Assembly (NCBI RefSeq): GCF_014349155.1
Contig: NZ_JACSIT010000034.1
Span: 1-64,000, forward strand
DNA from: Neolewinella lacunae
Lineage (GTDB): Bacteria; Bacteroidota; Bacteroidia; Chitinophagales; Saprospiraceae
Reading direction: 5' to 3'
Length of the DNA: 64,000 nucleotides
The position numbers were made by a program, and so were the translations under genes. How positions within the stretch are numbered: the stretch's first letter is position 1; each line of letters starts with the position of its first letter. Of the stretch, positions 1-64,000 are shown piece after piece. Below the pieces are notes generated by a model. The model saw nothing but the letters and a program-made list of their open reading frames with translations. It made no database searches and had not been told where the DNA came from.

Positions 1-698
1 CGCCCCACCACCGGGTCCAGCGTCCGGTAGAGGGCCATGTTTACGTCCAGGTCAAAAGCGTCCAGGTGCTCAATGCCGTTGTATTGGTAGGCGGACTTTG
101 CACCTGCGGTCGCGCCCATCCAGGGGCCGGTCATCTTCATCCCAAATGGGTAATAATGCTCCTCCTGAATAATCTCGCTCGGCACCTCGGGGATGCCGTT
201 GTTGTTCAGGTCGGCGTACATTATTCTGGTATTTCCCAGATGGTCCGTCAGCACATATTGCCATTCCTGGGCCGCGCCCGTGAAGCGGATGCGCCCCTCG
301 GCGTGGTGGATGGATTCGAGGGTTTTGGCCCCCACGCCATTTTGCAGGTATTCAATACCCCCGACGTAATCCCGCGTTTCTTCCGGGCTCCCAAAACTCG
401 TTTTCTTTTCCCGCCTCAGGAGCGTGCCCGCAGCATCGTAGGTGAGGTCCAGCCGCTGGTTATTGGCCCACACGATGCTGGTGGGCAGGTCTTGGTGGTT
501 ATAGGTAATGGTGATGCCCCGGCTGGGGTCGGTTCTCAGGTTTCCGTTTCCGTAGGTATCGTAAGTATAATTGGGGAGCCCTGGCTTGTAGCCCAGGGTG
601 GTGGAGCCGGGGGTGGTTTCGTTGATGTCACCATCCGCCCAGAACCCCAGCGGGCCCAGCCCAACAACGAGCAACAACAGCAAACGGAGCAGCAGCAT
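1..698 (-). CDS. RHS repeat-associated core protein, partial (cut by left edge)
   Basis: The minus strand is open from an ATG at 698 off the left edge (232 codons visible). Residues 1-20 are a Leu/Val-rich run that reads as a signal peptide. It is followed directly by RHS/YD-type repeats (YTYDTYGNGNLR, LTYDAAGTLLRR) and then the RHS core signatures VLTDHLGNTR, HYYPFGM and YQYNG. Full RHS proteins normally carry many hundreds of repeat residues before this core, so this copy is short. It may be an orphan core/tip cassette with its own leader (inference). Any variable C-terminal toxin or adhesin domain lies outside the window. A near-copy of the dispersed 18-bp repeat (100-117) is read through in frame as GATAGAK. 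Confidence 0.85.
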   Translation of the reverse strand, partial: MLLLRLLLLLVVGLGPLGFWADGDINETTPGSTTLGYKPGLPNYTYDTYGNGNLRTDPSRGITITYNHQDLPTSIVWANNQRLDLTYDAAGTLLRREKKTSFGSPEETRDYVGGIEYLQNGVGAKTLESIHHAEGRIRFTGAAQEWQYVLTDHLGNTRIMYADLNNNGIPEVPSEIIQEEHYYPFGMKMTGPWMGATAGAKSAYQYNGIEHLDAFDLDVNMALYRTLDPVVG

Positions 699-1109
699 GA
701 GACGAAGATAAGGTTTTTTTGGGCGCGGGCGCAGGTGCAAAGTACAGGATGCTAGAGCGATGTGAGCCCCCGGTGAAAGCCCCCGCCTTTTCAGAATCAG
801 AGAATCAGTCCAGCTACGCAAACAACTATAAGTACAGTGCAGGGTCCTCGCTATGGCCATCAATAATGAAAAGAGAATTATGAATCCACTTAACGTTAGA
901 CAGAATATATTTCAAATCAACTAGGTCCTAGCGAAATGGGACAAGAAAATATGCCCCTAATACATTACTTTCCGACTTTTGACAAAACTTATGGATTCGA
1001 CTATTGTATTTTGTTCAGCGTAATTAGGGAACCAGAGTATAGTTGTCATGTCTCTAAACACGAAAGGGCACCCTAATCGGGTGCCCCTTCAATCTTTTTA
1101 GCAGTCAAG
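699..1109. other. Gene-free AT-rich spacer
   Basis: No supported gene was found here. It holds a one-mismatch copy of the dispersed 18-bp repeat at 721-738, just upstream of the RHS start. From about 790 base composition falls well below the rest of the window. A terminator hairpin lies at 1066-1086. Confidence 0.5.
1062..1100 (-). terminator. Rho-independent-type terminator after the 1110-1691 gene
   Basis: An 8-bp perfect stem (GGGCACCC 1066-1073 with GGGTGCCC 1079-1086) has a 5-nt loop. On the minus strand it is followed by a T-rich stretch. It lies about 25 nt downstream of the stop of the lipoprotein gene. Confidence 0.7.
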
Positions 1110-1691
1110 TTACTTCTCTCTGGCCCAACGGTCATAACCAAAGTCAAAGAGCTCCTTTAGCGCATCACTATTTAATTCTTCATGCTTCTTATAATTTTCA
1201 TCAGTAAGAAAATTTTTGTTTTTGGCCAAAATTTCACGAGCCGCGCTTGCCAATTTACTGCCATCTATTCCGCTACTCTGTAACTTTTTTAGTAGAGAGA
1301 CCGCCACTCCTGGCTGATTAACAAAGTCCCGATGCGAAATTTCAGTTAGGTAGAATAACTGGTCTTCTGTCGGAGCGCTCGCTAAAAAGTCAGTATTCTC
1401 CATCAAAAAAGAAATCGTAGCCCATTGGAGGTTATCAAAGTAGACTTCCTTACTTTGAGCAAGAACATCCTCTCGATAAAGTTTATCGTACGCACCCCAA
1501 TCTGTCTGTCCCGACATCATTAGAGTGTTAAGCTTGGAATCTGCGGGGATCCGCTCAGGAAAACCCAGTACCGGAGAAATATCATCCGAAAGTACAGTAC
1601 CTTCCGTCACTGAGTTTTCGCTTTCGCACGAAAAAAGGGAAAGGGCAAGCACACTGGCAACGAAAAGGTAAAGCAAATTAGATTTAAACAT
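1110..1691 (-). CDS. Putative lipoprotein of unknown function
   Basis: A 193-residue exported protein that I do not recognise. The start chosen is the ATG at 1691, because a signal peptide with a lipobox (LALSLFSC) follows at once; the longer frame would begin at a TTG at 1721. The mature part is acidic and helical-looking, with no motif I can name. The gene sits in a low-GC island between an RHS gene and pnp, and its composition differs sharply from the GC-rich neighbours, which suggests horizontal acquisition. A role linked to the RHS gene, such as immunity, is possible only by position. A terminator follows it. Confidence 0.7.
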   Translation of the reverse strand: MFKSNLLYLFVASVLALSLFSCESENSVTEGTVLSDDISPVLGFPERIPADSKLNTLMMSGQTDWGAYDKLYREDVLAQSKEVYFDNLQWATISFLMENTDFLASAPTEDQLFYLTEISHRDFVNQPGVAVSLLKKLQSSGIDGSKLASAAREILAKNKNFLTDENYKKHEELNSDALKELFDFGYDRWAREK

Positions 1692-1851
1692 AAAACATGA
1701 ATTTTTAATTGAGCCAAACAAAAAAATGTTAGTAAATTTAAACCATCACATATTAAATTGTTCGGTTTATGGTATAAGAGATTAGTAGAGATGGGATTCT
1801 CAATAATTCTAATTGGGTGCCAGTAAATCAGACGGCCCTCATTGGAATGAA

Positions 1852-2136
1852 TTAATCGGGACCTATTGGAGGAATAGCGACGTCACAGCAATCACTTTGC
1901 GCATCTGCCCCACTTACTATGGTCGACCCCGTGACTGACCACACGCCTTCGTTTTCCTCATAAGTGTGTCGAACTCCACTCCCAACTACACTGCCTGAAC
2001 AACAACCACTTCCGGACACGGTGTAAGCGGTGATTCCGCTAGAGTGGGTGCCGCACTCACAACTTATGTAGGCATTGAGGTAACTGGTAAGTAAAAGCAA
2101 AGGGAAAACTAGCAATAATTGTTTAGCAACTTTCAT
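1852..2136 (-). CDS. Small secreted cysteine-rich protein
   Basis: A 94-residue protein with a clear N-terminal signal peptide (MKVAKQLLLVFPLLLL) and a mature part of about 70 residues rich in Gly, Ser and Cys. The cysteines lie in clusters (SCECG, GCCSG, DCCD), which suggests disulfides in an exported peptide. I do not recognise a family. It shares the low-GC island and orientation of the neighbouring lipoprotein and RHS genes. Its small size and Cys-pair pattern would suit a secreted effector, bacteriocin-like peptide or structural surface peptide, but nothing in the sequence decides between them. Confidence 0.6.
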   Translation of the reverse strand: MKVAKQLLLVFPLLLLTSYLNAYISCECGTHSSGITAYTVSGSGCCSGSVVGSGVRHTYEENEGVWSVTGSTIVSGADAQSDCCDVAIPPIGPD

Positions 2137-2418
2137 AAAACAGGTTTATAAGTTTTAGTGAATTAATAGCGAAAATCTAAAAGACTACAATTTTTACTTC
2201 AAGGCAACCAAGCCCCTTAGAAATTAAGCACCAAAATAATTTCCGCGATTACAATATGCTTCCTCGGTATTGTGAAGCTCGAAAGCTAAAATAGAGATTA
2301 AACATCAGGTGGCAAAAAAAATTACCTTTAACAAAATTTTAACATACCATCCTTTTGGTCGGACGCCAACTTACTGGGAGTCTAACATAGACAGCCATAC
2401 ATCAAAAATTACCCCCCC
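2137..2418. other. AT-rich spacer upstream of the small secreted protein
   Basis: About 280 bases of AT-rich sequence with no supported gene. It probably holds the promoter of the 1852-2136 gene. It ends at the pnp terminator, where composition returns to the high GC of the rest of the window. Confidence 0.4.
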
Positions 2419-2472
2419 AAAATGACAACGAGCCCCCCAGGGAAATCCCCCAGAGCGCTCGTTGTCATTTTT
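2419..2472 (-). terminator. Terminator hairpin of pnp
   Basis: A perfect stem of about 15 bp (AAAATGACAACGAGC 2419-2433 with its complement at 2457-2471) lies just past the pnp stop codon. The minus-strand 3' arm ends in ATTTT. It is among the strongest hairpins in the window and marks the border with the low-GC island. Confidence 0.8.
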
Positions 2473-2504
2473 AGCAACAGCACCGAAGTGCCGGTAAGGA
2501 TCGA

Positions 2505-4814
2505 TTAATCACGCCGATCACGACGGTCACGATCGCGGCCACCACCACCGCCGCCGCCACTGCGACGGTCGCCGCGGTCACCACGGTCGCGGCCACCACC
2601 ACGGCGATCACCGCGGTCTCCACGGTCACCGCGCTCGCGGGTTTTGCTGGCTTGGCGCTCTTCCTCGAGCTCCTCGTCGGTCATGATGCTGCCGTCAGCA
2701 CGGGGCATGATGGCTTTGCGGCTCAGGCGGAGCTTGCCGGTGCGCTCGTCGATGTCGACGATCTTGAAGGTCACTTCATCGCCTTCCTGGAAGACGTCCT
2801 CGACGTTGTCAATGCGGCTGTGGCTCATTTCTGAGACGTGGAGCAGGCCATCTTTGCCACCCTCAAAGCCTACGAATACGCCGTAAGGCACAATCGTTTT
2901 GACCGTTCCGGTGTAGACGCCGCCCACCTCGGGGGTGAAGGTGATCTTCTTGATGCGGGCAACGGCGTCTTCGATGTTCTCCTTGTTGCTGGAAGCAATG
3001 GAGACGTGGCCTTTGCCGTCGATCTCGTCGATGTTGATCGTCGTTTTGGTCAATTCCTGGAGCTCCTGGATGATCTTACCGCCGGGTCCGATGACGGCAC
3101 CGATGTAGCTCTTGTCGATGATCAGCTTCACGATCCGCGGAGCGTGGGGCTTCAGATCGGGGTTGGGCTTGGCAATGGTTTTGTTCATCTCGCCGAGGAT
3201 GTGGAGGCGACCAACGCGGGCCTGCTCCAGGGCCTGCTCGAGTTGCTCGTAGGGCAGTCCGTCGATCTTGATGTCCATCTGGCAGGCGGTGATTCCCTTT
3301 TCGGTACCCGTCAGTTTGAAGTCCATATCGCCCAGGGCATCTTCGTCGCCCAGGATGTCGGAAAGAATGGCAATGTCACCTCCTTCGGCCACCATGCCCA
3401 TGGCAATACCGGCAACGGGGCGGGTGATTTGCACGCCACCGTCCATCAGGGCCAGGGAGCCCGCACAGACCGTAGCCATGGAGCTGGAACCGTTGGATTC
3501 CAGGATGTCGGAAACGATGCGGATCGTGTGGGTCATCTCGGCGGGCAGTACCTGCCGGATGGAACGGGCGGCGAGGTTGGCGTGGCCAACTTCGCGGCGG
3601 CCGGGACCCCGCATGGGCTTAGACTCCCCTACCGAAAAGGCGGGGAAGTTGTAGTGCAGGATGAAGTCGGTGTAGCTGTTCTCGTGGGCGATGTCCACCA
3701 TCTGCTGGTCGGTCTTCGTGCCCAGCGTAAGGCTGGTGAGCGACTGCGTTTCGCCCCGGTTGAAGATGGCCGAGCCGTGGGCGGAGGGCAGGTAGTCGAT
3801 CTCCGTCCAGATGGGACGAATCTCGTCAAAAGCCCGCCCGTCGAGGCGCTTCTTCTCCTTGAGCATCATGGCCCGGATGGTCTTCTTCTGGATCTTGTCG
3901 TAGGCCGCAGACATCCGGGCTTTGTTTTCCGCCACCCATTCTTCGCCTTTTTCTTCGAGCACGGCGGCTTTGAAGTTTTCCTTCACCTGGCCAAAAGAAT
4001 CTTTGCGGGTCTTCTTATCGAGGCCAGCGCGGGAAACTTCCATCACGGCGTCTTTGACTTTGCCTTCGACGTAGGCAATCATTTCTTCCAGGTCTTCGGG
4101 CTCCTCCACCGGGCGGGTGGTAACCCCAACCATCTCGCGGAGTTTGAGCTGCACCTCGCACATCGGCTTGATGGCGGCGTGGCCGGCCTTCAGCGCACCG
4201 AGCAGGGCCGCTTCGTCCACTTCTTTGGCTTCCCCTTCCACCATCATGATGTTGTCCTTATCGGCAGCAACGATGACGTCGAGGTCCGCATTTTTCAGCG
4301 CACTCCGGTCGGGGTTAATGACGTACTCTCCGTCGATGCGCGCCACCCGGCACTCGGAAATGGGGCCGGCAAAGGGCACGTCCGAAACCATCAGTGCCGC
4401 GCTGGCGGCCAGGCCGGCCAGTGCGTCGGGCATCACCTCGGGGTCGAGGGAAATCAGGTTGATGATGACCTGGGTATCGAACATGTAGCCCTTAGGGAAG
4501 AGCGGGCGGATGGCCCGGTCGACGATGCGGCTGATGAGGATCTCGTAGTCGTTGAGGCGGGTTTCGCGGCGGAAGAAGTTCCCGGGAATGCGGCCAGCGG
4601 CGGCAAATTTCTCCTGGTAATCGACGCTGAGCGGGAAGAAGTCTTGCCCTTCGCGCACGCTGTGGGCAGAAACTACGGAGCAGAACAACATCGTGTTGCC
4701 GCACTTTACTACTACTGCACCGTCGGCCTGGGTGGCCAGTTTGCCGGTTTCGATGGTGACTTCCCGCCCGTTTGGCAGATCAAAGCGCACCGTCATTGGG
4801 GTCTTGTTACCCAT
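2505..4814 (-). CDS. pnp: Polyribonucleotide nucleotidyltransferase (PNPase)
   Basis: A phosphate-dependent 3'-5' exoribonuclease of mRNA turnover, trimeric in known homologues. The 769 residues show the family order: first RNase PH domain (about 10-150), helical linker, second RNase PH domain (about 325-545, with FNRGETQ and the conserved GIAMG segment), KH domain (about 570-630, IGPGGKIIQ) and S1 domain (about 640-710, GVFVGFEGGKDGLLH). The last 45 or so residues are a low-complexity Arg/Gly/Asp tail (RGDRGDRGDRRGGG) that lengthens the protein beyond the roughly 710 residues of E. coli PNPase. Its base composition is repetitive. The gene stands alone, with the terminator at 2419-2472. Confidence 0.97.
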   Translation of the reverse strand: MGNKTPMTVRFDLPNGREVTIETGKLATQADGAVVVKCGNTMLFCSVVSAHSVREGQDFFPLSVDYQEKFAAAGRIPGNFFRRETRLNDYEILISRIVDRAIRPLFPKGYMFDTQVIINLISLDPEVMPDALAGLAASAALMVSDVPFAGPISECRVARIDGEYVINPDRSALKNADLDVIVAADKDNIMMVEGEAKEVDEAALLGALKAGHAAIKPMCEVQLKLREMVGVTTRPVEEPEDLEEMIAYVEGKVKDAVMEVSRAGLDKKTRKDSFGQVKENFKAAVLEEKGEEWVAENKARMSAAYDKIQKKTIRAMMLKEKKRLDGRAFDEIRPIWTEIDYLPSAHGSAIFNRGETQSLTSLTLGTKTDQQMVDIAHENSYTDFILHYNFPAFSVGESKPMRGPGRREVGHANLAARSIRQVLPAEMTHTIRIVSDILESNGSSSMATVCAGSLALMDGGVQITRPVAGIAMGMVAEGGDIAILSDILGDEDALGDMDFKLTGTEKGITACQMDIKIDGLPYEQLEQALEQARVGRLHILGEMNKTIAKPNPDLKPHAPRIVKLIIDKSYIGAVIGPGGKIIQELQELTKTTINIDEIDGKGHVSIASSNKENIEDAVARIKKITFTPEVGGVYTGTVKTIVPYGVFVGFEGGKDGLLHVSEMSHSRIDNVEDVFQEGDEVTFKIVDIDERTGKLRLSRKAIMPRADGSIMTDEELEEERQASKTRERGDRGDRGDRRGGGRDRGDRGDRRSGGGGGGGRDRDRRDRRD

Positions 4815-5253
4815 TGTTGTATAGAATGACTTGGTTAATTATTCAATGTTGGTTCGCGAACTCCCCTCCTTCCGGGGGGATTCCCCTTCGGAAGGGCGGG
4901 TCGGACGTCCCTGGCTCCCCCCTTCGGGGGGTTGGGGGGGGATGCCTCACCCTGCACCTGCGGCCGCGCCCATCCTTAAAAAACGGCAGTGGCCGGACAA
5001 AAAGGAAGCGCACGGCACCCATTGGGCCCGCGAGAGACAGACAAAACAGCCTTGGCAAGGAGGGGAGGGATGGGGCACGGGAAGCTCCGCACCAGGCAAC
5101 ACCAACGCTGGCGCTGCTGCATTTCTTTACTCCCGCCGGTGGTCCGCTTTGCGACCGGCGGCAGCCACACGTTTGCGGCCTGGTCTTTTTTAGTCTTGTT
5201 TCGTCGCAAAGATACGAAAGGATTGCGAGATTTATTGCTCGGCCGCGTGGGGC
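4815..5253. other. Intergenic region upstream of pnp
   Basis: About 440 bases without a supported gene. It holds C-run/G-run inverted blocks (4868-4898 and 4915-4940) and one exact copy of the dispersed 18-bp repeat at 4954-4971. Open frames here are short, overlap on both strands and resemble nothing. Confidence 0.5.
4915..4971 (+). repeat. Composite dispersed repeat: C/G-run hairpin plus 18-bp NotI box
   Basis: CTCCCCCCTTCGGGGGG forms a hairpin with a TTCG-type turn, then a G-run, then an exact GCACCTGCGGCCGCGCCC at 4954-4971. The same arrangement recurs at 30307-30351, 49151-49195 and 63370-63413, and inverted at 6295-6374. Confidence 0.8.
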
Positions 5254-5721
5254 TTACAAGAGCTTACGCAGGGCCAGCATAGTGCCCAGGTGCATCGCTT
5301 CGTGCATATTGTTGAAGGTCAGCGCCTCGTCGATGTTGTGCAGGGTCACACCAAAGCTGGTGGTGTACACCTTGAAGTTGGAAAAATCCAGGCTTTGCAG
5401 GTCTTCTTCCAGCCGATCGACGCGGTGGAGGAGACTCTCGCCAATCAGGCCATAATCGCTCTCCGGCTCCTGCCCGTCGGGGCGGCTGCCCTTGCGGTAG
5501 CGCGCCACCAGGCCCGGGTCGGAGGGCAGCGGCAGCCCCGCCAGGCCGTAGGTGAGCAGGTCCAGCGTCACCATCACGTGGCCCGCGTTCCACAGCAGGT
5601 TGTTGCTTAAACCGGCCGGAATGGAGTTGAGGTGGTCGTAATCGTAACTGTTGTAAATGCCCAGGATGTTGTTCCGGGTCGCGCGCAGCATCGCCAGCGT
5701 CATTTGTCTTTGCTCATTCAT
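5254..5721 (-). CDS. DinB-superfamily protein
   Basis: A 155-residue four-helix-bundle-type protein. Conserved features are the NLLWNAGHV segment in the first third and HEAMHLG near the C-terminus. These supply the metal-binding histidines of DinB/YfiT-like proteins, many of which are thiol-dependent transferases or have unknown roles. The ATG at 5721 lies 5 nt from a TACCTTAG box (minus strand 5734-5727), so the mRNA may be nearly leaderless. The gene stands alone; its substrate cannot be told from the sequence. Confidence 0.8.
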   Translation of the reverse strand: MNEQRQMTLAMLRATRNNILGIYNSYDYDHLNSIPAGLSNNLLWNAGHVMVTLDLLTYGLAGLPLPSDPGLVARYRKGSRPDGQEPESDYGLIGESLLHRVDRLEEDLQSLDFSNFKVYTTSFGVTLHNIDEALTFNNMHEAMHLGTMLALRKLL

Positions 5722-5726
5722 GGGGG

Positions 5727-5734
5727 CTAAGGTA
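5727..5734 (-). promoter_or_regulatory. -7 box abutting the DinB-like gene
   Basis: TACCTTAG, close to the Bacteroidota -7 consensus TAnnTTTG, ends 5 nt before the ATG. No clear -33 TTG was found. Confidence 0.4.
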
Positions 5735-5738
5735 ATGA

Positions 5739-6158
5739 GCGAATGCGTGAATGGGTGAATGCGTGAATGAGCGAATGCGTGAATGAGCGAATGAGTGAAT
5801 GGCTACCGCACGAGGCAGGCTACCGCATTGCTGCCCGATGAGGCGGATAGCTAACGCTACCTCATTATGACTTACTTTAATATGCTTTTCCTTCCATGTT
5901 GATACGGGTTTTCGGAATACACTAAAGTCTGGTTGAGGGTGTCCCCACCCGAATGTACAGGTTTCGGGTGTCTCTCCCCTCAGCCGAGAATTTTCGGGAG
6001 GGGATACCCACATCCGGGACTTTTGCTTCGCAGTATTTCATGCTCCGGGAAAGGGGTTAACTCTGCCCTACTGTTTCACCGCCTGCCTCGCCTGCCTCTC
6101 CTATCTCGCCTATCGCGTGCGGCAGCTCATTCACTCATTCACCCATTCACGCATTAGC
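5739..6158. mobile_element. MITE-like element with 8-bp tandem units in inverted ends
   Basis: 5739-5802 is eight tandem 8-bp units of the form G(C/T)GAATG(A/C/G). 6127-6158 holds four units of the complementary form TCATTCAC. The similarity extends inward: a GCTACCGCACGAGGC-like arm after the first block is mirrored by CGTGCGGCAGC before the second. The ends are therefore imperfect inverted repeats about 80-100 bp long around a 200-bp core. No transposase is encoded; the one open frame across it (5714-6013, minus) translates the repeats and looks non-coding. The mobile nature is inferred from structure alone. Confidence 0.4.
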
Positions 6159-6178
6159 TACGCTGCTGCCTACGGCGG

Positions 6179-7069
6179 TCACTCATTAGCAAAGCGAAAC
6201 CAAGGCACCACCTCCCGCCGCCCCGCATTCAACTCAGGCAGGCGCAAAAGCGACCGTTGCAGGGGCAGGCTGCTGCCGGTGGTAAAAAAGTGATGGGCGC
6301 GGCCGCAGGTGCTCCCCCCCGGCCCCCCGAAGGGAGGAGTTAAGACATCCCCCCGACCCCCAAAGGGGGAGAGCAAGGGAAGGCCGAGCCCCCGCTCCAC
6401 CAGCAAGCGCTGTACCTGCCGGGCCGCAGCGGGCGAGGGGTCAATCACCCGCACCCCGGGCCCACACACGGCCTGGATGTCTTCCAGCACCATCGGGTAA
6501 TGCGTACAGCCCAACACCAGGGTATCGATGCCCGCCGCCAACATGGGCGCGAGGATGCTTTCTAACTTGTCCCGCAACAGTAAACTGCCCGGCGCTTCCC
6601 GCTCAATAAGGGGCACCAGCCCCAGGCAAGGATCTTCCAGCACCGGTCGCTCCGGCAGGTAACGTGCCCGCAGTGCGTGGTAGCGCGGGCTGGCCAGCGT
6701 GGCGGCGGTGGCCAAAACCCCCACCCGCTCGCCCGTACTGGCCGGCTTCACGGCGGGCTCCAGGCCCACGAATGGCACCTCCGGGAAGCCTTCCCGCAGG
6801 GCGTCGATGGCAATGCTCGTTGCCGTATTACAGGCCACCACGATGAGCTTCGCCCCCGCCGCCAGCAGGAAGCGGGTAATCTCCTGACTGTAAGCGAGGA
6901 TATTTTCCGCAGGCTGTGGCCCGTAGGGCGCCCGCGCATTGTCGGCCACGTAGAGCATCGACTCCGCCGGCAATAGCCCAGAAACAGCATTGGCGACCGA
7001 GAGGCCGCCAATGCCGGAGTCGAAGACTCCGATGGTTCCGGAAAAATAGTTGCGGGGAATGGGCTGCAT
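6179..7069 (-). CDS. murI: Glutamate racemase
   Basis: Makes D-glutamate for peptidoglycan by racemising L-glutamate in the cytoplasm. Family marks are GVFDSGIGGL at the N-terminus and the two catalytic cysteines in ACNTAT (Cys80) and GCTHYP (Cys188). The ATG at 7069 is preferred over a GTG at 7072. The C-terminal part is unusual: residues about 230-259 (SPFGGRGDVLTPPFGG, then PGGSTCGRAH) are encoded by the composite dispersed repeat at 6295-6374, read in frame. The normal ending HFFTTGSS resumes directly afterwards. The insertion lies beyond both catalytic cysteines, so the enzyme is probably active (inference). Confidence 0.95.
   Translation of the reverse strand: MQPIPRNYFSGTIGVFDSGIGGLSVANAVSGLLPAESMLYVADNARAPYGPQPAENILAYSQEITRFLLAAGAKLIVVACNTATSIAIDALREGFPEVPFVGLEPAVKPASTGERVGVLATAATLASPRYHALRARYLPERPVLEDPCLGLVPLIEREAPGSLLLRDKLESILAPMLAAGIDTLVLGCTHYPMVLEDIQAVCGPGVRVIDPSPAAARQVQRLLVERGLGLPLLSPFGGRGDVLTPPFGGPGGSTCGRAHHFFTTGSSLPLQRSLLRLPELNAGRREVVPWFRFANE
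6295..6374 (-). repeat. Composite dispersed repeat inside murI
   Basis: An exact inverse copy of the 18-bp box (GGGCGCGGCCGCAGGTGC, 6295-6312) is followed by two C-run/G-run blocks (6313-6334 and 6348-6374). It lies wholly within the murI reading frame and adds about 27-30 residues without breaking it. Confidence 0.85.
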
Positions 7070-7156
7070 CACCGAAAAGAAGGAGGTTTCGGGTTCGGCA
7101 AGTCACGCCTTCCCAGCGGGGTTTCCCCCGGCCGGGCGCAACCAGCGCAGGGCGGT

Positions 7157-7663
7157 TTAGAGGCCGAGCTTGGCTTTTACGTCGGAACTGACGTCGGCAG
7201 ATTCTTCACCGTAGAGCAGTACCTGCTGGTCGAAGATGAACAGGAAGCCTTTTTCCTTAGCGACGGCCGCGATGGCCTCGTTGACGGATTTGTAGATGGG
7301 CTCGAGGAGTTCGGCCCGCTTATCCTGGAGGTCTTTTACCATCTGCTGCTCGAAGTCGCCAATTTCTTTTTGGCGGGCTTCCAGCTTAGCGGCTTCTTCC
7401 TGCTGCTGCTTGGGGGCCAGGGTGCCTTCCTGTACTTTCTGCTGGAGGGCCAGGTAGTCGGCCTCGAAGGTCTGGACCATCGCCTGGCCCCGCTTCTGAA
7501 GCTGCTTCTGGAGGCCTTCCAGGTTAGACTCTGCCGCCTTCATCTCGGGCAGCTCGGAGAGGATCTCGGCGGAGTTGACGTAGCCGAACTTCTGGGCCGA
7601 AGCCGTAGCAGCGGCGGCGAAAACCAGGACGGCTACCAGTGCGATTTGAGTGAGCTTTTTCAT
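7157..7663 (-). CDS. OmpH/Skp-family periplasmic chaperone
   Basis: A 168-residue protein of the OmpH/Skp family, which holds unfolded outer-membrane proteins in the periplasm. The ATG at 7663 is chosen because a signal peptide follows (MKKLTQIALVAVLVFAAAA, cleavage after ASAQ); the longer frame from 7717 adds an unlikely leader. The mature part starts KFGYVNSAEIL, typical of the family, and has a long Gln/Lys/Glu-rich coiled coil (about 45-130) before the small C-terminal strand region. It is the downstream member of an OmpH pair with the 7781-8299 gene. A TACCTTTG box lies about 45 nt upstream. Confidence 0.9.
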   Translation of the reverse strand: MKKLTQIALVAVLVFAAAATASAQKFGYVNSAEILSELPEMKAAESNLEGLQKQLQKRGQAMVQTFEADYLALQQKVQEGTLAPKQQQEEAAKLEARQKEIGDFEQQMVKDLQDKRAELLEPIYKSVNEAIAAVAKEKGFLFIFDQQVLLYGEESADVSSDVKAKLGL

Positions 7664-7705
7664 TGTTTGCGTTGGTTGAGGAGTAGTTGTCTTAAATACG
7701 GGGCG

Positions 7706-7713
7706 CAAAGGTA
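7706..7713 (-). promoter_or_regulatory. -7 box of first ompH gene
   Basis: TACCTTTG on the minus strand matches TAnnTTTG and lies about 43 nt before the ATG at 7663. Confidence 0.5.
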
Positions 7714-7780
7714 ACATAATTGCAGCACCCGTTAAAGCGTGAGAAAGAGGTCTGGATGGGCCAGACGGTTGGTGGGATGA

Positions 7781-8299
7781 TTAGTTTTTGAGGGCGCGGA
7801 GGATGTCGTCCGTCTTATCGTAGGTGGGGCTGCTGAAGATGATGCCTGCGCTGCCCGCCCGGTCGAAGATGAAATCGTAGCCCCGGGTGGTGGCGTAAGA
7901 TTCAATGGCTTCGTAAACGGCGTCCTGGATGGGCTTGACGAGTTCCTGCCGGCGCGCAAACAGCGACCCCTCGGGGCCAAAGCGCTCACGCTGCATATCA
8001 CGAACGGATTTCTCCTTGGCAATGATCTCGTCTTCGCGTTGCTTGCGCTGGTCTTCGCTCAGCAGGACTTGCTCCGCCTGGTACTTGTTGTACATGCCTT
8101 TGATGGCGTCGTACTGCTGGTTGATCTCCTGCTGCCACTTGGCGGCCAGCTGGTCCAGTTGCTCCTGGGCGTCCTGGTATTCAGTGATGCTGCTGAGGAT
8201 GCGCTCCATGTCCACGGAGGCAATCTTTTGGGCTCCGAGGGTGGAAGTGAAGCCCAAAACGGCAAACAGCAGGATGAAAAGGGAAGTACGGATACGCAT
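7781..8299 (-). CDS. OmpH/Skp-family periplasmic chaperone
   Basis: The second OmpH/Skp protein (172 residues), upstream of its paralogue in the same orientation. The ATG at 8299 is chosen because it begins a signal peptide (MRIRTSLFILLFAVLGF, cleavage after LGAQ). The mature part begins KIASVDMERIL, continues through a long charged coiled coil and ends with RGYDFIFDRAG, the conserved C-terminal strand of the family. Tandem ompH genes beside bamA are common in Bacteroidota; bamA is not seen here. A TACTTTTG box at 8322-8329 suggests its own promoter. Confidence 0.9.
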   Translation of the reverse strand: MRIRTSLFILLFAVLGFTSTLGAQKIASVDMERILSSITEYQDAQEQLDQLAAKWQQEINQQYDAIKGMYNKYQAEQVLLSEDQRKQREDEIIAKEKSVRDMQRERFGPEGSLFARRQELVKPIQDAVYEAIESYATTRGYDFIFDRAGSAGIIFSSPTYDKTDDILRALKN

Positions 8300-8321
8300 G
8301 ACGTGGTTCTTTTTTAGGGTC

Positions 8322-8329
8322 CAAAAGTA
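8322..8329 (-). promoter_or_regulatory. -7 box of second ompH gene
   Basis: TACTTTTG on the minus strand matches TAnnTTTG and lies 22 nt before the ATG at 8299. Confidence 0.5.
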
Positions 8330-8618
8330 ATTCCGGCCCCGCGGACCGGCTGTAGGTAAAGACGTTCGCCCGCTGGCGAAGTTACTCAGGGGCCACAACT
8401 TTAATATTTCGATTCAGCCCGCAAAATACTGCTATTCAAACGTTTAAGCCAAAATCACTCCCCCTACCCCACCCCCTGTTTAACTAATAATTAACGAGCG
8501 AAACGGCCAGAACTTCTTGCGCCGGAAGAAAAAAAAGAAGGCCCCGCCCGGGTAGATATGCAACCTTCGGCCCCCTCAGGGCGCTTTTCTGGCCAGGCGG
8601 CAAGTCCTGACCAGCCCT

Positions 8619-8626
8619 TATCTTCG
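8619..8626 (+). promoter_or_regulatory. -7-like box upstream of cca
   Basis: TATCTTCG, one change from TAnnTTTG, ends 9 nt before the chosen ATG at 8636. The same box and short spacing occur at other genes in the window. Confidence 0.35.
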
Positions 8627-8635
8627 CCCCCCGAT

Positions 8636-10054
8636 ATGATATTTCAGATCCGCGATAATGAGAGGATGATCTTTGAGGTCATCAGCAAGGCCGCCGCCGC
8701 GCTGGGCTCCCCCACCTACGTCGTGGGCGGCTACGTGCGTGATCGCCTGCTGGCCCGGCCGAGCAAAGACCTCGACATCGTCTGCGTAGGCAGCGGCATC
8801 GAACTGGCCCAGCGCGTAGGCGATAGCCTGCACCCCCGCAGCCGCGTCACCGTCTACAAGCGCTTCGGCACCGCCGCCCTGAAGTACCGCGACCTGGAAA
8901 TCGAGTTCGTCGGCGCCCGCAAGGAAAGCTACCGCTCCGACAGCCGCAAGCCCACCGTAGAATCCGGCACCTTGGCCGACGACCAGAACCGCCGCGATTT
9001 CACCATCAACGCCCTGGCCATCAGCCTCAACGAGCACGACTACGGCACCATCATCGACCCCTTCAACGGGCTGGAAGACCTCGAAGCCAAGCGCATCATC
9101 ACCCCGCTGGAGCCCGGCAAGACCTTCAGCGATGACCCGCTGCGCATGATGCGGGGCGTAAGGTTTGCCGCCCAACTAGGCTTCGAAATCGATCCTAAGA
9201 CCCTCCGCTCCATCCGCGACAACAGCGAACGGCTCAAGATCATCAGCTGGGAACGCATCGCTACCGAGCTCAACAAGATCCTGCTCTCCCCCGTACCCAG
9301 CGTCGGCCTCAGGTTGATGTTCGATACGGGCTTGCTCAACTACGTCCTGCCCGAACTCGCCGCCCTCCACGGCGTCGAAACCCGCAACGGCCGCAAGCAC
9401 AAAGACAATTTCTACCATACCATCAAAGTGGTCGATAACCTGGCCGAACGCAGCGATAAACTCTGGCTCCGCTGGGCTGCCCTCCTGCACGACATCGGCA
9501 AGGCCAAAACCAAACGCTGGGAAGATGTGGCGGGCTGGACCTTCCACGCCCACGACGCCGTAGGAGCCAACATGGTGCCCCGCATCTTCCGCCGCCTGCG
9601 CCTGCCCAACGAACAACTCAAGTACGTCCAAAAGCTCGTCGCCCTCCACCAGCGGCCCATCTCCCTTACCCAGGAAGAAATCACCGATTCCGCCGTCCGC
9701 CGCATCCTCTTCGATGCCGGCGAAGACATTGACGACCTGATGACCCTCTGCCAGAGCGACATCACCAGCCGCAACCCCGTCAAGGTCAAAACCTTCCGGG
9801 AAAACTACGATTTCCTCCGCCAGCGCATGGCCGAGATCGAAGCCCAGGATCACCTGCGCAACTGGCAGCCCCCCATCACTGGCGAGTACATCATGGAAAC
9901 CTTCGGCATTCCCCCCAGCCGCCAGGTAGGCCTCATCAAAGACGCCGTCCGCGAAGCCATCCTCGACGGCGAAATCCCCAACGAATTCGAAGCCGCCAAA
10001 ACCCGCATGCTCGCCGCCGCCGAGGCGATGGGGCTGGAACCAGTTGGCGGATAA
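8636..10054 (+). CDS. cca: CCA tRNA nucleotidyltransferase / polyA polymerase-type enzyme with HD domain
   Basis: A class II nucleotidyltransferase of 472 residues that adds or repairs tRNA 3' CCA ends. The N-terminal head holds GGYVRD and the metal-binding DLDIV; RRDFTINALA and the head-and-neck segment (DDPLRMMRGVRFA) follow. An HD phosphohydrolase domain (LLHDIGKAKTKRW, about 285-400) sits behind it. The ATG at 8636 is preferred because the family fold starts there and a -7-like box lies just before it; the frame is open further upstream to 8558 but that part is Pro/Ser-rich. The last 65 codons are duplicated downstream of the next gene (11705-11904). Confidence 0.93.
   Translation: MIFQIRDNERMIFEVISKAAAALGSPTYVVGGYVRDRLLARPSKDLDIVCVGSGIELAQRVGDSLHPRSRVTVYKRFGTAALKYRDLEIEFVGARKESYRSDSRKPTVESGTLADDQNRRDFTINALAISLNEHDYGTIIDPFNGLEDLEAKRIITPLEPGKTFSDDPLRMMRGVRFAAQLGFEIDPKTLRSIRDNSERLKIISWERIATELNKILLSPVPSVGLRLMFDTGLLNYVLPELAALHGVETRNGRKHKDNFYHTIKVVDNLAERSDKLWLRWAALLHDIGKAKTKRWEDVAGWTFHAHDAVGANMVPRIFRRLRLPNEQLKYVQKLVALHQRPISLTQEEITDSAVRRILFDAGEDIDDLMTLCQSDITSRNPVKVKTFRENYDFLRQRMAEIEAQDHLRNWQPPITGEYIMETFGIPPSRQVGLIKDAVREAILDGEIPNEFEAAKTRMLAAAEAMGLEPVGG
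9853..10052 (+). repeat. Direct repeat copy 1 (3' end of cca)
   Basis: About 200 bases encoding the last 65 residues of the CCA enzyme recur at 11705-11904 with roughly 95% identity by eye. The two copies flank the DUF4143-type ATPase gene. Confidence 0.9.
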
Positions 10055-10461
10055 AAAGAGCAAGCCCGGCACCAGAGTGGTGAAGAACGCAAGCCCACTA
10101 CCGCTGAGCCGTTCCAACGGGTTCGCCCCTGCCCTACCCTCCAGCTACCGGAAGTAGCCGGAATATGACCCACCGACAGCAATTCTTAGTTTAGTCATTT
10201 CTAGTGTACTATCCTGCTACAACCAAGGGGAAACCCTCCTCTACTGGTTGTAAAAGCTACCCTGGCGAAATAAAATTTTGCTCTTTGCCAAAATTTAGCT
10301 CGAAAGGTCATCCCTCTCCCTTGGAGAGGGACCGAGGGAGAGGGATCAAAGGCTAAACTGAGTGCACGAAGTACTGCAACGCAAATTACAGCTCTACCGA
10401 GCACTTTTTCAAGTCAACCAACTTGAACAACTAAACGTTTTCCAAGTCAACTGACTTGAAA
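10055..10461. other. Hairpin-rich spacer between cca and the ATPase gene
   Basis: No gene is supported. It is less GC-rich than its surroundings. It holds an inverted repeat AAATTTTG/CAAAATTT (10273-10280 and 10289-10296) and a 10-bp perfect inverted repeat TCCCTCTCCC/GGGAGAGGGA (10311-10320 and 10336-10345). It ends in two palindromic sites directly before the ATPase gene. Confidence 0.6.
10410..10458 (+). promoter_or_regulatory. Paired palindromic sites at the ATPase start
   Basis: CAAGTCAACCAACTTG (10410-10425) and CAAGTCAACTGACTTG (10443-10458) are two near-palindromes starting 33 bp apart, about three helical turns. The second has perfect 7-bp arms and ends 3 nt before the ATG at 10462. 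The layout suits a dimeric repressor, possibly autoregulation (inference). Confidence 0.55.
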
Positions 10462-11703
10462 ATGGACAGACTAAAGCTATTGAGCGCTGCTGCGGCCAGG
10501 CGGGTAAGCCTGGACTTTGTCCGGCCACTCTACCACAATATCGACTGGGAAGGCAACCTCACGGCACTACTTGGCGCACGGGGTGTAGGAAAAACCACCC
10601 TGTTGCTCCAACGGCTCAAAGTGCTTGACTTGCCGCCGGAAACCGCCCTGTACGTGGACCTTGGGGATCTTTATTTCCAGGAAAATCGCTTGCTTGACTT
10701 CATCGTCTCCTTTGTCGAACAGGGAGGCCGCTATCTATTTCTCGACGAGGTACACCGCTACGGTTATCAAACCTGGGCCCAGGAACTTAAACAGGCTTAC
10801 GATCTCTACCACGGCGAACTGCGCATCGCCTTTACGGGATCTGCGGCCATTCGCATCCTCGACCAGAAAGCGGACCTGAGCCGGCGCGCGCTTCAGTTTC
10901 GGGTGCCGGGCTTATCCTTTCGGGAGTACCTCATTTTAGTACACGGCATTGAATTACCAACTTACACCTATTCGGATATTTTACAGCACCATCAGGCTAT
11001 CGTCCAACAACACCTCGGCCTGACGGGATTTCATCCCCTCCCGCTCTTGCAGCGTTACTGGCAAGAAGGGTACTATCCTTTTATGTTAGCCGACCCGGCG
11101 GGCTATCTGCGCCGCGTCAACGTAATGATTCAACTGGTGCTCGATAGCGATCTCCCCGCGGTAATCAAGACGGGCCGGGTGGACTACCAGAAAATTAGCC
11201 GCTTGCTGTACGCTATTGCCTCATCCGTACCCTTTACCCCCAACATCGCTAAACTGGGGGAGCGACTCGGCATGGCACGGGAAACCATCCTTCAGTACCT
11301 TCACCTGCTAGAACAATCGGACCTGATCAGCACCCTGCGCAGTGAAGCAAAAGGCATCTCTTTCCTGACCAAACCCGATAAGATCTACCTCAACAATCCG
11401 AACCTCATGCACGCCCTTGCTCCCGGTCAAGTTGAGGTCGGCACATTGCGGGAAACCTTCTTTTTAAACCAGTTGCTTCATACCACCTACGAATCCCATA
11501 TTTTACCACCGGAAATCCGCCTGCCAAAAGTTGGTGATTTTGCCTTGCTGGATAAGGAAACGCATTTCCTTTTTGAGGTTGGAGGACCAAACAAGTCCAG
11601 TAAACAGATCGGCCCCGGCGCTAACCATTTCGTGGTGCGGGACGTGGAAAGCAGCGTCGGGCAGCGCATCATTCCGCTGTGGTTGTTTGGCCTGTTGTAC
11701 TGA
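10462..11703 (+). CDS. AAA+ ATPase of the DUF4143-type family
   Basis: A 413-residue P-loop ATPase. Walker A is GARGVGKT (38-45) and Walker B is YLFLDEVH (about 93-100), followed by a sensor-like FTGSAA segment. The C-terminal half, with a winged-helix-like stretch ([23 protein letters not shown]) and an FEVGG segment recalling restriction-endonuclease-like folds, matches the AAA_14/DUF4143 arrangement. Such genes are common, often isolated and of unknown role. The ATG at 10462 is chosen over an in-frame TTG at 10456. The gene is flanked by a duplicated cca 3' end, and its start overlaps a palindromic site, both suggesting arrival by insertion. Confidence 0.85.
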
Positions 11704-11906
11704 GCACCCTGCGCAACTGGCAGCCCCCCATCACCGGCGAGTTCATCATGGAAACCTTCGGCATCCCCCCCAGCCGCCAGGTAGGCCTCAGCAAAGACGC
11801 CGTCCGCGAAGCCATCCTCGACGGCGAAATCCCCAACGAATTCGAAGCCGCCAAAAAACGGATGCTCGCCGCCGCCGAAGCGATGGGGCTGGAACCCGTG
11901 GGGTAG
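11704..11906 (+). pseudogene. Duplicated 3' fragment of cca
   Basis: Directly after the ATPase stop codon the sequence resumes as a second copy of the last 65 or so codons of cca, with the frame intact to its own TAG at 11904-11906. Compared with 9853-10052 there are three residue changes (Tyr to Phe, Ile to Ser, Thr to Lys) and a slightly different end. It lacks the catalytic and HD domains, so it is a remnant or an insertion scar. The low divergence suggests a fairly recent event or gene conversion. Confidence 0.85.
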
Positions 11907-12042
11907 ATAGCCGCTGATCACCAACGAGAATACCTATGGATAGATCATCCACAGGCATCCCAAAATTTTCTCGGCAAGAATTAGCAGCTGCACTTATTGT
12001 TGGTTGCCGCCCTCACATTTCTTGCGTTGCGCAGGGTACGCA

Positions 12043-12579
12043 TTAAATGCTGCGTTTGTGTAGGTCCTCTGCCGCTAGCCCCCTACCCTTGGCTAAACCA
12101 ATCCCAATAGCGTTCGTCACGGGTAAATTGGCAATCACCTCATCTTTACCCGTGGTATTTACGTGGAAATAGTAGACTTTCTTTCCCGCCAGGTCGTCAA
12201 TAATCAATTGGTTTTTCAGAAAAACCACCTTGACATTTTCGAGGTGGGTTGGAAAATCCATTGCTTCGTCCAGTTGCACCTCAAAGATGGCCGTTCGCAC
12301 CAACTCTCCTCCCTGGTTTTCCTTCATTGCCATCCGGAGGAAAGGGGATTGCTGTTCCTCATCAAAGCCACGGTAACTCTCCAGCACTGCGTTGCGCTGA
12401 AAGGCGGCGTTTGGATCATCTGGGCTAGCGGGTCTTCCGCGGTTGGCTTGGGAAACCAAAGTCTCGACTTCACCCGTTGCAAGGGGCTCGTACTGAGAGG
12501 AGATGGAGGTTAGCGTTTTAGCTCCCCCACAAGCGAAGAGGAACAAAGAAAATAAAGGGATACATAAAAGAGCACGCAT
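12043..12579 (-). CDS. Putative lipoprotein of unknown function
   Basis: 178 residues, beginning with a lipoprotein signal (MRALLCIPLFSLFLFACGG, lipid Cys at 17). The mature part has no motif I recognise. A segment around residues 60-130 alternates hydrophobic and polar residues and may form beta strands (VKVVFLKNQLIIDD, KVYYFHVNTT). Its base composition resembles the lower-GC DNA just left of it rather than the high-GC genes further on. It stands alone, with no operon partner. Confidence 0.65.
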   Translation of the reverse strand: MRALLCIPLFSLFLFACGGAKTLTSISSQYEPLATGEVETLVSQANRGRPASPDDPNAAFQRNAVLESYRGFDEEQQSPFLRMAMKENQGGELVRTAIFEVQLDEAMDFPTHLENVKVVFLKNQLIIDDLAGKKVYYFHVNTTGKDEVIANLPVTNAIGIGLAKGRGLAAEDLHKRSI

Positions 12580-12736
12580 GCGAGAGGGTTTGCGGGGTGA
12601 GCGTTTTTGGAGCGTTTGCCCTAACCATACCCCTGGTGATCAGATGTCTTCAAAATTAGGACACCAACCCATTTAACGCAAAAAAAATGCTAAGCGGGGC
12701 ACTTTAACAATTCGCAAAACTCACTTCGCCCCCCCT

Positions 12737-13300
12737 TCACTCCCGCCAATTCCACACCACCAGCAACCAGTCTTTACCACTGGCCCCGGTAAAGCGGTCT
12801 AGCTCCTCAAAACCCGCCCGCTCGTGTACGCGGCGCGAGCGCAGGTTGCGGGCGTCAATGGCCGTCACCAGGTAAGGATAATGCAGGCTGTAGCAGGAGC
12901 GCATGTAGCGGTACATCCGGTCCACCAGTTTCTGGCCCCGGGCTTCTTCCGCTACGCACACCTGCCCCATTACCAAGTAGCCCGCGTCAATCATCCGTAC
13001 GCCGTTGTAAGTGGCATTGTCTTTGCGTTCAAACAGCTCGGTCAGGGCGGGCACGTCTTCGGCAAATTCCCGCTTCATCGTCAGGGCGTAGCCTACTACA
13101 CGCGTGCCGTCTTTGGCAATGACGGAGGCCGCCGCGTTGTTCATCCGCGTCAACACGTCGAGGGTGTGAACGGCGGTGACAAAGCCTTGCTCCTGCGCCA
13201 CCCCTTCGGATACGGCAGAAAGGTGATTGCTTTTTTGCAGAGCGATGATCTGCTCCAGTTCCGTCTTCTTACGCGCCAGCGTGATGCGGATGTCCATCAT
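12737..13300 (-). CDS. GNAT-family N-acetyltransferase
   Basis: 187 residues with the GNAT acetyl-CoA fold. MGQVCVAEEARGQKLVDRMYRYM is the beta4-alpha3 region with the pyrophosphate-binding loop, and AIDARNLRSRRVHERAGFEELDRF is the typical C-terminal strand-helix. The substrate is unknown. It lies about 150 nt downstream of the transketolase C-subunit gene in the same orientation. A 7-bp hairpin (13375-13391) lies between them, so cotranscription is uncertain. Confidence 0.85.
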   Translation of the reverse strand: MMDIRITLARKKTELEQIIALQKSNHLSAVSEGVAQEQGFVTAVHTLDVLTRMNNAAASVIAKDGTRVVGYALTMKREFAEDVPALTELFERKDNATYNGVRMIDAGYLVMGQVCVAEEARGQKLVDRMYRYMRSCYSLHYPYLVTAIDARNLRSRRVHERAGFEELDRFTGASGKDWLLVVWNWRE

Positions 13301-13324
13301 TGGTCCTTATTCTGGTTTTGGGCC

Positions 13325-13391
13325 CATGGAGTTACTTGGAGTTGAGCATGGAGTTGCATGGAGTTTTACTGGATCTTGACCTTCGGTCAAG
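13325..13391. repeat. ATGGAGTT short repeats and CTTGACC hairpin
   Basis: Three ATGGAGTT octamers occur between 13325 and 13366, followed by a perfect 7-bp stem CTTGACC-TTC-GGTCAAG at 13375-13391. It lies between the transketolase C gene and the acetyltransferase gene. Neither strand shows a good T-run after the stem, so its role as a terminator is doubtful. Confidence 0.45.
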
Positions 13392-13454
13392 CTTTTCATA
13401 CAGGTTCCGAACCTCCGGTCCGGCACCCACCCTCATCCTGCCGCCCCCCAACAA

Positions 13455-14417
13455 TTAGGCTTTGCCCAGCGCCCGCTTGGCGGCGGCGATGATGTCTTTG
13501 ACGCCCAGTCCGTATTTTTCCAGCAGCTCTTCCGCTTCGCCCGATTCGCCGAAGGTGTCGTCGGTGGCGACAAATTCCTGGCGGGTGGGGGCGTGCTTGG
13601 CGAGGCATTCGGCGATGGCGCTGCCCAGCCCACCGTACTTATTGTGCTCTTCGCAGGTCACTACCGCGCCGGTCTTTTTGGCGCTGGCTACTACGGCTGC
13701 TTCGTCCAGGGGCTTGATCGTATGAATATTGATCAGGTCTACGCTGATGCCTTCCTTGGCCAGTTCGCGGGCGGCTTCGATGGCGTACCAGACGAGGTGG
13801 CCGGTGGCGAAGATCGAGACATCGGTGCCAGCGTTCAGGTGCAGGGCTTTCCCGATCACAAATTCCTGGTCTTCGGGGATGAACACGGGCCAGCTGGGCC
13901 GACCGAATCGGAGGTAAACCGGTCCGTGGTGCTCCGCAATGGCCACTACGGCCGCCTTGGTCTGGTTGTAGTCGCAGGGGTTGATGACCGTCATGCCGGG
14001 CAGCATCCGCATCATGCCGATGTCTTCCAGGATCTGGTGGGTAGCACCGTCTTCGCCCAGCGTGAGGCCGGCGTGGCTGGCGCAAATCTTGACGTTCTTA
14101 TCGCTGTAAGCCACGCTCTGCCGGATCTGGTCGTAGACGCGGCCGGTGGCGAAGTTGGCAAAGGTGGTGGCCATGGGGATTTTCCCGGCGGTTGCCAGGC
14201 CCGCCGAAACACCAATCATGTTGGCTTCGGAAATGCCGCACTGCACGAAGCGGTCGGGGTAGGCATTGATGAAGTCTTCCGATTTCATGGAGCCGCGCAG
14301 GTCGGCCGTCAGCATCACCACGTTGTCGTGGGCGTCGCCAGCGGCTTTCAGGCCAGCGCCGAAGCCATCGCGGGTGGCTTTTTTGCCCGTTGATTGAAGT
14401 TTATCCAGGTTCAGCAT
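13455..14417 (-). CDS. Transketolase, C-terminal subunit
   Basis: 320 residues covering the pyrimidine-binding and C-terminal domains of transketolase as a separate polypeptide. Recognisable parts are SMKSEDFINAYPDRFVQCGISEANM (the Glu-bearing pyrimidine domain), SHAGLTLGEDGATHQ, and a C-terminal domain with GHLVWYAIEAA. Together with the upstream N-subunit it moves two-carbon units between sugar phosphates in the pentose phosphate pathway, using thiamine diphosphate. The N-subunit gene ends 81 nt upstream, and the gap holds an exact copy of the dispersed 18-bp repeat. The order, N then C, is that of split transketolases. Confidence 0.93.
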   Translation of the reverse strand: MLNLDKLQSTGKKATRDGFGAGLKAAGDAHDNVVMLTADLRGSMKSEDFINAYPDRFVQCGISEANMIGVSAGLATAGKIPMATTFANFATGRVYDQIRQSVAYSDKNVKICASHAGLTLGEDGATHQILEDIGMMRMLPGMTVINPCDYNQTKAAVVAIAEHHGPVYLRFGRPSWPVFIPEDQEFVIGKALHLNAGTDVSIFATGHLVWYAIEAARELAKEGISVDLINIHTIKPLDEAAVVASAKKTGAVVTCEEHNKYGGLGSAIAECLAKHAPTRQEFVATDDTFGESGEAEELLEKYGLGVKDIIAAAKRALGKA

Positions 14418-14449
14418 CGCTGTAGTATTCTGTAAAGGTTAAGGAAAAA

Positions 14450-14467
14450 GGGCGCGGCCGCAGGTGC
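14450..14467 (-). repeat. Dispersed 18-bp NotI box
   Basis: An exact inverse copy (GGGCGCGGCCGCAGGTGC) in the 81-nt gap between the two transketolase subunit genes. No C/G-run hairpin is next to it. Confidence 0.85.
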
Positions 14468-14498
14468 TGCGCGGTGGACAAGAAGGAGCAAGGACCGG

Positions 14499-15353
14499 CT
14501 AGATCCCCTCGGCGGGAAAATCTCCGAGGGTTTCTTCCAACTGGGTCAGGGCTTTTTGCGCCTGGTCTTGGTTGGGGGCTTTGCCGTGCCAGTGGTGGGT
14601 GCCGACCATAAAGTCTACCCCCTGGCCCATTTCGGTTTTCATCACGATGCAGGTCGGTACGCCGTTGCGCTTGGCCTGGGCCTCCTGCAGGGTCTTGATG
14701 GTTTGCTCCAGGTCGTTGCCGTCCATGCGCATCACGTCCCAGCCAAAGGCGGCGTATTTCTCGCCGAAGTCACCCATGCGGAGCACTTCCCTGGTGGGGC
14801 CGTCAATCTGCTGCCCGTTGTCGTCGATGATGAGGACGAGGTTGTCCAGCTTGTGGTGGGGGGCAAAAAGCGCGGCCTCCCAGATTTGTCCTTCCTGCTG
14901 TTCGCCGTCGCCGGTCAGTACGAAGACCGTGCGGTCATCACCGTCCATTTTCTTGGCCAGGGCCACACCACAGGCGGCGCTCACCCCCTGCCCCAAAGAG
15001 CCGGAAGCGATGCGGATGCCGGGCAGCCCCTCGTGGGTGGTGGGGTGCCCTTGCAGGCGGGAGTTGAGGGCGCGGAAGGTTTTCAGTTCCTCTACGGGGA
15101 AGTAGCCGGCGTGGGCCAGTACGGAGTACCAGACGGGACTGATGTGCCCGTTGGAGAGGAAGAAGACGTCTTCGCCCTTAGCATCCATGTTGAACTTCGG
15201 GTCGTGCTTCATTACCGCAAAGTACAGCGCCACTAAGAGATCGGTATTGCCCAGCGCACCACCGGGGTGACCGCTTTGGCACAGGTATACCTGGCGAATG
15301 ATGTCGCGCCGCACCTGGCTGGCAATGCGCTTGAGTTCCTGAATATCTGCCAT
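14499..15353 (-). CDS. Transketolase, N-terminal subunit
   Basis: 284 residues forming the diphosphate-binding half of transketolase. The thiamine-diphosphate/Mg motif is present as TGDGEQQEGQIWEAA followed by LIIDDNGQQIDG. SGHPGGALGNTDLL and SNGHISPVWYSVLA are further family blocks. The ATG at 15353 (MADIQELKRI) is chosen; the frame stays open upstream to 15569 but crosses a structured, apparently non-coding region. A TAGCTTTG box at 15405-15412 gives a leader of about 45 nt. The partner C-subunit gene follows 81 nt downstream. Confidence 0.93.
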   Translation of the reverse strand: MADIQELKRIASQVRRDIIRQVYLCQSGHPGGALGNTDLLVALYFAVMKHDPKFNMDAKGEDVFFLSNGHISPVWYSVLAHAGYFPVEELKTFRALNSRLQGHPTTHEGLPGIRIASGSLGQGVSAACGVALAKKMDGDDRTVFVLTGDGEQQEGQIWEAALFAPHHKLDNLVLIIDDNGQQIDGPTREVLRMGDFGEKYAAFGWDVMRMDGNDLEQTIKTLQEAQAKRNGVPTCIVMKTEMGQGVDFMVGTHHWHGKAPNQDQAQKALTQLEETLGDFPAEGI

Positions 15354-15404
15354 GAATGGGGATTTTTTATGGGTGCCCTCCCGCAGGAGGAATAAGTTTA
15401 GTTG

Positions 15405-15412
15405 CAAAGCTA
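15405..15412 (-). promoter_or_regulatory. -7 box of the split transketolase operon
   Basis: TAGCTTTG on the minus strand matches TAnnTTTG and lies about 51 nt upstream of the ATG at 15353. Confidence 0.5.
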
Positions 15413-15480
15413 AGCTGTTCTGACTTAACCGTTGGGAGAATTTTGGCCAATCTATCGGGTCCAGACACCCGGGGCTCTTG

Positions 15481-15613
15481 CCGGTTTGGACCTGGGAACA
15501 AACCTTGGAGCAGCTGCTTACGTATGCCCCGTGTCGAGTCTGGAATGTGCAGCCACCGCTTAAACCCACTGTCCAAGCTCAGGGTTCGTTTAGCGGAAGC
15601 AGGTCCAAACCGG
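15481..15613 (-). ncRNA. Candidate structured RNA (rod-like, possibly 6S-like)
   Basis: A 133-nt stretch is closed by a perfect 14-bp helix, CCGGTTTGGACCTG (15481-15494) with its complement (15600-15613). Inside, read on the minus strand, further helices stack: AACGAACC with GGTTTGTT (one G-U pair), GAGC with GCTC, then a large 5'-side bubble, then GCTGC with GCAGC. The G-U pair becomes an A-C mismatch on the plus strand, favouring minus-strand transcription. A long rod with a big central bubble recalls 6S RNA, and a CCCTGAGC segment also resembles part of 6S, but this is weak. It sits between HU and the transketolase operon, outside any supported gene. Confidence 0.45.
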
Positions 15614-15700
15614 TGCACAAGGACGTCTCCTCCCGCCCGAAACTAGGCAAATTCTGTACAGCGCCCAAGTTAAATCTTCCGCCACGTCTTTCCCCTAAAC

Positions 15701-15733
15701 GAAAACGACCCGCCCGGGTAAGGAGCAGGTCGC
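15701..15733 (-). terminator. Terminator of the HU gene
   Basis: On the minus strand GACCTGCTCC pairs with GGGCGGGTC, allowing one wobble, and is followed by TTTTCGTTT. It lies 25 nt past the HU stop codon. Confidence 0.7.
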
Positions 15734-15757
15734 ACATTTTCAGCGGTTGCTGGAATC

Positions 15758-16030
15758 TTAGTTGATGCTGTCGGTCAACTTCTTGCCGGGCTTGAACTTA
15801 GCGACGGACTTGGCAGCAATCTTGATCGTTTCGCCGGTGCGGGGGTTACGACCCTCACGGCCGGGGCGCTGGCTCACCGAGAAGGTGCCGAAGCCTACGA
15901 GGCTGACCGTGTCACCGTCCTTCAGGGCAGTTTGAATGCTATCAATAGTGGCGCTGAGCGCGGCTTCAGCCTGGCTCTGCGTGATGCCGGCTTTTTCGGC
16001 GATGGACGCCACGAGATCTCCTTTATTCAT
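15758..16030 (-). CDS. hup: HU-family DNA-binding protein
   Basis: 90 residues, the full length of HU. The N-terminal helices begin MNKGDLVASIAEKAGITQSQAE. The beta-arm carries the signature GFGTFSVSQRPGREGRNPRTGE with the DNA-intercalating Asn-Pro-Arg tip. It bends and compacts DNA as a dimer. The gene stands alone, with its own terminator just downstream. Confidence 0.96.
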   Translation of the reverse strand: MNKGDLVASIAEKAGITQSQAEAALSATIDSIQTALKDGDTVSLVGFGTFSVSQRPGREGRNPRTGETIKIAAKSVAKFKPGKKLTDSIN

Positions 16031-16186
16031 TGGTTCAGGATTTAAATTGGATTAAGGGCGGCAAAGATTGGTCGGGAGCTACTCCCTTGCAACATTTTCG
16101 CCCGGAAAAATGAGTTTCTCAGGGGAATTCGTGCGTAAACGAACGATAATTGCGTTTTAGTGCTTACGCAGCAATCCTTCCAACGC

Positions 16187-16393
16187 ATGAAACAGTCCAA
16201 AGTTTACCTTTTTTCCCTCCTCCTTTTTGTGGGCATCCCGCTGATTTCCACGGGTTGCGCCCGCAAATCAGGCTGCGCAGCCATCCAGAGTACCGTGCGT
16301 CAGGATCTGCGCAAAGACGGTACGCCCAAGCAAAAGTCGTCGTCCAGCTTGTTCGATAAGAAGACCACCCGCAAAATGGGGCGTGGCCGCTAA
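16187..16393 (+). CDS. Small lipoprotein
   Basis: 68 residues starting at the ATG at 16187; the same frame is open from a GTG at 16160. It has a lipoprotein signal with lipobox LISTGC (MKQSKVYLFSLLLFVGIPLI before it). The mature part is short, basic and Lys/Ser-rich (RQDLRKDGTPKQKSSSS, TTRKMGRGR). I do not recognise a family. It converges with the GT2 gene, whose stop codon lies 10 nt away. Confidence 0.6.
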   Translation: MKQSKVYLFSLLLFVGIPLISTGCARKSGCAAIQSTVRQDLRKDGTPKQKSSSSLFDKKTTRKMGRGR

Positions 16394-16402
16394 GCGCATG
16401 GC

Positions 16403-17407
16403 CTACCCCGGGTTAACGGGATAGATGGGGCGTTCCAGATGGGCCTCGGTCGCCGTAGGGTCCGCCAGCACCACCGCGCTCCCCCTTTTGATTTCACGGA
16501 TGCGGTAGGGTCGCTTGTTCTGGCTTTCGTAGTAGGTCCGCATCAACACTTCCACGATGATGCCGACCGTGACGAGCTGAATGCCCGCCAACACCAGCAG
16601 TACGCCTAAAATCAGCAAGGGCCGACCCCAGACATCGTTGCCAAAAAGCTTCAGCACCAGGAGGTAGACGTTAATGGCTGCCCCGACGCTGAAGAGCAGG
16701 AGCCCCGACTGCGCAAAGAGGTGCATCGGCTTCTGGAGGTACTTCTTGAAGAAGAGCATCAGGAGTAAGTCGCTCACCACCTTAAACGTCCGCCCCAGCC
16801 CGTATTTGCTGACACCGAATTGCCGGGCGTGGTGCCGTACGGGAATCTGGGTAATCCGCGCACCTTCGAGGCTGGCCAGGACGGAGATGAAGCGGTGCAG
16901 CTCCCCGTAAATGCCCATGTCTTTGGCGATTTCGGCCCGGAACACTTTCAGGGCACAGCCGTAGTCGCGCAGGTGTACGCCACTCAGGTTGCGGATGATC
17001 CAGTTGGCAATGCGGCTGGGGATTTTGCGGAGCAGCGCCCCATCCTGTCGGTTGACGCGTTCACCGACCACGAGGTCCCACTCGCCGTGGGCGACCAGTT
17101 CGAGCATGGCCGGAAGGTCCAAAGGGTCATTTTGCAGGTCGCCGTCCATGGTGGCGATGTAATTGCCGCGCGCCACGTCAATGCCCGCCATCAGGGCCAG
17201 GCTTTGGCCGTAGTTTTTGCGGAATTCCACGACTACCAATCGCGGCTCATCGAGGGACTTCAGCTCCTGGAGGGTGCCATCGGTGCTGCCGTCGTCGACG
17301 TAAACGATCTCGTAGTCCATCCCCGCCAAAGCAGCATTGATGCGGCTGATGAGGGGCCGGATGTTTTCGCGCTCATTGTAAACGGTAACGACAACGGATA
17401 GTAGCAT
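16403..17407 (-). CDS. Glycosyltransferase family 2, polyprenol-phosphate sugar type
   Basis: 334 residues. The GT-A domain (1-230) shows VVVTVYNERENIRPL, YVDDGSTDGT and the metal-binding TMDGDLQNDP. Two C-terminal membrane helices follow (about 232-255 and 265-290), the plan of DPM1/ArnC/GtrB enzymes that charge undecaprenyl phosphate with a sugar. The product would feed a membrane glycosyltransferase such as the GT39-type protein encoded next (17519-19165). The ATG at 17407 lies 5 nt from a TACCTTTG box, so the mRNA may be leaderless. Confidence 0.9.
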   Translation of the reverse strand: MLLSVVVTVYNERENIRPLISRINAALAGMDYEIVYVDDGSTDGTLQELKSLDEPRLVVVEFRKNYGQSLALMAGIDVARGNYIATMDGDLQNDPLDLPAMLELVAHGEWDLVVGERVNRQDGALLRKIPSRIANWIIRNLSGVHLRDYGCALKVFRAEIAKDMGIYGELHRFISVLASLEGARITQIPVRHHARQFGVSKYGLGRTFKVVSDLLLMLFFKKYLQKPMHLFAQSGLLLFSVGAAINVYLLVLKLFGNDVWGRPLLILGVLLVLAGIQLVTVGIIVEVLMRTYYESQNKRPYRIREIKRGSAVVLADPTATEAHLERPIYPVNPG

Positions 17408-17412
17408 GACCG

Positions 17413-17420
17413 CAAAGGTA
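17413..17420 (-). promoter_or_regulatory. -7 box abutting the GT2 gene
   Basis: TACCTTTG on the minus strand is a perfect TAnnTTTG match. Only 5 nt (GCGGTC context) separate it from the ATG at 17407. Confidence 0.5.
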
Positions 17421-17442
17421 CGGGACCTGGGGGGGAGTTTTG

Positions 17443-17532
17443 TAGTTCAGTAGTTCATAGTTCATAGTTCATTGCATTGACTAGTGAACTAACGACTAGT
17501 GAACTAACGACTACTGAATTAGTGAACTAACG
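17443..17532. repeat. TAGTTCA/TGAACTA short repeat cluster
   Basis: About 90 bases of low complexity. TAGTTCA occurs four times at 17443-17470, then its complement TGAACTA occurs three times at about 17484-17528 within AGTGAACTAACG units. The two halves are inverted and could fold back. The cluster runs into the 3' end of the GT39 gene and supplies its last codons. Confidence 0.6.
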
Positions 17533-19165
17533 CCTCCCCAAGCCCCGTCCCCATGCCATCGCGCAGGGGTTCTTCCAGGGGGATGGGTCCGGCGGGTGGG
17601 TTGGGGAGCGTGCCCAGGGGGTAGTAGGTGCGCAGGTGCCGGAGGTAGATGCTGTCCTGGGGCAGCACCTCCACGCCGGGATACTGGAGGGGTGAGATGA
17701 TGTACAAGGTCTGGGGAGCAAAGTCTTGCCACTGCCGGGGAATGACGCGGCCCCGGGCCATGCTCAGGTAGTAGCCAGTGGCGGGTTCGATGAGGGTGTA
17801 AGCAAAAATGGCGACCGAATCCTGGGGGTGCGCGCGCATGGCGGCGGTGGCCGTTTCCCGCACTGCCAGGGCCCGTTCGCTGCTGGCCGCGCGGGTGGGC
17901 AAGACGAAGAAATTGAACCCAATCCGCAACAAGAGCAGGAAAATGGCGAAGAGCAGGAGCAATTGACTTTCCTTGCGCCACGCTGCGACGCACACCGCAC
18001 CTGCGGCCGCGCCCACCGTCAAACTCTTGACCCAGGCCAGCGGTACCCCTTGCGTAGCCTCCAGAAGGGGAACGAAGGGCATCACCACCGCGCAGAGCGT
18101 CATCAGGCCCAGCAGCAGATAGCGCAAGGCCCGGTACGTGCGCGTACGGCGCGCCTGATGGCCCACGTGCAGGTGCAAAAGGCTGCCAAACAGGAGCGGA
18201 AAGAGCATCAAAAGGTAGCGGGGGTACACGTTGGGCGAAAGCCAGTACACGGGTAGATTGGCCAGAAACACCACCAGGCAAAAGGCCGCAAAATCATTTT
18301 TCCTGAGCCGCCGCCAGCTACCCCGCTGGAAGAGATAGACCAGCAGAAGGGTCCAGGGCAGAAAATGGTAGCTCATCTCGAAGGGAAAAGCCAGCAGGTG
18401 CTGCACCAGGTCACCCACGCCGTGGGCGACGGCCGTCCGCTTCCCACTTTCCAAAAAAAGCCGTTCGAAGACCTTCGGGAGATCAACGTAGTAGCTGTAC
18501 TGCCAGTAGTAAAGCCCCAGCACGGCCAGGCAACCCAGGCCGCTCAGCAGGTGGGCGGGCCGCAGGAGTTGCTTCCACGCCCGCGTCCAGGCCAGCAGCG
18601 CCAGCAGCGTAATGCCCTGGAAGACGAAAGCGGGTAAGCCCTTGAGCAGGAAGCCAACCGCCGTCAGGGCGTAACTCCAGGCAAAAGCCCTGGTCCACTC
18701 CCCCCGCCGGCCGTAGGTGTACAGCAGCATCACCTGGGCGTACACCACGAAGCTGAAAGTGACGTCGATGAGGGCCAACATGCTGTCCCAAAACAACATG
18801 CGCCCGCAGGTGATGACCGTCAGGGCGTGCACGGCGGCCAGGTACTGCGAAAAATGCTGCCGGCTGAAGTGGTAGGCAGTGGCCGCAAAAGCCACCAGCG
18901 CCAGCGTCGTAGGCAGGCGTGCAGCCCACTCACTCGCCCCACCGTGGAGGTAGAAACTCAGGGCCAGCACCCAGTTCCAGAGCGGGGGCTTGTTCAGGTA
19001 AGCGTCGGCGTGCAGGGTAGGAAAAATAAAGTTGCCACTCCAGAGCATTTCCTGTGCGACCAGAGAACGGATGGCCTCATCATCGATGAAGACCACCGCC
19101 CCGAGGTGAATCAGCAGGGCGGCGGGCAGCAGGAGCAGCGCAAGGAGAAAGAGTTTCTGGCGCAC
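17519..19165 (-). CDS. ArnT/PMT-like membrane glycosyltransferase (GT39 type)
   Basis: 548 residues with about a dozen membrane helices. The first periplasmic loop holds the acidic pair expected of the GT-C fold (FIDDEAIRSLVAQEM), followed by NKPPLWNW, typical of ArnT-like enzymes that transfer a sugar from undecaprenyl phosphate to lipid A or protein. The start is a GTG at 19165 and overlaps the stop of the upstream gene (TAGTG), suggesting translational coupling. An exact copy of the 18-bp dispersed repeat (17997-18014) is read in frame as GAAAGA within a hydrophobic stretch. The GT2 enzyme at 16403-17407 is a plausible donor-making partner. Confidence 0.88.
   Translation of the reverse strand: MRQKLFLLALLLLPAALLIHLGAVVFIDDEAIRSLVAQEMLWSGNFIFPTLHADAYLNKPPLWNWVLALSFYLHGGASEWAARLPTTLALVAFAATAYHFSRQHFSQYLAAVHALTVITCGRMLFWDSMLALIDVTFSFVVYAQVMLLYTYGRRGEWTRAFAWSYALTAVGFLLKGLPAFVFQGITLLALLAWTRAWKQLLRPAHLLSGLGCLAVLGLYYWQYSYYVDLPKVFERLFLESGKRTAVAHGVGDLVQHLLAFPFEMSYHFLPWTLLLVYLFQRGSWRRLRKNDFAAFCLVVFLANLPVYWLSPNVYPRYLLMLFPLLFGSLLHLHVGHQARRTRTYRALRYLLLGLMTLCAVVMPFVPLLEATQGVPLAWVKSLTVGAAAGAVCVAAWRKESQLLLLFAIFLLLLRIGFNFFVLPTRAASSERALAVRETATAAMRAHPQDSVAIFAYTLIEPATGYYLSMARGRVIPRQWQDFAPQTLYIISPLQYPGVEVLPQDSIYLRHLRTYYPLGTLPNPPAGPIPLEEPLRDGMGTGLGEALVH
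17997..18014 (+). repeat. Dispersed 18-bp NotI box inside the GT39 gene
   Basis: An exact GCACCTGCGGCCGCGCCC, read on the minus strand as Gly-Ala-Ala-Ala-Gly-Ala in a membrane helix of the glycosyltransferase. The frame is not broken. Confidence 0.85.
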
Positions 19166-20691
19166 TACTTAACCATTACTTCGTAAAGATGACTGGCGCT
19201 GACCAGCTGTCCTGTGGCGGAGCGGGCCACCACCACTACGCGGTAGTTGCCATAATCGTCGGTGGCCGGAAGCTCAAAGGTGGCCGAAGCGGTACCGCTG
19301 CCCGTCGTCCAGTACAGCAGCGGGGAAAGGGCCGGGACGTCATCCTCCGCCGGACGGCGTACGGGAAAGTCGAGCGAGGGCTGAAGGCCTTTTACGGTCA
19401 GCAGATCGTCGGCATCAGCGGCGGGGAATTTCTGGGCGGGCCGCAGGGTTTCGATCTGAACGACCCCGTTGTTGCCCAGGGCCGGGAAGTCGCGCCGCAG
19501 TTCGGCACCCACGTAGTAAAACGCCAGGTAGCTGACCTCGGCGGGCGAGAGGCGATTGACGTAATTGTCGTCCCGCGTAAGCTTTCCGTCGACGATGTAA
19601 AGCGGGTTTTCGGCGAAGAAGCGCTGGTTGGGGGCGTTGTAAAGTTGGGCGGAGTACTGTTCTTTTTTCAACCGCACGCGCAGTTCCCCGGCCACCTCTT
19701 TAAAGAAAGTGTACATATCGGGGAAGGCCTTGTAGTCCTGCACGGCAAAATCGCGGTTGGGCTTGAGCGACTTGCGTTTTTCGGCCGCCGGGCTGGCCTC
19801 GAGTTCCGTTTCGACGGTGGCGAAGAGTTGGTAGATTTTCTGTCGGCGGCGGTAGAGATCGAGGTAGGTGGCCACGGTTTGCGTCAGCGGCGGAGCCTGG
19901 GTCAGGGCGGGCAGGCGGAGGGTCAACAGGCTTGGGCGGAGATCGATCCCCTCCAGGGCCCGGGCCTGCACCGTCTTTTGTCCTTCGAAGCCGGGCAATT
20001 CCAGGGAGAAGTCGCCGTTGGCTTCCGTTTTTGCGAAGCCGAAGGCGAACCTTGCCGGGTCGAAGACGGGCAGCAGGTTGGTTTGGAAAGGTTCAGCAGC
20101 GGCGGTCAGGGCCCGGGCGGGGTAAAAGAGGGTGTCCCGCCAGGGTCCGCTGCCCTGCGTGGTGCTTTCTACGACGGTGGCGGCGTTGGTTCCCAGCAAA
20201 TCGGCGTTGAACACACTGACGCTATAGGCTCCGTTTTCCAGTCCGTCAATCGTCACCCGGTTTCCCGCTAAGGTCAGTTTAAGGGCACCAGCCGTCGGGG
20301 GCACGGGAGCCGGGTCGGCCACCAAAGCCCCGGCCTCCGGGCGTTTGTTTTCGTAGACGGGGTGCTGAAAGGTGCCCAGATCGGCCGTCGTCGCGGCGCC
20401 GGTGCGCGCACTCAGGGCCAGGCGGTAGTAGCCTGTTTTCAGGGCGAAGGGCCAGCGGTAGTGGCCAGCGGCGCGGCCGGCGGCGTCGGTAGCCAGGAAA
20501 AAATAGTCGATCTCGCTGCCGTCGGGTGCATAAATCCCCACGCGCACCTTCGGAGGAGCGGGCTGGGGCAGGTAGACGGAGAACCAGGTGACCTCACCGG
20601 CAATGTGGAACGGACGATCGAGGTGGAGTGCCGACTGGGCCGGCAATGCCGCCGCAACCAGCAGCAAAAACAGGAAGAAGACGTAACGCAT
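19165..20691 (-). CDS. Secreted MG2-like (macroglobulin-type) surface protein
   Basis: 508 residues from the ATG at 20691, which begins a signal peptide (MRYVFFLFLLLVAAALPAQS); a GTG at 20709 is less likely. The N-terminal 100 residues (RPFHIAGEVTWFSVYLPQP, then GHYRWPFALKTGYYRLALS) resemble the MG2 beta-sandwich seen in Bacteroidota surface proteins. A later part (YNAPNQRFFAENPLYIVDGKL) recalls plug-domain sequences of TonB-linked proteins. It is encoded in a minus-strand block after a TonB receptor and a DUF4249 lipoprotein, and overlaps the GT39 gene by one base. The function is unknown; outer-membrane location is inferred. Confidence 0.7.
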   Translation of the reverse strand: MRYVFFLFLLLVAAALPAQSALHLDRPFHIAGEVTWFSVYLPQPAPPKVRVGIYAPDGSEIDYFFLATDAAGRAAGHYRWPFALKTGYYRLALSARTGAATTADLGTFQHPVYENKRPEAGALVADPAPVPPTAGALKLTLAGNRVTIDGLENGAYSVSVFNADLLGTNAATVVESTTQGSGPWRDTLFYPARALTAAAEPFQTNLLPVFDPARFAFGFAKTEANGDFSLELPGFEGQKTVQARALEGIDLRPSLLTLRLPALTQAPPLTQTVATYLDLYRRRQKIYQLFATVETELEASPAAEKRKSLKPNRDFAVQDYKAFPDMYTFFKEVAGELRVRLKKEQYSAQLYNAPNQRFFAENPLYIVDGKLTRDDNYVNRLSPAEVSYLAFYYVGAELRRDFPALGNNGVVQIETLRPAQKFPAADADDLLTVKGLQPSLDFPVRRPAEDDVPALSPLLYWTTGSGTASATFELPATDDYGNYRVVVVARSATGQLVSASHLYEVMVK

Positions 20692-20764
20692 GGCGGGATA
20701 TTTTTCCACGGTGGTATGGATGGGTAGGCGGATCAGCTTAAGCCAGGGCTAAACCCCGGCGGCG

Positions 20765-21874
20765 CTAAAAGGGGAACCAGACCGGGCGCGGTAGTTCCGA
20801 ACCCTCGATCCGCAGGCAGTCGTCGCAACTGTTGGGCTGGGGGTTGGGCGAGGGCGAACGGACCAGCGGGCAGAAGCGGCCGGGGTTATCCGCCTGGGCC
20901 GGAGAAATGGGTACCCGGACTTCCGAGCGGCTGGTTGCGTAGAAAAAGCCGAAGACATTGGAGGTCAGTCCGTTCACGTCGCGGGCGTTGCCGACGATGG
21001 GTCCACCGGGTGGCTCAAAGATGCTGGATTCGGTACTCGCGATGCGGCGGACCTGATCAAAGTATTCGTAAGCCGCCCGGCTCAGGGCTTCCTGGTAAAT
21101 GGTCATTACGTTGCCTTCAGCGTAGCGGAAGTCGCGGGCTTGGGCGGCGAGGGGAAAATTGTCCACCCGATTGGCGGGAACGTCGAGGCTGTTGAGCAGG
21201 AAGAGGTCGTTGCCTTCAAAAGGCTGGGTGACGTAGCAGACCTTGGGGTCGTTTTCGTTGAAGGGGAAGATTCCCGGTTCGTCGGTCACCTTCCAGGTTT
21301 GCTCCAGGGTCCAGCGGATGAAGGCGGGGCTGCCGTCGGGGTAGCGGATGGGCCCGGAAATGTTGTACGCGAAGCCGGGGACCATGATTTCGTCACCGGC
21401 AGCGTTGAGCCGCGTCACGGTGCTTGGTTCTCCGCTGGCGCCGTCGGGGGCGAGGGGGGCGGGTAAGACGTCAAAGTCGGTCTCGTAGGCTTCGCCCTCG
21501 CGGGTGGCCACGCGTACGCGGTAGCCCAGGCCCGGCGCGACCAGGAAGTCGGGGTCTCCGGCGGGGATGGTAGCGCGGTAGGCACCGTCGCGGAAGGGAA
21601 GGCTCAAAGTCTGCCCTTCGCTGTTCTCCAGCACCACGGTGGCGTTGGCGACTTGGTCCGGGCGGTTGGAGTTTTCGAAGCGGAAGAGGCGTTCGAGGCG
21701 GATGCGCACGTCGCTGGGCGCACCCGCGTTGATGCGGCCCTGCAAGACGATGCCCTCGGGGAGGGCGGCGCCTTGGTTGAGGTCAATTTCGTCGAGGCAG
21801 GAAAAAAGCGCCAGGGCGAGCAACAGAGCTGGCAAAGCGTGGCGGAGGGCGAAGGGGAAGTGCTGCACGGGCAT
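20765..21874 (-). CDS. DUF4249-type lipoprotein
   Basis: 369 residues starting at the ATG at 21874, which opens a lipoprotein signal (lipobox ALALFSC). The sequence LDEIDLN after the lipid Cys, the beta-rich first domain (VLQGRINAGAPSDVRIRLER) and the Cys-rich end (PNSCDDCLRIEGSELPRPVWF) fit the DUF4249 family. These lipoproteins are routinely encoded directly downstream of TonB receptors in Bacteroidota, as here (receptor stop 20 nt upstream). They are thought to be surface partners of the receptor; the ligand is unknown. Confidence 0.85.
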   Translation of the reverse strand: MPVQHFPFALRHALPALLLALALFSCLDEIDLNQGAALPEGIVLQGRINAGAPSDVRIRLERLFRFENSNRPDQVANATVVLENSEGQTLSLPFRDGAYRATIPAGDPDFLVAPGLGYRVRVATREGEAYETDFDVLPAPLAPDGASGEPSTVTRLNAAGDEIMVPGFAYNISGPIRYPDGSPAFIRWTLEQTWKVTDEPGIFPFNENDPKVCYVTQPFEGNDLFLLNSLDVPANRVDNFPLAAQARDFRYAEGNVMTIYQEALSRAAYEYFDQVRRIASTESSIFEPPGGPIVGNARDVNGLTSNVFGFFYATSRSEVRVPISPAQADNPGRFCPLVRSPSPNPQPNSCDDCLRIEGSELPRPVWFPF

Positions 21875-21894
21875 CGGGAGTTGGGGTTGGGCGC

Positions 21895-24600
21895 TTAGCG
21901 CGTTTCGATGTTGAAGGTGACGGCGGGAAAGACGGTGCCCAAAACAGCCAGCTGGTTGGCCACGTTGGTTTGGTCGGGGGCCTGGGTGTAAAAGACGGAA
22001 AAGGCGTTCCTGCGGCCGTAGACGTTGTAGAGGGAGATCGTCCAACTGGTCTGGAAGTTTTTCGTTTTGTTGTAGCCTTTGCCCAGGGTGTAGGCCAGGT
22101 CGAGGCGGTGGTAGTCGGGGATGCGCACGGCGTTGCGGTCGCTGTACACCGGAACGGTCAGGCCGTTTTCCACGCGGTAATTCCCGACGGGTGCGGTTAC
22201 GGGCCGGCCGGTGCGGTAGGTAAAGTTCGCCGTCAGGGTGTTCCGCTGGTTGGGGTTCCAGTTGATGGTGGTCACGAAATTGTGGGGTTTATCGAAGTTG
22301 CTGTTGTAGTAGTTGCCGTTGTTGATGCCCGCAATCTTGCGCTGGGTGGAAGAAAAAGTGTAGCTGACCAGGCCATTGAGCACCCCCACCTTGCGCTTGG
22401 CGCTCAGCTCCAGGCCGTAGGCACGCCCTTCGCCGATCAGGATTTCCGTTTCCAGGGTGGGGTTGACGATCACCTCGGCAAAGTCGCGGTAATCCCAGAG
22501 CTGGTCGATCCGGCGGCCGTAGACTTCAGCGCCCAGCTCAATGTTGTTGTCTTCCTGGTTGAGGAAGTAGCCCAGGGAAAAGTTGTGGGAGAGGAAAGGC
22601 GGAATGTAGGTCGTACTCAGCTGGTACTGCGAACTGGGCGTAGGGGAATCGCTGACGAAAATCTGGTTGAGGAACTGGGCAGTGCGGCTGTAGCCCCCCC
22701 GGATGGAAGCGTTGGCGTTGAGGCGGAAGCGCAAGCTCACGCGCGGTTGCAGGCTGTTGTAGGCCGCCATGACCTCACCCGCACCGTAGCGGATGGAGTC
22801 GGTCAGCCGCCCCCGCCGCGGAACACCGTCTTCGTACTGGAATTCCGTGCCCGGCCCCAGAAAGCGGTAATTGGTAAAGCGCAGCCCGCCGGAAATGCTG
22901 AAGCGGTTCGAGACCGTGTAATCCGCACTGGCAAAAAGGCTGGCTTCCATGCCCTGCTCTTCTTCCAGGGCCTGCCCGGGCGTCAGGGATTCGGGGGTGG
23001 CCGGACTGCGATCACCGGGGTTGACCCAGAACTGGTTGATGTCCAGCCCGCCCTGCAATTGCAGGTCTTTGGAGGCTTCGTAAAAGAAAGTGGGTTTCAC
23101 CGTCAGGTAGCGAATGCCGTTGTTGACCACTTCGGCCGTCAGGCTGCGCAGGTCGCTCTGGCTGCTCTGGTAATCGTTGTACACCAGGCTGAAATCGGCG
23201 TAAAACTGGTCGCTAAAGATCTGCTTCCAGGTGGCCTGGCCCATAACCGTGCCGTAGTCGAAGGCAAAAGTATTGTTGTAATTGAACTCATCCTGCGAGC
23301 CGTAGCCCTGGAGGATGAGGGTGGATTTATCGCCAATGCGCTGCGTCAGCCGCAGGTTGCCATCGAAGAAAAACGTTGCGCTGTTCTTCACTTCTTCTAC
23401 GCTAGCCAGTTTGATGGCCCAGTTGGCGTAGCTGGAACGCGCGCCGAAAATGAAGCTGCTTTGGTCTTTCACGATGGGCCCTTCCACCATAATCCGGCCA
23501 GTTACCGGCCCGATGCCCGCTTTGACGCGGTGGCGCTCGAAATTGCCATCGCGCATTTGCACGTCGAGCACCGAGGCCAGCCGCCCCCCGAAACGGGCGG
23601 GAATGTTGGCCTTGTACAGGTCTACGCTCTTGATCAGGTCGGCGTTGTAGGTACTGAAAAAGCCCAGGGCGTGGCTGGAGTTGATGAGCGCGCCGTTGTC
23701 CATCAACAGCAGGTTCTGGTCAATTTCACCGCCCCGGACGTTGAACCCCGAAGCGCCTTCGCCAATGGAGCTGACGCCGGGGTTGAGCAGCAGGGCCTTC
23801 ACCACGTCGGTTTCCCCCATGAAGGTGGGGAGCTTTTCGAGCTGGGCCATATCCAGGCGTTGTACGCCGGCCTGTACGCGGCCGACGTTGGCATCGACGG
23901 CCTGCTCGGTAACCACAATTTCGGTCAGGTTGGTAGCGCTGGCACCGAGCGCAATATCGAAGGTTCCGCTGCCCTGGACGCGTACCGGACGCAGGTTAGT
24001 GCCGAAGCCGACGTAGCTGATGACCAGGGTATAGTCTCCCGGGCGGAGCCGGAGTTCGTAATTGCCCTCCGCGTCCGTCACCGCCGCCGTGGTGCTGTTC
24101 TCCACCTGAATGGTGGCCCCGATGAAGGTTTCGCCGCTCTGCTGGTCGGTCACTTGGCCTTTGACGGTGGCCAGCCCGTCGGTTTCCAGCGTTTCCAGCG
24201 CGCCAATGTAGGCGGGGCCTTCCTGCCCTTCGCGGGTGGGCGGCGCGGCGGTGCGGGCGGCCACGGCGGCGTAGTAGGCCGCGTCAAACTCGGTACCGAT
24301 GGTGATGGCCGGGCCAACCACGAAGATGCGCTCGCGGTAGTCGATAAAATCCAGCAAGGTGCCCTTCAGGATGGCGTCGAGGGCCTCGCGGACGGTCGCC
24401 TGCCGTAAGTCCAGGTCAATAGCCCCCTTCGGCACCTGGTCTTCCTGGAAAAAGATCGTCACGGGCAGGCCGTCGTTGATCGTCCGGAGCGCCTCGGTCC
24501 GGGTAATGGCCGTGCGTTTCAGGTCCAGGGTCAGGGCTTCCTGGGCGCTGACGCAGGTGCAGAGCAAGGTGACAAGAGCAAGGCAGAGAAAGTGTTTCAT
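21895..24600 (-). CDS. TonB-dependent receptor with STN and carboxypeptidase-regulatory domains
   Basis: A 901-residue outer-membrane receptor. The ATG at 24600 begins a signal peptide (MKHFLCLALVTLLCTCVSAQ). An STN domain follows (about 30-105, ending FIDYRERIFVVG), then a carboxypeptidase-regulatory beta domain (VKGQVTDQQSGETFIGATI, about 155-235), the plug (NVRGGEIDQNLLLMDN, LYKANIPARFGGRLASVLDV) and a large beta-barrel ending in VTFNIETR. STN domains normally talk to an anti-sigma factor, but no FecR or ECF sigma gene is adjacent. It heads a block with the DUF4249 and MG2-like genes. The substrate is unknown. Confidence 0.93.
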   Translation of the reverse strand: MKHFLCLALVTLLCTCVSAQEALTLDLKRTAITRTEALRTINDGLPVTIFFQEDQVPKGAIDLDLRQATVREALDAILKGTLLDFIDYRERIFVVGPAITIGTEFDAAYYAAVAARTAAPPTREGQEGPAYIGALETLETDGLATVKGQVTDQQSGETFIGATIQVENSTTAAVTDAEGNYELRLRPGDYTLVISYVGFGTNLRPVRVQGSGTFDIALGASATNLTEIVVTEQAVDANVGRVQAGVQRLDMAQLEKLPTFMGETDVVKALLLNPGVSSIGEGASGFNVRGGEIDQNLLLMDNGALINSSHALGFFSTYNADLIKSVDLYKANIPARFGGRLASVLDVQMRDGNFERHRVKAGIGPVTGRIMVEGPIVKDQSSFIFGARSSYANWAIKLASVEEVKNSATFFFDGNLRLTQRIGDKSTLILQGYGSQDEFNYNNTFAFDYGTVMGQATWKQIFSDQFYADFSLVYNDYQSSQSDLRSLTAEVVNNGIRYLTVKPTFFYEASKDLQLQGGLDINQFWVNPGDRSPATPESLTPGQALEEEQGMEASLFASADYTVSNRFSISGGLRFTNYRFLGPGTEFQYEDGVPRRGRLTDSIRYGAGEVMAAYNSLQPRVSLRFRLNANASIRGGYSRTAQFLNQIFVSDSPTPSSQYQLSTTYIPPFLSHNFSLGYFLNQEDNNIELGAEVYGRRIDQLWDYRDFAEVIVNPTLETEILIGEGRAYGLELSAKRKVGVLNGLVSYTFSSTQRKIAGINNGNYYNSNFDKPHNFVTTINWNPNQRNTLTANFTYRTGRPVTAPVGNYRVENGLTVPVYSDRNAVRIPDYHRLDLAYTLGKGYNKTKNFQTSWTISLYNVYGRRNAFSVFYTQAPDQTNVANQLAVLGTVFPAVTFNIETR

Positions 24601-24844
24601 ACTAGTGCGGGTGGGGCTATTGGTCAATGTGCGCGATCTGGTCCACGCGGATGGAACGTCAGGGGGGTATTGCTCCCCGCCGGGCGGGCCAGCGGAACCC
24701 CCTCCCCGGAGCAGGGTACCCGGCAAAGCTAAGGATTCATCCGGGCTATTTACGCCGCAGGCCCCACCCGCGTGCCTCTTTGCGTACGGCGACGGACGAA
24801 ACTACCCGCCCCAGACCCTTTCATCGCCGTTCAACCGGGCCCCG

Positions 24845-24862
24845 GCACCTGCGGCCGCGCCC
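24845..24862 (+). repeat. Dispersed 18-bp NotI box
   Basis: An exact GCACCTGCGGCCGCGCCC between the divergent TonB-receptor and S41-protease genes. Confidence 0.85.
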
Positions 24863-24987
24863 GTCCAGCGCGGAGTAAAATCTGGTTAAAACGCCGTTAA
24901 AGCCAGGTGACTTCCCCGCCTTACACAACCCAAACCCCCTCTGAAACATTTAATATCCGGATTTTGCAAAGACCGCTACCGATTGGG

Positions 24988-25018
24988 TTGGCCAAGCCGC
25001 CGCTGCAACTTAAATTTG
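24988..25018 (+). promoter_or_regulatory. Predicted promoter of the S41 protease gene
   Basis: TTG (24988-24990), a 20-nt spacer and TAAATTTG (25011-25018) match the Bacteroidota primary-sigma consensus TTG-N19/21-TAnnTTTG. It is the only promoter in the window where both elements were clear. The leader to the ATG at 25138 would be about 110 nt. Confidence 0.55.
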
Positions 25019-25137
25019 TCGCAGCTGGCTCCAGACCGAATAAAGATGGTCGTCTTTGCGTTCTCTCGTTCCGTACCCCAGCCTTCTTTCGTTGGGTAAC
25101 CGGCCATCCATCCGCTACCCTTTCAAAAAAAGCACGT

Positions 25138-27249
25138 ATGAAATTTCGCGGCACCATCCTTTTTTCTGCCCTCTTTGTTGTCGTAGCCGCTTTCTACGCA
25201 GCCTACCTGCCCCAAGCGACGCCTCCCGGAAACAAAGACGCCGTCATCATCCAAACGATGATGGCCAATCTCCAGCGTTTTCACTACCAGCCCAAAGCGA
25301 TCGACGACGAGTTCAGCCAGAAGGTTTTCGATTACTACATCGATGACATGGACGGTGCCCGCCTGTTCTTCACCGCCGAAGACCTGGCCGCCTTCGCCCC
25401 CCACAAAACGCGCATCGACGATGAGGTGAACGAAGGCTCTTACGCCTTTTTTGACCTCATGCAGGAGCGCTGGACCGCCGCGCTCAACAAAACCCAGGGC
25501 TACTACCGCGAAATTCTCGCGCAGCCCATGGACCTCAACCGCGGCGGCGAGATCAGCCTCCGCGACGAAAAATCGGACTGGGTTAAATCCGACAAGGAAC
25601 TCCGCCAGTATTGGGCCGATTACCTCAAGCGCGACGTCCTGAACCAGGTCGTAGACAAGCTCGAAGAAAACGAACAGGACGAGGAATTAACGGAAAAACC
25701 GACCGCAGCCGAGATTGAAGTGGAAGTCCGCGCCAAAACCCTCGAACGCTACGACAAGTGGTTTGAGCGGATGCACAAGGCCAACATCTCCATCCGCCGC
25801 AGCCAGTACCTCAATGCCCTGACGGCCATGTTCGACCCCCACACGAGCTACTACCGCCCGAAAGACAAAGAGAGTTTCGACATCTCTTTCAGCGGTCGCC
25901 TCGAAGGCATCGGGGCAACGCTCCAGACCTTCGAAAACTACACCAAGGTAGCCACCATCGTGGTGGGTGGCCCCGCCTGGAAAGGCAAAGACCTCCAGGA
26001 AGATGACGTCATCCTCGCCGTCCGCCAGGGCAACGAAGAAGAGTCTCTGGACATCAAAGACATGGAAGTTGAAGACGTGGTCCAGTTCATCCGCGGCGAC
26101 AAAGGCACCACGGTGCACCTGAAAGTCCGCAAGCCCGACGGCACCATCAAAGAAATTTCCATCGTGCGCGACATTGTGGTGATTGACGACCGCTTTGCCA
26201 AGTCGCTCATCGTCGATGGCCCGGGCGAAGGGGAAAAGATTGGCTACATCAATCTGCCCAGCTTTTACGCCGACTTTGAGCACGAAGACGGGCATTTTTC
26301 CGCCAAAGACATCAAACTGGAGCTCGATAAGCTCAAAGACCGCGACGTAGACGGCATCATTCTCGACTTGCGCAACAACGGCGGAGGCTCCCTGAAAGAT
26401 GTGGTGGACATGACGGGCTTCTTCATCCCCCAGGGCCCCATCGTGCAGGTAGCCGGCCGGGGTGGCCAGAAAGAAGTGCTGCGGGACACCGACCCGAAGG
26501 TGTACTACGACGGTCCTCTGGTGGTGCTCGTCAACCAGTACTCCGCCTCCGCCAGCGAAATTTTGGCGGCGGCCCTGCAAGACTACCAGCGGGCCGTGAT
26601 TGTGGGCAGTACTTCCACTTTTGGCAAAGGCACCGTCCAACGCTTCATCGACCTTGACCGCACCATCCCCGGCCTGGCCGAGGTAAAACCCCTGGGCACT
26701 GTCAAACTGACCATGCAGAAATTCTACCGCATTGACGGAGGCTCTACGCAGTTGCGGGGCGTGGTGCCCGACATCGTCTTGCCCGACAGCCGCTCGCTGA
26801 TCGAAACGGGTGAGCGCCAGCAGACCGGGCCGCTGGCCTGGTCAAAAATCGATGCCGCCGAATACTACCAGGATGTGTACCGCATTGACTTTATGGATGA
26901 CCTGCGTGAGCGCTCCAACAACCGGGTAGCACTCAACCCCACCTTCCAGCGCATCCAGGAAAACGCCAAGCGGGTTAAGCGCCAGAGCGACCAGAACACT
27001 TACCCACTGTCGCTGGCCGCCTACCAGGCGCTGGAAAAAGCCAACCAGAAGGAAGCGGAGCAGTACAAAGACCTCTACGACCAGGTTGTGATCCCCGGCG
27101 TGTACAACCTCGACGTTGACCTGGAAGAGATTCAGGTGGACGAGAGCAAAGACGCCCGTAATACCGACTTCAAGAAAGGCGTCAGCAAAGACGTTTATAT
27201 CCAGGAGGCGCTCAACATCATCCACGATATGCGGCAGTTGCGCAAATAA
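25138..27249 (+). CDS. Tail-specific (carboxy-terminal processing) protease, S41 family
   Basis: 703 residues from the ATG at 25138, which starts a signal-anchor-like N-terminus (MKFRGTILFSALFVVVAAF). After a helical N-terminal domain come a PDZ domain (about 235-325, SGRLEGIGATL), the S41 core with LDLRNNGGGSL, the nucleophile Ser in YSASASEI and the Lys in STFGKGTVQ, and a C-terminal extension ending near DMRQLRK. Size and order match Prc/Tsp rather than the shorter CtpA. Such enzymes trim or degrade periplasmic proteins from the C-terminus. A strong terminator follows. Confidence 0.94.
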   Translation: MKFRGTILFSALFVVVAAFYAAYLPQATPPGNKDAVIIQTMMANLQRFHYQPKAIDDEFSQKVFDYYIDDMDGARLFFTAEDLAAFAPHKTRIDDEVNEGSYAFFDLMQERWTAALNKTQGYYREILAQPMDLNRGGEISLRDEKSDWVKSDKELRQYWADYLKRDVLNQVVDKLEENEQDEELTEKPTAAEIEVEVRAKTLERYDKWFERMHKANISIRRSQYLNALTAMFDPHTSYYRPKDKESFDISFSGRLEGIGATLQTFENYTKVATIVVGGPAWKGKDLQEDDVILAVRQGNEEESLDIKDMEVEDVVQFIRGDKGTTVHLKVRKPDGTIKEISIVRDIVVIDDRFAKSLIVDGPGEGEKIGYINLPSFYADFEHEDGHFSAKDIKLELDKLKDRDVDGIILDLRNNGGGSLKDVVDMTGFFIPQGPIVQVAGRGGQKEVLRDTDPKVYYDGPLVVLVNQYSASASEILAAALQDYQRAVIVGSTSTFGKGTVQRFIDLDRTIPGLAEVKPLGTVKLTMQKFYRIDGGSTQLRGVVPDIVLPDSRSLIETGERQQTGPLAWSKIDAAEYYQDVYRIDFMDDLRERSNNRVALNPTFQRIQENAKRVKRQSDQNTYPLSLAAYQALEKANQKEAEQYKDLYDQVVIPGVYNLDVDLEEIQVDESKDARNTDFKKGVSKDVYIQEALNIIHDMRQLRK

Positions 27250-27274
27250 ACAGCGCGGCTTTTTCCGCTCCTGG

Positions 27275-27320
27275 AAACGGCCGGACGCTCCCCGCAGTGG
27301 GGGGCGTCAGGCCGTTTTGC
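27275..27320 (+). terminator. Terminator of the S41 protease gene
   Basis: AACGGCCGGACGCTCCCC pairs with GGGGGGCGTCAGGCCGTT with one internal mismatch region, and TTTTGCG follows. It lies 26 nt past the stop codon. Confidence 0.75.
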
Positions 27321-27403
27321 GTTGGGGCCAGCGGGAAGCGACGAGGGGGGCGGATAAAATTTGCCAACGGTTGCCCCGGCCGTCTGCTACCGGTGGAATG
27401 GTT

Positions 27404-27411
27404 TATCTTCG
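27404..27411 (+). promoter_or_regulatory. -7-like box upstream of the exchanger gene
   Basis: TATCTTCG ends 9 nt before the ATG at 27421, as at cca. Confidence 0.35.
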
Positions 27412-27420
27412 CCGCCACTT

Positions 27421-28353
27421 ATGACGGACTTACTCTTACAGATCGGCCTTTTCATCGTTAGTTTAGCGGCCTTGTTGTGGGCCAGCGACCGCTTCGTGGA
27501 GGCTGCCGAGCGCATTGGCCTTTCCCTGGGCATCTCTCCCTTCATCATTGGGGTAACGATTGTGGCTTTTGGCACTTCGTTGCCGGAGTTGGCCACGAGC
27601 ATCGTAGCGGTTTTGGATGGCACGCCGGAGATTGTAATTGGCAACGTGGTAGGGTCCAACATCACCAATATCGCCCTGGTCTTGGGGCTTACGGCCGTGG
27701 TGGTGAACAACATTGAGCTGGAGTATAACCTGTGGCACATCGATATCCCCTTCCTGTGGGGCAGCGCCTTTTTGCTCTATTTTGCGGTATCCGACGGGAA
27801 CCTTTCGATGTTTGAGTCGCTCCTCTTTCTGGGCGGCATCGCTATTTTCCTGGCCTACAGCCTCAAAGACCAGGACCGGCCCAGTAAAGAAGACCGCCCC
27901 TTGGCTTCCTGGAAAGATTATCTGCTGCTGTTGGTTGGCGCAGCCATCGTCAGTTTATCCGCAACCGGAGTGATTGAGGCCATCACCAACATCAGCACCA
28001 TCCTGAACATTGCGCCTACCGTGATCGCGCTTTCGGCGGTAGCCATTGGCACGAGTTTACCCGAAGTGGCCGTCAGCCTCGCTGCGGCCCGGAAGGGCAA
28101 GGCCTCCATCGCCGTAGGCAACGCCATTGGCTCTAACGTTTTCAATACCTTCGTGGTAATGGCGATCCCGCGGTTTTTCGGCCCCCTGGCGATCCCTACG
28201 GAGATCCTCAGCATCTACCTCCCCTTGATGATTGCGATGACAGTGCTCATCGGGGTGATGAGTAATAACCGCAAAATTACCCGTTGGGAAGGCTGGATGC
28301 TGCTGCTTTTCTTTGGCTGGTATTTGGGGGTTTTAATTGGAGGACCAGCCTGA
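27421..28353 (+). CDS. Calcium/sodium antiporter, CaCA family (YrbG-like)
   Basis: A 310-residue integral membrane protein with about ten helices in two inverted halves. Both alpha-repeat ion-binding signatures are present: FGTSLPELATSIVA in the first half and IGTSLPEVAVSLAA in the second, each with a following GNVVGSN or GNAIGSN block. The ATG at 27421 is used; upstream in-frame codons do not resemble the family. It probably exports Ca2+ in exchange for Na+ across the inner membrane. It lies between the S41 terminator and a hairpin-rich region upstream of hemA. Confidence 0.93.
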   Translation: MTDLLLQIGLFIVSLAALLWASDRFVEAAERIGLSLGISPFIIGVTIVAFGTSLPELATSIVAVLDGTPEIVIGNVVGSNITNIALVLGLTAVVVNNIELEYNLWHIDIPFLWGSAFLLYFAVSDGNLSMFESLLFLGGIAIFLAYSLKDQDRPSKEDRPLASWKDYLLLLVGAAIVSLSATGVIEAITNISTILNIAPTVIALSAVAIGTSLPEVAVSLAAARKGKASIAVGNAIGSNVFNTFVVMAIPRFFGPLAIPTEILSIYLPLMIAMTVLIGVMSNNRKITRWEGWMLLLFFGWYLGVLIGGPA

Positions 28354-28371
28354 TTGTCCGCCAGCGCGTGC

Positions 28372-28483
28372 ATTTAGACGGATTCTAAATTCAGGACAAC
28401 AATTCGACCTTTCCGTATTATATGGTGTTCAATGGCCGAAAAGATTCTGCTATCGGAATAAAAAATATCCTTTCCGATATTTT
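28372..28483 (+). promoter_or_regulatory. AT-rich hairpin cluster between exchanger gene and hemA
   Basis: Three hairpins lie here: ATTTAGA/TCTAAAT (28372-28390), TATCGGAA/TTCCGATA (28451-28479) and AAAATATC/GATATTTT (28462-28483). The last two share bases and cannot form together. They may end the exchanger transcript or control hemA. The role is inferred. Confidence 0.45.
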
Positions 28484-28586
28484 GCGCACTATAATTTTGT
28501 TTGCCATAATTTTTCCCTTGCACCGTTGAAATGGTTCCAACGTTTAATATAACCGATTCGTGACAGAATCAAGGGTGCCCTCAAAT

Positions 28587-28594
28587 TACCTTTG
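28587..28594 (+). promoter_or_regulatory. -7 box of hemA
   Basis: TACCTTTG matches TAnnTTTG, 20 nt before the ATG at 28615. No convincing -33 TTG was found. Confidence 0.5.
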
Positions 28595-28614
28595 CGCCCA
28601 GCGTTCACTGCTCT

Positions 28615-29829
28615 ATGCTCAATCACGTTCACTTACTCACCCTTTCCCATCGCCACGCCAAACTCAAGGAGATTGGGGAGATCGTCGCGGCCTTTGAAGG
28701 AGGCGGGCGCTTGCGGGACCGGCTGACGGCCATCCGCCAAAGCCAGAAGGTTGATGAGTTGCTGTATCTGGCTACCTGCAACCGGATTGTCCTGCTCTTC
28801 ACTACCAGCCGGGAGGTCAACGCTGCCTTCCGCCAAGGCTTGCTGGGCGAAGAGTCGGTAGCGGCCATGGCCGAAATGCAGCACCTGACGGGCATGAACG
28901 CCATCTACCACCTTTTCGAGATCAGTTCTTCGATAGATTCGCTCGTCGTAGGGGAGCGGCAGATTCTCGGCCAGTTCCGCGATGCCTACCAGCAGTGCCG
29001 CGATTGGGACCTGGTGGGCGACGACCTGCGCATCATCTGCGACCGGACCGCCCTGGCGGCCAAAGACGTGTACAACAACACCCGCATTGGCGAGAAATCC
29101 GTTTCCGTCGTTTCCCTTTCCATGCAGCAGTTGCGCAAGTTCCGTCCCGCCCCCGCGAGCCGGGTGCTGATGATTGGGGCGGGACAGACCAATGTGCTGG
29201 TCGCCAAGTTCCTCAAGCAGGCCGGGCACCAGCATGTGACGGTAGCCAACCGCGACCGCCGCCGCGCCGAAACCCTGGCCAGCACTTTCCCCCACGGTGA
29301 AGGCATCGCCCTGAGCGACCTGGGCAGCTACGCAAAAGGCTTTGACATTCTGGTCATCTGTACCGCCGCCGCTGAGCCCATCATTACCCCCGAAATGTTT
29401 CACTGGCTTTTGGCCGGAGAAGCCCCCGAAGACAAAATTGTCGTTGACCTGGGCGTACCCGCCGACGTCTGCGAAAGAACCATCGCCACCCACCCCTTCC
29501 ACTACATCGGCATGGAGCAACTGCGGGTTTTAGCCGACGAAAACATGGGCTTCCGCCGCGAAGAAATCAAACGCGCCCACGGCGTCTTGCACAAGCACCT
29601 CGGTGAACTGGAAACCACCTACCGGCAGCGCCTGCTCGAACGCGCTCTGGCGCACCTCCCCGAGGAAATCAAAGCCGTCAAGGATTCCGCCGTCAACCAC
29701 GTCTTCGCTAAAGAGCTCGGCCAACTGGACCCTGCCACGCACGACCTGATGTTGCGCATGCTCACCTACATGGAAAAACGCTGCATCGGCATCCCCATGA
29801 AGGCCGCCCGGGAGGCGATTCTGGGGTAG
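28615..29829 (+). CDS. hemA: Glutamyl-tRNA reductase
   Basis: 404 residues; reduces glutamyl-tRNA to glutamate-1-semialdehyde with NADPH, the first committed step of C5-pathway haem synthesis. Catalytic Cys55 lies in LATCNRI, and SSSIDSLVVGERQILGQ is the second family signature. The NADPH domain begins RVLMIGAGQTNVLVAKFL, and a helical dimerisation domain ends the protein. Later haem genes are not adjacent. Overlapping alternative hairpins lie 130-165 nt upstream. Confidence 0.96.
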   Translation: MLNHVHLLTLSHRHAKLKEIGEIVAAFEGGGRLRDRLTAIRQSQKVDELLYLATCNRIVLLFTTSREVNAAFRQGLLGEESVAAMAEMQHLTGMNAIYHLFEISSSIDSLVVGERQILGQFRDAYQQCRDWDLVGDDLRIICDRTALAAKDVYNNTRIGEKSVSVVSLSMQQLRKFRPAPASRVLMIGAGQTNVLVAKFLKQAGHQHVTVANRDRRRAETLASTFPHGEGIALSDLGSYAKGFDILVICTAAAEPIITPEMFHWLLAGEAPEDKIVVDLGVPADVCERTIATHPFHYIGMEQLRVLADENMGFRREEIKRAHGVLHKHLGELETTYRQRLLERALAHLPEEIKAVKDSAVNHVFAKELGQLDPATHDLMLRMLTYMEKRCIGIPMKAAREAILG

Positions 29830-29865
29830 TTTATAGTTCACTGGTGCATAGGGCACACTGGACGC

Positions 29866-30162
29866 CTATTTTATCACCACCTCCTCCAAATACTCTTCGC
29901 CAAACTCCTCGTTGAGGCGGGTGCGGATGCCTTCGCGCACCATCAGCAGTTGATTGCGCAGCGGAGCGTTGGAGACGTAGACGTAAAGCTTGCGGTTGCG
30001 CACCATCAGATCGCGGGTGTTATCGGCTACGTGCTTGCCGAAAAATTTCTCCCACACCAGGCGGGTACGGGCCTTGAAATAACCCGCCTCGTTCTTGTTC
30101 GTCCGCAGCAGGCGCATGAAGGCATCCTTCAGGGCGGTGGTATTATCGGGGGCTTTTTTCAT
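29866..30162 (-). CDS. DUF721/DciA-like protein
   Basis: A 98-residue protein of the DUF721 family. DciA members of this family load or recruit the replicative helicase in bacteria lacking DnaC. The C-terminal half (LYVYVSNAPLRNQLLMVREGIRTRLNEEFG) is the recognisable KH-like core. It follows recF in the same orientation, 200 nt downstream; that pairing is common in Bacteroidota and supports the call. The gap holds a composite dispersed repeat, so cotranscription with recF is uncertain. Confidence 0.85.
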   Translation of the reverse strand: MKKAPDNTTALKDAFMRLLRTNKNEAGYFKARTRLVWEKFFGKHVADNTRDLMVRNRKLYVYVSNAPLRNQLLMVREGIRTRLNEEFGEEYLEEVVIK

Positions 30163-30306
30163 CGTTGCGGGGTTGGGAGGGTGGCGGAGGAGCTTTCCCG
30201 CCGCAGCTAATTTACGGCGCTTTAGTGGCTTAGGGCTGCTTAATTAGCTACCTTTTCGGGGGGCTTTGACTGGAGTCCCGTAGCCCCACCTTGCTCCCAA
30301 TCCAGA

Positions 30307-30351
30307 CTCCCCCCTTCGGGGGGTTGGGGGGGAGCACCTGCGGCCGCGCCC
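30307..30351 (+). repeat. Composite dispersed repeat: C/G-run hairpin plus 18-bp NotI box
   Basis: CTCCCCCCTTCGGGGGG with a further G-run, then an exact GCACCTGCGGCCGCGCCC at 30334-30351, between recF and the DUF721 gene. It is almost identical to the copies at 4915, 49151 and 63370. Confidence 0.85.
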
Positions 30352-30367
30352 AAAAAATCCAGGGGCC

Positions 30368-31471
30368 TTATCCCGTCACGCGTCCGTCCGCTACCAAAAA
30401 GCGCCGCCAATCGAGCGCTGGGTTGCCCTCAATGAGTTGTGTGACGCGCTCGGGATCGGTGTCGGAGATAAAAACCTGCCCGTAGGCGGAGCCCAGCACG
30501 AGGGTGAGGAGTTGGCGTACGCGGTCTTGGTCGAGCTTATCGAAAATATCGTCGAGCAGCAAAATGGGCGTGCGTTGGGTATCGCGTTCCAGCAGGCGGT
30601 ACTGGGCGAGTTTGAGGGACAGGACGAAGGATTTCAACTGGCCCTGGCTGGCTACCCGGCGCAGGGGGTGGCCGTCTTGGCTGAAGACCAGATCATCGCG
30701 GTGGATGCCCGCCGTAGTGCGTTGCAATACGCGGTCTTTTTCGCGGTTGGCCTCCATCAGGGCGGCCCAGGATTGCTCTTCCAGTTGGCTTTTGTAGCGG
30801 AGTTCGACCTGCTCTTTTTCGCCGCTGATGGCCGCGTAGGCTTCCAGCAGCAGTTCCGTGAAGGGGCCGCTGAAGCTTTGGCGGCGTTGGTGCAGGTAGG
30901 TGGCGGCGGGCTCCAGTTGTTGGTCATAGACGGAGAGCAGGCCCGAGGTGTCGCTGCGGCCGGCGAGTTCCTTAAGCAGGGCATTGCGGTTGGCCAGCAG
31001 GCGATTGTAGTGGATGAGGTGGTTGAGGTAGGCGGGGTCGGTTTGGCTCAGGCTGTTATCGATCAGGCGGCGCCGCACCTCGCTGCCCTCCAGAACCAGG
31101 GCACTGTCGTCGGGCACGATGATGACTACGGGGTAGCGGCCAACGTGGTCGGCCAGGCGATCGTAAGGGGTGCCGTTGCGTTCGATGACCTTGCGCTGCC
31201 GTTTGCGGAGTTTGACCACCGTCTTATCGCGCTCGCTGGCGTCCAGCAGGAAAATGCCCTCCAGACGGCTGCCGTCTTCGCCGTGGCGGATGGCGTACTG
31301 ATCGGGGTTGCCCGTGTGGCTTTTCCCCATACAGAGGTAGTAAACGGCCTCCAGCAGGTTCGTTTTCCCCGCGCCATTGGGGCCCACAAAACAGTTCAGC
31401 CGCGGGCTCAGCTCCAGTTGCTGGCTGCCGTAATTTTTGAACTGGGTAAGCGTCAGGGAAGAAAGATACAC
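30368..31471 (-). CDS. recF: DNA replication and repair protein RecF
   Basis: A 367-residue ABC-type ATPase that helps load RecA at gapped DNA. Walker A is GPNGAGKT, the signature region contains ASQGQLKSF, and Walker B is ILLLDDIFDKLD. The start chosen is a GTG at 31471 (VYLSSLTLTQFKNY), where family similarity begins. The frame is open to a TTG at 31531, but those extra residues (HLRQRP) are translated from a near-copy of the 18-bp dispersed repeat (31512-31529) and are unlikely to be real. A DUF721 gene follows. Confidence 0.95.
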   Translation of the reverse strand: MYLSSLTLTQFKNYGSQQLELSPRLNCFVGPNGAGKTNLLEAVYYLCMGKSHTGNPDQYAIRHGEDGSRLEGIFLLDASERDKTVVKLRKRQRKVIERNGTPYDRLADHVGRYPVVIIVPDDSALVLEGSEVRRRLIDNSLSQTDPAYLNHLIHYNRLLANRNALLKELAGRSDTSGLLSVYDQQLEPAATYLHQRRQSFSGPFTELLLEAYAAISGEKEQVELRYKSQLEEQSWAALMEANREKDRVLQRTTAGIHRDDLVFSQDGHPLRRVASQGQLKSFVLSLKLAQYRLLERDTQRTPILLLDDIFDKLDQDRVRQLLTLVLGSAYGQVFISDTDPERVTQLIEGNPALDWRRFLVADGRVTG

Positions 31472-31511
31472 GGGCGTTGGATGCGGAAATGGATAATTAC
31501 CGGGCAAGTTT

Positions 31512-31529
31512 GGGCGCTGCCGCAGGTGC
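31512..31529 (-). repeat. Dispersed 18-bp box, one mismatch
   Basis: GGGCGCTGCCGCAGGTGC, one change from the consensus that destroys the NotI core, lies 40 nt upstream of the chosen recF start. Confidence 0.7.
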
Positions 31530-31569
31530 AAGGTAGGGCGTTTAACAGCAGGGGGAAGTCCGCGCCGGC

Positions 31570-33438
31570 CTACTCCATCTCCATGCCCAGAATGCGTCGC
31601 TTGCTGCCCACCCCTTCAATGCTCTCCAGCAGGCCTTCCGCCTTCTCGATTTCCCGCAGGCTGTAGAAATTGAGCGTCAGGGATACGGATAGAACTACCC
31701 ACACCACACCGTACAGCACCAGGTAACTGAAAGTTTGCAGTATCACATTGAAGTTATCAATCGTGACGGGGTCAGCGTACACTATCCAATCCAGAAAAGC
31801 AAAGAGCAGCCCCCCGATCGCCGTATCCAGCACCCACATCGAGGGGATGGCCATGGTGAGGATGAGCAGAAAGTTGCTGTACGAACTGCTCAGGTTGGTG
31901 TACACAAACTGGAAGGTCTCCTTGGTCGTGGCCAGGCCGGAATAACCAGCGTAAGCCCAGGTCATCACAAAAGGCAGGGTGAGAAAGGCGAAGAAAGACG
32001 CTACCACCCCGTTGAAGGCCAGCCCCACCGCCAACACCAAAGACACCAGGTACAGGTAGGCTTCCGAGCGCCAGTTAGCGGGGCGCAGCCTGGTCTTCAA
32101 CGCCCGCCAGAATACTTCAAAAGCCAGTCGCTGGAGCGCGTACAAAACCCCCGCTACCAGGAAAAGGTACAGCAACCCGCGGTTGCGCGAAAAGGTCGTC
32201 AGCAGCTCGTGAAAATTGCTGAAGTCAGCAAAAAATGAACCGTCAATGATGTTGGTCCACGGCGTCCCCCCAAAAAAGTAACGGGTGGCGGGGGCAGCAT
32301 CGTAGAACCAGAACGACAGGACGCAGGTTCCCAGGGCAATAAGCCCAATCCACCGGAAGAGCATCCCCGGACTGCGTCGCAGCACGCTGAAAGTCAGCGA
32401 TAGGTTTTCTCCCGCCGTCCGGACTTTCCCCAGCTCTAATGCCTCTTCGCCCGCGTCGGCTCCCCGCGCCAGGTCTTCCTCCTCCAGTTGAGGGCGCCGG
32501 GCTACCCGCCGCGGGTAAAGCACGTAATACCAAAGGATAAAGGCAAAGCAGAGCAGGATGAAGAGCGCCCGCACCGCGTCCGGCAACTCCGTATGCCGCG
32601 TGAGGTAGCCCTCCAGAAAGCCCGCGATGATGAAAAGGGGAACCGTCCCCAGCATAATTTTCAGGCCATCCCGGGCCGAAGCCTTAAACGCCGTAAAGCG
32701 GGAAAGGGTACCGGGAAAAAGCAAGCCCTTACCCATGGCCAGTCCCGCACCGCCCGCAATGACGATGCTGCTGATTTCCAATGCACCGTGGATCCAGATG
32801 GTCAGAAAGCTTTCCCGGAAAATCCCCTGGTCGTAAAAGAAGTACTGGAATACCCCCAGCATTACTCCGTTGCGGATCAGTTGCACAATTGAACCCACCG
32901 CAAAAAAAGCCCCCGAAACGAAGGTCAGCAGCGCCACAAAAATATTGTTGAGCGTGATGCGCAACGACATATTGAAAGGGGCCATCTGTTTGTACACCGC
33001 CATGGGGTCTCCATTATCGATGTTGGCCCGGGTCATGTTCATGTACTGCTCGCCCATGATCGTTTCCGCAAAGCCCGGGTCGATCCGGTAGCTGATCACG
33101 CCAACGAGCATCGCCAGGCTGAAAACGAGCAAAGAAATGACAAGCGGCCGCCGCTGGGCAAAGACAACGCGGGGCAGTTCGTCCGTCCAGAAGGAGAAAA
33201 AACGGCTGCTTTCGCCCCGCCGCCCGCGGTAGATCTGGAGAAAAGTGCGCTGCGCCAGGCTGTTCAGATAAACCCGCACCGAACGGTTGGGGTAGAAAGT
33301 ACGCGAGAAGGAAAGGTCATCCGTGGTATGGACGTACAACTGGTTGAGCAGCTCGGGATCTTGGTCCGCCCGCTCCAGGGCCCGCTCGTAGCGCTGCCAC
33401 TTTTCCTTGTTTTTCTCGATGAATTCGGTTTCCCGCAC
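31570..33438 (-). CDS. SpoIIM-like (stage II sporulation protein M family) membrane protein
   Basis: 622 residues. The GTG at 33438 (MRETEFIEKNKEKWQRYE) is chosen because SpoIIM-family proteins begin with such a charged helix; a TTG at 33489 is less likely. A soluble N-terminal part of about 110 residues is followed by a SpoIIM-type domain (WIHGALEISSIVIAGGAGLAMG at its core) and a second membrane block, with about a dozen helices overall. It is not a sporulation protein here; in non-sporulating bacteria the family is of unknown role. A pairing with an RDD protein or MoxR/DUF58 genes, often seen, is absent. Confidence 0.85.
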   Translation of the reverse strand: MRETEFIEKNKEKWQRYERALERADQDPELLNQLYVHTTDDLSFSRTFYPNRSVRVYLNSLAQRTFLQIYRGRRGESSRFFSFWTDELPRVVFAQRRPLVISLLVFSLAMLVGVISYRIDPGFAETIMGEQYMNMTRANIDNGDPMAVYKQMAPFNMSLRITLNNIFVALLTFVSGAFFAVGSIVQLIRNGVMLGVFQYFFYDQGIFRESFLTIWIHGALEISSIVIAGGAGLAMGKGLLFPGTLSRFTAFKASARDGLKIMLGTVPLFIIAGFLEGYLTRHTELPDAVRALFILLCFAFILWYYVLYPRRVARRPQLEEEDLARGADAGEEALELGKVRTAGENLSLTFSVLRRSPGMLFRWIGLIALGTCVLSFWFYDAAPATRYFFGGTPWTNIIDGSFFADFSNFHELLTTFSRNRGLLYLFLVAGVLYALQRLAFEVFWRALKTRLRPANWRSEAYLYLVSLVLAVGLAFNGVVASFFAFLTLPFVMTWAYAGYSGLATTKETFQFVYTNLSSSYSNFLLILTMAIPSMWVLDTAIGGLLFAFLDWIVYADPVTIDNFNVILQTFSYLVLYGVVWVVLSVSLTLNFYSLREIEKAEGLLESIEGVGSKRRILGMEME

Positions 33439-33531
33439 GGGCTCGGTGATTATGGCGTAAACGGAGGCCACCAACGGCGCGCCCCGCAATGGCGTGAAGA
33501 TACGTTCCGCCGCAGAATTACCGAAGCACGC

Positions 33532-34542
33532 TTACAGGGTGCCCGCTGCCTCCCGGTAAACGACGGCCAGGACGACCTGCCCGACGGCCTGTAAAGTGTT
33601 TCGATCGATCACGTCGAGGCCATCGTCGCCCGTATGCCAGTGCGCGACGAAACCCGTTTCGGTATCGGCCCGGTAGTTGATGATGTCAATCATCGGGATG
33701 CGGGCGATGGTGTTGACGAAGTAGTGATCGTCCGTTACCCCCTTGCCCTGGATTTTGGGAAAGTAGGTGCCGTAGTTCATCCGCTCTGCGAGGTTCCATA
33801 CCTTATCGACGATCTGCGGAGCGCTATTGAGAGAAACCAGTTCCTGCGCAAAACGGGCGTCCTTGGCCCCAACCATATCCAGCAGGATGCCGTAGCGCGG
33901 GCGATTGGGAGGGAGGTTGCGGGAGTAGTACTGCGCCCCCAGGCCCCAGGAATCGAGCTGGCCGGAGTCTCCGTAATCTTCGGCGTCAAATAAGACGATG
34001 TCCACCCCAATGTAGGGCGTTGAGGCTCCCAGTTGCCGCGCGATTTCCAGCAGCACCCCTACCCCACTGCCGCCGTCGTCGGCACCTTCTACCACCGCCC
34101 CGGGGTCAGTTTCCAGTGGGCTATCCGCCACGTGGCGCGTATCCCAGTGAGCGGCCAGCAGGACGCGGTCCGTCAGGTCGGGATTGTACCGGGCAATGAT
34201 GTTGAAACTTTTCAGGGTCGTTCCGTCGTAGGCCGTGGCGGTGAAGTCCTGCCGGGTCACTTCTGCTCCGAAGCTTTCCAGCTTGTTGATCAGCCAGGCC
34301 CCGGCAGCGTCGTGGGCGGCAGTATTCATTACCCGCGGACCGAAGGCCACCTGGGCGGCCACGTACGCGTAGGCACTATCGGCCACGAAGCGGGGGACGG
34401 GTTTGGCCTCCGGGCGCGGCACGGGGGCGGCGGCCGGTTCAGTGGTGCCGGCATCGGGTACGTCAGCCCCGCAGGCGCTCAACAGCAGAAGGAGCAAGAA
34501 GGCTCCGGACAACGGAAAAGGGAAACGGAGGAACAAAGTCAA
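33532..34542 (-). CDS. M28-fold lipoprotein, glutaminyl-cyclase-like
   Basis: 336 residues with a lipoprotein signal (lipobox LLLLSAC). The start appears to be a TTG at 34542; no in-frame ATG gives a complete signal peptide. The zinc ligands of the M28 fold are visible: HWDTR, GADDGGSG, DAEDYGD and HWHTGDD. YGILLDMVGAKDARF and the single-zinc arrangement resemble Bacteroidota glutaminyl-peptide cyclotransferases, which cyclise N-terminal Gln of exported proteins to pyroglutamate. An aminopeptidase role cannot be excluded. Confidence 0.85.
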   Translation of the reverse strand: MTLFLRFPFPLSGAFLLLLLLSACGADVPDAGTTEPAAAPVPRPEAKPVPRFVADSAYAYVAAQVAFGPRVMNTAAHDAAGAWLINKLESFGAEVTRQDFTATAYDGTTLKSFNIIARYNPDLTDRVLLAAHWDTRHVADSPLETDPGAVVEGADDGGSGVGVLLEIARQLGASTPYIGVDIVLFDAEDYGDSGQLDSWGLGAQYYSRNLPPNRPRYGILLDMVGAKDARFAQELVSLNSAPQIVDKVWNLAERMNYGTYFPKIQGKGVTDDHYFVNTIARIPMIDIINYRADTETGFVAHWHTGDDGLDVIDRNTLQAVGQVVLAVVYREAAGTL

Positions 34543-34588
34543 AGCATTTTCAAGAGAAGGAAAGCCCGGTGCATTACCGGTGTGCTGC

Positions 34589-35050
34589 TCAATTCCCGGC
34601 GCTGTCTCCGTTGCCCGTCACGAGCTCGGCGTCAATGAGCACGTACATCAGGCGGTTAATGTCATCGTCGTTCAACAACAGTTTACCGCGCAGGCGGATG
34701 CGCTCGGTGCTGTATTTCACTGGCGCTTTGCTGGTCACTTCCATGACCGTCTCCGGGCCAGCGCCACCGCAGAAAAAGCACATATTGTAGGGGTAGGCGC
34801 TGAAGACAAATTCCGTGTGGCTCTTGTAGCCTTCTACCGGGACGATGTAGCCCGTCACCTCCACCACTTTGCCTTCCAGCGCTTTGATCTCCGGCGCAAA
34901 CACCGGAACATCTACTTTGAAGCCCAGCAAATCATCAAAACGTTTCTCGTAGGTGATCTTGGCCAGGGTCGTCCAGAGGTTGTTGCTCTGGGCGGAAAGC
35001 GTCGCCTGACCAGCGAACAGCAAGGCGCAAAAGAGAAGGAGGGTACGCAT
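34589..35050 (-). CDS. Exported protein of unknown function with CxxC
   Basis: 153 residues from the ATG at 35050, which opens a signal peptide (MRTLLLFCALLFAGQATLSAQ). The mature part includes GKVVEVTGYIVPVEGYK, an OB-fold-like strand pattern, and NMCFFCGGAGPE, a Cys pair that could bind metal or form a disulfide. I do not recognise a named family. A TATCTTTG box lies about 43 nt upstream. It precedes the M28-type lipoprotein gene by 46 nt in the same orientation, so the two may be cotranscribed. Confidence 0.7.
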   Translation of the reverse strand: MRTLLLFCALLFAGQATLSAQSNNLWTTLAKITYEKRFDDLLGFKVDVPVFAPEIKALEGKVVEVTGYIVPVEGYKSHTEFVFSAYPYNMCFFCGGAGPETVMEVTSKAPVKYSTERIRLRGKLLLNDDDINRLMYVLIDAELVTGNGDSAGN

Positions 35051-35092
35051 GAGTGGGGTAGTTTGATGAACTTCCGCAGGGGAGAAGTGATG

Positions 35093-35100
35093 CAAAGATA
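35093..35100 (-). promoter_or_regulatory. -7 box of the CxxC exported protein gene
   Basis: TATCTTTG on the minus strand matches TAnnTTTG and lies 42 nt upstream of the ATG at 35050. Confidence 0.5.
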
Positions 35101-35169
35101 ACAACGTCAGAAGCGCTGGATAGATGTATAAGGTGGCGTTAAAGTCGGGCCGATGCTCAGTTGCCGCAA

Positions 35170-37782
35170 TTAAAAGTCCACCCTCAGTCGCAGGTTGATG
35201 CGCCGGCCCGTCAGGCGGTTGGGCACCGCGTACTGCTGTTGGCCGATGGTTTTGATCCAGGTATTGCCCGCCTGGTTGGCCACTTGCATCAGATTGAAGA
35301 CTTCCAGGCTAAGGAAGGTCGAGCGGGTAAAGCGCAGGAAATGCGTGCTGGCCCGGCGGCTTTTTTCCCGGTCGTAGAGCCGGAAGCTGAAGCCGATGTC
35401 AATCCGGTGGTAAGTATCGAAGCGCAGCGTGTTGCGAAATTCCCGGTTGTTGTTCAGGATGCCGAAGGGCAGCCCGCCGCCCACCGTCAGGTTGACGTGC
35501 GTGCGGAAGGCCTCGTTATTGCGCAGGTAATCCTGGAAAAAGAGGCTCAGCTGAAAGAGCTGGTCCGTAGGCCGGGGCACGTACTCAACCACCTCACTCA
35601 GCGTCTCCCCTTCCGCGCTCCGTCCCGTCACTTCACGGTGTTCCACCCCCAGCAGGCGTTCCCGGGCCTGCAACAAACTCAGGTTGAGCCACGAATCCGC
35701 CCCGGGTACAAACTCCCCATTGAGCCGCAGATCCAGCCCCGCTACGTATCCGCTGGCGTCGTTGAGGCCAGAGTAGCGGATGCGGACGTTCTCGATTTCG
35801 TAACTCACCAGGTCCCACAAGGATTTGTAGTAAGCTTCGGCAATGAAGCGGAACTTCTTAGGGTTGCGCCGGCCGTAGTAGAAATCGGAAGTAAAGCCAC
35901 CAACGATGTGGGCTGATTTCTGGCTCCGCAGGTTCGTATTCACGGTGCCGTCCGCGCCGCGCATCTCCCGGTAAAACGGCGGTTGGGCGTAGAGTCCACC
36001 CGCCAGCTTGTAGGTAATGTCGGCCGTCCCCCCCAGCGGTTTAAAGAGGATTTGGGCGCGGGGACTGATGAGGAATTCCTCGTTCAAATCCCAGTAGGCC
36101 GCCCGGAGTCCCGCGCTGATCCGCCAGTCTGCCCGGTCTTCGCGCCGCCAGGTCCAGGTATCCTGTAAAAAGGCGGTGTAGCGCAGGCTGTTGAGCTCGT
36201 TTTCGGTTTTCAGGACGGAGAAGAGTTCAACGGCATCCTCGTTGTAGGGCAGGCTGTAGCCCGCTGAATCGAGGCGCTCCCACTCGTTGATGAAGTCATT
36301 TACCCGTTCGTTCTGGATCTTCAGGCTCCACTGTAAAAAGTGGGCGGTACTGAGGTCACCCCGCTGCTGGTTCATCTCCAGTCCACCGCGCAACTCAGCG
36401 TTGTAGACCTGGATATCGAGGAAGTTCCGGACGAATTGCTGCTGCGTCCCCGCGCCCAGTTCATTGATGACTTCGCCGAAAGTGCTGCTGCCCAGGTCGG
36501 TGTCCAGCTGCCCCAGCCGGTACTGCCCACCGATGGAAATGGCCTCGTTTTCGTCGCTGCGGAAGGCCGACGTCAGGAGCTTAAGGAACAGTGGGTTGCG
36601 TTCGCGTTCGGGGATGAAGGTCAGCGACAGTCCACCCATGCGGGTCAAAAAATCGTCCCGCTCGCCCCCTTCAAAACTGGTGAAGAGTTGCAGCGTTTCG
36701 AAAAATCCCCCGAAGGCGGTGGTCCGCGAAACGGGGTCAAAATCATACACGCTGCGGTTGTAGTTGGCCAGGAGCCCGAGTTGAAGCTGGGGGCTGAAGT
36801 CGTACGTCAGGTAAGTCTGGACGTCGGCAAAGTTGGGCAGGTATTCGCCCGTTGTTTCCAGGCTGCCCAGGAGGTAGCGCGTCGTTTTGTAGCGGGCTCC
36901 AACGAGGTAGCGGAATTTCTTGAGGCCTACGGCGTTGGCCCGGGAGCTGCCTTCCAGGTAGGCGGAGCCCCCCAGAAAACTCGCCTGCAGGCCCGCCCGG
37001 AGGCTGTCCGGCCGCTTGTACTTGATGTCGAGCACCGAGCTGAGCTTATCCCCGTACTGCGCATCGAAGCCGCCGGAACTGAAACTGAGGCTGCGCACCA
37101 TATCCATATTGGCAAAGGTTAGCCCTTCCTGCTGCCCGGCGCGGATGAGTTGAGGACGGTAGATTTCGAAGCCATTGACGTAGACGAGGTTTTCGTCGTA
37201 GTTCCCGCCGCGCACGTTGTACTGGCTGGTCAGCTCTCCGCCGGAGCCGCTGCTGACGCCGAGGGCCAGGTGGGGCAGCAGGCTTTCCAGGTTGCCCGTT
37301 GTGGACGGCAGCAGACGCAGCGCCTCGGGTTGTTCCCGTATCATCCCGCCTTCCTCAATCTTGCTTTCGCGCACGATGACCTCCAGGGTCGACTCGGTCG
37401 GCGCCATGGCCACGTCAATTTGTTTAATGCTGCCTTCGGGCAGGGCGGCAACGTTTACCGCCGTTTCGCGGTAACCCAGGCGACTAAAAACCAGCACGAA
37501 GTCCTCCCCCGCCGGCACGTTAATCAGGTAGCGCCCCGTATTGCCGCTTTCCACGGCCCGCATGGTGCCCCGGATGTAAACCGTCGCAAAATCCACGGGC
37601 TGCTCCGTGAGCAAATCCGTCACTTTACCGCTGATGGAGGCGGTGGCGACCTGGCCCAATAATCCGGCGGCGGGCAAGAGCAGCGCCAGGAGCAGGCACA
37701 GGCGGGCAGCAAATGCTTTTTTGGGCGCTAAGACGCAGGTGCGGGGGGAGGTAGCCGCAGCAAAGGAGGTCAGTACATTCAT
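35170..37782 (-). CDS. TonB-dependent receptor with carboxypeptidase-regulatory domain
   Basis: 870 residues from the ATG at 37782. The N-terminus is long and basic before a hydrophobic stretch (LCLLLALLLPAAGLLGQ) that ends the signal peptide. A carboxypeptidase-regulatory domain follows (ISGKVTDLLTEQPVDFATV), then the plug (YNVRGGNYDENLVYVNGFE, FDAQYGDKLSSVLDI) and a beta-barrel that ends in RLRVDF with terminal Phe. There is no STN domain, unlike the receptor at 21895-24600. No DUF4249 or SusD-like partner is adjacent. The ligand is unknown. Confidence 0.93.
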   Translation of the reverse strand: MNVLTSFAAATSPRTCVLAPKKAFAARLCLLLALLLPAAGLLGQVATASISGKVTDLLTEQPVDFATVYIRGTMRAVESGNTGRYLINVPAGEDFVLVFSRLGYRETAVNVAALPEGSIKQIDVAMAPTESTLEVIVRESKIEEGGMIREQPEALRLLPSTTGNLESLLPHLALGVSSGSGGELTSQYNVRGGNYDENLVYVNGFEIYRPQLIRAGQQEGLTFANMDMVRSLSFSSGGFDAQYGDKLSSVLDIKYKRPDSLRAGLQASFLGGSAYLEGSSRANAVGLKKFRYLVGARYKTTRYLLGSLETTGEYLPNFADVQTYLTYDFSPQLQLGLLANYNRSVYDFDPVSRTTAFGGFFETLQLFTSFEGGERDDFLTRMGGLSLTFIPERERNPLFLKLLTSAFRSDENEAISIGGQYRLGQLDTDLGSSTFGEVINELGAGTQQQFVRNFLDIQVYNAELRGGLEMNQQRGDLSTAHFLQWSLKIQNERVNDFINEWERLDSAGYSLPYNEDAVELFSVLKTENELNSLRYTAFLQDTWTWRREDRADWRISAGLRAAYWDLNEEFLISPRAQILFKPLGGTADITYKLAGGLYAQPPFYREMRGADGTVNTNLRSQKSAHIVGGFTSDFYYGRRNPKKFRFIAEAYYKSLWDLVSYEIENVRIRYSGLNDASGYVAGLDLRLNGEFVPGADSWLNLSLLQARERLLGVEHREVTGRSAEGETLSEVVEYVPRPTDQLFQLSLFFQDYLRNNEAFRTHVNLTVGGGLPFGILNNNREFRNTLRFDTYHRIDIGFSFRLYDREKSRRASTHFLRFTRSTFLSLEVFNLMQVANQAGNTWIKTIGQQQYAVPNRLTGRRINLRLRVDF

Positions 37783-37822
37783 CGGGGCGGGCTTAGCCGG
37801 AAAAGGGGAGCAAGAAGATGGA

Positions 37823-37830
37823 CAAAGGTA
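37823..37830 (-). promoter_or_regulatory. -7 box of the second TonB receptor gene
   Basis: TACCTTTG on the minus strand matches TAnnTTTG, 40 nt before the ATG at 37782. Confidence 0.5.
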
Positions 37831-37910
37831 GCGCGGCAAGATTACCTTTTTTGCCCGCTCCCTGACTTTCTGAGCCACCTGGCCCATTCCTTGCACTTGT
37901 CCTTTCCCGT

Positions 37911-37928
37911 GCACCTGCGGCCGCGCCC
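37911..37928 (+). repeat. Dispersed 18-bp NotI box
   Basis: An exact GCACCTGCGGCCGCGCCC between the response regulator stop and the TonB receptor promoter. Confidence 0.85.
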
Positions 37929-37955
37929 TAAGCAATAAAGAGGCTGGTTGGCCTA

Positions 37956-38489
37956 CTAGATCTCTGACATCACCTCCCGCAGCGTTTGCTCCAGCATGGT
38001 TTTTTCCGGGAAGTCTGCAGTAGCCTGCAAAATGGTGGTCGCCTTTTGGAGCATCAGTTTGCGGTATTGCTGGCGGCGGATCTTTTCCTGGTTGAGGGAC
38101 CGGCGTTCGTCGGCCTTAGCCAGGGCGTTGACCACGCTGCGTTCCAGGGCTTCCAGGTGATCTTTCAGTACGTAACCATTCGCCCCCTGCAGGATGGCCT
38201 CGGCCGCCTTTTGCTCGCTGTTGAGCGTGCCGGTAACGAAAATGAAGGGGAGGTAGGGGAAGTGCTCGCGAACGTGCAGCAGCGCCTGCAAGCCATTATA
38301 GCCCGGCAAATTGTAATCGGCCAGCAGTACATCGTGTTCTCCCCACTGGATTTTTTGCAGAAACTCTTCCTCCGTAGCCGCCATAGTGAACATGGCATTG
38401 GGGGCAAATTGGAGCACTGCCCGTTTGGTGAGCTCTGCTTCCATTGGCTGATCTTCCAGGATAAAGACTTTGAGAAGACGGTCTTTCAT
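37956..38489 (-). CDS. Response regulator receiver protein
   Basis: 177 residues. The receiver domain (6-125) has the acidic pair in LEDQ (Glu12, Asp13), phospho-acceptor Asp58 in LLADYNLPG, the Thr of FVTG and the Lys of VLKDHL. After it comes a helical, charged tail of about 50 residues (RRSLNQEKIRRQQYRKLMLQ) with no DNA-binding or enzyme output domain. The ATG at 38489 is chosen; the longer frame has no similarity. No histidine kinase is encoded nearby, so it is an orphan that may act through protein contacts. Confidence 0.88.
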   Translation of the reverse strand: MKDRLLKVFILEDQPMEAELTKRAVLQFAPNAMFTMAATEEEFLQKIQWGEHDVLLADYNLPGYNGLQALLHVREHFPYLPFIFVTGTLNSEQKAAEAILQGANGYVLKDHLEALERSVVNALAKADERRSLNQEKIRRQQYRKLMLQKATTILQATADFPEKTMLEQTLREVMSEI

Positions 38490-38911
38490 GCGTATAAACT
38501 TCGGGGAATAGGGATAATGGTAAGTGCGCGGAAACCAGGGCCAAAGAAAGAAGTCTGGGTGACCCCTACAAGCACCCACGTGGCCACCCTTTCGGCCAGA
38601 TCAGTTCTTGAAGATGATAGCAGCCCCATTTGTTCGGTGTCGGGATGACTTAATTTTACCATGCTACCCCCCTTTTTTGTGGTTTGGTCGCCAAAGAATG
38701 CGTTTGGCTTCGCTTTTTGCAAGCCTGGCTGGCGGACCGAAAATAAGGCCCAGCCACTTACCCTGGTATGCGCGCGTGATTTATATTTTTCCTATCCCCC
38801 CCCGGCTCGTGGGCAAGGGGCTGCGCAAAACCCGGAGAACGTTCCTGGGGAATAGCGCTGATTCACTATTAAAAATTGTGTTATGCGCACAAAATCAACA
38901 GTTTGCGTTTT
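38490..38911. other. Gene-free region between response regulator and sirtuin genes
   Basis: About 420 bases where I see no supported gene, repeat or convincing terminator. It probably holds the response regulator promoter. Confidence 0.4.
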
Positions 38912-39640
38912 TTAGCCTGGTGGCAACCACTCGTTCATCCGTTGCATCACCACTTCCATTCCCGCGCTTCCGCCCATTTCCAGCAGGTGGATATTTCGGC
39001 GCCGGCGCAGTTCATGACTGATGGTTGGTCGGGGGTCGATGTAGATGATGGGCGCGTCCGCAGGTGCATAGTCCACCAGGCCAGCGGCGGGATAAACCTG
39101 CATGGACGTCCCGATGATGAGCAACAGATCGGCCGCCGCCACCGTCTGAGCAGCGCGGGGGATTTCGGGCACCTCTTCACCGAACCAGACGATGTGGGGC
39201 CGGAGCTGGTTGCCCTTGTCGTCGGTATCGCCCAGGTTTAAGTCGCCCGTCCAGGGCAGGATGGGCCAGTCGGCATTGACCGGGCGTACTTTTTTAAGCT
39301 CGCCGTGGAGGTGGATGATGTTGGTGCTTCCCGCTCTTTCGTGCAGGTCATCAATGTTTTGGGTGACGATGTGGACGTCGTAATCTTTTTCCAGCGCGGC
39401 GAGGAGTTGGTGGCCCCGGTTGGGCTGGACGGTGAGGAGTTGGGCGCGGCGCAGGTTATAGAAATTGAGGACGAGGGAGGGATCGCGGTAAAAACCCTGG
39501 GGGCTGGCCACGTCCTCCACGCGGTGGTTTTCCCAGAGGCCATCGCTGGCCCGGAAGGTGGGGATGCCCGATTCGGCGGAGACCCCAGCACCGGTGAGGA
39601 CCACAATTTTTTTCCTTTCGCGCAGCGGTTTAGCGGACAT
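38912..39640 (-). CDS. SIR2-family NAD-dependent protein deacylase
   Basis: 242 residues. NAD-binding and catalytic blocks are GAGVSAESGIPTFR, TQNIDDLHERAGS and the catalytic His in HLHGEL. FYNLRRAQ supplies the Tyr-x-x-Arg pair used by SIRT5/CobB-type enzymes to bind succinyl or malonyl lysine. The usual four zinc cysteines are missing: the segment after the catalytic His (KKVRPVNADWPILPW) has no Cys. The enzyme would remove acyl groups from lysines in the cytoplasm. It follows the enoyl-CoA hydratase gene with an 8-nt gap, so the two probably form an operon. Confidence 0.92.
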   Translation of the reverse strand: MSAKPLRERKKIVVLTGAGVSAESGIPTFRASDGLWENHRVEDVASPQGFYRDPSLVLNFYNLRRAQLLTVQPNRGHQLLAALEKDYDVHIVTQNIDDLHERAGSTNIIHLHGELKKVRPVNADWPILPWTGDLNLGDTDDKGNQLRPHIVWFGEEVPEIPRAAQTVAAADLLLIIGTSMQVYPAAGLVDYAPADAPIIYIDPRPTISHELRRRRNIHLLEMGGSAGMEVVMQRMNEWLPPG

Positions 39641-39648
39641 AGGAGGGC

Positions 39649-40410
39649 TTATTTACCTTTGAATTTGGCCAAAGCGGCGCGGGCCTCGGGGGTCAAGACC
39701 AGTTTACCCGAAACTTCCGCCCTTTCTTCCAGGAGTTTGGGCCAGTGGCTGGTGCCGTGCCAGAGGGTGGTTTTGAGTTGGCTGGATGCCTGGGGGCTGT
39801 AGGTGGCCAGCTTAGTGGCCAGGGCTTCGGCGGCGGCGTACATTTCCTGGGGGGTGGCGAAGACGCGCTGGTAGAGGCCCGCAGCTTTGGCCCAGTGGGC
39901 ATCGTGCCACTCGGCGTCCAGGCTGAGTTCAGCGGCGGCGGCGGTGCCCATCTTGCGGATCAGGGCGGGGAGAATCACGAACGGGCCGATGGCAATGGCC
40001 AATTCGCTCAGTTTGATGCTGGCCGCTTCGGTGGCCAGGCAGTAGTCCGCCGCAGCGGCTATCCCGACTCCCCCGCCGATGGCTTTGCCCTGCACGGCAA
40101 CGACGATCGGCTTGGGGCAGCGGCGCATGGCCAGGATGAGGTTGGCAAAACCCATGAAAAAGGCCCGCCCCCCGCGTTCGTCCTGGATGGTGAGCAGTTC
40201 ATCGAAGTTGGCTCCGGCGCAGAAGGTACCCTCCCCCTGGCTGCGCAGCAGGATGCAGCGGGTGTCTTCGTCGTCTCCCGCCGCGTCAATCGCTGCAACG
40301 GTAGCCGTCAGTTGCCCCGCCGGGAAACTGTTGTGCGCCGGGTGCCCGAAGGTGATGGTCCGGACGCCGGTAGGATGTAAGATGCTGGAGAGTTCGCCAC
40401 TTGCTTTCAT
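39649..40410 (-). CDS. Enoyl-CoA hydratase/isomerase family protein
   Basis: 253 residues of the crotonase fold. The oxyanion-hole segments are FCAGANFDEL and GKAIGGGVGIAAAADYCLA. Only one of the two usual catalytic acids is evident (SELAIAIGPFV), so hydratase or isomerase activity cannot be told apart. It is the first gene of a probable two-gene unit with the sirtuin; acyl-CoA metabolism and lysine deacylation would be linked. A TATCTTCG box lies 5 nt before its ATG. Confidence 0.9.
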   Translation of the reverse strand: MKASGELSSILHPTGVRTITFGHPAHNSFPAGQLTATVAAIDAAGDDEDTRCILLRSQGEGTFCAGANFDELLTIQDERGGRAFFMGFANLILAMRRCPKPIVVAVQGKAIGGGVGIAAAADYCLATEAASIKLSELAIAIGPFVILPALIRKMGTAAAAELSLDAEWHDAHWAKAAGLYQRVFATPQEMYAAAEALATKLATYSPQASSQLKTTLWHGTSHWPKLLEERAEVSGKLVLTPEARAALAKFKGK

Positions 40411-40415
40411 GGGGG

Positions 40416-40423
40416 CGAAGATA
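40416..40423 (-). promoter_or_regulatory. -7-like box abutting the enoyl-CoA hydratase gene
   Basis: TATCTTCG on the minus strand, separated from the ATG at 40410 by five G/C bases, as at the DinB-like gene. Confidence 0.4.
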
Positions 40424-40619
40424 AGGTAAAGCCCCGCCGTGGCCCAGTTGCCTTCGGAGGCCGCCCCACGTAATTTTCGTCGTTTCCGTACCGTTTAGCA
40501 TTATTCGCTCTGCCAGCAGGAAGCCACGGAACATTTCAGCTCCGGGTCCACATTTAAAATGTACACATGCACGAAAATGCGCTGCGCGGGCTTATTTTAC
40601 CGGCCGTTAATCCCAAATT

Positions 40620-42308
40620 ATGCACGTTTTTACACTGAATCGAACACTGCTCATCTGTTTATTTGTCTTGCAATCCGGTTTTTCCCTCCAGGCCCAGAAA
40701 ATGGAGGGGATCGCCAGTTTTTACGGCGACCGCTTTGACGGGAAAAATACCAGCACGGGCGAGACCTTTCGCCAAAAACTGTACTCTGCGGCCAGCAACG
40801 ACTTTGCCTGGGGGACCATCCTGGAGGTGACCAACGTAGAAAACGGTAAACAAACCCAGGTGCGGGTCAATGACTGCGGCCCGCACAGCCGGGGCCGGAT
40901 CATTGACCTGAGTAAGGCGGCGGCCAAGGACCTCGGTTTCATCAAGCAAGGCGAGGCCAAGGTGCGCTTGCGCGTGGTGCGCGACAGCGACGCCGGGCCA
41001 ACCTGCGGGCGCTCCGCCTGGGCCAAAAAACTGAAAGCGGCGGGCAAGCCCATCCCCCCTCCTCCACCGGCCTGGGACCCCAAAGAAACGGCCGAACTAA
41101 AGAACGCCGCGCTCTTCGTAGTCCCGGAACCTAAAATTTTGGACCTCGGGCCGCTGCCAGCGGGAGCCGTTGAAGGCATGGCCACCTACTACGCCGATCG
41201 CTTCGACGGCCGGCCCACCAGTACGGGCGAGACCTACGATAAGGACGCGCTTACCACGGCCAGCAAAACTTATCCCTACGGCACCGTCCTTCTGGTTACC
41301 AACGTAGTGAACGGCAAACAAGTGGAAGTGCGGGTCAACGATTGCGGGCCCCACAGCCCGGAACGTATTTTAGAACTCAGTCGCGCGGCAGCGGCCCGGA
41401 TCGATATGCTTTCGGCCGGTACTGCGGCGGTACGGGCCACGGTAGTAAAGATGGGCACCGATGGCCCCACCTGCAACCGCGCGGATTGGGCCAAAGCCAG
41501 GCAGGAAGCCGCCGCACCGGCCACTACGCCCACCCCCTCTGGCCAGGTACAGCCACCACCCCCTACCGTCCCCGGAGCCAAAGCTGCCACCACGCCCCCC
41601 AAAACTGCGCCCGCCAAACCAGCTCCCGCCCAGCCTGCCCCCGCAGATGTCCCCACCGTCATGATTTACGGCATCCAGGTAGGCGCGTACGGCAGCGAAG
41701 TCAACGCCGATCGGGTGGTTAAAGAGCTGGCGGATAAAGGCTTCTCTGCGGGTTACGCCCAGCGCAAAGACAACCTGAGCCGCGTCTACGTCGGTAAATA
41801 CCCCACCGAAGCGGAAGCCGAAAAGGCCTTGGCCGACGTCCAAAAGGCGGGATACCCCAAAGCTGCGGTGAAGGAAGTGTCCGTCCCCGCCAACCAGGTG
41901 AGCTTCCCCATCCCCGCCCGGACCAGCAGCCCGGCCCAGGCGACCAAGCCAGCTACGCCCGCCAGCCAACAGCCTAAGCAAGCAACGCCCGCCAATCAGC
42001 CAACCACCTACGGCAGCACCGTCCAGCCACCGCAGCCCGCTCCCCTGCCCAGCCCCAGCGTTCCGCAGTACGATCCTACGGACATCCTCTTCGGCGTACA
42101 AATCGGCACCTTCACCACCCAGGCCAATGCCGATAAGGCCATGGTGGGCCTGCGGGCAAAAGGATTCACGGAAGTGTACAGTGCCCGGGTCGATAAAAAG
42201 TACCGGGTATTTGCGGGCAAATTTTTCTTCCAGCACCAGGCCGAAGAAGAAAAGACCAGATTGCGCGAGGCGGGGTTCAATGACGCCGTGGTCCGGCGCG
42301 TCCAGTAA
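40620..42308 (+). CDS. Double RlpA-like (DPBB) and double SPOR-domain protein
   Basis: 562 residues with a signal peptide (MHVFTLNRTLLICLFVLQSGF). Two RlpA-type double-psi beta-barrels follow, about 28-135 and 183-290, each with FYGDRFDGKNTSTGETF- or YYADRFDGRPTSTGETY-type starts, VRVNDCGPHS and a closing GPTC segment. A Pro/Ala-rich linker leads to two SPOR domains (about 343-420 and 480-562), which bind denuded peptidoglycan at division sites. In active RlpA lytic transglycosylases the TAAH segment supplies a catalytic His; here it is SAASN and TTASK, so both barrels lack it. The Cys in NDCGP and in GPTC may form a disulfide. Confidence 0.9.
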   Translation: MHVFTLNRTLLICLFVLQSGFSLQAQKMEGIASFYGDRFDGKNTSTGETFRQKLYSAASNDFAWGTILEVTNVENGKQTQVRVNDCGPHSRGRIIDLSKAAAKDLGFIKQGEAKVRLRVVRDSDAGPTCGRSAWAKKLKAAGKPIPPPPPAWDPKETAELKNAALFVVPEPKILDLGPLPAGAVEGMATYYADRFDGRPTSTGETYDKDALTTASKTYPYGTVLLVTNVVNGKQVEVRVNDCGPHSPERILELSRAAAARIDMLSAGTAAVRATVVKMGTDGPTCNRADWAKARQEAAAPATTPTPSGQVQPPPPTVPGAKAATTPPKTAPAKPAPAQPAPADVPTVMIYGIQVGAYGSEVNADRVVKELADKGFSAGYAQRKDNLSRVYVGKYPTEAEAEKALADVQKAGYPKAAVKEVSVPANQVSFPIPARTSSPAQATKPATPASQQPKQATPANQPTTYGSTVQPPQPAPLPSPSVPQYDPTDILFGVQIGTFTTQANADKAMVGLRAKGFTEVYSARVDKKYRVFAGKFFFQHQAEEEKTRLREAGFNDAVVRRVQ

Positions 42309-42311
42309 ACA

Positions 42312-42401
42312 TCAGGCACTCACCAGCGAGAGCAGCAGTGCAGGCGTAATCAGCAGAAGGATGATGACGAGTAATCGCCAGGTTTTTGCCGTAGTATTCA
42401 T
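42312..42401 (-). CDS. Possible 29-residue single-span membrane protein
   Basis: A complete minus-strand frame from ATG (42401) to TGA (42312-42314) encodes MNTTAKTWRLLVIILL and continues hydrophobic to LLSLVSA. A basic, polar N-terminus and one membrane helix of about 19 residues give a typical small membrane protein. It sits in the gap between the RlpA/SPOR gene and the bestrophin gene, opposite to both. No ribosome-binding site is evident, as is usual here. It could be chance. Confidence 0.4.
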   Translation of the reverse strand: MNTTAKTWRLLVIILLLITPALLLSLVSA

Positions 42402-42536
42402 GCGGGTATTTACGTTGGCGCTTACCCCTAAGTTACTTTCCAATGACCATTTAAACCTTTGCTAACGCTCCGTTGTCTAGCCTTAACGCCCGTTTAACGA
42501 CGGCGGGCCAACGCACACTTCCCCCAATCTCCAGCG

Positions 42537-43463
42537 ATGATTCTTTACAAAACCAACGGCGACTGGTTCGGCGACATCCGTCACCTCTTCACATCCTACA
42601 CGATGCAGAAGATCGTGCGCTCGGTCATCGGAATAGGGATTTACGCAGCCGTCTTCGTGTGGCTGGTGGAATTTTTCCGGTTGGAGGATTTTCTGGTGAT
42701 GGACACGATGATGTTTTCGCTGCTGGGGGTGATCCTTTCCTTGTTCCTGGGCTTCCGGACCAACACGGCTTACGACCGCTGGTGGGAGGCCCGCAAGCAG
42801 TGGGGGGCTTTGGTCAACAACTGCCGCAACCTGGCCATCTACGTGGACAGCATGTGGCCTGAATCCGATACCGGCATCCGCCGCTTCATGGCCAAGCACA
42901 TCGCCAACTTTTGCATCGGCCTGGCCTGGCATCTCCGGGCGGGGGTGGATCTGGATAAACTCGTCTACCTTAGCCCCGAGGAAGAAGCCTACTACAAAAC
43001 CAAAGACCACGTTCCCAACTTCATTGCCCTGCGCATCTTCCAACGCATTGCTGCGGCACACCGGGACGGGACGATCAGCGAGGGCGACTACCTCAACATC
43101 AAGGCCCAGCACCAGAGTTTGCTCGATATCCTCGGGGCCTGCGAACGCATCAAGAAAACGCCCATCCCCTTCAGCTACAACGTCTACCTCAAACTCTTCA
43201 TCTCCGCCTACGGCCTGCTGCTGCCCTGTGGTTTGCAGGAAAGTTTTGGCTGGACAACCGTGCCGCTGACCATGCTCGTCTTTTTTGCGCTGCTGGGCAT
43301 CGAACTGATGGGTGAAGAAATTGAAGATCCCTTCGGCCTGGATTGTAATGACCTCCCGACGGGAGACATTGCCCACACCATCAAGCGCAACGTCTTCGAA
43401 ATCCTGGAAGACCGTACGCCCGCCGACCGGGAAAACAAAGAACTGTACACCAAGGTCTTTTGA
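42537..43463 (+). CDS. Bestrophin-family ion channel protein
   Basis: 308 residues of the bestrophin/UPF0187 family of inner-membrane anion or cation channels. The hallmark FRTNTAYDRWWEARKQWGALVNNCRNL is present (about 75-100). The late LPCGLQESFGW and LMGEEIEDPFGLDCNDLP segments match the conserved pore-side region. Membrane helices are near residues 30-50, 55-75, 220-240 and 245-265. The ATG at 42537 is the only sensible start. The physiological ion is unknown. Confidence 0.93.
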   Translation: MILYKTNGDWFGDIRHLFTSYTMQKIVRSVIGIGIYAAVFVWLVEFFRLEDFLVMDTMMFSLLGVILSLFLGFRTNTAYDRWWEARKQWGALVNNCRNLAIYVDSMWPESDTGIRRFMAKHIANFCIGLAWHLRAGVDLDKLVYLSPEEEAYYKTKDHVPNFIALRIFQRIAAAHRDGTISEGDYLNIKAQHQSLLDILGACERIKKTPIPFSYNVYLKLFISAYGLLLPCGLQESFGWTTVPLTMLVFFALLGIELMGEEIEDPFGLDCNDLPTGDIAHTIKRNVFEILEDRTPADRENKELYTKVF

Positions 43464-43538
43464 GGCCCAGACGGGTTTTCTCAAGCGAAAGGGCTTCGCT
43501 GCTCGCAAGGGCATTCCTTGCTCCTTACGACGGCCCCC

Positions 43539-43556
43539 GCACCTGCGGCCGCGCCC
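43539..43556 (+). repeat. Dispersed 18-bp NotI box
   Basis: An exact GCACCTGCGGCCGCGCCC in the gap between the convergent bestrophin and aat genes. Confidence 0.85.
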
Positions 43557-43575
43557 CGTTCCCCGCTGCCGGTCT

Positions 43576-44259
43576 TCACCCCCAAGGGCCCTGCTCGGTT
43601 GTTTCCCCGCCGAGCGGTTCGAGGTGATCGAGGAACTGCTGGCGGGTGATGGGCTGCCCCCCGAGGCTGCGCAGGTGCTGGGTTTCCTGCTGGCAATCGA
43701 TGAGGCGGTAGCCGCGCTCCCGCAAGCGATGGACGAGGGTGATGAAGCCAAATTTGCTGGCGTTGGAGCGGTACTGGAACATGCTCTCCCCGAAGAACAC
43801 CCTCCCGAGGGCCAAGCCGTAGAGCCCCCCCACCAATTCTTCCCCTTCGTAAACCTCCACGCTGTGGGCCAGGCCCATTTCGTGGAGTTTAACGTAGCTG
43901 GCAATGAGGTCTTTGGTGATCCAACTGCCCCACTGCCCGGGCCGGAAGCGCTGTTTGCACTCCTGCATAACCCGTTCAAACTGGGTATCGTAACGGACGG
44001 TAAACTTACGCTGGTTGAAGTAAGGCCGCATGCTTTTGCTGACCTTCAGTTCCGCAGGAAAAAGCACGAAGCGGGGGTCGGGGTGCCACCAAAGTATGGG
44101 TTCCCCCTCACTGAACCAGGGAAAATAGCCGAGCTGGTAGGCGTAGATCAGGCGCTGGGGGGAGAGGTCGCCGCCGAAACAGGCGGGTCCGTTGCCACTG
44201 GTCTGGAGAGGATCTGGAAAAAGTTCGGGAAATCGTGGGTCGAGGCGAAACAGGGGCAT
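43576..44259 (-). CDS. aat: Leucyl/phenylalanyl-tRNA--protein transferase
   Basis: 227 residues. Aat adds Leu or Phe to the N-terminus of proteins with basic N-terminal residues, making them N-degrons. Family blocks are QLGYFPWFSEGEPILWWHPDPR, SWITKDLIASYVKLHEMGLAHSVEV and GRVFFGESMF. It is encoded 5 nt downstream of clpS, which recognises the same degrons and passes them to ClpAP. The pair is a compact N-end-rule module. The C-terminus is slightly shorter and more acidic than usual but the core is complete. Confidence 0.95.
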   Translation of the reverse strand: MPLFRLDPRFPELFPDPLQTSGNGPACFGGDLSPQRLIYAYQLGYFPWFSEGEPILWWHPDPRFVLFPAELKVSKSMRPYFNQRKFTVRYDTQFERVMQECKQRFRPGQWGSWITKDLIASYVKLHEMGLAHSVEVYEGEELVGGLYGLALGRVFFGESMFQYRSNASKFGFITLVHRLRERGYRLIDCQQETQHLRSLGGQPITRQQFLDHLEPLGGETTEQGPWG

Positions 44260-44264
44260 GCCGT

Positions 44265-44558
44265 TTAGCGTCCTTCGATCACGGCGGATAAACCGCGGTC
44301 CACGAGGGCCTCCCGTTTGGGCCGTAACTCCGCCATGGCGGCAGACTTTACGGTTGCCTTGCCTTTAAAGTGGATCAATAGCGCCAGTTGCTCGCTTTGG
44401 GCGGAGCTGTGACCGAGGATTTCGATGAAGCTTTTCATCACCCAGTCAAAGGTATTGTGGTCGTCGTTGTACACGATCAGGTCGGCGGGGTCGCCGGTCC
44501 CGATGTCGATGTCTTCTTCGAGCAATACGTCTTCCTGTCCGTCGTGCGCGTGCAGCAT
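44265..44558 (-). CDS. clpS: ATP-dependent Clp protease adaptor ClpS
   Basis: 97 residues. ClpS binds N-degron residues and delivers substrates to ClpA. The binding core is LIVYNDDHNTFDWVMKSFIEIL, with the Asn-Asp-Asp and Met gate, followed by LALLIHFKGKATVKSA with the expected His-x-x-Gly-like turn. The N-terminal extension is acidic (EDVLLEEDIDIG). The aat gene follows after 5 nt, so both ends of the N-end-rule pathway are coexpressed (inference). Confidence 0.94.
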   Translation of the reverse strand: MLHAHDGQEDVLLEEDIDIGTGDPADLIVYNDDHNTFDWVMKSFIEILGHSSAQSEQLALLIHFKGKATVKSAAMAELRPKREALVDRGLSAVIEGR

Positions 44559-44599
44559 ACCTGTTATCCGTGGTAAATTTCCTATTGCCTGAGAAACGG

Positions 44600-45067
44600 C
44601 TACAGCGCAGCCAAAGTTTCCCGGATGGCCGTAAAGTTAGGCAAATCCCCGGCAGAATCCAGCACTTCGGCGTAGCGGATAACCCCTTCGCTGTCTACTA
44701 CGAAGGCGGAGCGTTTGGATACGCCCTCCATGCCGAAGACGAAAGTATCGTAGAGGGAACCGTAGGCGCGGCTGACGTCTTTATTAAAATCGCTCAGCAG
44801 GGGGAAGTTGAGGGATTCGCTTTCCTTGAACTTGGCCAGGGTGAAGGGGGAATCTACGCTGATGGCCAGCACATCGGTGTTCATGCCATTGAAGTCGGCC
44901 AGCGCATCGCGCATGGTGCACATCTCTGCGGTGCAAACGCCGGTGAAGGCCAGGGGAAAGAACAAGACCACCACGTTTTTGCCGGCGTAATCGCTCAGGC
45001 TGACGGGCTGGGTATCGGAGGCGTGGAGGGTAAAGAGTGGGGCTTTGTCGCCAGCTTTCAGGGCCAT
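44600..45067 (-). CDS. Peroxiredoxin (AhpC/TSA, AhpE-like)
   Basis: 155 residues from the ATG at 45067 (MALKAGDKAPLFTLHASD); the longer upstream frame has no similarity. The thioredoxin fold holds the peroxidatic Cys in PLAFTGVCTAEMC, followed by SVDSPFTLAKF. The second Cys, four residues on, is unlikely to be the classic resolving Cys, so a one-Cys or AhpE-like mechanism is possible. It reduces peroxides in the cytoplasm. It is encoded upstream of clpS-aat in the same orientation, with 41 nt between. Confidence 0.92.
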   Translation of the reverse strand: MALKAGDKAPLFTLHASDTQPVSLSDYAGKNVVVLFFPLAFTGVCTAEMCTMRDALADFNGMNTDVLAISVDSPFTLAKFKESESLNFPLLSDFNKDVSRAYGSLYDTFVFGMEGVSKRSAFVVDSEGVIRYAEVLDSAGDLPNFTAIRETLAAL

Positions 45068-45180
45068 GTTGGATGCTAGATTAATGGATTGTAGTGGATA
45101 CACAGCCGGCGGAAAATTGTTGACCTCCGCCACTGGAAAACCCGGTAGAGTGTGGCAAAAAAAATCGCCCGCCGGGGTAC

Positions 45181-45188
45181 TACTTTTG
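45181..45188 (+). promoter_or_regulatory. -7 box of the EamA transporter gene
   Basis: TACTTTTG matches TAnnTTTG. It lies 64 nt upstream of the ATC at 45253 where the protein plausibly begins. Confidence 0.4.
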
Positions 45189-45309
45189 CCCCGCCGCCCT
45201 GCCCCGGGGAGGAGCGGCAACCATTCTCCCGCCCCTCAGAACTCCCGCCGCCATCAAGCCTGCTTATTCCGATTCCCGCGCCTACGTAGAACTCCACCTC
45301 ACGGTTGTA

Positions 45310-46152
45310 TTGTGGGGCTTTACCGCCATTCTGGGCGACCTCATCCAGCTTTCGGCCCTGCCCCTGGTATGGTGGCGGGTTCTGCTGACCAGCCTGAGTT
45401 TGGTGGCCTTCGTGCGGGTGGGCAAAATGGTGCGCGAGCTGGGCCGCCGGCAGCTCCTTGTCTTTACGGGCATCGGCATTCTGGTAGCTGCTCACTGGGT
45501 GACTTTTTACGGAGCCATTAAGCTGGCCAACGCCAGCGTGGCGCTCATCTGCCTGGCCACCACTTCCCTTTTTTCGAGTATGCTGGAGCCCTTGATCGTC
45601 CGGCGGCCCTTCAATTGGTACGAGTTGTTGCTGGGCCTGTTCATACTTCCGGGCATCTGGCTGGTCATCGATGGAGTAGAAGCAGGGATGAACCAGGGCG
45701 TGATCATCGGCTTGGTATCGGCCCTGCTGGTGTCTGTTTTCACCTCCCTCAATAAGCGCTACGTGGATAAGACCGACCCGCTGCGCATTACCTTCGTGGA
45801 ACTGGCGGCGGCAACGGTTTTTCTTACGCCTTTTCTGCTCCTCCTCGGCTCAAACGGGTTCTGGCCGACGCCCCTGGACTGGGTTTACCTGATTGTGCTG
45901 GCCCTGCTTTGTACGACCCTGACCAACATTCTTTTCCTGCGGGCGCTCACCCGCCTCTCCGCCTTTGCGGCCAACCTGACGGTTAACCTCGAACCCGTCT
46001 ATGGCATCTTTCTCGCCTATTTCCTGCTGGACGACGCCCAGGAGTTGACGCCCAGGTTTTACCTCGGTACGCTGCTCATCCTCATCGCCGTTTTTGGCTA
46101 CGCCGCCGTCAAGCGCTGGTTCCGCCTGCGGGGTACGGTACCACGGGGATAA
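45310..46152 (+). CDS. EamA/DMT-family transporter
   Basis: A ten-helix drug/metabolite transporter with two EamA repeats; FYGAIKLANASVALICLATTSLFSSMLEPLI and LTRLSAFAANLTVNLEPVYGIFLAYFLL are typical loops of each half. The first legal start is a TTG at 45310, but it falls inside the first membrane helix. Reading upstream in frame gives AYVELHLTVVLWGFTAILGD, which looks like the true N-terminus, yet no ATG, GTG or TTG exists there. Candidates are ATC at 45253 or ATT at 45223, or a sequence error. The substrate is unknown. Confidence 0.88.
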   Translation: MWGFTAILGDLIQLSALPLVWWRVLLTSLSLVAFVRVGKMVRELGRRQLLVFTGIGILVAAHWVTFYGAIKLANASVALICLATTSLFSSMLEPLIVRRPFNWYELLLGLFILPGIWLVIDGVEAGMNQGVIIGLVSALLVSVFTSLNKRYVDKTDPLRITFVELAAATVFLTPFLLLLGSNGFWPTPLDWVYLIVLALLCTTLTNILFLRALTRLSAFAANLTVNLEPVYGIFLAYFLLDDAQELTPRFYLGTLLILIAVFGYAAVKRWFRLRGTVPRG

Positions 46153-46209
46153 ATGGCCGTGGCGGACCGGAACTCCGCCCCCCGGCAACACTGTGTACCA
46201 ACAAGATTA

Positions 46210-46217
46210 TACCTTTG
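46210..46217 (+). promoter_or_regulatory. -7 box abutting the mscS gene
   Basis: TACCTTTG, a perfect TAnnTTTG, lies only 4 nt before the ATG at 46222. Confidence 0.5.
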
Positions 46218-46221
46218 CGGC

Positions 46222-47049
46222 ATGGAAAAAACTGCCTTTGATACCTACCTGGAAACTGCCGGGACAATGATCATCGAATACGCGCCCAAGGTAGCGGCCG
46301 CCCTGGTCATCCTGCTCGTGGGTTTCCGGATCATCAACCGCCTGGTGCGGCTGGCGGTCCGGTCAATGGCGGCCCACCGGATGGGTTCGGACCTGGCGCC
46401 GTTCCTCGGTTCGGTCATCGGCATCGGGCTTAAAATCATGCTGTTGTTTACCGTCGCGGGCGTGTTGGGCATTGACGTGGCGTCTTTCGTGGCGGTGCTG
46501 GCTGCGGCGGGTTTTGCCGTGGGCCTCGCCCTGCAGGGCAGCCTCAGCAATTTCGCGGCGGGCATCATCATCGTCCTTTTCCGTCCCTACCGGGTGGGCG
46601 ACTGGATCCAGGTGCCCGGCGAATTTTTCGGACAGGTAGAGGAAGTCCAGATTTTCAACACCGTTTTGGCGACGCCGGGTAAGAAAACCCTCATCGTTCC
46701 CAACAGCGAAGTGATCAGTGGCGTCGTCACCAACTACAGCCGCAAGGGCCACATCCGCCTCGAACTTACCGTTTTGATGGGCTACGCCGAAAGTTTCCCC
46801 CGCATCAAGGCCATCATTCTGGAAAGCCTGCGGGGCATTGACCTCATCCTGCAAGACCCTCCCCCTCAGGTGGGCATCGAGTCTTACGACAGCCACAACC
46901 TCATCATCGCCGTGCGGCCGTTCGTGCGGCCCGATGACTTCTGGCTGGCCACGTTTGCCGTCAACGAGGCCATCAAAGCCGCCCTTTCGGCCAACCAGGT
47001 GAAAATGGCCTACAGCGAAGGGGTCGAGCTGGGCGACATCGGCAACTGA
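46222..47049 (+). CDS. Small-conductance mechanosensitive channel, MscS family
   Basis: 275 residues, the length of the classic MscS. Three membrane helices lie near 20-45, 60-85 and 90-120. The pore helix GLALQGSLSNFAAGIIIVLFRPYRVGDWI carries the Gly/Ala packing pattern, and the cytoplasmic beta and alpha/beta vestibule follows. The channel opens under membrane tension to release solutes. The ATG at 46222 sits 4 nt from a perfect -7 box, so the message may be leaderless. Confidence 0.95.
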   Translation: MEKTAFDTYLETAGTMIIEYAPKVAAALVILLVGFRIINRLVRLAVRSMAAHRMGSDLAPFLGSVIGIGLKIMLLFTVAGVLGIDVASFVAVLAAAGFAVGLALQGSLSNFAAGIIIVLFRPYRVGDWIQVPGEFFGQVEEVQIFNTVLATPGKKTLIVPNSEVISGVVTNYSRKGHIRLELTVLMGYAESFPRIKAIILESLRGIDLILQDPPPQVGIESYDSHNLIIAVRPFVRPDDFWLATFAVNEAIKAALSANQVKMAYSEGVELGDIGN

Positions 47050-47079
47050 TCATTTTTTGGCTGCGCAGTAAATTCCGCC

Positions 47080-47097
47080 GGGCGCGGCCGCAGGTGC
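47080..47097 (-). repeat. Dispersed 18-bp NotI box
   Basis: An exact inverse copy lies between the convergent mscS and beta-barrel genes. Flanking CCGGG and CCCGG could form a closing stem around it. Confidence 0.85.
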
Positions 47098-47151
47098 AAG
47101 GCCCGGGACCCGGAGCAAGGGAAGTTCCCAGCCGCAGGATAATCCCCCATC

Positions 47152-47781
47152 CTAAAAATTATAGTTGATGCCCGTGCGGAACTGATACGGGCTGTCTCCG
47201 ATCCGGTCCGCCTGCGTAAGCCGAAAGAGGATCAGGATTTCGAAGCCCGTCAGGCCCGGTCCGCCGCCCTGGCTGATGCCGCCTCCCAGAAAAGGGATGG
47301 CGCGGGTGCTGCGCAGGGGGTCGCCGTTGATGTCGAAGCTGTTTACCTCGCTGAGCAGGCTGTATTCGGCGTGGGCAAAAAAGGTGAACCCGATCTTCGC
47401 CCGGGCGAAAGCTCCGGCAGACCAGGTCCAGTACTTGGCCTTAAAATCGGGGACTCCGCCGCCCAGGGTTTGCCGGTAGGCATTGTAAGCGAAGCTGCCC
47501 CGTGGTCCTACGCTAAAAATGTTATTGATCTTGTAGCCCACAATCGGGGAAAGGCCGATCTGAAAAATGCTCTCAAAATTATTGGAGAAAAAGCCGAGTT
47601 GAGCTCCTGCGCCGTACCACAGTTGGCCGCCGAAGCTGCCGCCGTTGTCGCTTACCTGGCCGTTCCGGTCTTGGTTGTAGTAGTCCAGGTCGCGCTGGGC
47701 TTCCCGCTCTTCGGTCGTTTGGGCGCTTAAGGGGAGCGCAACGGCGCAGAGTACGAGGAGAAGGAGTAGTTGCTTGAGCAT
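47152..47781 (-). CDS. Outer-membrane beta-barrel protein
   Basis: 209 residues from the ATG at 47781, which begins a signal peptide (MLKQLLLLLVLCAVALPLSAQ). The mature part alternates polar and aromatic residues in strands (LWYGAGAQLGFFSNN, FQIGLSPIVGYKINN) and ends in YQFRTGINYNF. The terminal Phe and alternating hydrophobic pattern are the signal for outer-membrane insertion by BAM. It resembles small eight-strand barrels of Bacteroidota, but I cannot name a function. Confidence 0.8.
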   Translation of the reverse strand: MLKQLLLLLVLCAVALPLSAQTTEEREAQRDLDYYNQDRNGQVSDNGGSFGGQLWYGAGAQLGFFSNNFESIFQIGLSPIVGYKINNIFSVGPRGSFAYNAYRQTLGGGVPDFKAKYWTWSAGAFARAKIGFTFFAHAEYSLLSEVNSFDINGDPLRSTRAIPFLGGGISQGGGPGLTGFEILILFRLTQADRIGDSPYQFRTGINYNF

Positions 47782-47801
47782 GGGTATTTTGTCGTTTGTT
47801 G

Positions 47802-47809
47802 CAAAGATA
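47802..47809 (-). promoter_or_regulatory. -7 box of the beta-barrel gene
   Basis: TATCTTTG on the minus strand matches TAnnTTTG, 20 nt before the ATG at 47781. Confidence 0.5.
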
Positions 47810-47884
47810 ACGGAGGGCCTTAGCACGGAGTTTAACCTTAAGATTTCGCTAACCTCGGGTGTTGGGTGAACGACGTTTCGCGCC

Positions 47885-47892
47885 TATCTTCG
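47885..47892 (+). promoter_or_regulatory. -7-like box abutting yraN
   Basis: TATCTTCG lies 5 nt before the ATG at 47898. Confidence 0.35.
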
Positions 47893-47897
47893 TCCGG

Positions 47898-48266
47898 ATG
47901 ACGGATCGTAAAAAAACGGGCATAATCGGCGAAGCCATTGCCCGTGAGCACCTGGAGGCCCTGGGCTACACCATTGAGGTGGCCGGCTACCGTTACCGGC
48001 GGGTGGAGTTGGACCTCGTTGCCCGCCTGGGGGAGTGCCTGGTGTTTGTGGAGGTAAAAACCCGCCGTGGCCTGGACTACGGGCATCCCTCGGCGGCGGT
48101 CTCCCCGGCGAAGGAGAAAAACATCTGCCGGGCGGCGGCGGCCTACCTGGAGGAAGTCAACCACACCTGGGAGATCCGTTTTGACATCATTGCCATCCTG
48201 CTGCACCCCGACGGCAGCCACGCCCTGGAGCACATCGAAGACGCCTTTTTTCCCGGCCTGTTCTGA
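47898..48266 (+). CDS. YraN/UPF0102-family endonuclease-like protein
   Basis: 122 residues. The restriction-endonuclease-like core is clear: GEAIAREHLEALGY, the metal-binding Glu and Asp in RVELDLVARLGECLVFVEVKTRR (Asp, then Glu-x-Lys), and AAAAYLEEVN. The family is widespread and usually lies near rnhB or a DNA-repair gene; its role is unknown. The ATG at 47898 is preferred to an upstream start at 47859 because similarity begins there. It ends 2 nt from the convergent dapD stop codon. Confidence 0.9.
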   Translation: MTDRKKTGIIGEAIAREHLEALGYTIEVAGYRYRRVELDLVARLGECLVFVEVKTRRGLDYGHPSAAVSPAKEKNICRAAAAYLEEVNHTWEIRFDIIAILLHPDGSHALEHIEDAFFPGLF

Positions 48267-48268
48267 CC

Positions 48269-49087
48269 TTACACCGCCACGTCGTGCTCCCGCAGGGCCT
48301 GGTTGAGGCTGGTTTTTTTGTCGGTGCTCTCCTTACGCTGCCCGATAATGAGGGCGCAGTTGACCTGGTAATCCCCGGCGGGGAAAGTCTTGGTGTAACT
48401 GCCGGGGATGACGACGGAGCGGGGTGGCACGTAGCCGCGGTGGATGACGGGTTCGGCACCGGTTACGTCGATGATGTGGGTACTTTTTGTCAGCACCACG
48501 TTGGCCCCCAGCACTGCCTCGTGGCCTACCCGCACGCCTTCCACGATGATGGAGCGGGAGCCGATAAAGCAATCGTCTTCAACGATCGTGGGGGTTGCCT
48601 GGAGCGGCTCCAGTACGCCGCCGATACCGACGCCGCCACTGAGGTGGACGTTGCGGCCGATCTGGGCACAGCTGCCCACGGTGGCCCAGGTATCGACCAT
48701 CGTCCCACCGCCTACCCAGGCACCGATGTTGACGTAGCTCGGCATCATGATGACCCCGCTTTCCAGGTACGCGCCGTAGCGGGCAACGGCCGGCGGAACT
48801 ACCCGGACTCCCTGGGCGGCGTAATCTTTTTTGAGGGCCATCTTATCGTGAAATTCGAAGGGGCCCAGCTCAATCGTTTCCATTTGCCGGATGGGGAAGT
48901 AGAGCACTACGGCCTTCTTGATCCACTCATTGGCCTGCCAGGATCCATCGGGGGTCGGTTCGGCGACGCGGAGGCGGCCTTTGTCCAGCGCTTCGATGAC
49001 TTCGTTGATGGCGGCCTGGGTGGCGGGGTCTTTGAGGAGTTCGCGTTGTTCCCAGGCGGCTTCGATGCGGGCTTGTGCGTCTTGCAT
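48269..49087 (-). CDS. dapD: 2,3,4,5-tetrahydropyridine-2,6-dicarboxylate N-succinyltransferase
   Basis: 272 residues from the ATG at 49087. DapD transfers succinyl from succinyl-CoA to tetrahydrodipicolinate in lysine and diaminopimelate synthesis. After a helical N-terminal domain (about 1-95) comes the left-handed beta-helix of hexapeptide repeats (YVNIGAWVGGGTMVDTWATVGSCAQIGRN, VHLSGGVGIGG), ending in a C-terminal segment. The product feeds peptidoglycan, as does murI. A TATCTTCG box lies about 24 nt upstream. Confidence 0.96.
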   Translation of the reverse strand: MQDAQARIEAAWEQRELLKDPATQAAINEVIEALDKGRLRVAEPTPDGSWQANEWIKKAVVLYFPIRQMETIELGPFEFHDKMALKKDYAAQGVRVVPPAVARYGAYLESGVIMMPSYVNIGAWVGGGTMVDTWATVGSCAQIGRNVHLSGGVGIGGVLEPLQATPTIVEDDCFIGSRSIIVEGVRVGHEAVLGANVVLTKSTHIIDVTGAEPVIHRGYVPPRSVVIPGSYTKTFPAGDYQVNCALIIGQRKESTDKKTSLNQALREHDVAV

Positions 49088-49110
49088 GGCGTTGATTTTT
49101 TTTTGCGGGG

Positions 49111-49118
49111 CGAAGATA
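49111..49118 (-). promoter_or_regulatory. -7-like box of dapD
   Basis: TATCTTCG on the minus strand, 23 nt upstream of the ATG at 49087. Confidence 0.35.
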
Positions 49119-49150
49119 GTACCTGGCTCCTCCACCGCTCTATGTCTTGA

Positions 49151-49195
49151 CTCCCCCCTTCGGGGGGCCGGGGGGGAGTACCTGCGGCCGCGCCC
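49151..49195 (+). repeat. Composite dispersed repeat: C/G-run hairpin plus 18-bp box
   Basis: CTCCCCCCTTCGGGGGG and a G-run are followed by GTACCTGCGGCCGCGCCC (49178-49195), one mismatch from the consensus, in the divergent gap between dapD and the CHAT gene. Confidence 0.85.
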
Positions 49196-49278
49196 GATAC
49201 TTATGGCTGAACTACCCAAGCTCTGCGGGTTAGAACGTATCTTTAAGCCCCCCTTCCTAGTTGATTTGCTCTTTCCCT

Positions 49279-52200
49279 ATGAAAAAAACGTACCGTTGCA
49301 CCGGTCGGCCGTGGGTATGCTTGCTGCTGCTATTTCTGGCGGGGCCCTTGCTGGCCCAAACCCCGGAATCCCTGCTGGCCGCCGAGGAATACGCGGCGGC
49401 GGCGCAGGCATTTTCCGCCCGCGGAGCGCGGCCCGATCACCTGGCGGCGGGGGAAGCCTGGCTGAAAATCGACTCTTTTGACCGGGCCAGGGACGCCCTG
49501 CACCGCGCCGTGGCGGGGGCCAGCGACAGCCTGAGCGGACTGGCCTGGCACAAGATAGGCCTGAGCCATTACTACGAATTTGACGATGCTGCGGCCAGCA
49601 CCGCCTACCTGAAGGCCATTGCCGTACGCGACCGGATTTTCCCCGCCGACCACCTTGACCGTGCGCACACGCGCAGCAACCTGGCCGGCTCCTACCTCTT
49701 TCTGGGCAAGGTCGATTCCGCCGGCCTCCTCCTGCGCGAAGCCATTGACATTTACGCCGCCGCACCGCAGTCCGACACCCTGAACTGGCTGCGCAGCCTG
49801 ATCGACCTGATGAACGTCTCGGTCCACCTGCGCGATTACCAGGTGGGCGTCAGCTCCGCTGCCGCTGCCCTCGACCTGGAGGGCCGGGCACAGGACTTGC
49901 GACCGCGCGACCGACAGAGCACTTTCTACAGCGCGGCCCTGACCTACCTTACCTTCAGCCAGGCTACGGAGGCCCTGCCCTACGCCCAAAAAGCCCTCGC
50001 CATGGCGGAAGATTTACAGCGCCCGGAAGACGTCGTTCAGTCCCTCAACCTGTTGGCGGCCATCAGCGACCAGCGCGGGCGGACGGACGAGTACATTGCC
50101 TTCAGCGAGCGGGCGGTGCGGGTTTGCCGGGAGAACGACCTGGTTTCGGCGGAGCTGGGTCTGCTCTACTTCAACCTCGCCCGGGCCTACGGTGCGAAGG
50201 GGAATCTGGACAAAGCCTTCGCCAACGCCCGGTTGGCCGAAGCCATTTTGGTGGATGCGGAGCCCGACCGCTTACCCGGCCTGTACAGTGTCCGCGGCAG
50301 CCTGGAACTGCAGCGCGAGGCACCCGCCGCCGCCCTGGTGGCCCTCAATCACGGCTTGAGTCTGCTGCCCGGAGCCCGTCCTTTGGACGCCCTGCCCCGC
50401 CCCCTCCCCGATAGCCTGGAGGGCAACCTGCTGGAGGTGAGTGCCAACTTGCTGGGCGACCGCGCCAAAGTGCTGGCCCTCCTCGGCCGCCCTACCGAAG
50501 CCCTCCAGGATTACGCCCTCCTGTTTACCATCCACGATCTGCTGCGCGGGCGGGTAAGTACCGACGCCAGCCGCCGCTACCTGAGCAACAACCTGCGCCC
50601 GTTTTTCGACCGGGCCATCGACCTCCACGTAGCTGCCTACCGCCAGGACGGTTCGCCCGAGCACCTCTGGCGGGCTTTCCACCTCAGCGAACGCGCCAAG
50701 GCCTACAGCCTGCTCACCGCCCTCCAACGCGACCGCAACAGCATGCCCAAACGCGAGGCCGCCCTGCGCGCCCGCATCGCCGAACTGGAACGGCAGGCCA
50801 GTGCCAATGCTCACCAAAACAGCGCCTTAGAGGCCGCCCGCCTCCAATTGGATCGCCTGCTGCTGCTCGACAAAAACCGCCCGGTTACCACCACCCCAGC
50901 CTTGCCCGATAAAGATGAAATGCTGGCCCTGCTCCGCGCCCGGGGCAGCGACCTGATCGCCTACCACCTCGGGCAGGAAAACGGGCACCGCTTTATCCTG
51001 CGTCACGCAACGGGCGGCATTGAATGGGCGGCCGTTACGGACGTCGCCACGCTCGGCGAGCGCGTAGAACGGTGGCGGGCCGCGCTGGTAGGCAGCGCCT
51101 TTCGCCGTAAAAGCCTGCGCCCGGCTGCGGAGCAAATTGCGCTGGACCGCGCCTACCTCACGGAGGGGCTGGCCCTGAGCCGGGAACTCCTGAAAGGCAC
51201 CGGGGCAGCCGCAGAAAAGGTGATTATCGTGCCCGATGGTGCCCTGAATTTCCTCCCCTTCGCTGCCCTGCCCCTGCGGGAGGCCCCTTTTCCGCTGGAC
51301 TACGCTGCGCTGGATTATTTCCAGCGCGACCGGCAGATCAACTACGCCTATTCCGTCAGTTTCCTGGTGCGACTGGCTGGCGTGCCCCGTGCCACGTACG
51401 CCAGCAATGTGGTAGCTTTTGCCCCCGTTTTCAGGGGCGACGCGGCGATAGGTGGCATTACCCGGGCCAGCTTGCCGGAGCGGACCCGGCTGGGCGAGCG
51501 GGCCATTGCGGGCTTGCGCCCCCTGCGCCACAACCGCGAGGAGGTGGAAGCGATTGCCGGCATCATCCCCGGTACCCGCGTTTTGCTGGCCGCGGATGCC
51601 GACCGGGCCCACTTTCTGGAACTGATCGGGCAATCCCGCATTCTCCACCTTTCCACCCACGGCATGGTAGATGCCCTCGACCCGGGCCGCAGCTTCGTGG
51701 CCTTTTCCCAGCTCGGCGACAGCCTGGAGTTGGAGGAAATGCTCTACTTCAACGATCTCTACGCCCTGCCCCTCAACGTGGAGCTGGCCGTGCTTTCGGC
51801 CTGCGAAACCAGCCTGGGCCAGTACCTGCCCGGCGAAACGGCGCTCAGTCTGGCCAGTGCCTTCGCGGCGGCGGGAGCACGCAGCACCCTGACTACGCTG
51901 TGGCAGGTCGACGATGCCGCAACGAAAGACCTGATGGTCAGCTTCTACCAAGGCGTCATGCGCGGCCTCGACCGGGGGGCAGCCCTGGCCGAAGCCCAGG
52001 AAATTCACCGCCGGGGCACCGAGTACGCCCATCCATATTACTGGGCAGCGGTCACCCTCTACGGCGAGAGCGACCAACTGGAGCTTTCTTCCACTGAAAA
52101 GACTTTCCAAACCCGCTGGATAGGCCTGGTGGGCCTGGTGCTGGGCCTCTGCTTTATGGTGTGGCGGCGGCTTCGCTTCTTGTTCGTGCTGCTTCCTTTG

Positions 52201-54768
52201 CTGGGCAGTTTGGGCGCCGGAGCGCAGGATGCAGGGTTAGGGACGGAAGAGCAAAGCCAGGACCCCGTAGCCGTGGCAACCGCCAAACTGGCCTACGTGA
52301 AAGCGGCCGGCCAGGCAGCCAGCGATACCCTGGTACAACTGCTGCAAGAAGCGGTCGCAGTCCTGGAAAAAGCGCCGGCCCACCACCAGGACGAACTCGT
52401 AGACGCCTACGTGTGGCTGGCGGATAAGGCCGCAGGCTTACGCAACTACGATTTGGCGGAGAGTGCGCTGCAACTGGCCCTCCCGACCCTGCAAGCGGGA
52501 AAACTGGCACGCGGCAGGCGCTTCCAACTTTACCTCCTGGCCGCGGGTGCCCAAACGAAAATGTACAACTTCGAAGCATCCATCACCCTGAGCAAAAAAG
52601 CGGTGGAGCTGGCCAGTACCCCCAGGGAAAAGTTCGACGCCCTGAACCGCTACGCCTACGGCTACCTGGGGACGGACGACATCCCCCGGGCCCTGACCAT
52701 TCTGGAGCAAGCGGTGGCCCTGGCCGATCAGCTGGACGCTAAGGACGTGGCGCGGGTGAGGAACAACCTGGGGATTCTGCAAACGGGCCAGGGAGACTGC
52801 GCCGCCGCGCTCCGGAATTTCACCGCCGCCATCGAGGGCTATACTGCCGGACGAGACCGTGCCCGGTGCTACCTTAACCGTAGCCAGTGCTACCTCAAAG
52901 ATGGTGACCGCGCTGCGGCGTTGCGGGAAGTGGAACTCGCGCTGCGGGAGTTCATCCCAACCAGCCAAAAACCATCCCCCCTGGGCCAGATCCGCTACGA
53001 CCAGGTGGAAGACCGCCGCGCCAACGAACTGATCCTGACGCTGCTGAGCGAACGTGGCCGGCTGCTCTTCGGCTTCGGGCGGGCCCCGGAGGCCATCGAA
53101 ACCTACGCCCAGCAGTACCAGTTGCTGAAACTCGACCGTGAGGGGCTGCGCAGCGAAAACAGCCGCCGCATCCACAATGGCATCAACCGCTGGGCTTTTG
53201 ACCGTATGGTGAGCTACGCCCTGGCCGCCGCGCAAAACGAACCCTCCGCCGGCTACTTTTGGGATGCCCTCTGGGCCAGCGACCTGGCCAGGGCCTACAG
53301 CCTGCAGCTTACGCAGGAAAGCGCCTCCCGCCAGCTCAGCGCCAGGGAAACCGAGTTGCTGCGCCGCATCGCCGCCCTGGAACGGGGCAATGCTGACCCC
53401 CGACAACTCAGTGCCGCCCGGCTGGAGCTGGAGCAGCAACGGCGCCTGCGCGATAAAAAAGGGCTGGCCGACCTGGCTCCGGCGGAGATCCGCACTTCCC
53501 TTCAGGACTACCTGCGGCGCGAAGCGGCCGAATTGTTGGTCTACCACGTTTCCGATACCGTTGCTTTTGCCCTGCACATCCGCACGGACGGGCAGACGGC
53601 AGCCTGGCGCATTGCTACCACCGACTCGCTGTTTCAACTCACCGAAGCATGGCGCAGCAGCATTCAGGAAGGCGCGTACCGCAAGAAATCCCTCCGCAGC
53701 GCTGCCGTGCAAGACAGCCTCGATGCTGCCTTTCTGCGCAATGGCCGGGCGCTGGCTACCATGCTCTTGCCCGAGCGCTTGTCTGCCCGCAAGCTGGTAG
53801 TTATACCCGACGGCCCGCTCAACTTCCTGCCTTTCGCCGCACTGCCCCTGGAAGAAGCCGGATTGCCCCTGGACTACCGTGCGCTCGCCTACCTCCACCA
53901 CGGCCGTACGCTGCACGCCGCCTTTTCCGTCCGGTCCCTCCTCCGGCAGCGGACCCGCCCGCCGGTGGACAGCCCCTACGACCTGGTGGCCTTCGCGCCA
54001 GAGTTCTCCGGAAAAAGCGGGCCGCTGGCCCTGACGAACCAGATGCGTGCGGCCCAGGCGGGAACCGACAGTGCCGCTTTGCCTGGCTTGCTGCCCTTGC
54101 AATTCAACCGGGAGGAAGTAAAAACCATCGCCCGCCTGGTGGGCAAAAGCCGTACTTTCCTGGGGGAAGACGCCGACCGCGCCGCATTCCTGACCTCCGT
54201 AGGCTCAGCCCGCATCGTGCACCTCTCCAGCCACGGGATGGTCAACACCAACGATCCCAACCTCAGCTTCCTCGCTTTTTCCCAACGCGGAGACAGCCTC
54301 AATACGGAAGAACTGCTGTACTACAACGACCTTTACAGCCTGCCCCTCGACGTCGACCTTGCCGTGCTCTCCGCCTGCGAAACCAGCCTGGGACAATTGG
54401 CTCCCGGTGAGATGCCCCTCACCCTGGCCAGCGCCTTTGCCGAGGCCGGAGCCCGCAGTACGCTGACCAGCCTCTGGCAGGTGGATGACGCCGCCACCAT
54501 GGAGTTGATGGTTCGCTTTTACCAGGAGTTAACGGAGGGAAAAGACCGCGTGACCGCCCTGACCACCGCGCGGGAGGCGCAACTCAAGTCGGAGGACTTC
54601 GGACATCCCTACTACTGGGCCGCCATGTCGCTGCAAGGAGATGAGGGACCTCTCTCTCTGGCGGAGCCCCGCGGGCTTGGGCACCTCCTTTTGCCGGTCG
54701 CAGGGGTTTGCGCCCTGCTGCTGGCCATCTGGGCCTGGTTCCGCCGCCGTCCCGGGCATCGGGCTTAG
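49279..54768 (+). CDS. Tandem double TPR-CHAT protease-like protein, exported
   Basis: 1829 residues made of two homologous units. Unit 1: signal peptide (1-27, ending LLAQ), TPR-type helical repeats (about 30-440), charged linker, CHAT domain (about 570-930) with dyad His794 (HLSTHGM) and Cys842 (LSACETSLG), then a membrane helix near 946-962. A second hydrophobic, signal-peptide-like stretch (967-984, ending GAGAQ) starts unit 2: TPRs, CHAT domain with His1652 (HLSSHGM) and Cys1700 (LSACETSLG), and a C-terminal helix (about 1804-1820) plus Arg-rich end. The His-Cys spacing is 48 in both, so both caspase-like sites look intact. It appears to be a head-to-tail fusion of duplicated genes. Substrates are unknown. 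Confidence 0.93.
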   Translation: MKKTYRCTGRPWVCLLLLFLAGPLLAQTPESLLAAEEYAAAAQAFSARGARPDHLAAGEAWLKIDSFDRARDALHRAVAGASDSLSGLAWHKIGLSHYYEFDDAAASTAYLKAIAVRDRIFPADHLDRAHTRSNLAGSYLFLGKVDSAGLLLREAIDIYAAAPQSDTLNWLRSLIDLMNVSVHLRDYQVGVSSAAAALDLEGRAQDLRPRDRQSTFYSAALTYLTFSQATEALPYAQKALAMAEDLQRPEDVVQSLNLLAAISDQRGRTDEYIAFSERAVRVCRENDLVSAELGLLYFNLARAYGAKGNLDKAFANARLAEAILVDAEPDRLPGLYSVRGSLELQREAPAAALVALNHGLSLLPGARPLDALPRPLPDSLEGNLLEVSANLLGDRAKVLALLGRPTEALQDYALLFTIHDLLRGRVSTDASRRYLSNNLRPFFDRAIDLHVAAYRQDGSPEHLWRAFHLSERAKAYSLLTALQRDRNSMPKREAALRARIAELERQASANAHQNSALEAARLQLDRLLLLDKNRPVTTTPALPDKDEMLALLRARGSDLIAYHLGQENGHRFILRHATGGIEWAAVTDVATLGERVERWRAALVGSAFRRKSLRPAAEQIALDRAYLTEGLALSRELLKGTGAAAEKVIIVPDGALNFLPFAALPLREAPFPLDYAALDYFQRDRQINYAYSVSFLVRLAGVPRATYASNVVAFAPVFRGDAAIGGITRASLPERTRLGERAIAGLRPLRHNREEVEAIAGIIPGTRVLLAADADRAHFLELIGQSRILHLSTHGMVDALDPGRSFVAFSQLGDSLELEEMLYFNDLYALPLNVELAVLSACETSLGQYLPGETALSLASAFAAAGARSTLTTLWQVDDAATKDLMVSFYQGVMRGLDRGAALAEAQEIHRRGTEYAHPYYWAAVTLYGESDQLELSSTEKTFQTRWIGLVGLVLGLCFMVWRRLRFLFVLLPLLGSLGAGAQDAGLGTEEQSQDPVAVATAKLAYVKAAGQAASDTLVQLLQEAVAVLEKAPAHHQDELVDAYVWLADKAAGLRNYDLAESALQLALPTLQAGKLARGRRFQLYLLAAGAQTKMYNFEASITLSKKAVELASTPREKFDALNRYAYGYLGTDDIPRALTILEQAVALADQLDAKDVARVRNNLGILQTGQGDCAAALRNFTAAIEGYTAGRDRARCYLNRSQCYLKDGDRAAALREVELALREFIPTSQKPSPLGQIRYDQVEDRRANELILTLLSERGRLLFGFGRAPEAIETYAQQYQLLKLDREGLRSENSRRIHNGINRWAFDRMVSYALAAAQNEPSAGYFWDALWASDLARAYSLQLTQESASRQLSARETELLRRIAALERGNADPRQLSAARLELEQQRRLRDKKGLADLAPAEIRTSLQDYLRREAAELLVYHVSDTVAFALHIRTDGQTAAWRIATTDSLFQLTEAWRSSIQEGAYRKKSLRSAAVQDSLDAAFLRNGRALATMLLPERLSARKLVVIPDGPLNFLPFAALPLEEAGLPLDYRALAYLHHGRTLHAAFSVRSLLRQRTRPPVDSPYDLVAFAPEFSGKSGPLALTNQMRAAQAGTDSAALPGLLPLQFNREEVKTIARLVGKSRTFLGEDADRAAFLTSVGSARIVHLSSHGMVNTNDPNLSFLAFSQRGDSLNTEELLYYNDLYSLPLDVDLAVLSACETSLGQLAPGEMPLTLASAFAEAGARSTLTSLWQVDDAATMELMVRFYQELTEGKDRVTALTTAREAQLKSEDFGHPYYWAAMSLQGDEGPLSLAEPRGLGHLLLPVAGVCALLLAIWAWFRRRPGHRA

Positions 54769-54786
54769 CTCCTTACAACTTCCCCC

Positions 54787-54804
54787 GCACCTGCGGCCGC
54801 GCCC
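54787..54804 (+). repeat. Dispersed 18-bp NotI box
   Basis: An exact GCACCTGCGGCCGCGCCC, 19 nt past the stop codon of the double-CHAT gene. Confidence 0.85.
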
Positions 54805-54878
54805 GAATAAGCACCAGGGCTAGCACCGTGAGCAGCGTGGCGAACGACATTAGTGCTGCCAGCTGGTGGCAATTCCGT

Positions 54879-54886
54879 TACTTTTG
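54879..54886 (+). promoter_or_regulatory. -7 box of the DUF4197 gene
   Basis: TACTTTTG matches TAnnTTTG, about 87 nt before the ATG at 54973. Confidence 0.45.
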
Positions 54887-54972
54887 CACCTAAACCAACG
54901 TCAAGAGGCCACGCCAAAGGCCCACGTGCACCGGGCCCGTGCCCGGCCGCGTTCACCAAAATCTCGATTCCC

Positions 54973-55704
54973 ATGTTACGCAGATTGCTTTTCATTTCCC
55001 TGCCTTTCTTGTTTTTCGCCTGCACTACGCAGCAAATTAATGATACGCTGAACACCGTGCTGAGTGGCAACCTCAGTTCTGCCGACATTGCCAATGGCCT
55101 GAAGGAAGCCCTCCGCCAGGGTGCCCAGAAGGGCTCCAGCGAGCTCTCCGTTGAAGGCGGCTACTTTAACGACGTGGCCTACCGCATCCTCCTCCCCGAG
55201 GAAGTGCTCAAAGTTACCGACCGCCTGAAGGGGGTGCCGGGCTTCCAGAATCTGGAGGAAATCATCATCCGCAAGATCAACCAGGGCGCCGAAGATGCCG
55301 CGAAAACTGCCGGACCCATTTTCGTGGAGGCCATCCGGCAAATGACCATCCAGGACGCGCTGGGAATTCTGAAGGGCGACAACAACGCCGCGACTTCGTA
55401 CCTCCAACGCACTACCTACCAAAACCTCTACAACGAGTTCAACCCCGTCATCAGCACTTCCCTCGATAAATTCGATGCCCAAAAGATCTGGGCCGACGCC
55501 GCCAACGCCTACAACAATTTCCCACTGACGCGGCAGCCCGTAAATACCAACCTGGCGGACCACGTCACCCAGCGCGCCCTCGAAGGTCTTTTCCGCAAGG
55601 TGGCGCTCGAAGAAGAAAACATCCGGCAAAACATCTCCGCCCGGAGCTCAGAGCTCCTGCGCCGGGTGTTTGCCCTGCAGGACGGGGAAAGGTCTGGCCA
55701 GTAA
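54973..55704 (+). CDS. DUF4197-type lipoprotein
   Basis: 243 residues from the ATG at 54973; a lipoprotein signal follows (MLRRLLFISLPFLFFAC). The mature part is helical and matches the DUF4197 plan: ADIANGLKEALRQGAQKGSSEL, GYFNDVAYRILLPEE, INQGAEDAAKTAGPIF and DALGILKGDNNAATSYLQ. The family is periplasmic or outer-membrane anchored and of unknown role. It lies between the double-CHAT gene and the metallopeptidase gene, all on the plus strand, but its own -7 box suggests separate transcription. Confidence 0.88.
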   Translation: MLRRLLFISLPFLFFACTTQQINDTLNTVLSGNLSSADIANGLKEALRQGAQKGSSELSVEGGYFNDVAYRILLPEEVLKVTDRLKGVPGFQNLEEIIIRKINQGAEDAAKTAGPIFVEAIRQMTIQDALGILKGDNNAATSYLQRTTYQNLYNEFNPVISTSLDKFDAQKIWADAANAYNNFPLTRQPVNTNLADHVTQRALEGLFRKVALEEENIRQNISARSSELLRRVFALQDGERSGQ

Positions 55705-55752
55705 GCTAACTTCCTCTTAATTTGCCACCCAAAGCACAACTACTTTATTACT

Positions 55753-56643
55753 ATGAAACTAGAAGGAAAAGAAGGCAGCAGAAACATCGATGACCGCCGG
55801 GGCAGCCGGGGCGGCATGAGCCGGGGCACCAAAACCGCTGGCGGTTTCGGCCTCGGTACCCTCATCATCGTCATCATCGTTATGCTCCTGGGCGGCGACC
55901 CCTCCGAATACCTCGGCGCAGCCAACACCGGGGGCTCCCCCGCCCAGTCTACCTCCCCCAGCGCCCCGGCGGGCAATCTGGAAGAGGACACGCCCAACAT
56001 GCAGATCGTTTCCAAAACCCTCCGGGACACGGAAAAACTCTGGGGACGCGTATTCCCCCAAGAGTATGGCCGCCCCTACCAAGAGCCCATTCTGGTCGTT
56101 TTTGAAGGGCAAGACCAGTCGGCCTGCGGCTTCGCCAGTGCGGCTACGGGGCCTTTCTACTGCCCTGCCGACCAGAAAGTCTACATCGACCTTTCCTTCG
56201 CCGATTTGCTCCGGCAGCGCTTCCGGGCCCCCGGCGACTTCGCCCTCGCCTACGTCGTTGCCCACGAGGTAGGCCACCACATCCAGAACCAGCTGGGTTA
56301 CAGCGGGCAGGTCAGCCGGGCCCGCCAGCGGATGAGTGAGGCAGACGCCAATGCCATGTCCGTTCGCCTCGAACTGCAGGCCGACTACCTCGCCGGCGTC
56401 TGGGCCCACTACGCCGACCGCACCTCGGGCCTGCTCAGTGACGGAGACATTGAAGAGGCCATCAAAGCCGCTTCTGCCATTGGCGATGACGCGATCCAGA
56501 AGCAGAGCCAGGGCTACGTCGTTCCCGACAGTTTTACCCACGGCACTTCTGAACAGCGGGTGCGCTACTTCTCGGCGGGCTACAAAAGCGGCGACACGAG
56601 CAAAAAGACCCTGGATTATTTCTTCCAGGCCCCTGATCTATAG
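55753..56643 (+). CDS. YpfJ-type neutral zinc metallopeptidase
   Basis: 296 residues. A cytoplasmic basic start (RRGSRGGMSRGTKTAGG) precedes one membrane helix (about 33-53, GTLIIVIIVMLLGG). The extracytoplasmic domain has the zinc motif HEVGHHIQ with a downstream Glu-bearing region (LELQADYLAGVWAHY). Length and order match the YpfJ/KPN_02809 family. The substrate is unknown. Its last two codons overlap the 3' end of the convergent thioesterase gene by 6 nt. Confidence 0.93.
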   Translation: MKLEGKEGSRNIDDRRGSRGGMSRGTKTAGGFGLGTLIIVIIVMLLGGDPSEYLGAANTGGSPAQSTSPSAPAGNLEEDTPNMQIVSKTLRDTEKLWGRVFPQEYGRPYQEPILVVFEGQDQSACGFASAATGPFYCPADQKVYIDLSFADLLRQRFRAPGDFALAYVVAHEVGHHIQNQLGYSGQVSRARQRMSEADANAMSVRLELQADYLAGVWAHYADRTSGLLSDGDIEEAIKAASAIGDDAIQKQSQGYVVPDSFTHGTSEQRVRYFSAGYKSGDTSKKTLDYFFQAPDL

Positions 56644-57402
56644 CGCCTGCCAGGCGGAATACATCGTTGCCAGTACTTCCCCATCGCGTAGTAAGGCGTG
56701 GCGAAAGTGCGTGCCCCCATCCGTAGCGGGTTCGCTTTGGGCGCTCAGCGCATCGCCGTAGCGGGCTTCCTGCTGGAAGGAAATATCAACTTCCGTCGGG
56801 AGGTGTGTCTCCAAAAACGCCAGCCCGAGGGGTTCAATCATCAATTCGGGGAAGACGGGATTGGTAAGGTGGCCGTTGAAGTCCAATTGATAAAAAGCTA
56901 CATGGCTGCTGCGTTCAGCGTTGGGGCGGGCGGGTGGTGGCAATTTACCGATGGGTCTTTTGAGGTGCGCGGTCGCAGGTGCCAGGTCCGCTGCCAGCGC
57001 AGCAATGTGCGGGGGGATGGCCTTGATGCGTCGGGTATGTACGTCCATCAAAAGCCATTCCGTAGTGGCGGAGATGCAGGTTTTGCCCTCCGCGTCCAGC
57101 AGGTGGAAGTCGCGGTAAGTAAGCAAGCCCCGTTCAAAGCCCGTGGGGGCGGTAAGCACGCGCACCCTTTCTCCGATGCCGGGCCAGCGCAGGCAGTGCA
57201 AAGACTGCCGTCGTAACACCCAGGTGCAGCCGTGCGAGAGCAGCAACTCCGGGCTGGAGATGCCCAGGCGGACCGTATTGCGCATCGCCGCTTCTTGCAA
57301 TAGCCGGATCAGGTGGGGCAGGGTCAACCGCTGGTGTGGGCCCACCGCCGAGGCGGCAATCTGAAAAGAAAGATCGTCGTGGAGGGGAGAAGCGCTGAGC
57401 AA
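56638..57402 (-). CDS. Acyl-ACP thioesterase family protein
   Basis: 254 residues with two hot-dog halves. The first has LIRLLQEAAMRNTVRLG and WVLRRQSLHCLRWPGIGERVRVLT. The second holds VAFYQLDFNGHLTNPVFPELMIEPL, where Asp-x-Asn-x-His-x-x-Asn matches the catalytic signature of FatA/FatB-like enzymes. It would release fatty acids from acyl carrier protein. The start is a TTG at 57402; no in-frame ATG precedes the fold. The gene overlaps the convergent metallopeptidase gene by 6 nt. A two-mismatch copy of the 18-bp box at 56965-56982 is probably coincidental coding sequence. Confidence 0.88.
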   Translation of the reverse strand: MLSASPLHDDLSFQIAASAVGPHQRLTLPHLIRLLQEAAMRNTVRLGISSPELLLSHGCTWVLRRQSLHCLRWPGIGERVRVLTAPTGFERGLLTYRDFHLLDAEGKTCISATTEWLLMDVHTRRIKAIPPHIAALAADLAPATAHLKRPIGKLPPPARPNAERSSHVAFYQLDFNGHLTNPVFPELMIEPLGLAFLETHLPTEVDISFQQEARYGDALSAQSEPATDGGTHFRHALLRDGEVLATMYSAWQAL

Positions 57403-57441
57403 TTAAATGTTTTGTTTTATTTTTGTTTCAAACTTTAAGCA

Positions 57442-57927
57442 ATGACTAAGCAGACCGTAGCCAGGCTGGGAGGAAGGCCGGTATTCTTGGCCAGGTACGA
57501 GCCGGTGGTTCCTCCGACTGATTTCCCGGCAACCGCGCCAACTGCGCGTGCAGAAGAGGAGGACAAAGCCTCTGCGTTCCGCATCCGGGAGCACTTTCCT
57601 GCCGTGGGTCCGGATTGCGATGGCCATTGCTACCGCATTACTTTCGCCGCTGGCCGGCTGGAGCGAACTTACGACATGATCCTAACTTTCCTGCAGGAAC
57701 AGGGCTACGCCAACGTCCCCGTCCCCGGCAATATCCAGGAACTGCGCAAATTCCGCTTGCCTCCCAAGCTTCGGCACCAACTCTCCCTTTTCGGGGAGGA
57801 TGGCTACGTCCATAACCCCATCAAAATCCTCTTTCCTTCCCCCGCTGGCCGCCGTGGCGAGCTCTGCCTGGAGTTGTACAACGAGGCGGCCCCGGACCAC
57901 CTTTTGAAGTTCCACCGCCGGATTTGA
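57442..57927 (+). CDS. Hypothetical protein
   Basis: 161 residues that I do not recognise. There is no signal peptide or membrane helix, so it is probably cytoplasmic. A Pro/Ala/Thr-rich first 40 residues precede a mixed alpha/beta region (HCYRITFAAGRLERTYDMILTFL) and a C-terminal part with RLPPKLRHQLSLFGEDGYVHN and LCLELYNEA. It is transcribed away from the thioesterase gene across a 39-nt gap. Codon use resembles its neighbours, which supports a real gene. Confidence 0.65.
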   Translation: MTKQTVARLGGRPVFLARYEPVVPPTDFPATAPTARAEEEDKASAFRIREHFPAVGPDCDGHCYRITFAAGRLERTYDMILTFLQEQGYANVPVPGNIQELRKFRLPPKLRHQLSLFGEDGYVHNPIKILFPSPAGRRGELCLELYNEAAPDHLLKFHRRI

Positions 57928-58149
57928 AGCGCGTTTTTCCCACAAAGTCCCCTTTTAGCCGAAAAAGTCGAGCAAAAACACAATGTTCCCCAGCAACATT
58001 ATGAGTTATCCGATTTAAACCAGTAAAATTGTACCTTGGTAGCGGTCTTCCCGAACATTCTTGAAAAAAATGCGATAGGATAGCTGCTACCGGTACCCTT
58101 GTAAAACCGGATTTCAACAAAATTTCAACTTACGTCAAACTCAGCGCTA

Positions 58150-59784
58150 ATGTTAAAGCACTTATTACTAGTATCCGCAATGCTGACCTGCTTGTCTCTC
58201 GCAGCTCAGGATTCTCAGTATCCTTGGGAGTTCGGCATTCGATTAGGGACCTCCTCCATTGGCGGAGACATGATCGAGAACGACATCATCTTCCTCAACC
58301 AGCCCAAGTTCAGCGCTGGTCTTTCTTTGCGCCGCCGCCTGGGCACCACCTTCGCGCTGCGGGGTAGCTTCGATTACGGTACGCTTTCGAGCGACGACAC
58401 CAAGTCTGATGACGCTTCCCAGGTTGCCCGTGGCTGGAAATCCGAAGCCACCATTCTGGAGCCTTCGCTTTCGCTTGAATTCGAGCCCTTCGCGGGCAAG
58501 CGTTTCAGCAACGGCACCTTCAAAAAAATCCTCTCTCCCTACATCAGTGCGGGAGTTGGGTACGGCATCTGGGGCGAGGTAGACACGGACTTCAACGGTG
58601 CGTCTAACGCTGCCATCGTCCAAGACCAACAAGAGAACCTCGACGACAAAGGCGGAGTGGTTTTCCCCGTTGGTGGTGGTCTTAAGTGGTACGTTTCCCG
58701 CAAGTCTTCCATTGGTCTTGACCTTGCCTACCGCATTACCGGTGCGGACTTGATCGACGGCGTAAGCCAGTCTGGCAACCCTGCCAAAGACGACAGCTAT
58801 ATCTTCACCGGCCTGACCTTCGCTACCGGCTTCGGTAAGCCCGATGCCGACAAAGACGGCATCTTCGACGAAGACGACGCCTGCCCCACCGAGCCTGGCC
58901 CCGCCTCTACGATGGGTTGCCCCGACACGGACGGCGACGGTGTAGCCGATAAGGACGACGCCTGCCCACAAGTTGCCGGCCTCGCTACCCTCATGGGTTG
59001 CCCCGATGGCGACGGTGACGGCGTTGCCGACAAAGACGACGACTGCCCCACCGAAGCCGGTGTTAAGGCCCTCAACGGTTGCCCCGATGGCGACGGTGAC
59101 GGCGTTGCTGACAAAGACGACGAGTGCCCCACCGAAGCCGGTGTTAAGGCCCTCAACGGTTGCCCCGATGGCGACGGTGATGGCGTTGCTGACAAAGACG
59201 ACGACTGCCCCGCCGAGCCCGGCACGAAAGCCAACCGCGGCTGCCCCGACACCGACGGTGACGGCATCATCGACAAAGAAGACGAGTGCCCCACGGTGGC
59301 CGGTGTAGCTTCCCGCAACGGATGCCCCGAGCCCAGCGAGCGTCCTGAAAACCTCCAGGAGCGCATCGCCCGCTACCGCGCACTGCTCGATGGCCAGGAC
59401 TTCAAGCACATCCGCGTGGATACCGTCACGGGTACCATCGCCATCGATCGGATTTACTTCCCGACCGACGTAAGCAGCCTGAACCGCCCCGACCGCGTCA
59501 TCATCGAAGAAATTGACCGCTTCCTGGAACTGCCCGGTGCCTCTGAATTCAGCATCCGCTACGAAGGACACGCCGACCGCCGTGCTTCTGACGAGTACAA
59601 CCAGGCACTCTCCGAGCGCCGCGCTGGCTCCGCTGAAGCCTACACCGCTGAAAAAGGCGCTCCGGCTGCCAAACTCAGCCAAATTGGTTTCGGTGAAAAC
59701 CAACCCGTTGGCGAAACCCTCCGTGAAAACCGCGTAGTCATCCCCGTAGCTACTGAGCCTACCCGGATGGTCTCTGGCAACTAA
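58150..59784 (+). CDS. OmpA-family protein with thrombospondin type 3 repeats
   Basis: 544 residues. A signal peptide (MLKHLLLVSAMLTCLSLAAQ) leads into a beta-barrel-like domain (about 22-230). Six acidic Asp/Gly/Cys calcium-type repeats follow, of the form DGDGDGVADKDDDCP (about 232-395). The OmpA C-terminal peptidoglycan-binding domain (about 430-535) ends the protein, with IRYEGHADRRASDEYNQALSERRA. It would span from outer membrane to cell wall. A strong terminator follows at 59818-59861. Confidence 0.93.
   Translation: MLKHLLLVSAMLTCLSLAAQDSQYPWEFGIRLGTSSIGGDMIENDIIFLNQPKFSAGLSLRRRLGTTFALRGSFDYGTLSSDDTKSDDASQVARGWKSEATILEPSLSLEFEPFAGKRFSNGTFKKILSPYISAGVGYGIWGEVDTDFNGASNAAIVQDQQENLDDKGGVVFPVGGGLKWYVSRKSSIGLDLAYRITGADLIDGVSQSGNPAKDDSYIFTGLTFATGFGKPDADKDGIFDEDDACPTEPGPASTMGCPDTDGDGVADKDDACPQVAGLATLMGCPDGDGDGVADKDDDCPTEAGVKALNGCPDGDGDGVADKDDECPTEAGVKALNGCPDGDGDGVADKDDDCPAEPGTKANRGCPDTDGDGIIDKEDECPTVAGVASRNGCPEPSERPENLQERIARYRALLDGQDFKHIRVDTVTGTIAIDRIYFPTDVSSLNRPDRVIIEEIDRFLELPGASEFSIRYEGHADRRASDEYNQALSERRAGSAEAYTAEKGAPAAKLSQIGFGENQPVGETLRENRVVIPVATEPTRMVSGN
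58845..59335 (+). repeat. In-gene tandem 81-bp repeats (TSP3 units)
   Basis: Six units of about 27 codons encode GCPDGDGDGVADKDD-type calcium repeats. The middle units (about 59000-59215) are almost identical at nucleotide level, including silent positions, pointing to recent duplication or gene conversion. Confidence 0.85.
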
Positions 59785-59817
59785 TTTCCCGAGCCGGTAA
59801 AAACCCGGATCACGTTA

Positions 59818-59861
59818 GCGGGCTGTTTCCTCCCACGGGGGAAGCAGCCCGCTTTCTTTTT
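59818..59861 (+). terminator. Terminator of the OmpA/TSP3 gene
   Basis: GCGGGCTG..TTCC.CCC pairs with GGG.GAA.CAGCCCGC across a short loop, followed by TTTCTTTTT. It lies 34 nt past the stop codon. Confidence 0.85.
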
Positions 59862-60204
59862 GGGCGGAACCCACCGGGAACGCAAGTACTCGTCCCAGGG
59901 CCAGGTAGCCATAAGTAGCGGAGGGTCACCCCCTTGTGAGAAATTTATTGCGGCATTTCCTTTGCCGTTCGCGCAGAAAACCGCACTTTTGTAGTCCTGC
60001 CTATATTTTGCGAAGTAAACGGCAGGTTCAGTCGATACCACCGCTAGTAAGTCTTATTCATGCCTTACGTCCGGTTTCTTCCCGGGCACAGGCCGCACTA
60101 CGATCAATCCGCTCCGAATAGCGGACCGGACGGAAGGCCTCTATTTGTGTCGGCTAAGCACATTTTGTCTTTCATTCTTGAACCACTGGGAAAAGCACAG
60201 GGAT
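59862..60204. other. Gene-free region upstream of the TPR protein gene
   Basis: About 340 bases without a supported gene. No repeat or RNA was recognised. It should contain the promoter of the TPR gene. Confidence 0.4.
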
Positions 60205-61233
60205 ATGTCAGATTACAGGATCATCATTGCGGGACAACTCGAATTCGGCTCCGAGCGCGTCTTCCGGCAGGTTTTTGACCAGTACGTTCACCGGATGGAG
60301 AACTACTACAAAGGAGATATTCTGCTGAAGCCGGAAGATTTCTTCAAGGAGCAGGACCTTATCCTCGACGTACCCCGCACCGTTGTCAATGGCAGCGAAC
60401 GACACTGGCTCAACACCCTTAACCTCCTCGAAAGGGTGGTTTCTTTCAGCATTGCCGGCAGCCTGAATCTTTGGCGTTTGGATGCGGGGACCATTCTGGA
60501 TCACCACCTTTTGGAACCGCAGAGCGACCGGACCACAGTGCAACTCTTCAACCAGGGCCGGCAGTTGGTCAATCAGGAGGACAAGGAAGAAGAGGCCCTG
60601 GCGATGATGACTACGGTAGTAGACCGCTTCGCGCGCCACGCCCAGGCCTACGAACGCCGCGGCTTCGTTAATTTCCGTCTCGGCAACCTCAAAGACGCGC
60701 TCTACGACTACGACAAAAGCCTCAACATCTACCCCGCCATGCCCGAAAGCCACTACGGCCGTGGGCTCACCTACTCCCGCCTGGAGCAGTGGGAACAGGC
60801 TGCCGCAGACTTTGAAGCAGTAACCAACAACAGCATCCCCCACCAGGCCATTTACTGGATGGCCCAGGTGGCGCTGGGGGACACCTACCTCCGCCTCGGC
60901 CGCCCGGCCGACGCCCAACGCCTCTTCAACCTCTTCTCCAAGCGCAAGCAACGGATTGGCAGCCTCGACCGCTACGACCGGCGGGTAAACTACGACCTGG
61001 GCAAACTCCTGGCCAAAACGGGTCGGTACCCAGATGCCCACGCCGCCTTCGAACTGGCCCTGAAAGCAGTGCCCGACGAGAAAGCCCCCTCCGAAGCCAA
61101 AATCCACTACCACTACGGCCTTTCCCTTAAGGCCGCCGGACAGGTCGATAAATCCGTCGAACACCTTACCCTGGCTGCAAAGGAACTTCCCGAAGCCAAC
61201 GAGGCGCTGCAGCAAGGCCGGATCGGGGCCTGA
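60205..61233 (+). CDS. TPR-repeat protein
   Basis: 342 residues from the ATG at 60205 (MSDYRIIIAGQLEF), with no signal peptide, so probably cytoplasmic. The first 120 residues are an unfamiliar mixed domain. Residues about 125-330 are tetratricopeptide repeats (AQAYERRGFVNFRLGNLKDALYDYDKSLNIYP, ESHYGRGLTYSRLEQWEQAAADFEA, and further units near the end). TPRs mediate protein contacts; the partner is unknown. An upstream in-frame start at 60145 is less likely. The PorE-like gene follows after 126 nt. Confidence 0.8.
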   Translation: MSDYRIIIAGQLEFGSERVFRQVFDQYVHRMENYYKGDILLKPEDFFKEQDLILDVPRTVVNGSERHWLNTLNLLERVVSFSIAGSLNLWRLDAGTILDHHLLEPQSDRTTVQLFNQGRQLVNQEDKEEEALAMMTTVVDRFARHAQAYERRGFVNFRLGNLKDALYDYDKSLNIYPAMPESHYGRGLTYSRLEQWEQAAADFEAVTNNSIPHQAIYWMAQVALGDTYLRLGRPADAQRLFNLFSKRKQRIGSLDRYDRRVNYDLGKLLAKTGRYPDAHAAFELALKAVPDEKAPSEAKIHYHYGLSLKAAGQVDKSVEHLTLAAKELPEANEALQQGRIGA

Positions 61234-61359
61234 GGCCACCGTTGCCAGAAAAGCAATTACGATAATTGAAGCGGACGCCCCAGCCCGGCGGCAGTTCCGT
61301 AGGGCCAGCCGGGTAACATCCCACCCTTTCCCTGCGTTATGAGCGGAAAGTAATTTCCC

Positions 61360-63306
61360 TTGACTTTCTCTCGCTGCTTACTGCTTTGCTTTACTGTTCT
61401 CTGCCTGTTCTCGTCCTGTGCGACGGCCCAAACGGCCATGAAGAAAAAGGACCAGGAAAAACTGGTGGCGGCCCGTTCTGCCCTGGACCTCGGAAAATTT
61501 TCCGATGCCCGCAGCGTACTTTCGGGCCTGGTGGCCAAATACCCCGCCGAAAAAGACCTCTATTACCTGCGGGCCCTGGCCGCTAAAGGAAGCTATGACC
61601 TCCCGGCCGCAGTTGCCGATCTCCGGCAGGGACTGGCCCTGGACCCGAAGAAAAGCCCAACGGCCTACCGGGAATTGGGCGAAGCACTCAGCCTGCTGGA
61701 AGACTTCACCGGGGCCCGGAGCGCCTACGAGCAGTACCGCGCGGCGCTGGGGGAAAACGCCCGCCCCGAAAGAAAACAGGAAGCCGAGCGCCTGGTGAAC
61801 ACCGCCAATACGGCCGTTCAACTGGCGGCGGAGCCCGTGCCTTTCACACCCGTTCCCGTTCCGGGGGGCATCAACACGGCCGAGCACCTGGAATACTTTC
61901 CTACGTTAAGCATCGACGGGCAGCGGATGATCTTTACCCGGCGCGTCAACCGTGAGCAGGAAGACTTTTACTTCAGCGACAAGCTCCCCGACGGCACCTG
62001 GCACACCGCCGAGCCCTTGGCCGGGGCAAATACGGACTTCGACGAAGGCGCCCAAAGCATCACCGCCGACGGTAATTACCTGGTGTTTACCGCCTGCAAC
62101 CGTCCTGACGGCGCGGGCAGTTGTGATCTGCTCTACACCGAATGGCTGGGAGACCGTTGGACGCCAGCCAAGTCCCTCGGTCCCAACATCAACACGAAGT
62201 ACTACGAAGCCCAACCCAGCCTTTCGCCCGACGGGCAATTTCTCTTCTTTACCAGCAACCGACCGGGCGGCCAGGGCCAGAGCGATCTTTACGCCAGTGG
62301 TCGGTTATCCGACGGCGGGTGGTCTGTCCCCACCAACCTGGGCCCCCGCATCAACACCAGTGGCCAAGACCAGTACCCCTACTGGGCGGCCGATGGGCAA
62401 ACCCTCTTTTTTACCAGCGATGGGCACCCGGGCATGGGCGGGGAAGACCTTTTCCGAAGCGTGCTGGGCCGCGACAATGTATGGAGCCTGCCGACCAACC
62501 TCGGCTATCCCATCAACACCGCCGCAGATGAGACCAACCTCTTCATCGCCCTCAACGGCAGTACGGCCTACTTCAGCAAGCGGGAGGTGAACCCCGGCAG
62601 CGGAGTGGTGGACGTGAATATCTTTACTTTCGAGCTGCCCGCTGCGTTGCGGCCCGTGGCAGCCACCTACCTGCAAGCCTTCGTGACCGATGCCACCACG
62701 GGGATGCCGCTGGCCGCAACGGTGCGCCTGCGGCCCCTTGACGCTGCGGGGCCAGCCACCCAAAGAACCAGCAACGAGGCCGGGCAATTTCTGGCGGTTT
62801 TGCCCGCCAACCGGGATTATGCCCTGACCGTAGACCACCCGGGCTACGTCTTTTACGCCGACCGCTTCAGCCTCAGCGACGGTTTTGCGCCGGAGGAGCC
62901 CTTCCGCCTCGAAGTGCCACTGGTGCCCGTGGAAAAGGCCCTGGCCGACGGAGGGCAAGAGGCCGATGGCTCGACGGCCTTCCGCAATGTGCTTTTCGCG
63001 ACGGGCAGTGCTGCCCTGTTGCCCGTCTCTTCGGAAGAACTTGACCGCCTGGCCGAGCTGCTGCGCAAAGCTCCAGACTACCGCGTGGCCATCATCGGGC
63101 ATACGGACGACGTGGGCAGCGAAGCCGACAACCTGGCCCTGAGCCAACAGCGGGCCGCAGCGGTAAAAAGCTACCTGGTAGAACAAGGCATTGCCGACGC
63201 GCGAATCACTACCGAGGGGCTCGGGGAAAGTAGGCCGGTAGCTGACAACTCCACGGAGGAAGGGCGGGCGAAAAACCGCCGTACCACTTTCCGCCTTTTC
63301 CGGTAA
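61360..63306 (+). CDS. PorE-like OmpA-family lipoprotein (type IX secretion type)
   Basis: 648 residues. The start appears to be a TTG at 61360, since it begins a lipoprotein signal (lipobox LFSSC at 17-20) and no ATG precedes the fold. Domain order: TPR region (about 30-130), PD40/WD40-like beta-propeller (about 180-430; LSIDGQRMIFTRR, PSLSPDGQFLFFTSNRPGG, YWAADGQTLFFTSDG), carboxypeptidase-regulatory-like domain (about 440-525) and OmpA peptidoglycan-binding domain (about 535-648; VAIIGHTDDVGSEADNLALS). This is the architecture of PorE, which anchors the type IX secretion apparatus to the cell wall. Other OmpA/propeller lipoproteins share it, so the exact role is inferred. Confidence 0.88.
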   Translation: MTFSRCLLLCFTVLCLFSSCATAQTAMKKKDQEKLVAARSALDLGKFSDARSVLSGLVAKYPAEKDLYYLRALAAKGSYDLPAAVADLRQGLALDPKKSPTAYRELGEALSLLEDFTGARSAYEQYRAALGENARPERKQEAERLVNTANTAVQLAAEPVPFTPVPVPGGINTAEHLEYFPTLSIDGQRMIFTRRVNREQEDFYFSDKLPDGTWHTAEPLAGANTDFDEGAQSITADGNYLVFTACNRPDGAGSCDLLYTEWLGDRWTPAKSLGPNINTKYYEAQPSLSPDGQFLFFTSNRPGGQGQSDLYASGRLSDGGWSVPTNLGPRINTSGQDQYPYWAADGQTLFFTSDGHPGMGGEDLFRSVLGRDNVWSLPTNLGYPINTAADETNLFIALNGSTAYFSKREVNPGSGVVDVNIFTFELPAALRPVAATYLQAFVTDATTGMPLAATVRLRPLDAAGPATQRTSNEAGQFLAVLPANRDYALTVDHPGYVFYADRFSLSDGFAPEEPFRLEVPLVPVEKALADGGQEADGSTAFRNVLFATGSAALLPVSSEELDRLAELLRKAPDYRVAIIGHTDDVGSEADNLALSQQRAAAVKSYLVEQGIADARITTEGLGESRPVADNSTEEGRAKNRRTTFRLFR

Positions 63307-63340
63307 TGGATCAGCCTTGGGAGGACGGGCATTGCTCCTC

Positions 63341-63413
63341 CCCCTTTGGGGGCTGGGGGGCCAACCTTCTCCCCCCTTCGGGGGGCCGGGGGGGAGCACC
63401 TGCGGCCGCGCCC
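63341..63413 (+). repeat. Composite dispersed repeat with two C/G-run blocks and 18-bp NotI box
   Basis: Two C-run/G-run hairpin blocks (63337-63360 and 63370-63393) precede an exact GCACCTGCGGCCGCGCCC at 63396-63413, between the PorE-like gene and the last gene. The block pair mirrors the one built into murI. Confidence 0.85.
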
Positions 63414-63449
63414 TAAACGACCTCCCGCAATGGAGTCGTGCGCAGGCTC

Positions 63450-63457
63450 TACCTTTA
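63450..63457 (+). promoter_or_regulatory. -7-like box abutting the last gene
   Basis: TACCTTTA, one change from TAnnTTTG, lies 4 nt before the ATG at 63462. Confidence 0.4.
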
Positions 63458-63461
63458 CGGC

Positions 63462-64000
63462 ATGGACGATACTCCTCTGCCGCCCCGATCCTTGCCGCGC
63501 CCCTACTGGGCCCTGGCCCTGAGCGTCTTGTTCCACCCTTTGCTGGTGCCGACGTACATGTACATTTTGCTCCTACGGATTAACCCGTTCCTCTTTGGCT
63601 CCAATGGGTTTGGGGACGAGCGAGCGATGCTTACGCTGATCATGCTGGTCGTCTACACCTTCGTAATCCCGGTGGTGTCGGTTTTGCTGATGATCATGCT
63701 CAACATGGTGAGCAACGTGATGGTGGAAGACCGGATGGAGCGCGTGGGGCCGCTGTTGCTGGTGATGGTACTGTATTTCTGGATCTACTACAACCTGAGC
63801 AAGAGCAACGATGTGCCGACCATTTTCTCGGCTTTTTTGCTCGGCGTAGTGGTGGCGCTGGCGGTATCTTTTGCCGTCAATACCCTGGAAAAAATCAGTC
63901 TCCACGCCGTGGGCATGGGTGGGCTGACGGGGATGGTGATGATCACGATGGCGCTGTTTGGCAGCCAGGGACTAGTGGTGGGGGGTGCGACGTATAGCCT
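63462..64000 (+). CDS. Integral membrane protein, partial (cut by right edge)
   Basis: 179 codons visible from the ATG at 63462 before the window ends. After a polar start (MDDTPLPPRSLPRPYWALAL) come at least five membrane helices. LSVLFHPLLVPTYMYILLL and VEDRMERVGPLLLVMVLYFW recall uncharacterised Bacteroidota membrane proteins distantly related to PAP2 phosphatases, but the catalytic PAP2 motifs are not visible in this part. The function is unassigned. Confidence 0.75.
   Translation, partial: MDDTPLPPRSLPRPYWALALSVLFHPLLVPTYMYILLLRINPFLFGSNGFGDERAMLTLIMLVVYTFVIPVVSVLLMIMLNMVSNVMVEDRMERVGPLLLVMVLYFWIYYNLSKSNDVPTIFSAFLLGVVVALAVSFAVNTLEKISLHAVGMGGLTGMVMITMALFGSQGLVVGGATYS

Follow-up and report, generated by a model that had tools for sequence, protein, structure and literature searches.

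An oriented 18-base motif in Neolewinella genomes, a putative polar DNA signal akin to uptake sequences

The window, that is, the whole 64,000-nucleotide stretch of Neolewinella lacunae DNA that was analysed, carries an 18-base motif on both strands, and we tentatively read this motif as the core of a genus-wide oriented recognition sequence, a putative DNA-exchange signal akin to uptake sequences (probability about 0.4). It behaves as a DNA-level site that has an orientation and excludes others of its own orientation over about 3-4 kb, and such spacing suggests a signal that some machine would read along the DNA in a single direction. Our confidence that the motif is a polar DNA signal is moderate, and our confidence in the mechanism is low. 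To our knowledge, genome-wide self-recognition words are established in only a few lineages, and a search of the open-access literature for a motif of this kind in Lewinella, Neolewinella or Bacteroidetes found none described.

Copies in the window and their position relative to genes

The sequence-only reading had described 11 exact and five one-mismatch copies, and every coordinate was reproduced, on both strands. Two further copies with two mismatches lie at 24543 (-) and 56965 (-), and the total at up to three mismatches is 18, as against a mean of 0.38 and a maximum of 3 in 100 dinucleotide-preserving shuffles scanned at the same threshold. Of the 11 exact copies, 9 are intergenic according to a gene caller of our own making, the exceptions at 6295 and 17997 lying in predicted ORFs. 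The description of the copies as mostly intergenic also holds across stretches of five genomes, where 294 of 500 copies (at up to two mismatches) are intergenic in DNA of which 80-89% is called coding. An Rfam search of the window gave no match. The features are as follows; copies at 100, 721 and 56965 come from the motif scan, and those given as intergenic or within a predicted ORF or gene come from the motif scan together with the gene calls.

100..117 (+), core motif, 1 mismatch
721..738 (-), core motif, 1 mismatch
4954..4971 (+), core motif, exact, intergenic
6295..6312 (-), core motif, exact, within predicted ORF 6179-7069
6313..6339 (-), C/G-run hairpin-type arm immediately 5' of core copy 6295
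14450..14467 (-), core motif, exact, intergenic
17997..18014 (+), core motif, exact, antisense within predicted gene 17519-19165
24543..24560 (-), core motif, 2 mismatches, coding, on our reading of the letters, for a stretch of an N terminus that resembles a signal peptide
24845..24862 (+), core motif, exact, intergenic
30307..30333 (+), C/G-run hairpin-type arm immediately 5' of core copy 30334
30334..30351 (+), core motif, exact, oriented towards gene 30368-31471 (-) from 16 nt past its stop codon
31512..31529 (-), core motif, 1 mismatch, 40 nt ahead of the called start of gene 30368-31471 (-), facing the gene
37911..37928 (+), core motif, exact, intergenic
39050..39067 (-), core motif, 1 mismatch, in frame within the Sir2 gene (38912-39640, -)
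43539..43556 (+), core motif, exact, intergenic, convergent genes on either side
47080..47097 (-), core motif, exact, intergenic, convergent genes on either side
49151..49177 (+), C/G-run hairpin-type arm immediately 5' of copy 49178
49178..49195 (+), core motif, 1 mismatch, intergenic
54787..54804 (+), core motif, exact, intergenic
56965..56982 (-), core motif, 2 mismatches
63369..63395 (+), C/G-run hairpin-type arm immediately 5' of copy 63396
63396..63413 (+), core motif, exact, intergenic

Shared protein-coding sequence does not explain all copies: most are non-coding, and the 206 genic copies among the 500 (99 sense, 107 antisense), which keep the spacing law described below, are spread over the reading frames, with one antisense frame holding only 2 of the 206. 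Some copies sit in frame within conserved proteins, and several read as ..LCTCGRAQ-type signal peptides, but these are a small share of the copies and a signal-peptide function was rejected. A promoter was likewise rejected; the TTTGCACC flank of some copies resembled the Bacteroidota -7 box, but few such boxes follow the motif and the position that an A should occupy is usually T or G. In the N. lacunae genome a stop codon is found 20 nt or less from the CCC end of the motif in 34 cases and from the GCACC end in 2, a bias that is absent in genomes G008 and G011 (6 versus 5). Hairpins of the C/G-run type adjoin the core in 42 of 44 cases in a 777-kb sample, but copies occur both sense and antisense in genes, and the terminator reading was dropped.

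Abundance, dialects and turnover of the sites

In the 5.8-Mb N. lacunae genome there are 500 forward and 519 reverse copies with at most one mismatch, 1019 in all, while the reversed pattern used as a control gave 0 and 1. The genome-wide count is thus far above random expectation, as the sequence-only reading had stated for the window. The motif was present in 20 of 20 other genomes of the genus, at 1 to 1135 copies each, and in 0 of 16 genomes of sister genera; among the genomes scanned it is confined to one genus. Its core, GCACCTGCGNCCGCGCCC, occurs in letter dialects that differ between species, position 10 being free and position 13 altered in one dialect. The left flank is missing in the G008/G011 clade, and G001 and G010 are poor in the core and have other abundant words, wholly different from it. 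Density is about one site per 4-6 kb in the five-genome stretches. Although all 14 exact matches among those listed for G019 (contigs C1 and C2) are on the plus strand, 400 kb of C1 hold 37 plus and 39 minus copies, and the longest G013 contig (>4 Mb) holds 13 and 14 exact copies; neither stretch shows strand skew, nor the orientation skew that a KOPS-type signal would have.

The suggestion that the motif is a NotI or methylation target fared poorly. In a sample of the N. lacunae genome (at most one mismatch) 103 of 170 copies have the palindrome GCGGCCGC intact, as do 5/29, 5/49, 25/61 and 10/48 copies in four relatives, a tally that takes in 65 of 66 G002 places among the matches listed and 37 of 38 G013 places and omits single-place contigs. 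Because the free position 10 and the changes at position 13 in one dialect often break the palindrome, such a target is unsupported and, judged from the letters, the NotI part of the motif is incidental.

A mobile-repeat remnant had also been proposed, and alignment of the flanks speaks against it. In one species pair 125 sites were compared; 28 lacked an ortholog and 3 were rearranged, so that 31 dropped out, and of the 94 orthologous places left, 46 held an ungapped near-motif and 11 had the entire site in a gap. Two or fewer differences were seen at 38 of these 94 orthologous sites compared with 47 of 376 flank windows. The missing left flank in G008 and G011 argues the same way, and the distribution of RAYT genes does not follow that of the motif: Y1_Tnp gave no match in G018, which has 926 copies, and is present in G021 and G022, which have none. 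REP/RAYT repeats and MITEs are, like the motif, short interspersed intergenic repeats, some of them in inverted pairs or beside hairpins; the motif differs from them in that it has no full-length element constant between species and no link to RAYTs, occurs in frame in conserved proteins and changes by substitution. Judging from this species pair, point change under constraint or drive, and not transposition, would be the main way in which sites come and go.

A regulatory site, a terminator-like element or a miniature mobile repeat would fit the stop-codon bias, the flanking hairpins and the divergent partner that lies within 300 bp of 28 of 168 copies, but the spacing and centre of these divergent pairs vary, the bias and the -7 boxes fail as described, and the genic copies in both senses obey the same spacing. 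Together with the substitution pattern, the behaviour of the RAYTs and the lack of an Rfam match in the window, this makes an explanation of that kind very improbable.

Strand-wise spacing

Across five genomes (2.29 Mb in all, with 500 sites, those with more than two mismatches excluded), pairs of sites in the same orientation less than 3 kb apart number 38 against 157 expected, whereas pairs in opposite orientation number 162 against 165 expected. The same-orientation shortage is present in genic-genic, genic-intergenic and intergenic pairs, and a model of orientation toward gene edges fails to account for it. Sites are also evenly spread, with variance-to-mean ratios of 0.51-0.76 in 5-kb windows, G011 alone being not significantly even (P = 0.055). 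Between neighbouring sites 2.5-6 kb apart, 76 pairs are convergent and 49 divergent. The word that G010 has in place of the core shows the shortage as well, with 3 same-orientation pairs against 10.7 expected (<4 kb); the G001 word, with 17 sites, shows no clear shortage (same orientation 3 against 4.1, opposite 1 against 4.4, <4 kb). The idea of a binding site for a segregation or nucleoid protein, or of a recombination signal, is compatible with these results, sharpened to an oriented site that excludes others of its own orientation.

It could be argued that the exclusion is a side effect, close direct repeats being purged because genes are lost when such repeats recombine or slip, whereas inverted pairs do no harm; the function of the motif would then be open-ended. 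The missing pairs are indeed direct repeats, and the shortage is strongest between perfect copies (3 same-orientation and 32 opposite pairs <3 kb) and weak between two-mismatch copies (8 and 12). However, the copies in G019 are diverse and yet give one of the strongest shortages, 2 pairs against 21 expected (<3 kb). The same genome retains close direct repeats of other families, albeit as tandem arrays that may delete harmlessly, and, going by the usual deletion rates of such short repeats, selection seems too weak at 2-4 kb. We consider a side effect improbable.

Phage contigs, candidate machinery and known systems

Two tailed-phage contigs carry 8 and 7 motif sites. Only sites with at most one mismatch were counted, because the reversed pattern at up to two mismatches matched G060 twice and G062 once. 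The viral scan returned 83 stretches, most with a single match and many on contigs unlike the host; scans with other dialects returned 1, 4, 35 and 1 stretches with one match each, which is the background for the multi-site phage contigs. ComEC was found in 21 of 21 genomes of the genus and in 12 of 15 others, and is not diagnostic because it is nearly universal in the order. Searches of the genus for PF00437 (type IV pilus/type II secretion ATPase) gave only partial matches of about 19-25 bits, and RecC was not found in any of 36 genomes.

A Chi-like polar signal would act on a DNA-end-processing helicase-nuclease, altered at a correctly oriented site when running from a break or a phage end. 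Since such an enzyme would read its site in one direction, a separate spaced series would be needed for each way along the DNA, and a phage would profit from carrying sites. Strand-wise exclusion with little cross-talk between orientations, sites both in and between genes and the multi-site phage contigs agree with this, as does a candidate enzyme in G005, a UvrD-helicase plus PD-(D/E)XK protein; in G000 the helicase-nuclease candidate lies around C134:89507-90268, and PDDEXK_1 proteins occur in 36 of 36 genomes searched, but with or without the motif. Chi sites are likewise oriented over the genome, and phages may carry them, but known Chi words have 5-8 bases and the motif is longer. The pattern of Chi in E. 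coli is moreover the opposite, clustered in the same orientation (65 pairs <2 kb against 32.8 expected), over-dispersed (variance/mean 1.62) and strand-skewed (80:36), whereas the motif is without skew in its own genome, in G019 and in G013. We regard a Chi-like signal as unlikely.

A polar chromosome-organising site, that is, a barrier or loading site for a translocase or loop-extruding complex with one orientation per direction of travel, would account for the even, strand-wise spacing, the orientation toward gene edges in N. lacunae and the excess of convergent over divergent neighbours. Against it stand the sites in the phage contigs, the replacement of the motif by other words within the genus and the lack, along contigs, of the skew expected of terminus-directed signals, and we think it quite unlikely. 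HIP1 of cyanobacteria is also a highly iterated short word typical of its lineage; it is a palindrome, whereas the motif is asymmetric and its GCGGCCGC part optional.

The closest likeness is to the uptake sequences, DUS in Neisseriaceae and USS in Pasteurellaceae. In the parts of the literature consulted (PMC7965970, PMC5217627, PMC1939737, PMC7811141, PMC2397512, PMC7371117), these share with the motif a genome-wide excess, dialects, fairly even spacing without chromosome strand bias, intergenic enrichment beside many genic copies, evolution by point change and some close inverted pairs. The same parts report a density of roughly 0.4-1.1 kb per site, a DUS spacing that matches conversion-tract size, Neisseriaceae genomic islands poor in primary DUS, and uptake in H. 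influenzae that is independent of USS orientation. Because of this last report, the strand-wise rule is not predicted by known uptake sequences, and in those parts strand-wise exclusion is not reported for DUS/USS. The motif also differs in its 18-base core, its lower density, its place in Bacteroidota in which no type IV pilus motors were found and its sites in two phage contigs.

The near-equal excess on the two strands, the restriction to a genus in which copies range from 1 to 1135, the dialects, the replacement words of G001 and G010 (the latter with its own shortage), the substitution-type change and the exclusion beyond the gene-edge model, in genes and between them, speak for an uptake-like signal, as do ComEC throughout the genus and the evenness, strand balance and permissive places that DUS and USS show in the literature consulted. 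Speaking against it are the partial ATPase matches, which leave room for a different uptake route, the undiagnostic ComEC, the low density, the phage sites where the consulted sources describe islands poor in primary DUS, the G001 word and the P value of G011. If the motif serves in natural transformation, a receptor would bind it and set the direction or strand of entry of the adjacent few kilobases, presumably via ComEC. A site would render superfluous any second one that faces the same way less than about 3-4 kb off and would affect opposite sites little. Uptake and recombination would favour alleles that create a missing site, and the drift of the motif between species would reflect receptor dialects.

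Possible, though doubtful, is that the motif represents a genome-wide mark of a new kind. Any DNA that replicates in these cells, chromosomal or phage, would then show the polar word at intervals of about 7-14 kb per strand, to be read by a novel directional Bacteroidota machine; within one genus the word could drift to dialects or give way to an unrelated one while the strand-wise spacing stays.

A self-recognition word in the Bacteroidota, apparently without type IV pili, with species dialects and phage sites, would make DNA exchange or end recognition in that phylum testable. If redundancy is the right reading of the spacing, sequence alone would reveal, through the strand-wise rule, the polarity of the reader and the distance over which it works (about 3-4 kb), and the dialects may offer a route to a co-varying reader protein.

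Copy number, anatomy and dialects

The sequence-only reading had described 11 exact and five one-mismatch copies of an asymmetric, NotI-containing 18-mer in the window, and all were recovered at their positions together with two further two-mismatch copies at 24543 and 56965; none of 100 shuffles of the window attained 18 matches. It had also proposed counts genome-wide and in relatives. In the genome that holds the window (G000; 5.8 Mb, 154 contigs), 500 forward and 519 reverse copies were found at up to one mismatch, and the 18-mer read backwards, used as a control, gave 0 and 1. With position 10 left free and one mismatch allowed, the motif was present in each of the other 20 genus genomes (1 to 1135 copies), in none of 16 genomes from other genera of the family, and as a single match each in two of 23 genomes of the order. 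A scan of named genomes gave, among the matches listed, Neolewinella agarilytica, N. persica, N. aurantiaca, Lewinella and other Bacteroidia MAGs, as well as scattered single matches in unrelated bacteria.

In 777 kb of G000 the core consensus is GCACCTGCGNCCGCGCCC, with a weaker pyrimidine arm on its left, about CCTTGCTCCTT..TCCCTTnCCCT, which in some copies is interrupted by a C/G-run hairpin, and an A-rich flank on its right. Of 44 hairpins of the CTCCCCCCTTCGGGGGGnnGGGGGGGA type in this sample, 42 adjoin the core; those in the window are:

6313-6339, C/G-run hairpin abutting the core
30307-30333, C/G-run hairpin abutting the core
49151-49177, C/G-run hairpin abutting the core
63369-63395, C/G-run hairpin abutting the core

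The same sample holds tandem arrays of short words of the TAGTTCATAG, CATTCACGCATT and GACATCnnACATC types, and arrays of the last type sometimes adjoin the core. A 133-bp tandem repeat containing CCTGCGAGTGTCCGGG is present 11 times in another genus genome (G001:C36, about 70463-71794 of the fetched stretch L247), and a dense array of the word CTTGCAAT, inverted in arrangement and with palindromic spacers, occupies about 13786-18132 of L263, from a comparison genome that has no core copies (G022:C121).

Other species keep the framework and alter its letters. In G008 and G011 the left arm is missing and C is preferred at position 13; G019 favours C at position 6, frequently has A at position 10 and may end in CGCAA; in G005 position 13 and the last base vary and the right flank is A-rich. 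Two genus genomes nearly devoid of core copies carry other abundant words, CCTGCGCTCCG, mostly TACCTGCGCTCCGCCGC, in G001 (14 in 121 kb) and TTGCTACTTTG, often CATTGCTACTTTGnnAG[TC]C, in G010 (28 in 140 kb), the latter resembling the left arm of G000.

Position relative to genes and change at orthologous sites

Among 500 copies at up to two mismatches in 2.29 Mb of five genomes (G000, G008, G011, G005 and G019), 294 are intergenic even though a home-made codon-based caller assigns 80-89% of the sequence as coding. The 206 genic copies are divided between sense (99) and antisense (107), and the antisense frame whose translation would be GRGRRC accounts for just two. In G000 a stop codon lies no more than 20 nt from the CCC end of the core 34 times and from the GCACC end twice, a bias absent from the left-arm-less clade of G008 and G011 (6 versus 5), and we read this placement as room needed for the left arm. 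The copy at 39050 lies inside a Sir2 gene, where the residues that it encodes form no insertion relative to an archaeal Sir2. A single gene (30368-31471, minus strand) stands between two inward-facing copies (30334-31529), one 16 nt past its stop and the other 40 nt ahead of its called start. Several copies, some of them exact, fall in frame close to gene starts, where they encode the ends of signal peptides (LCTCGRAQ / LCTCVSAQ type), as though signal peptides came with the repeat. Such copies occur in the 777-kb sample and, in the window, at:

24543-24560, minus strand, in-frame signal-peptide-type copy

A regulatory or mobile-repeat element is one rival reading of the motif. G008 and G011 share 81% identity over a single compared region, and for 94 of 125 sites an orthologous stretch was usable; an ungapped near-motif stood at the orthologous place in 46 of these, and the entire site fell in a gap in 11. 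Two or fewer differences were seen at 38 of the 94 sites versus 47 of 376 flank windows, with means in ungapped windows of 2.05 and 4.03. The near-motifs at orthologous places and the smaller number of differences indicate, on this alignment, that sites evolve by substitution under constraint rather than by insertion. Genic copies in both directions also join the spacing rule below, and this speaks against a function at the RNA level or as a promoter.

Spacing and proposed polarity

Copies are more even than chance, with variance/mean in 5-kb windows of 0.51 (G000), 0.57 (G008), 0.76 (G011, not significant when taken alone), 0.57 (G005) and 0.51 (G019). When pairs are separated by orientation, this evenness traces to a scarcity of close same-orientation pairs.

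Pairs of sites in the five genomes by distance (seen/expected)
0-1 kb: same orientation 5/52.9; opposite 60/53.6
1-2 kb: same orientation 12/52.8; opposite 48/56.4
2-3 kb: same orientation 21/50.9; opposite 54/55.2
3-4 kb: same orientation 36/51.8; opposite 57/54.3
4-5 kb: same orientation 66/51.6; opposite 58/53.1

Opposite pairs exceed expectation below 200 bp (25 versus 10.6) and fall short of it at 500-1000 bp (15 versus 27.0), and among adjacent sites at 2.5-6 kb convergent pairs are somewhat commoner than divergent ones (76 versus 49). The same-orientation shortage is visible separately in G000, G005, G019 and G008 with G011, and in genic-genic, genic-intergenic and intergenic pairs. A null model with fixed positions, in which gene-edge features determined the redrawn orientations, seldom attained the counts seen even when fitted to the sample itself: in each bin below 3 kb 0 to 6 of 300 simulations did so, and at 3-4 kb 8 and 9 did. 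The listed exact sites of G002 and G013, two further genus genomes (65 and 37 sites), gave one same versus nine opposite pairs below 3 kb and five versus 10 below 4 kb. G010's own word behaves alike (three same-orientation pairs below 4 kb, 10.7 expected; 29 sites), and G001's shows no clear shortage (three, 4.1 expected; 17 sites). Purging of direct repeats is a rival account of this shortage, which is strongest for best-matching pairs and weak for two-mismatch pairs.

Same-strand spacing averages 7-14 kb (CV 0.51-0.91), and the sites on each strand tend to form a separate spaced series; a chromosome-organising site is a rival reading. Two motif-free stretches were met in G000: 20 kb of C22 that includes about 9.5 kb without called genes (about 127.6-137.0 kb; one 5-kb window at 40% GC), and 17 kb of C32 (about 79.0-96.1 kb), where numerous short genes share a strand and by their sizes resemble a ribosomal-protein cluster.

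Since the two orientations nearly ignore each other and copies within each would be redundant at short range, the spacing points to something read directionally along DNA. Chi is the textbook polar site, and a Chi-like signal is among the rivals. The 116 Chi sites in a 450-kb stretch of E. coli K-12 form clusters of like orientation (65 same-orientation pairs below 2 kb, 32.8 expected), are over-dispersed (1.62) and are divided 80:36 by strand, and we reject Chi identity for the Neolewinella word on these spacing and strand statistics.

Phage contigs, candidate machinery and known systems

The core occurs in 83 stretches of IMG/VR, most with one match. Eight sites at up to one mismatch lie in viral contig G060, whose 44.6 kb include genes for terminase, head protease, primase and tail fibre, and seven lie in G061, whose 38.7 kb include genes for tape measure, endolysin and head protease; four other dialect patterns gave one match per viral stretch. 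The same phage sequence recurs around the motif in viral contigs L292, L298, L299, L304 and L305, which suggests that this phage population keeps the site.

ComEC is encoded in all 21 genus genomes and in 12 of 15 others, PDDEXK_1 proteins in 36 of 36 genomes, RecC in 0 of 36, and a UvrD-helicase/PD-(D/E)XK protein in G005; the type IV pilus/type II secretion ATPase family gave just partial matches in the genus (about 19-25 bits, a few barely above the cut-off). None of these tracks the motif.

Riemerella columbina (Flavobacteriaceae) reportedly favours its own DNA, and candidate words there were sought solely as k-mers of no more than about 10 bases. The motif has in common with DUS/USS, in the descriptions examined, its over-representation, evenness, dialects, balance between strands and permissive locations. 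The pilus route is a DUS/USS feature that the motif does not match, poverty in mobile DNA may, on a partial test, be another, and strand-wise exclusion is a feature of the motif absent from those same descriptions. The copies, their dialects, substitution, the spacing and the phage copies are observed; redundancy, a reader with polarity and a tie to DNA exchange are inferred. On these shared and unshared features we do not file the motif as a DUS, and suggest tentatively, at roughly two chances in five, that it may behave like a polar uptake or exchange signal.
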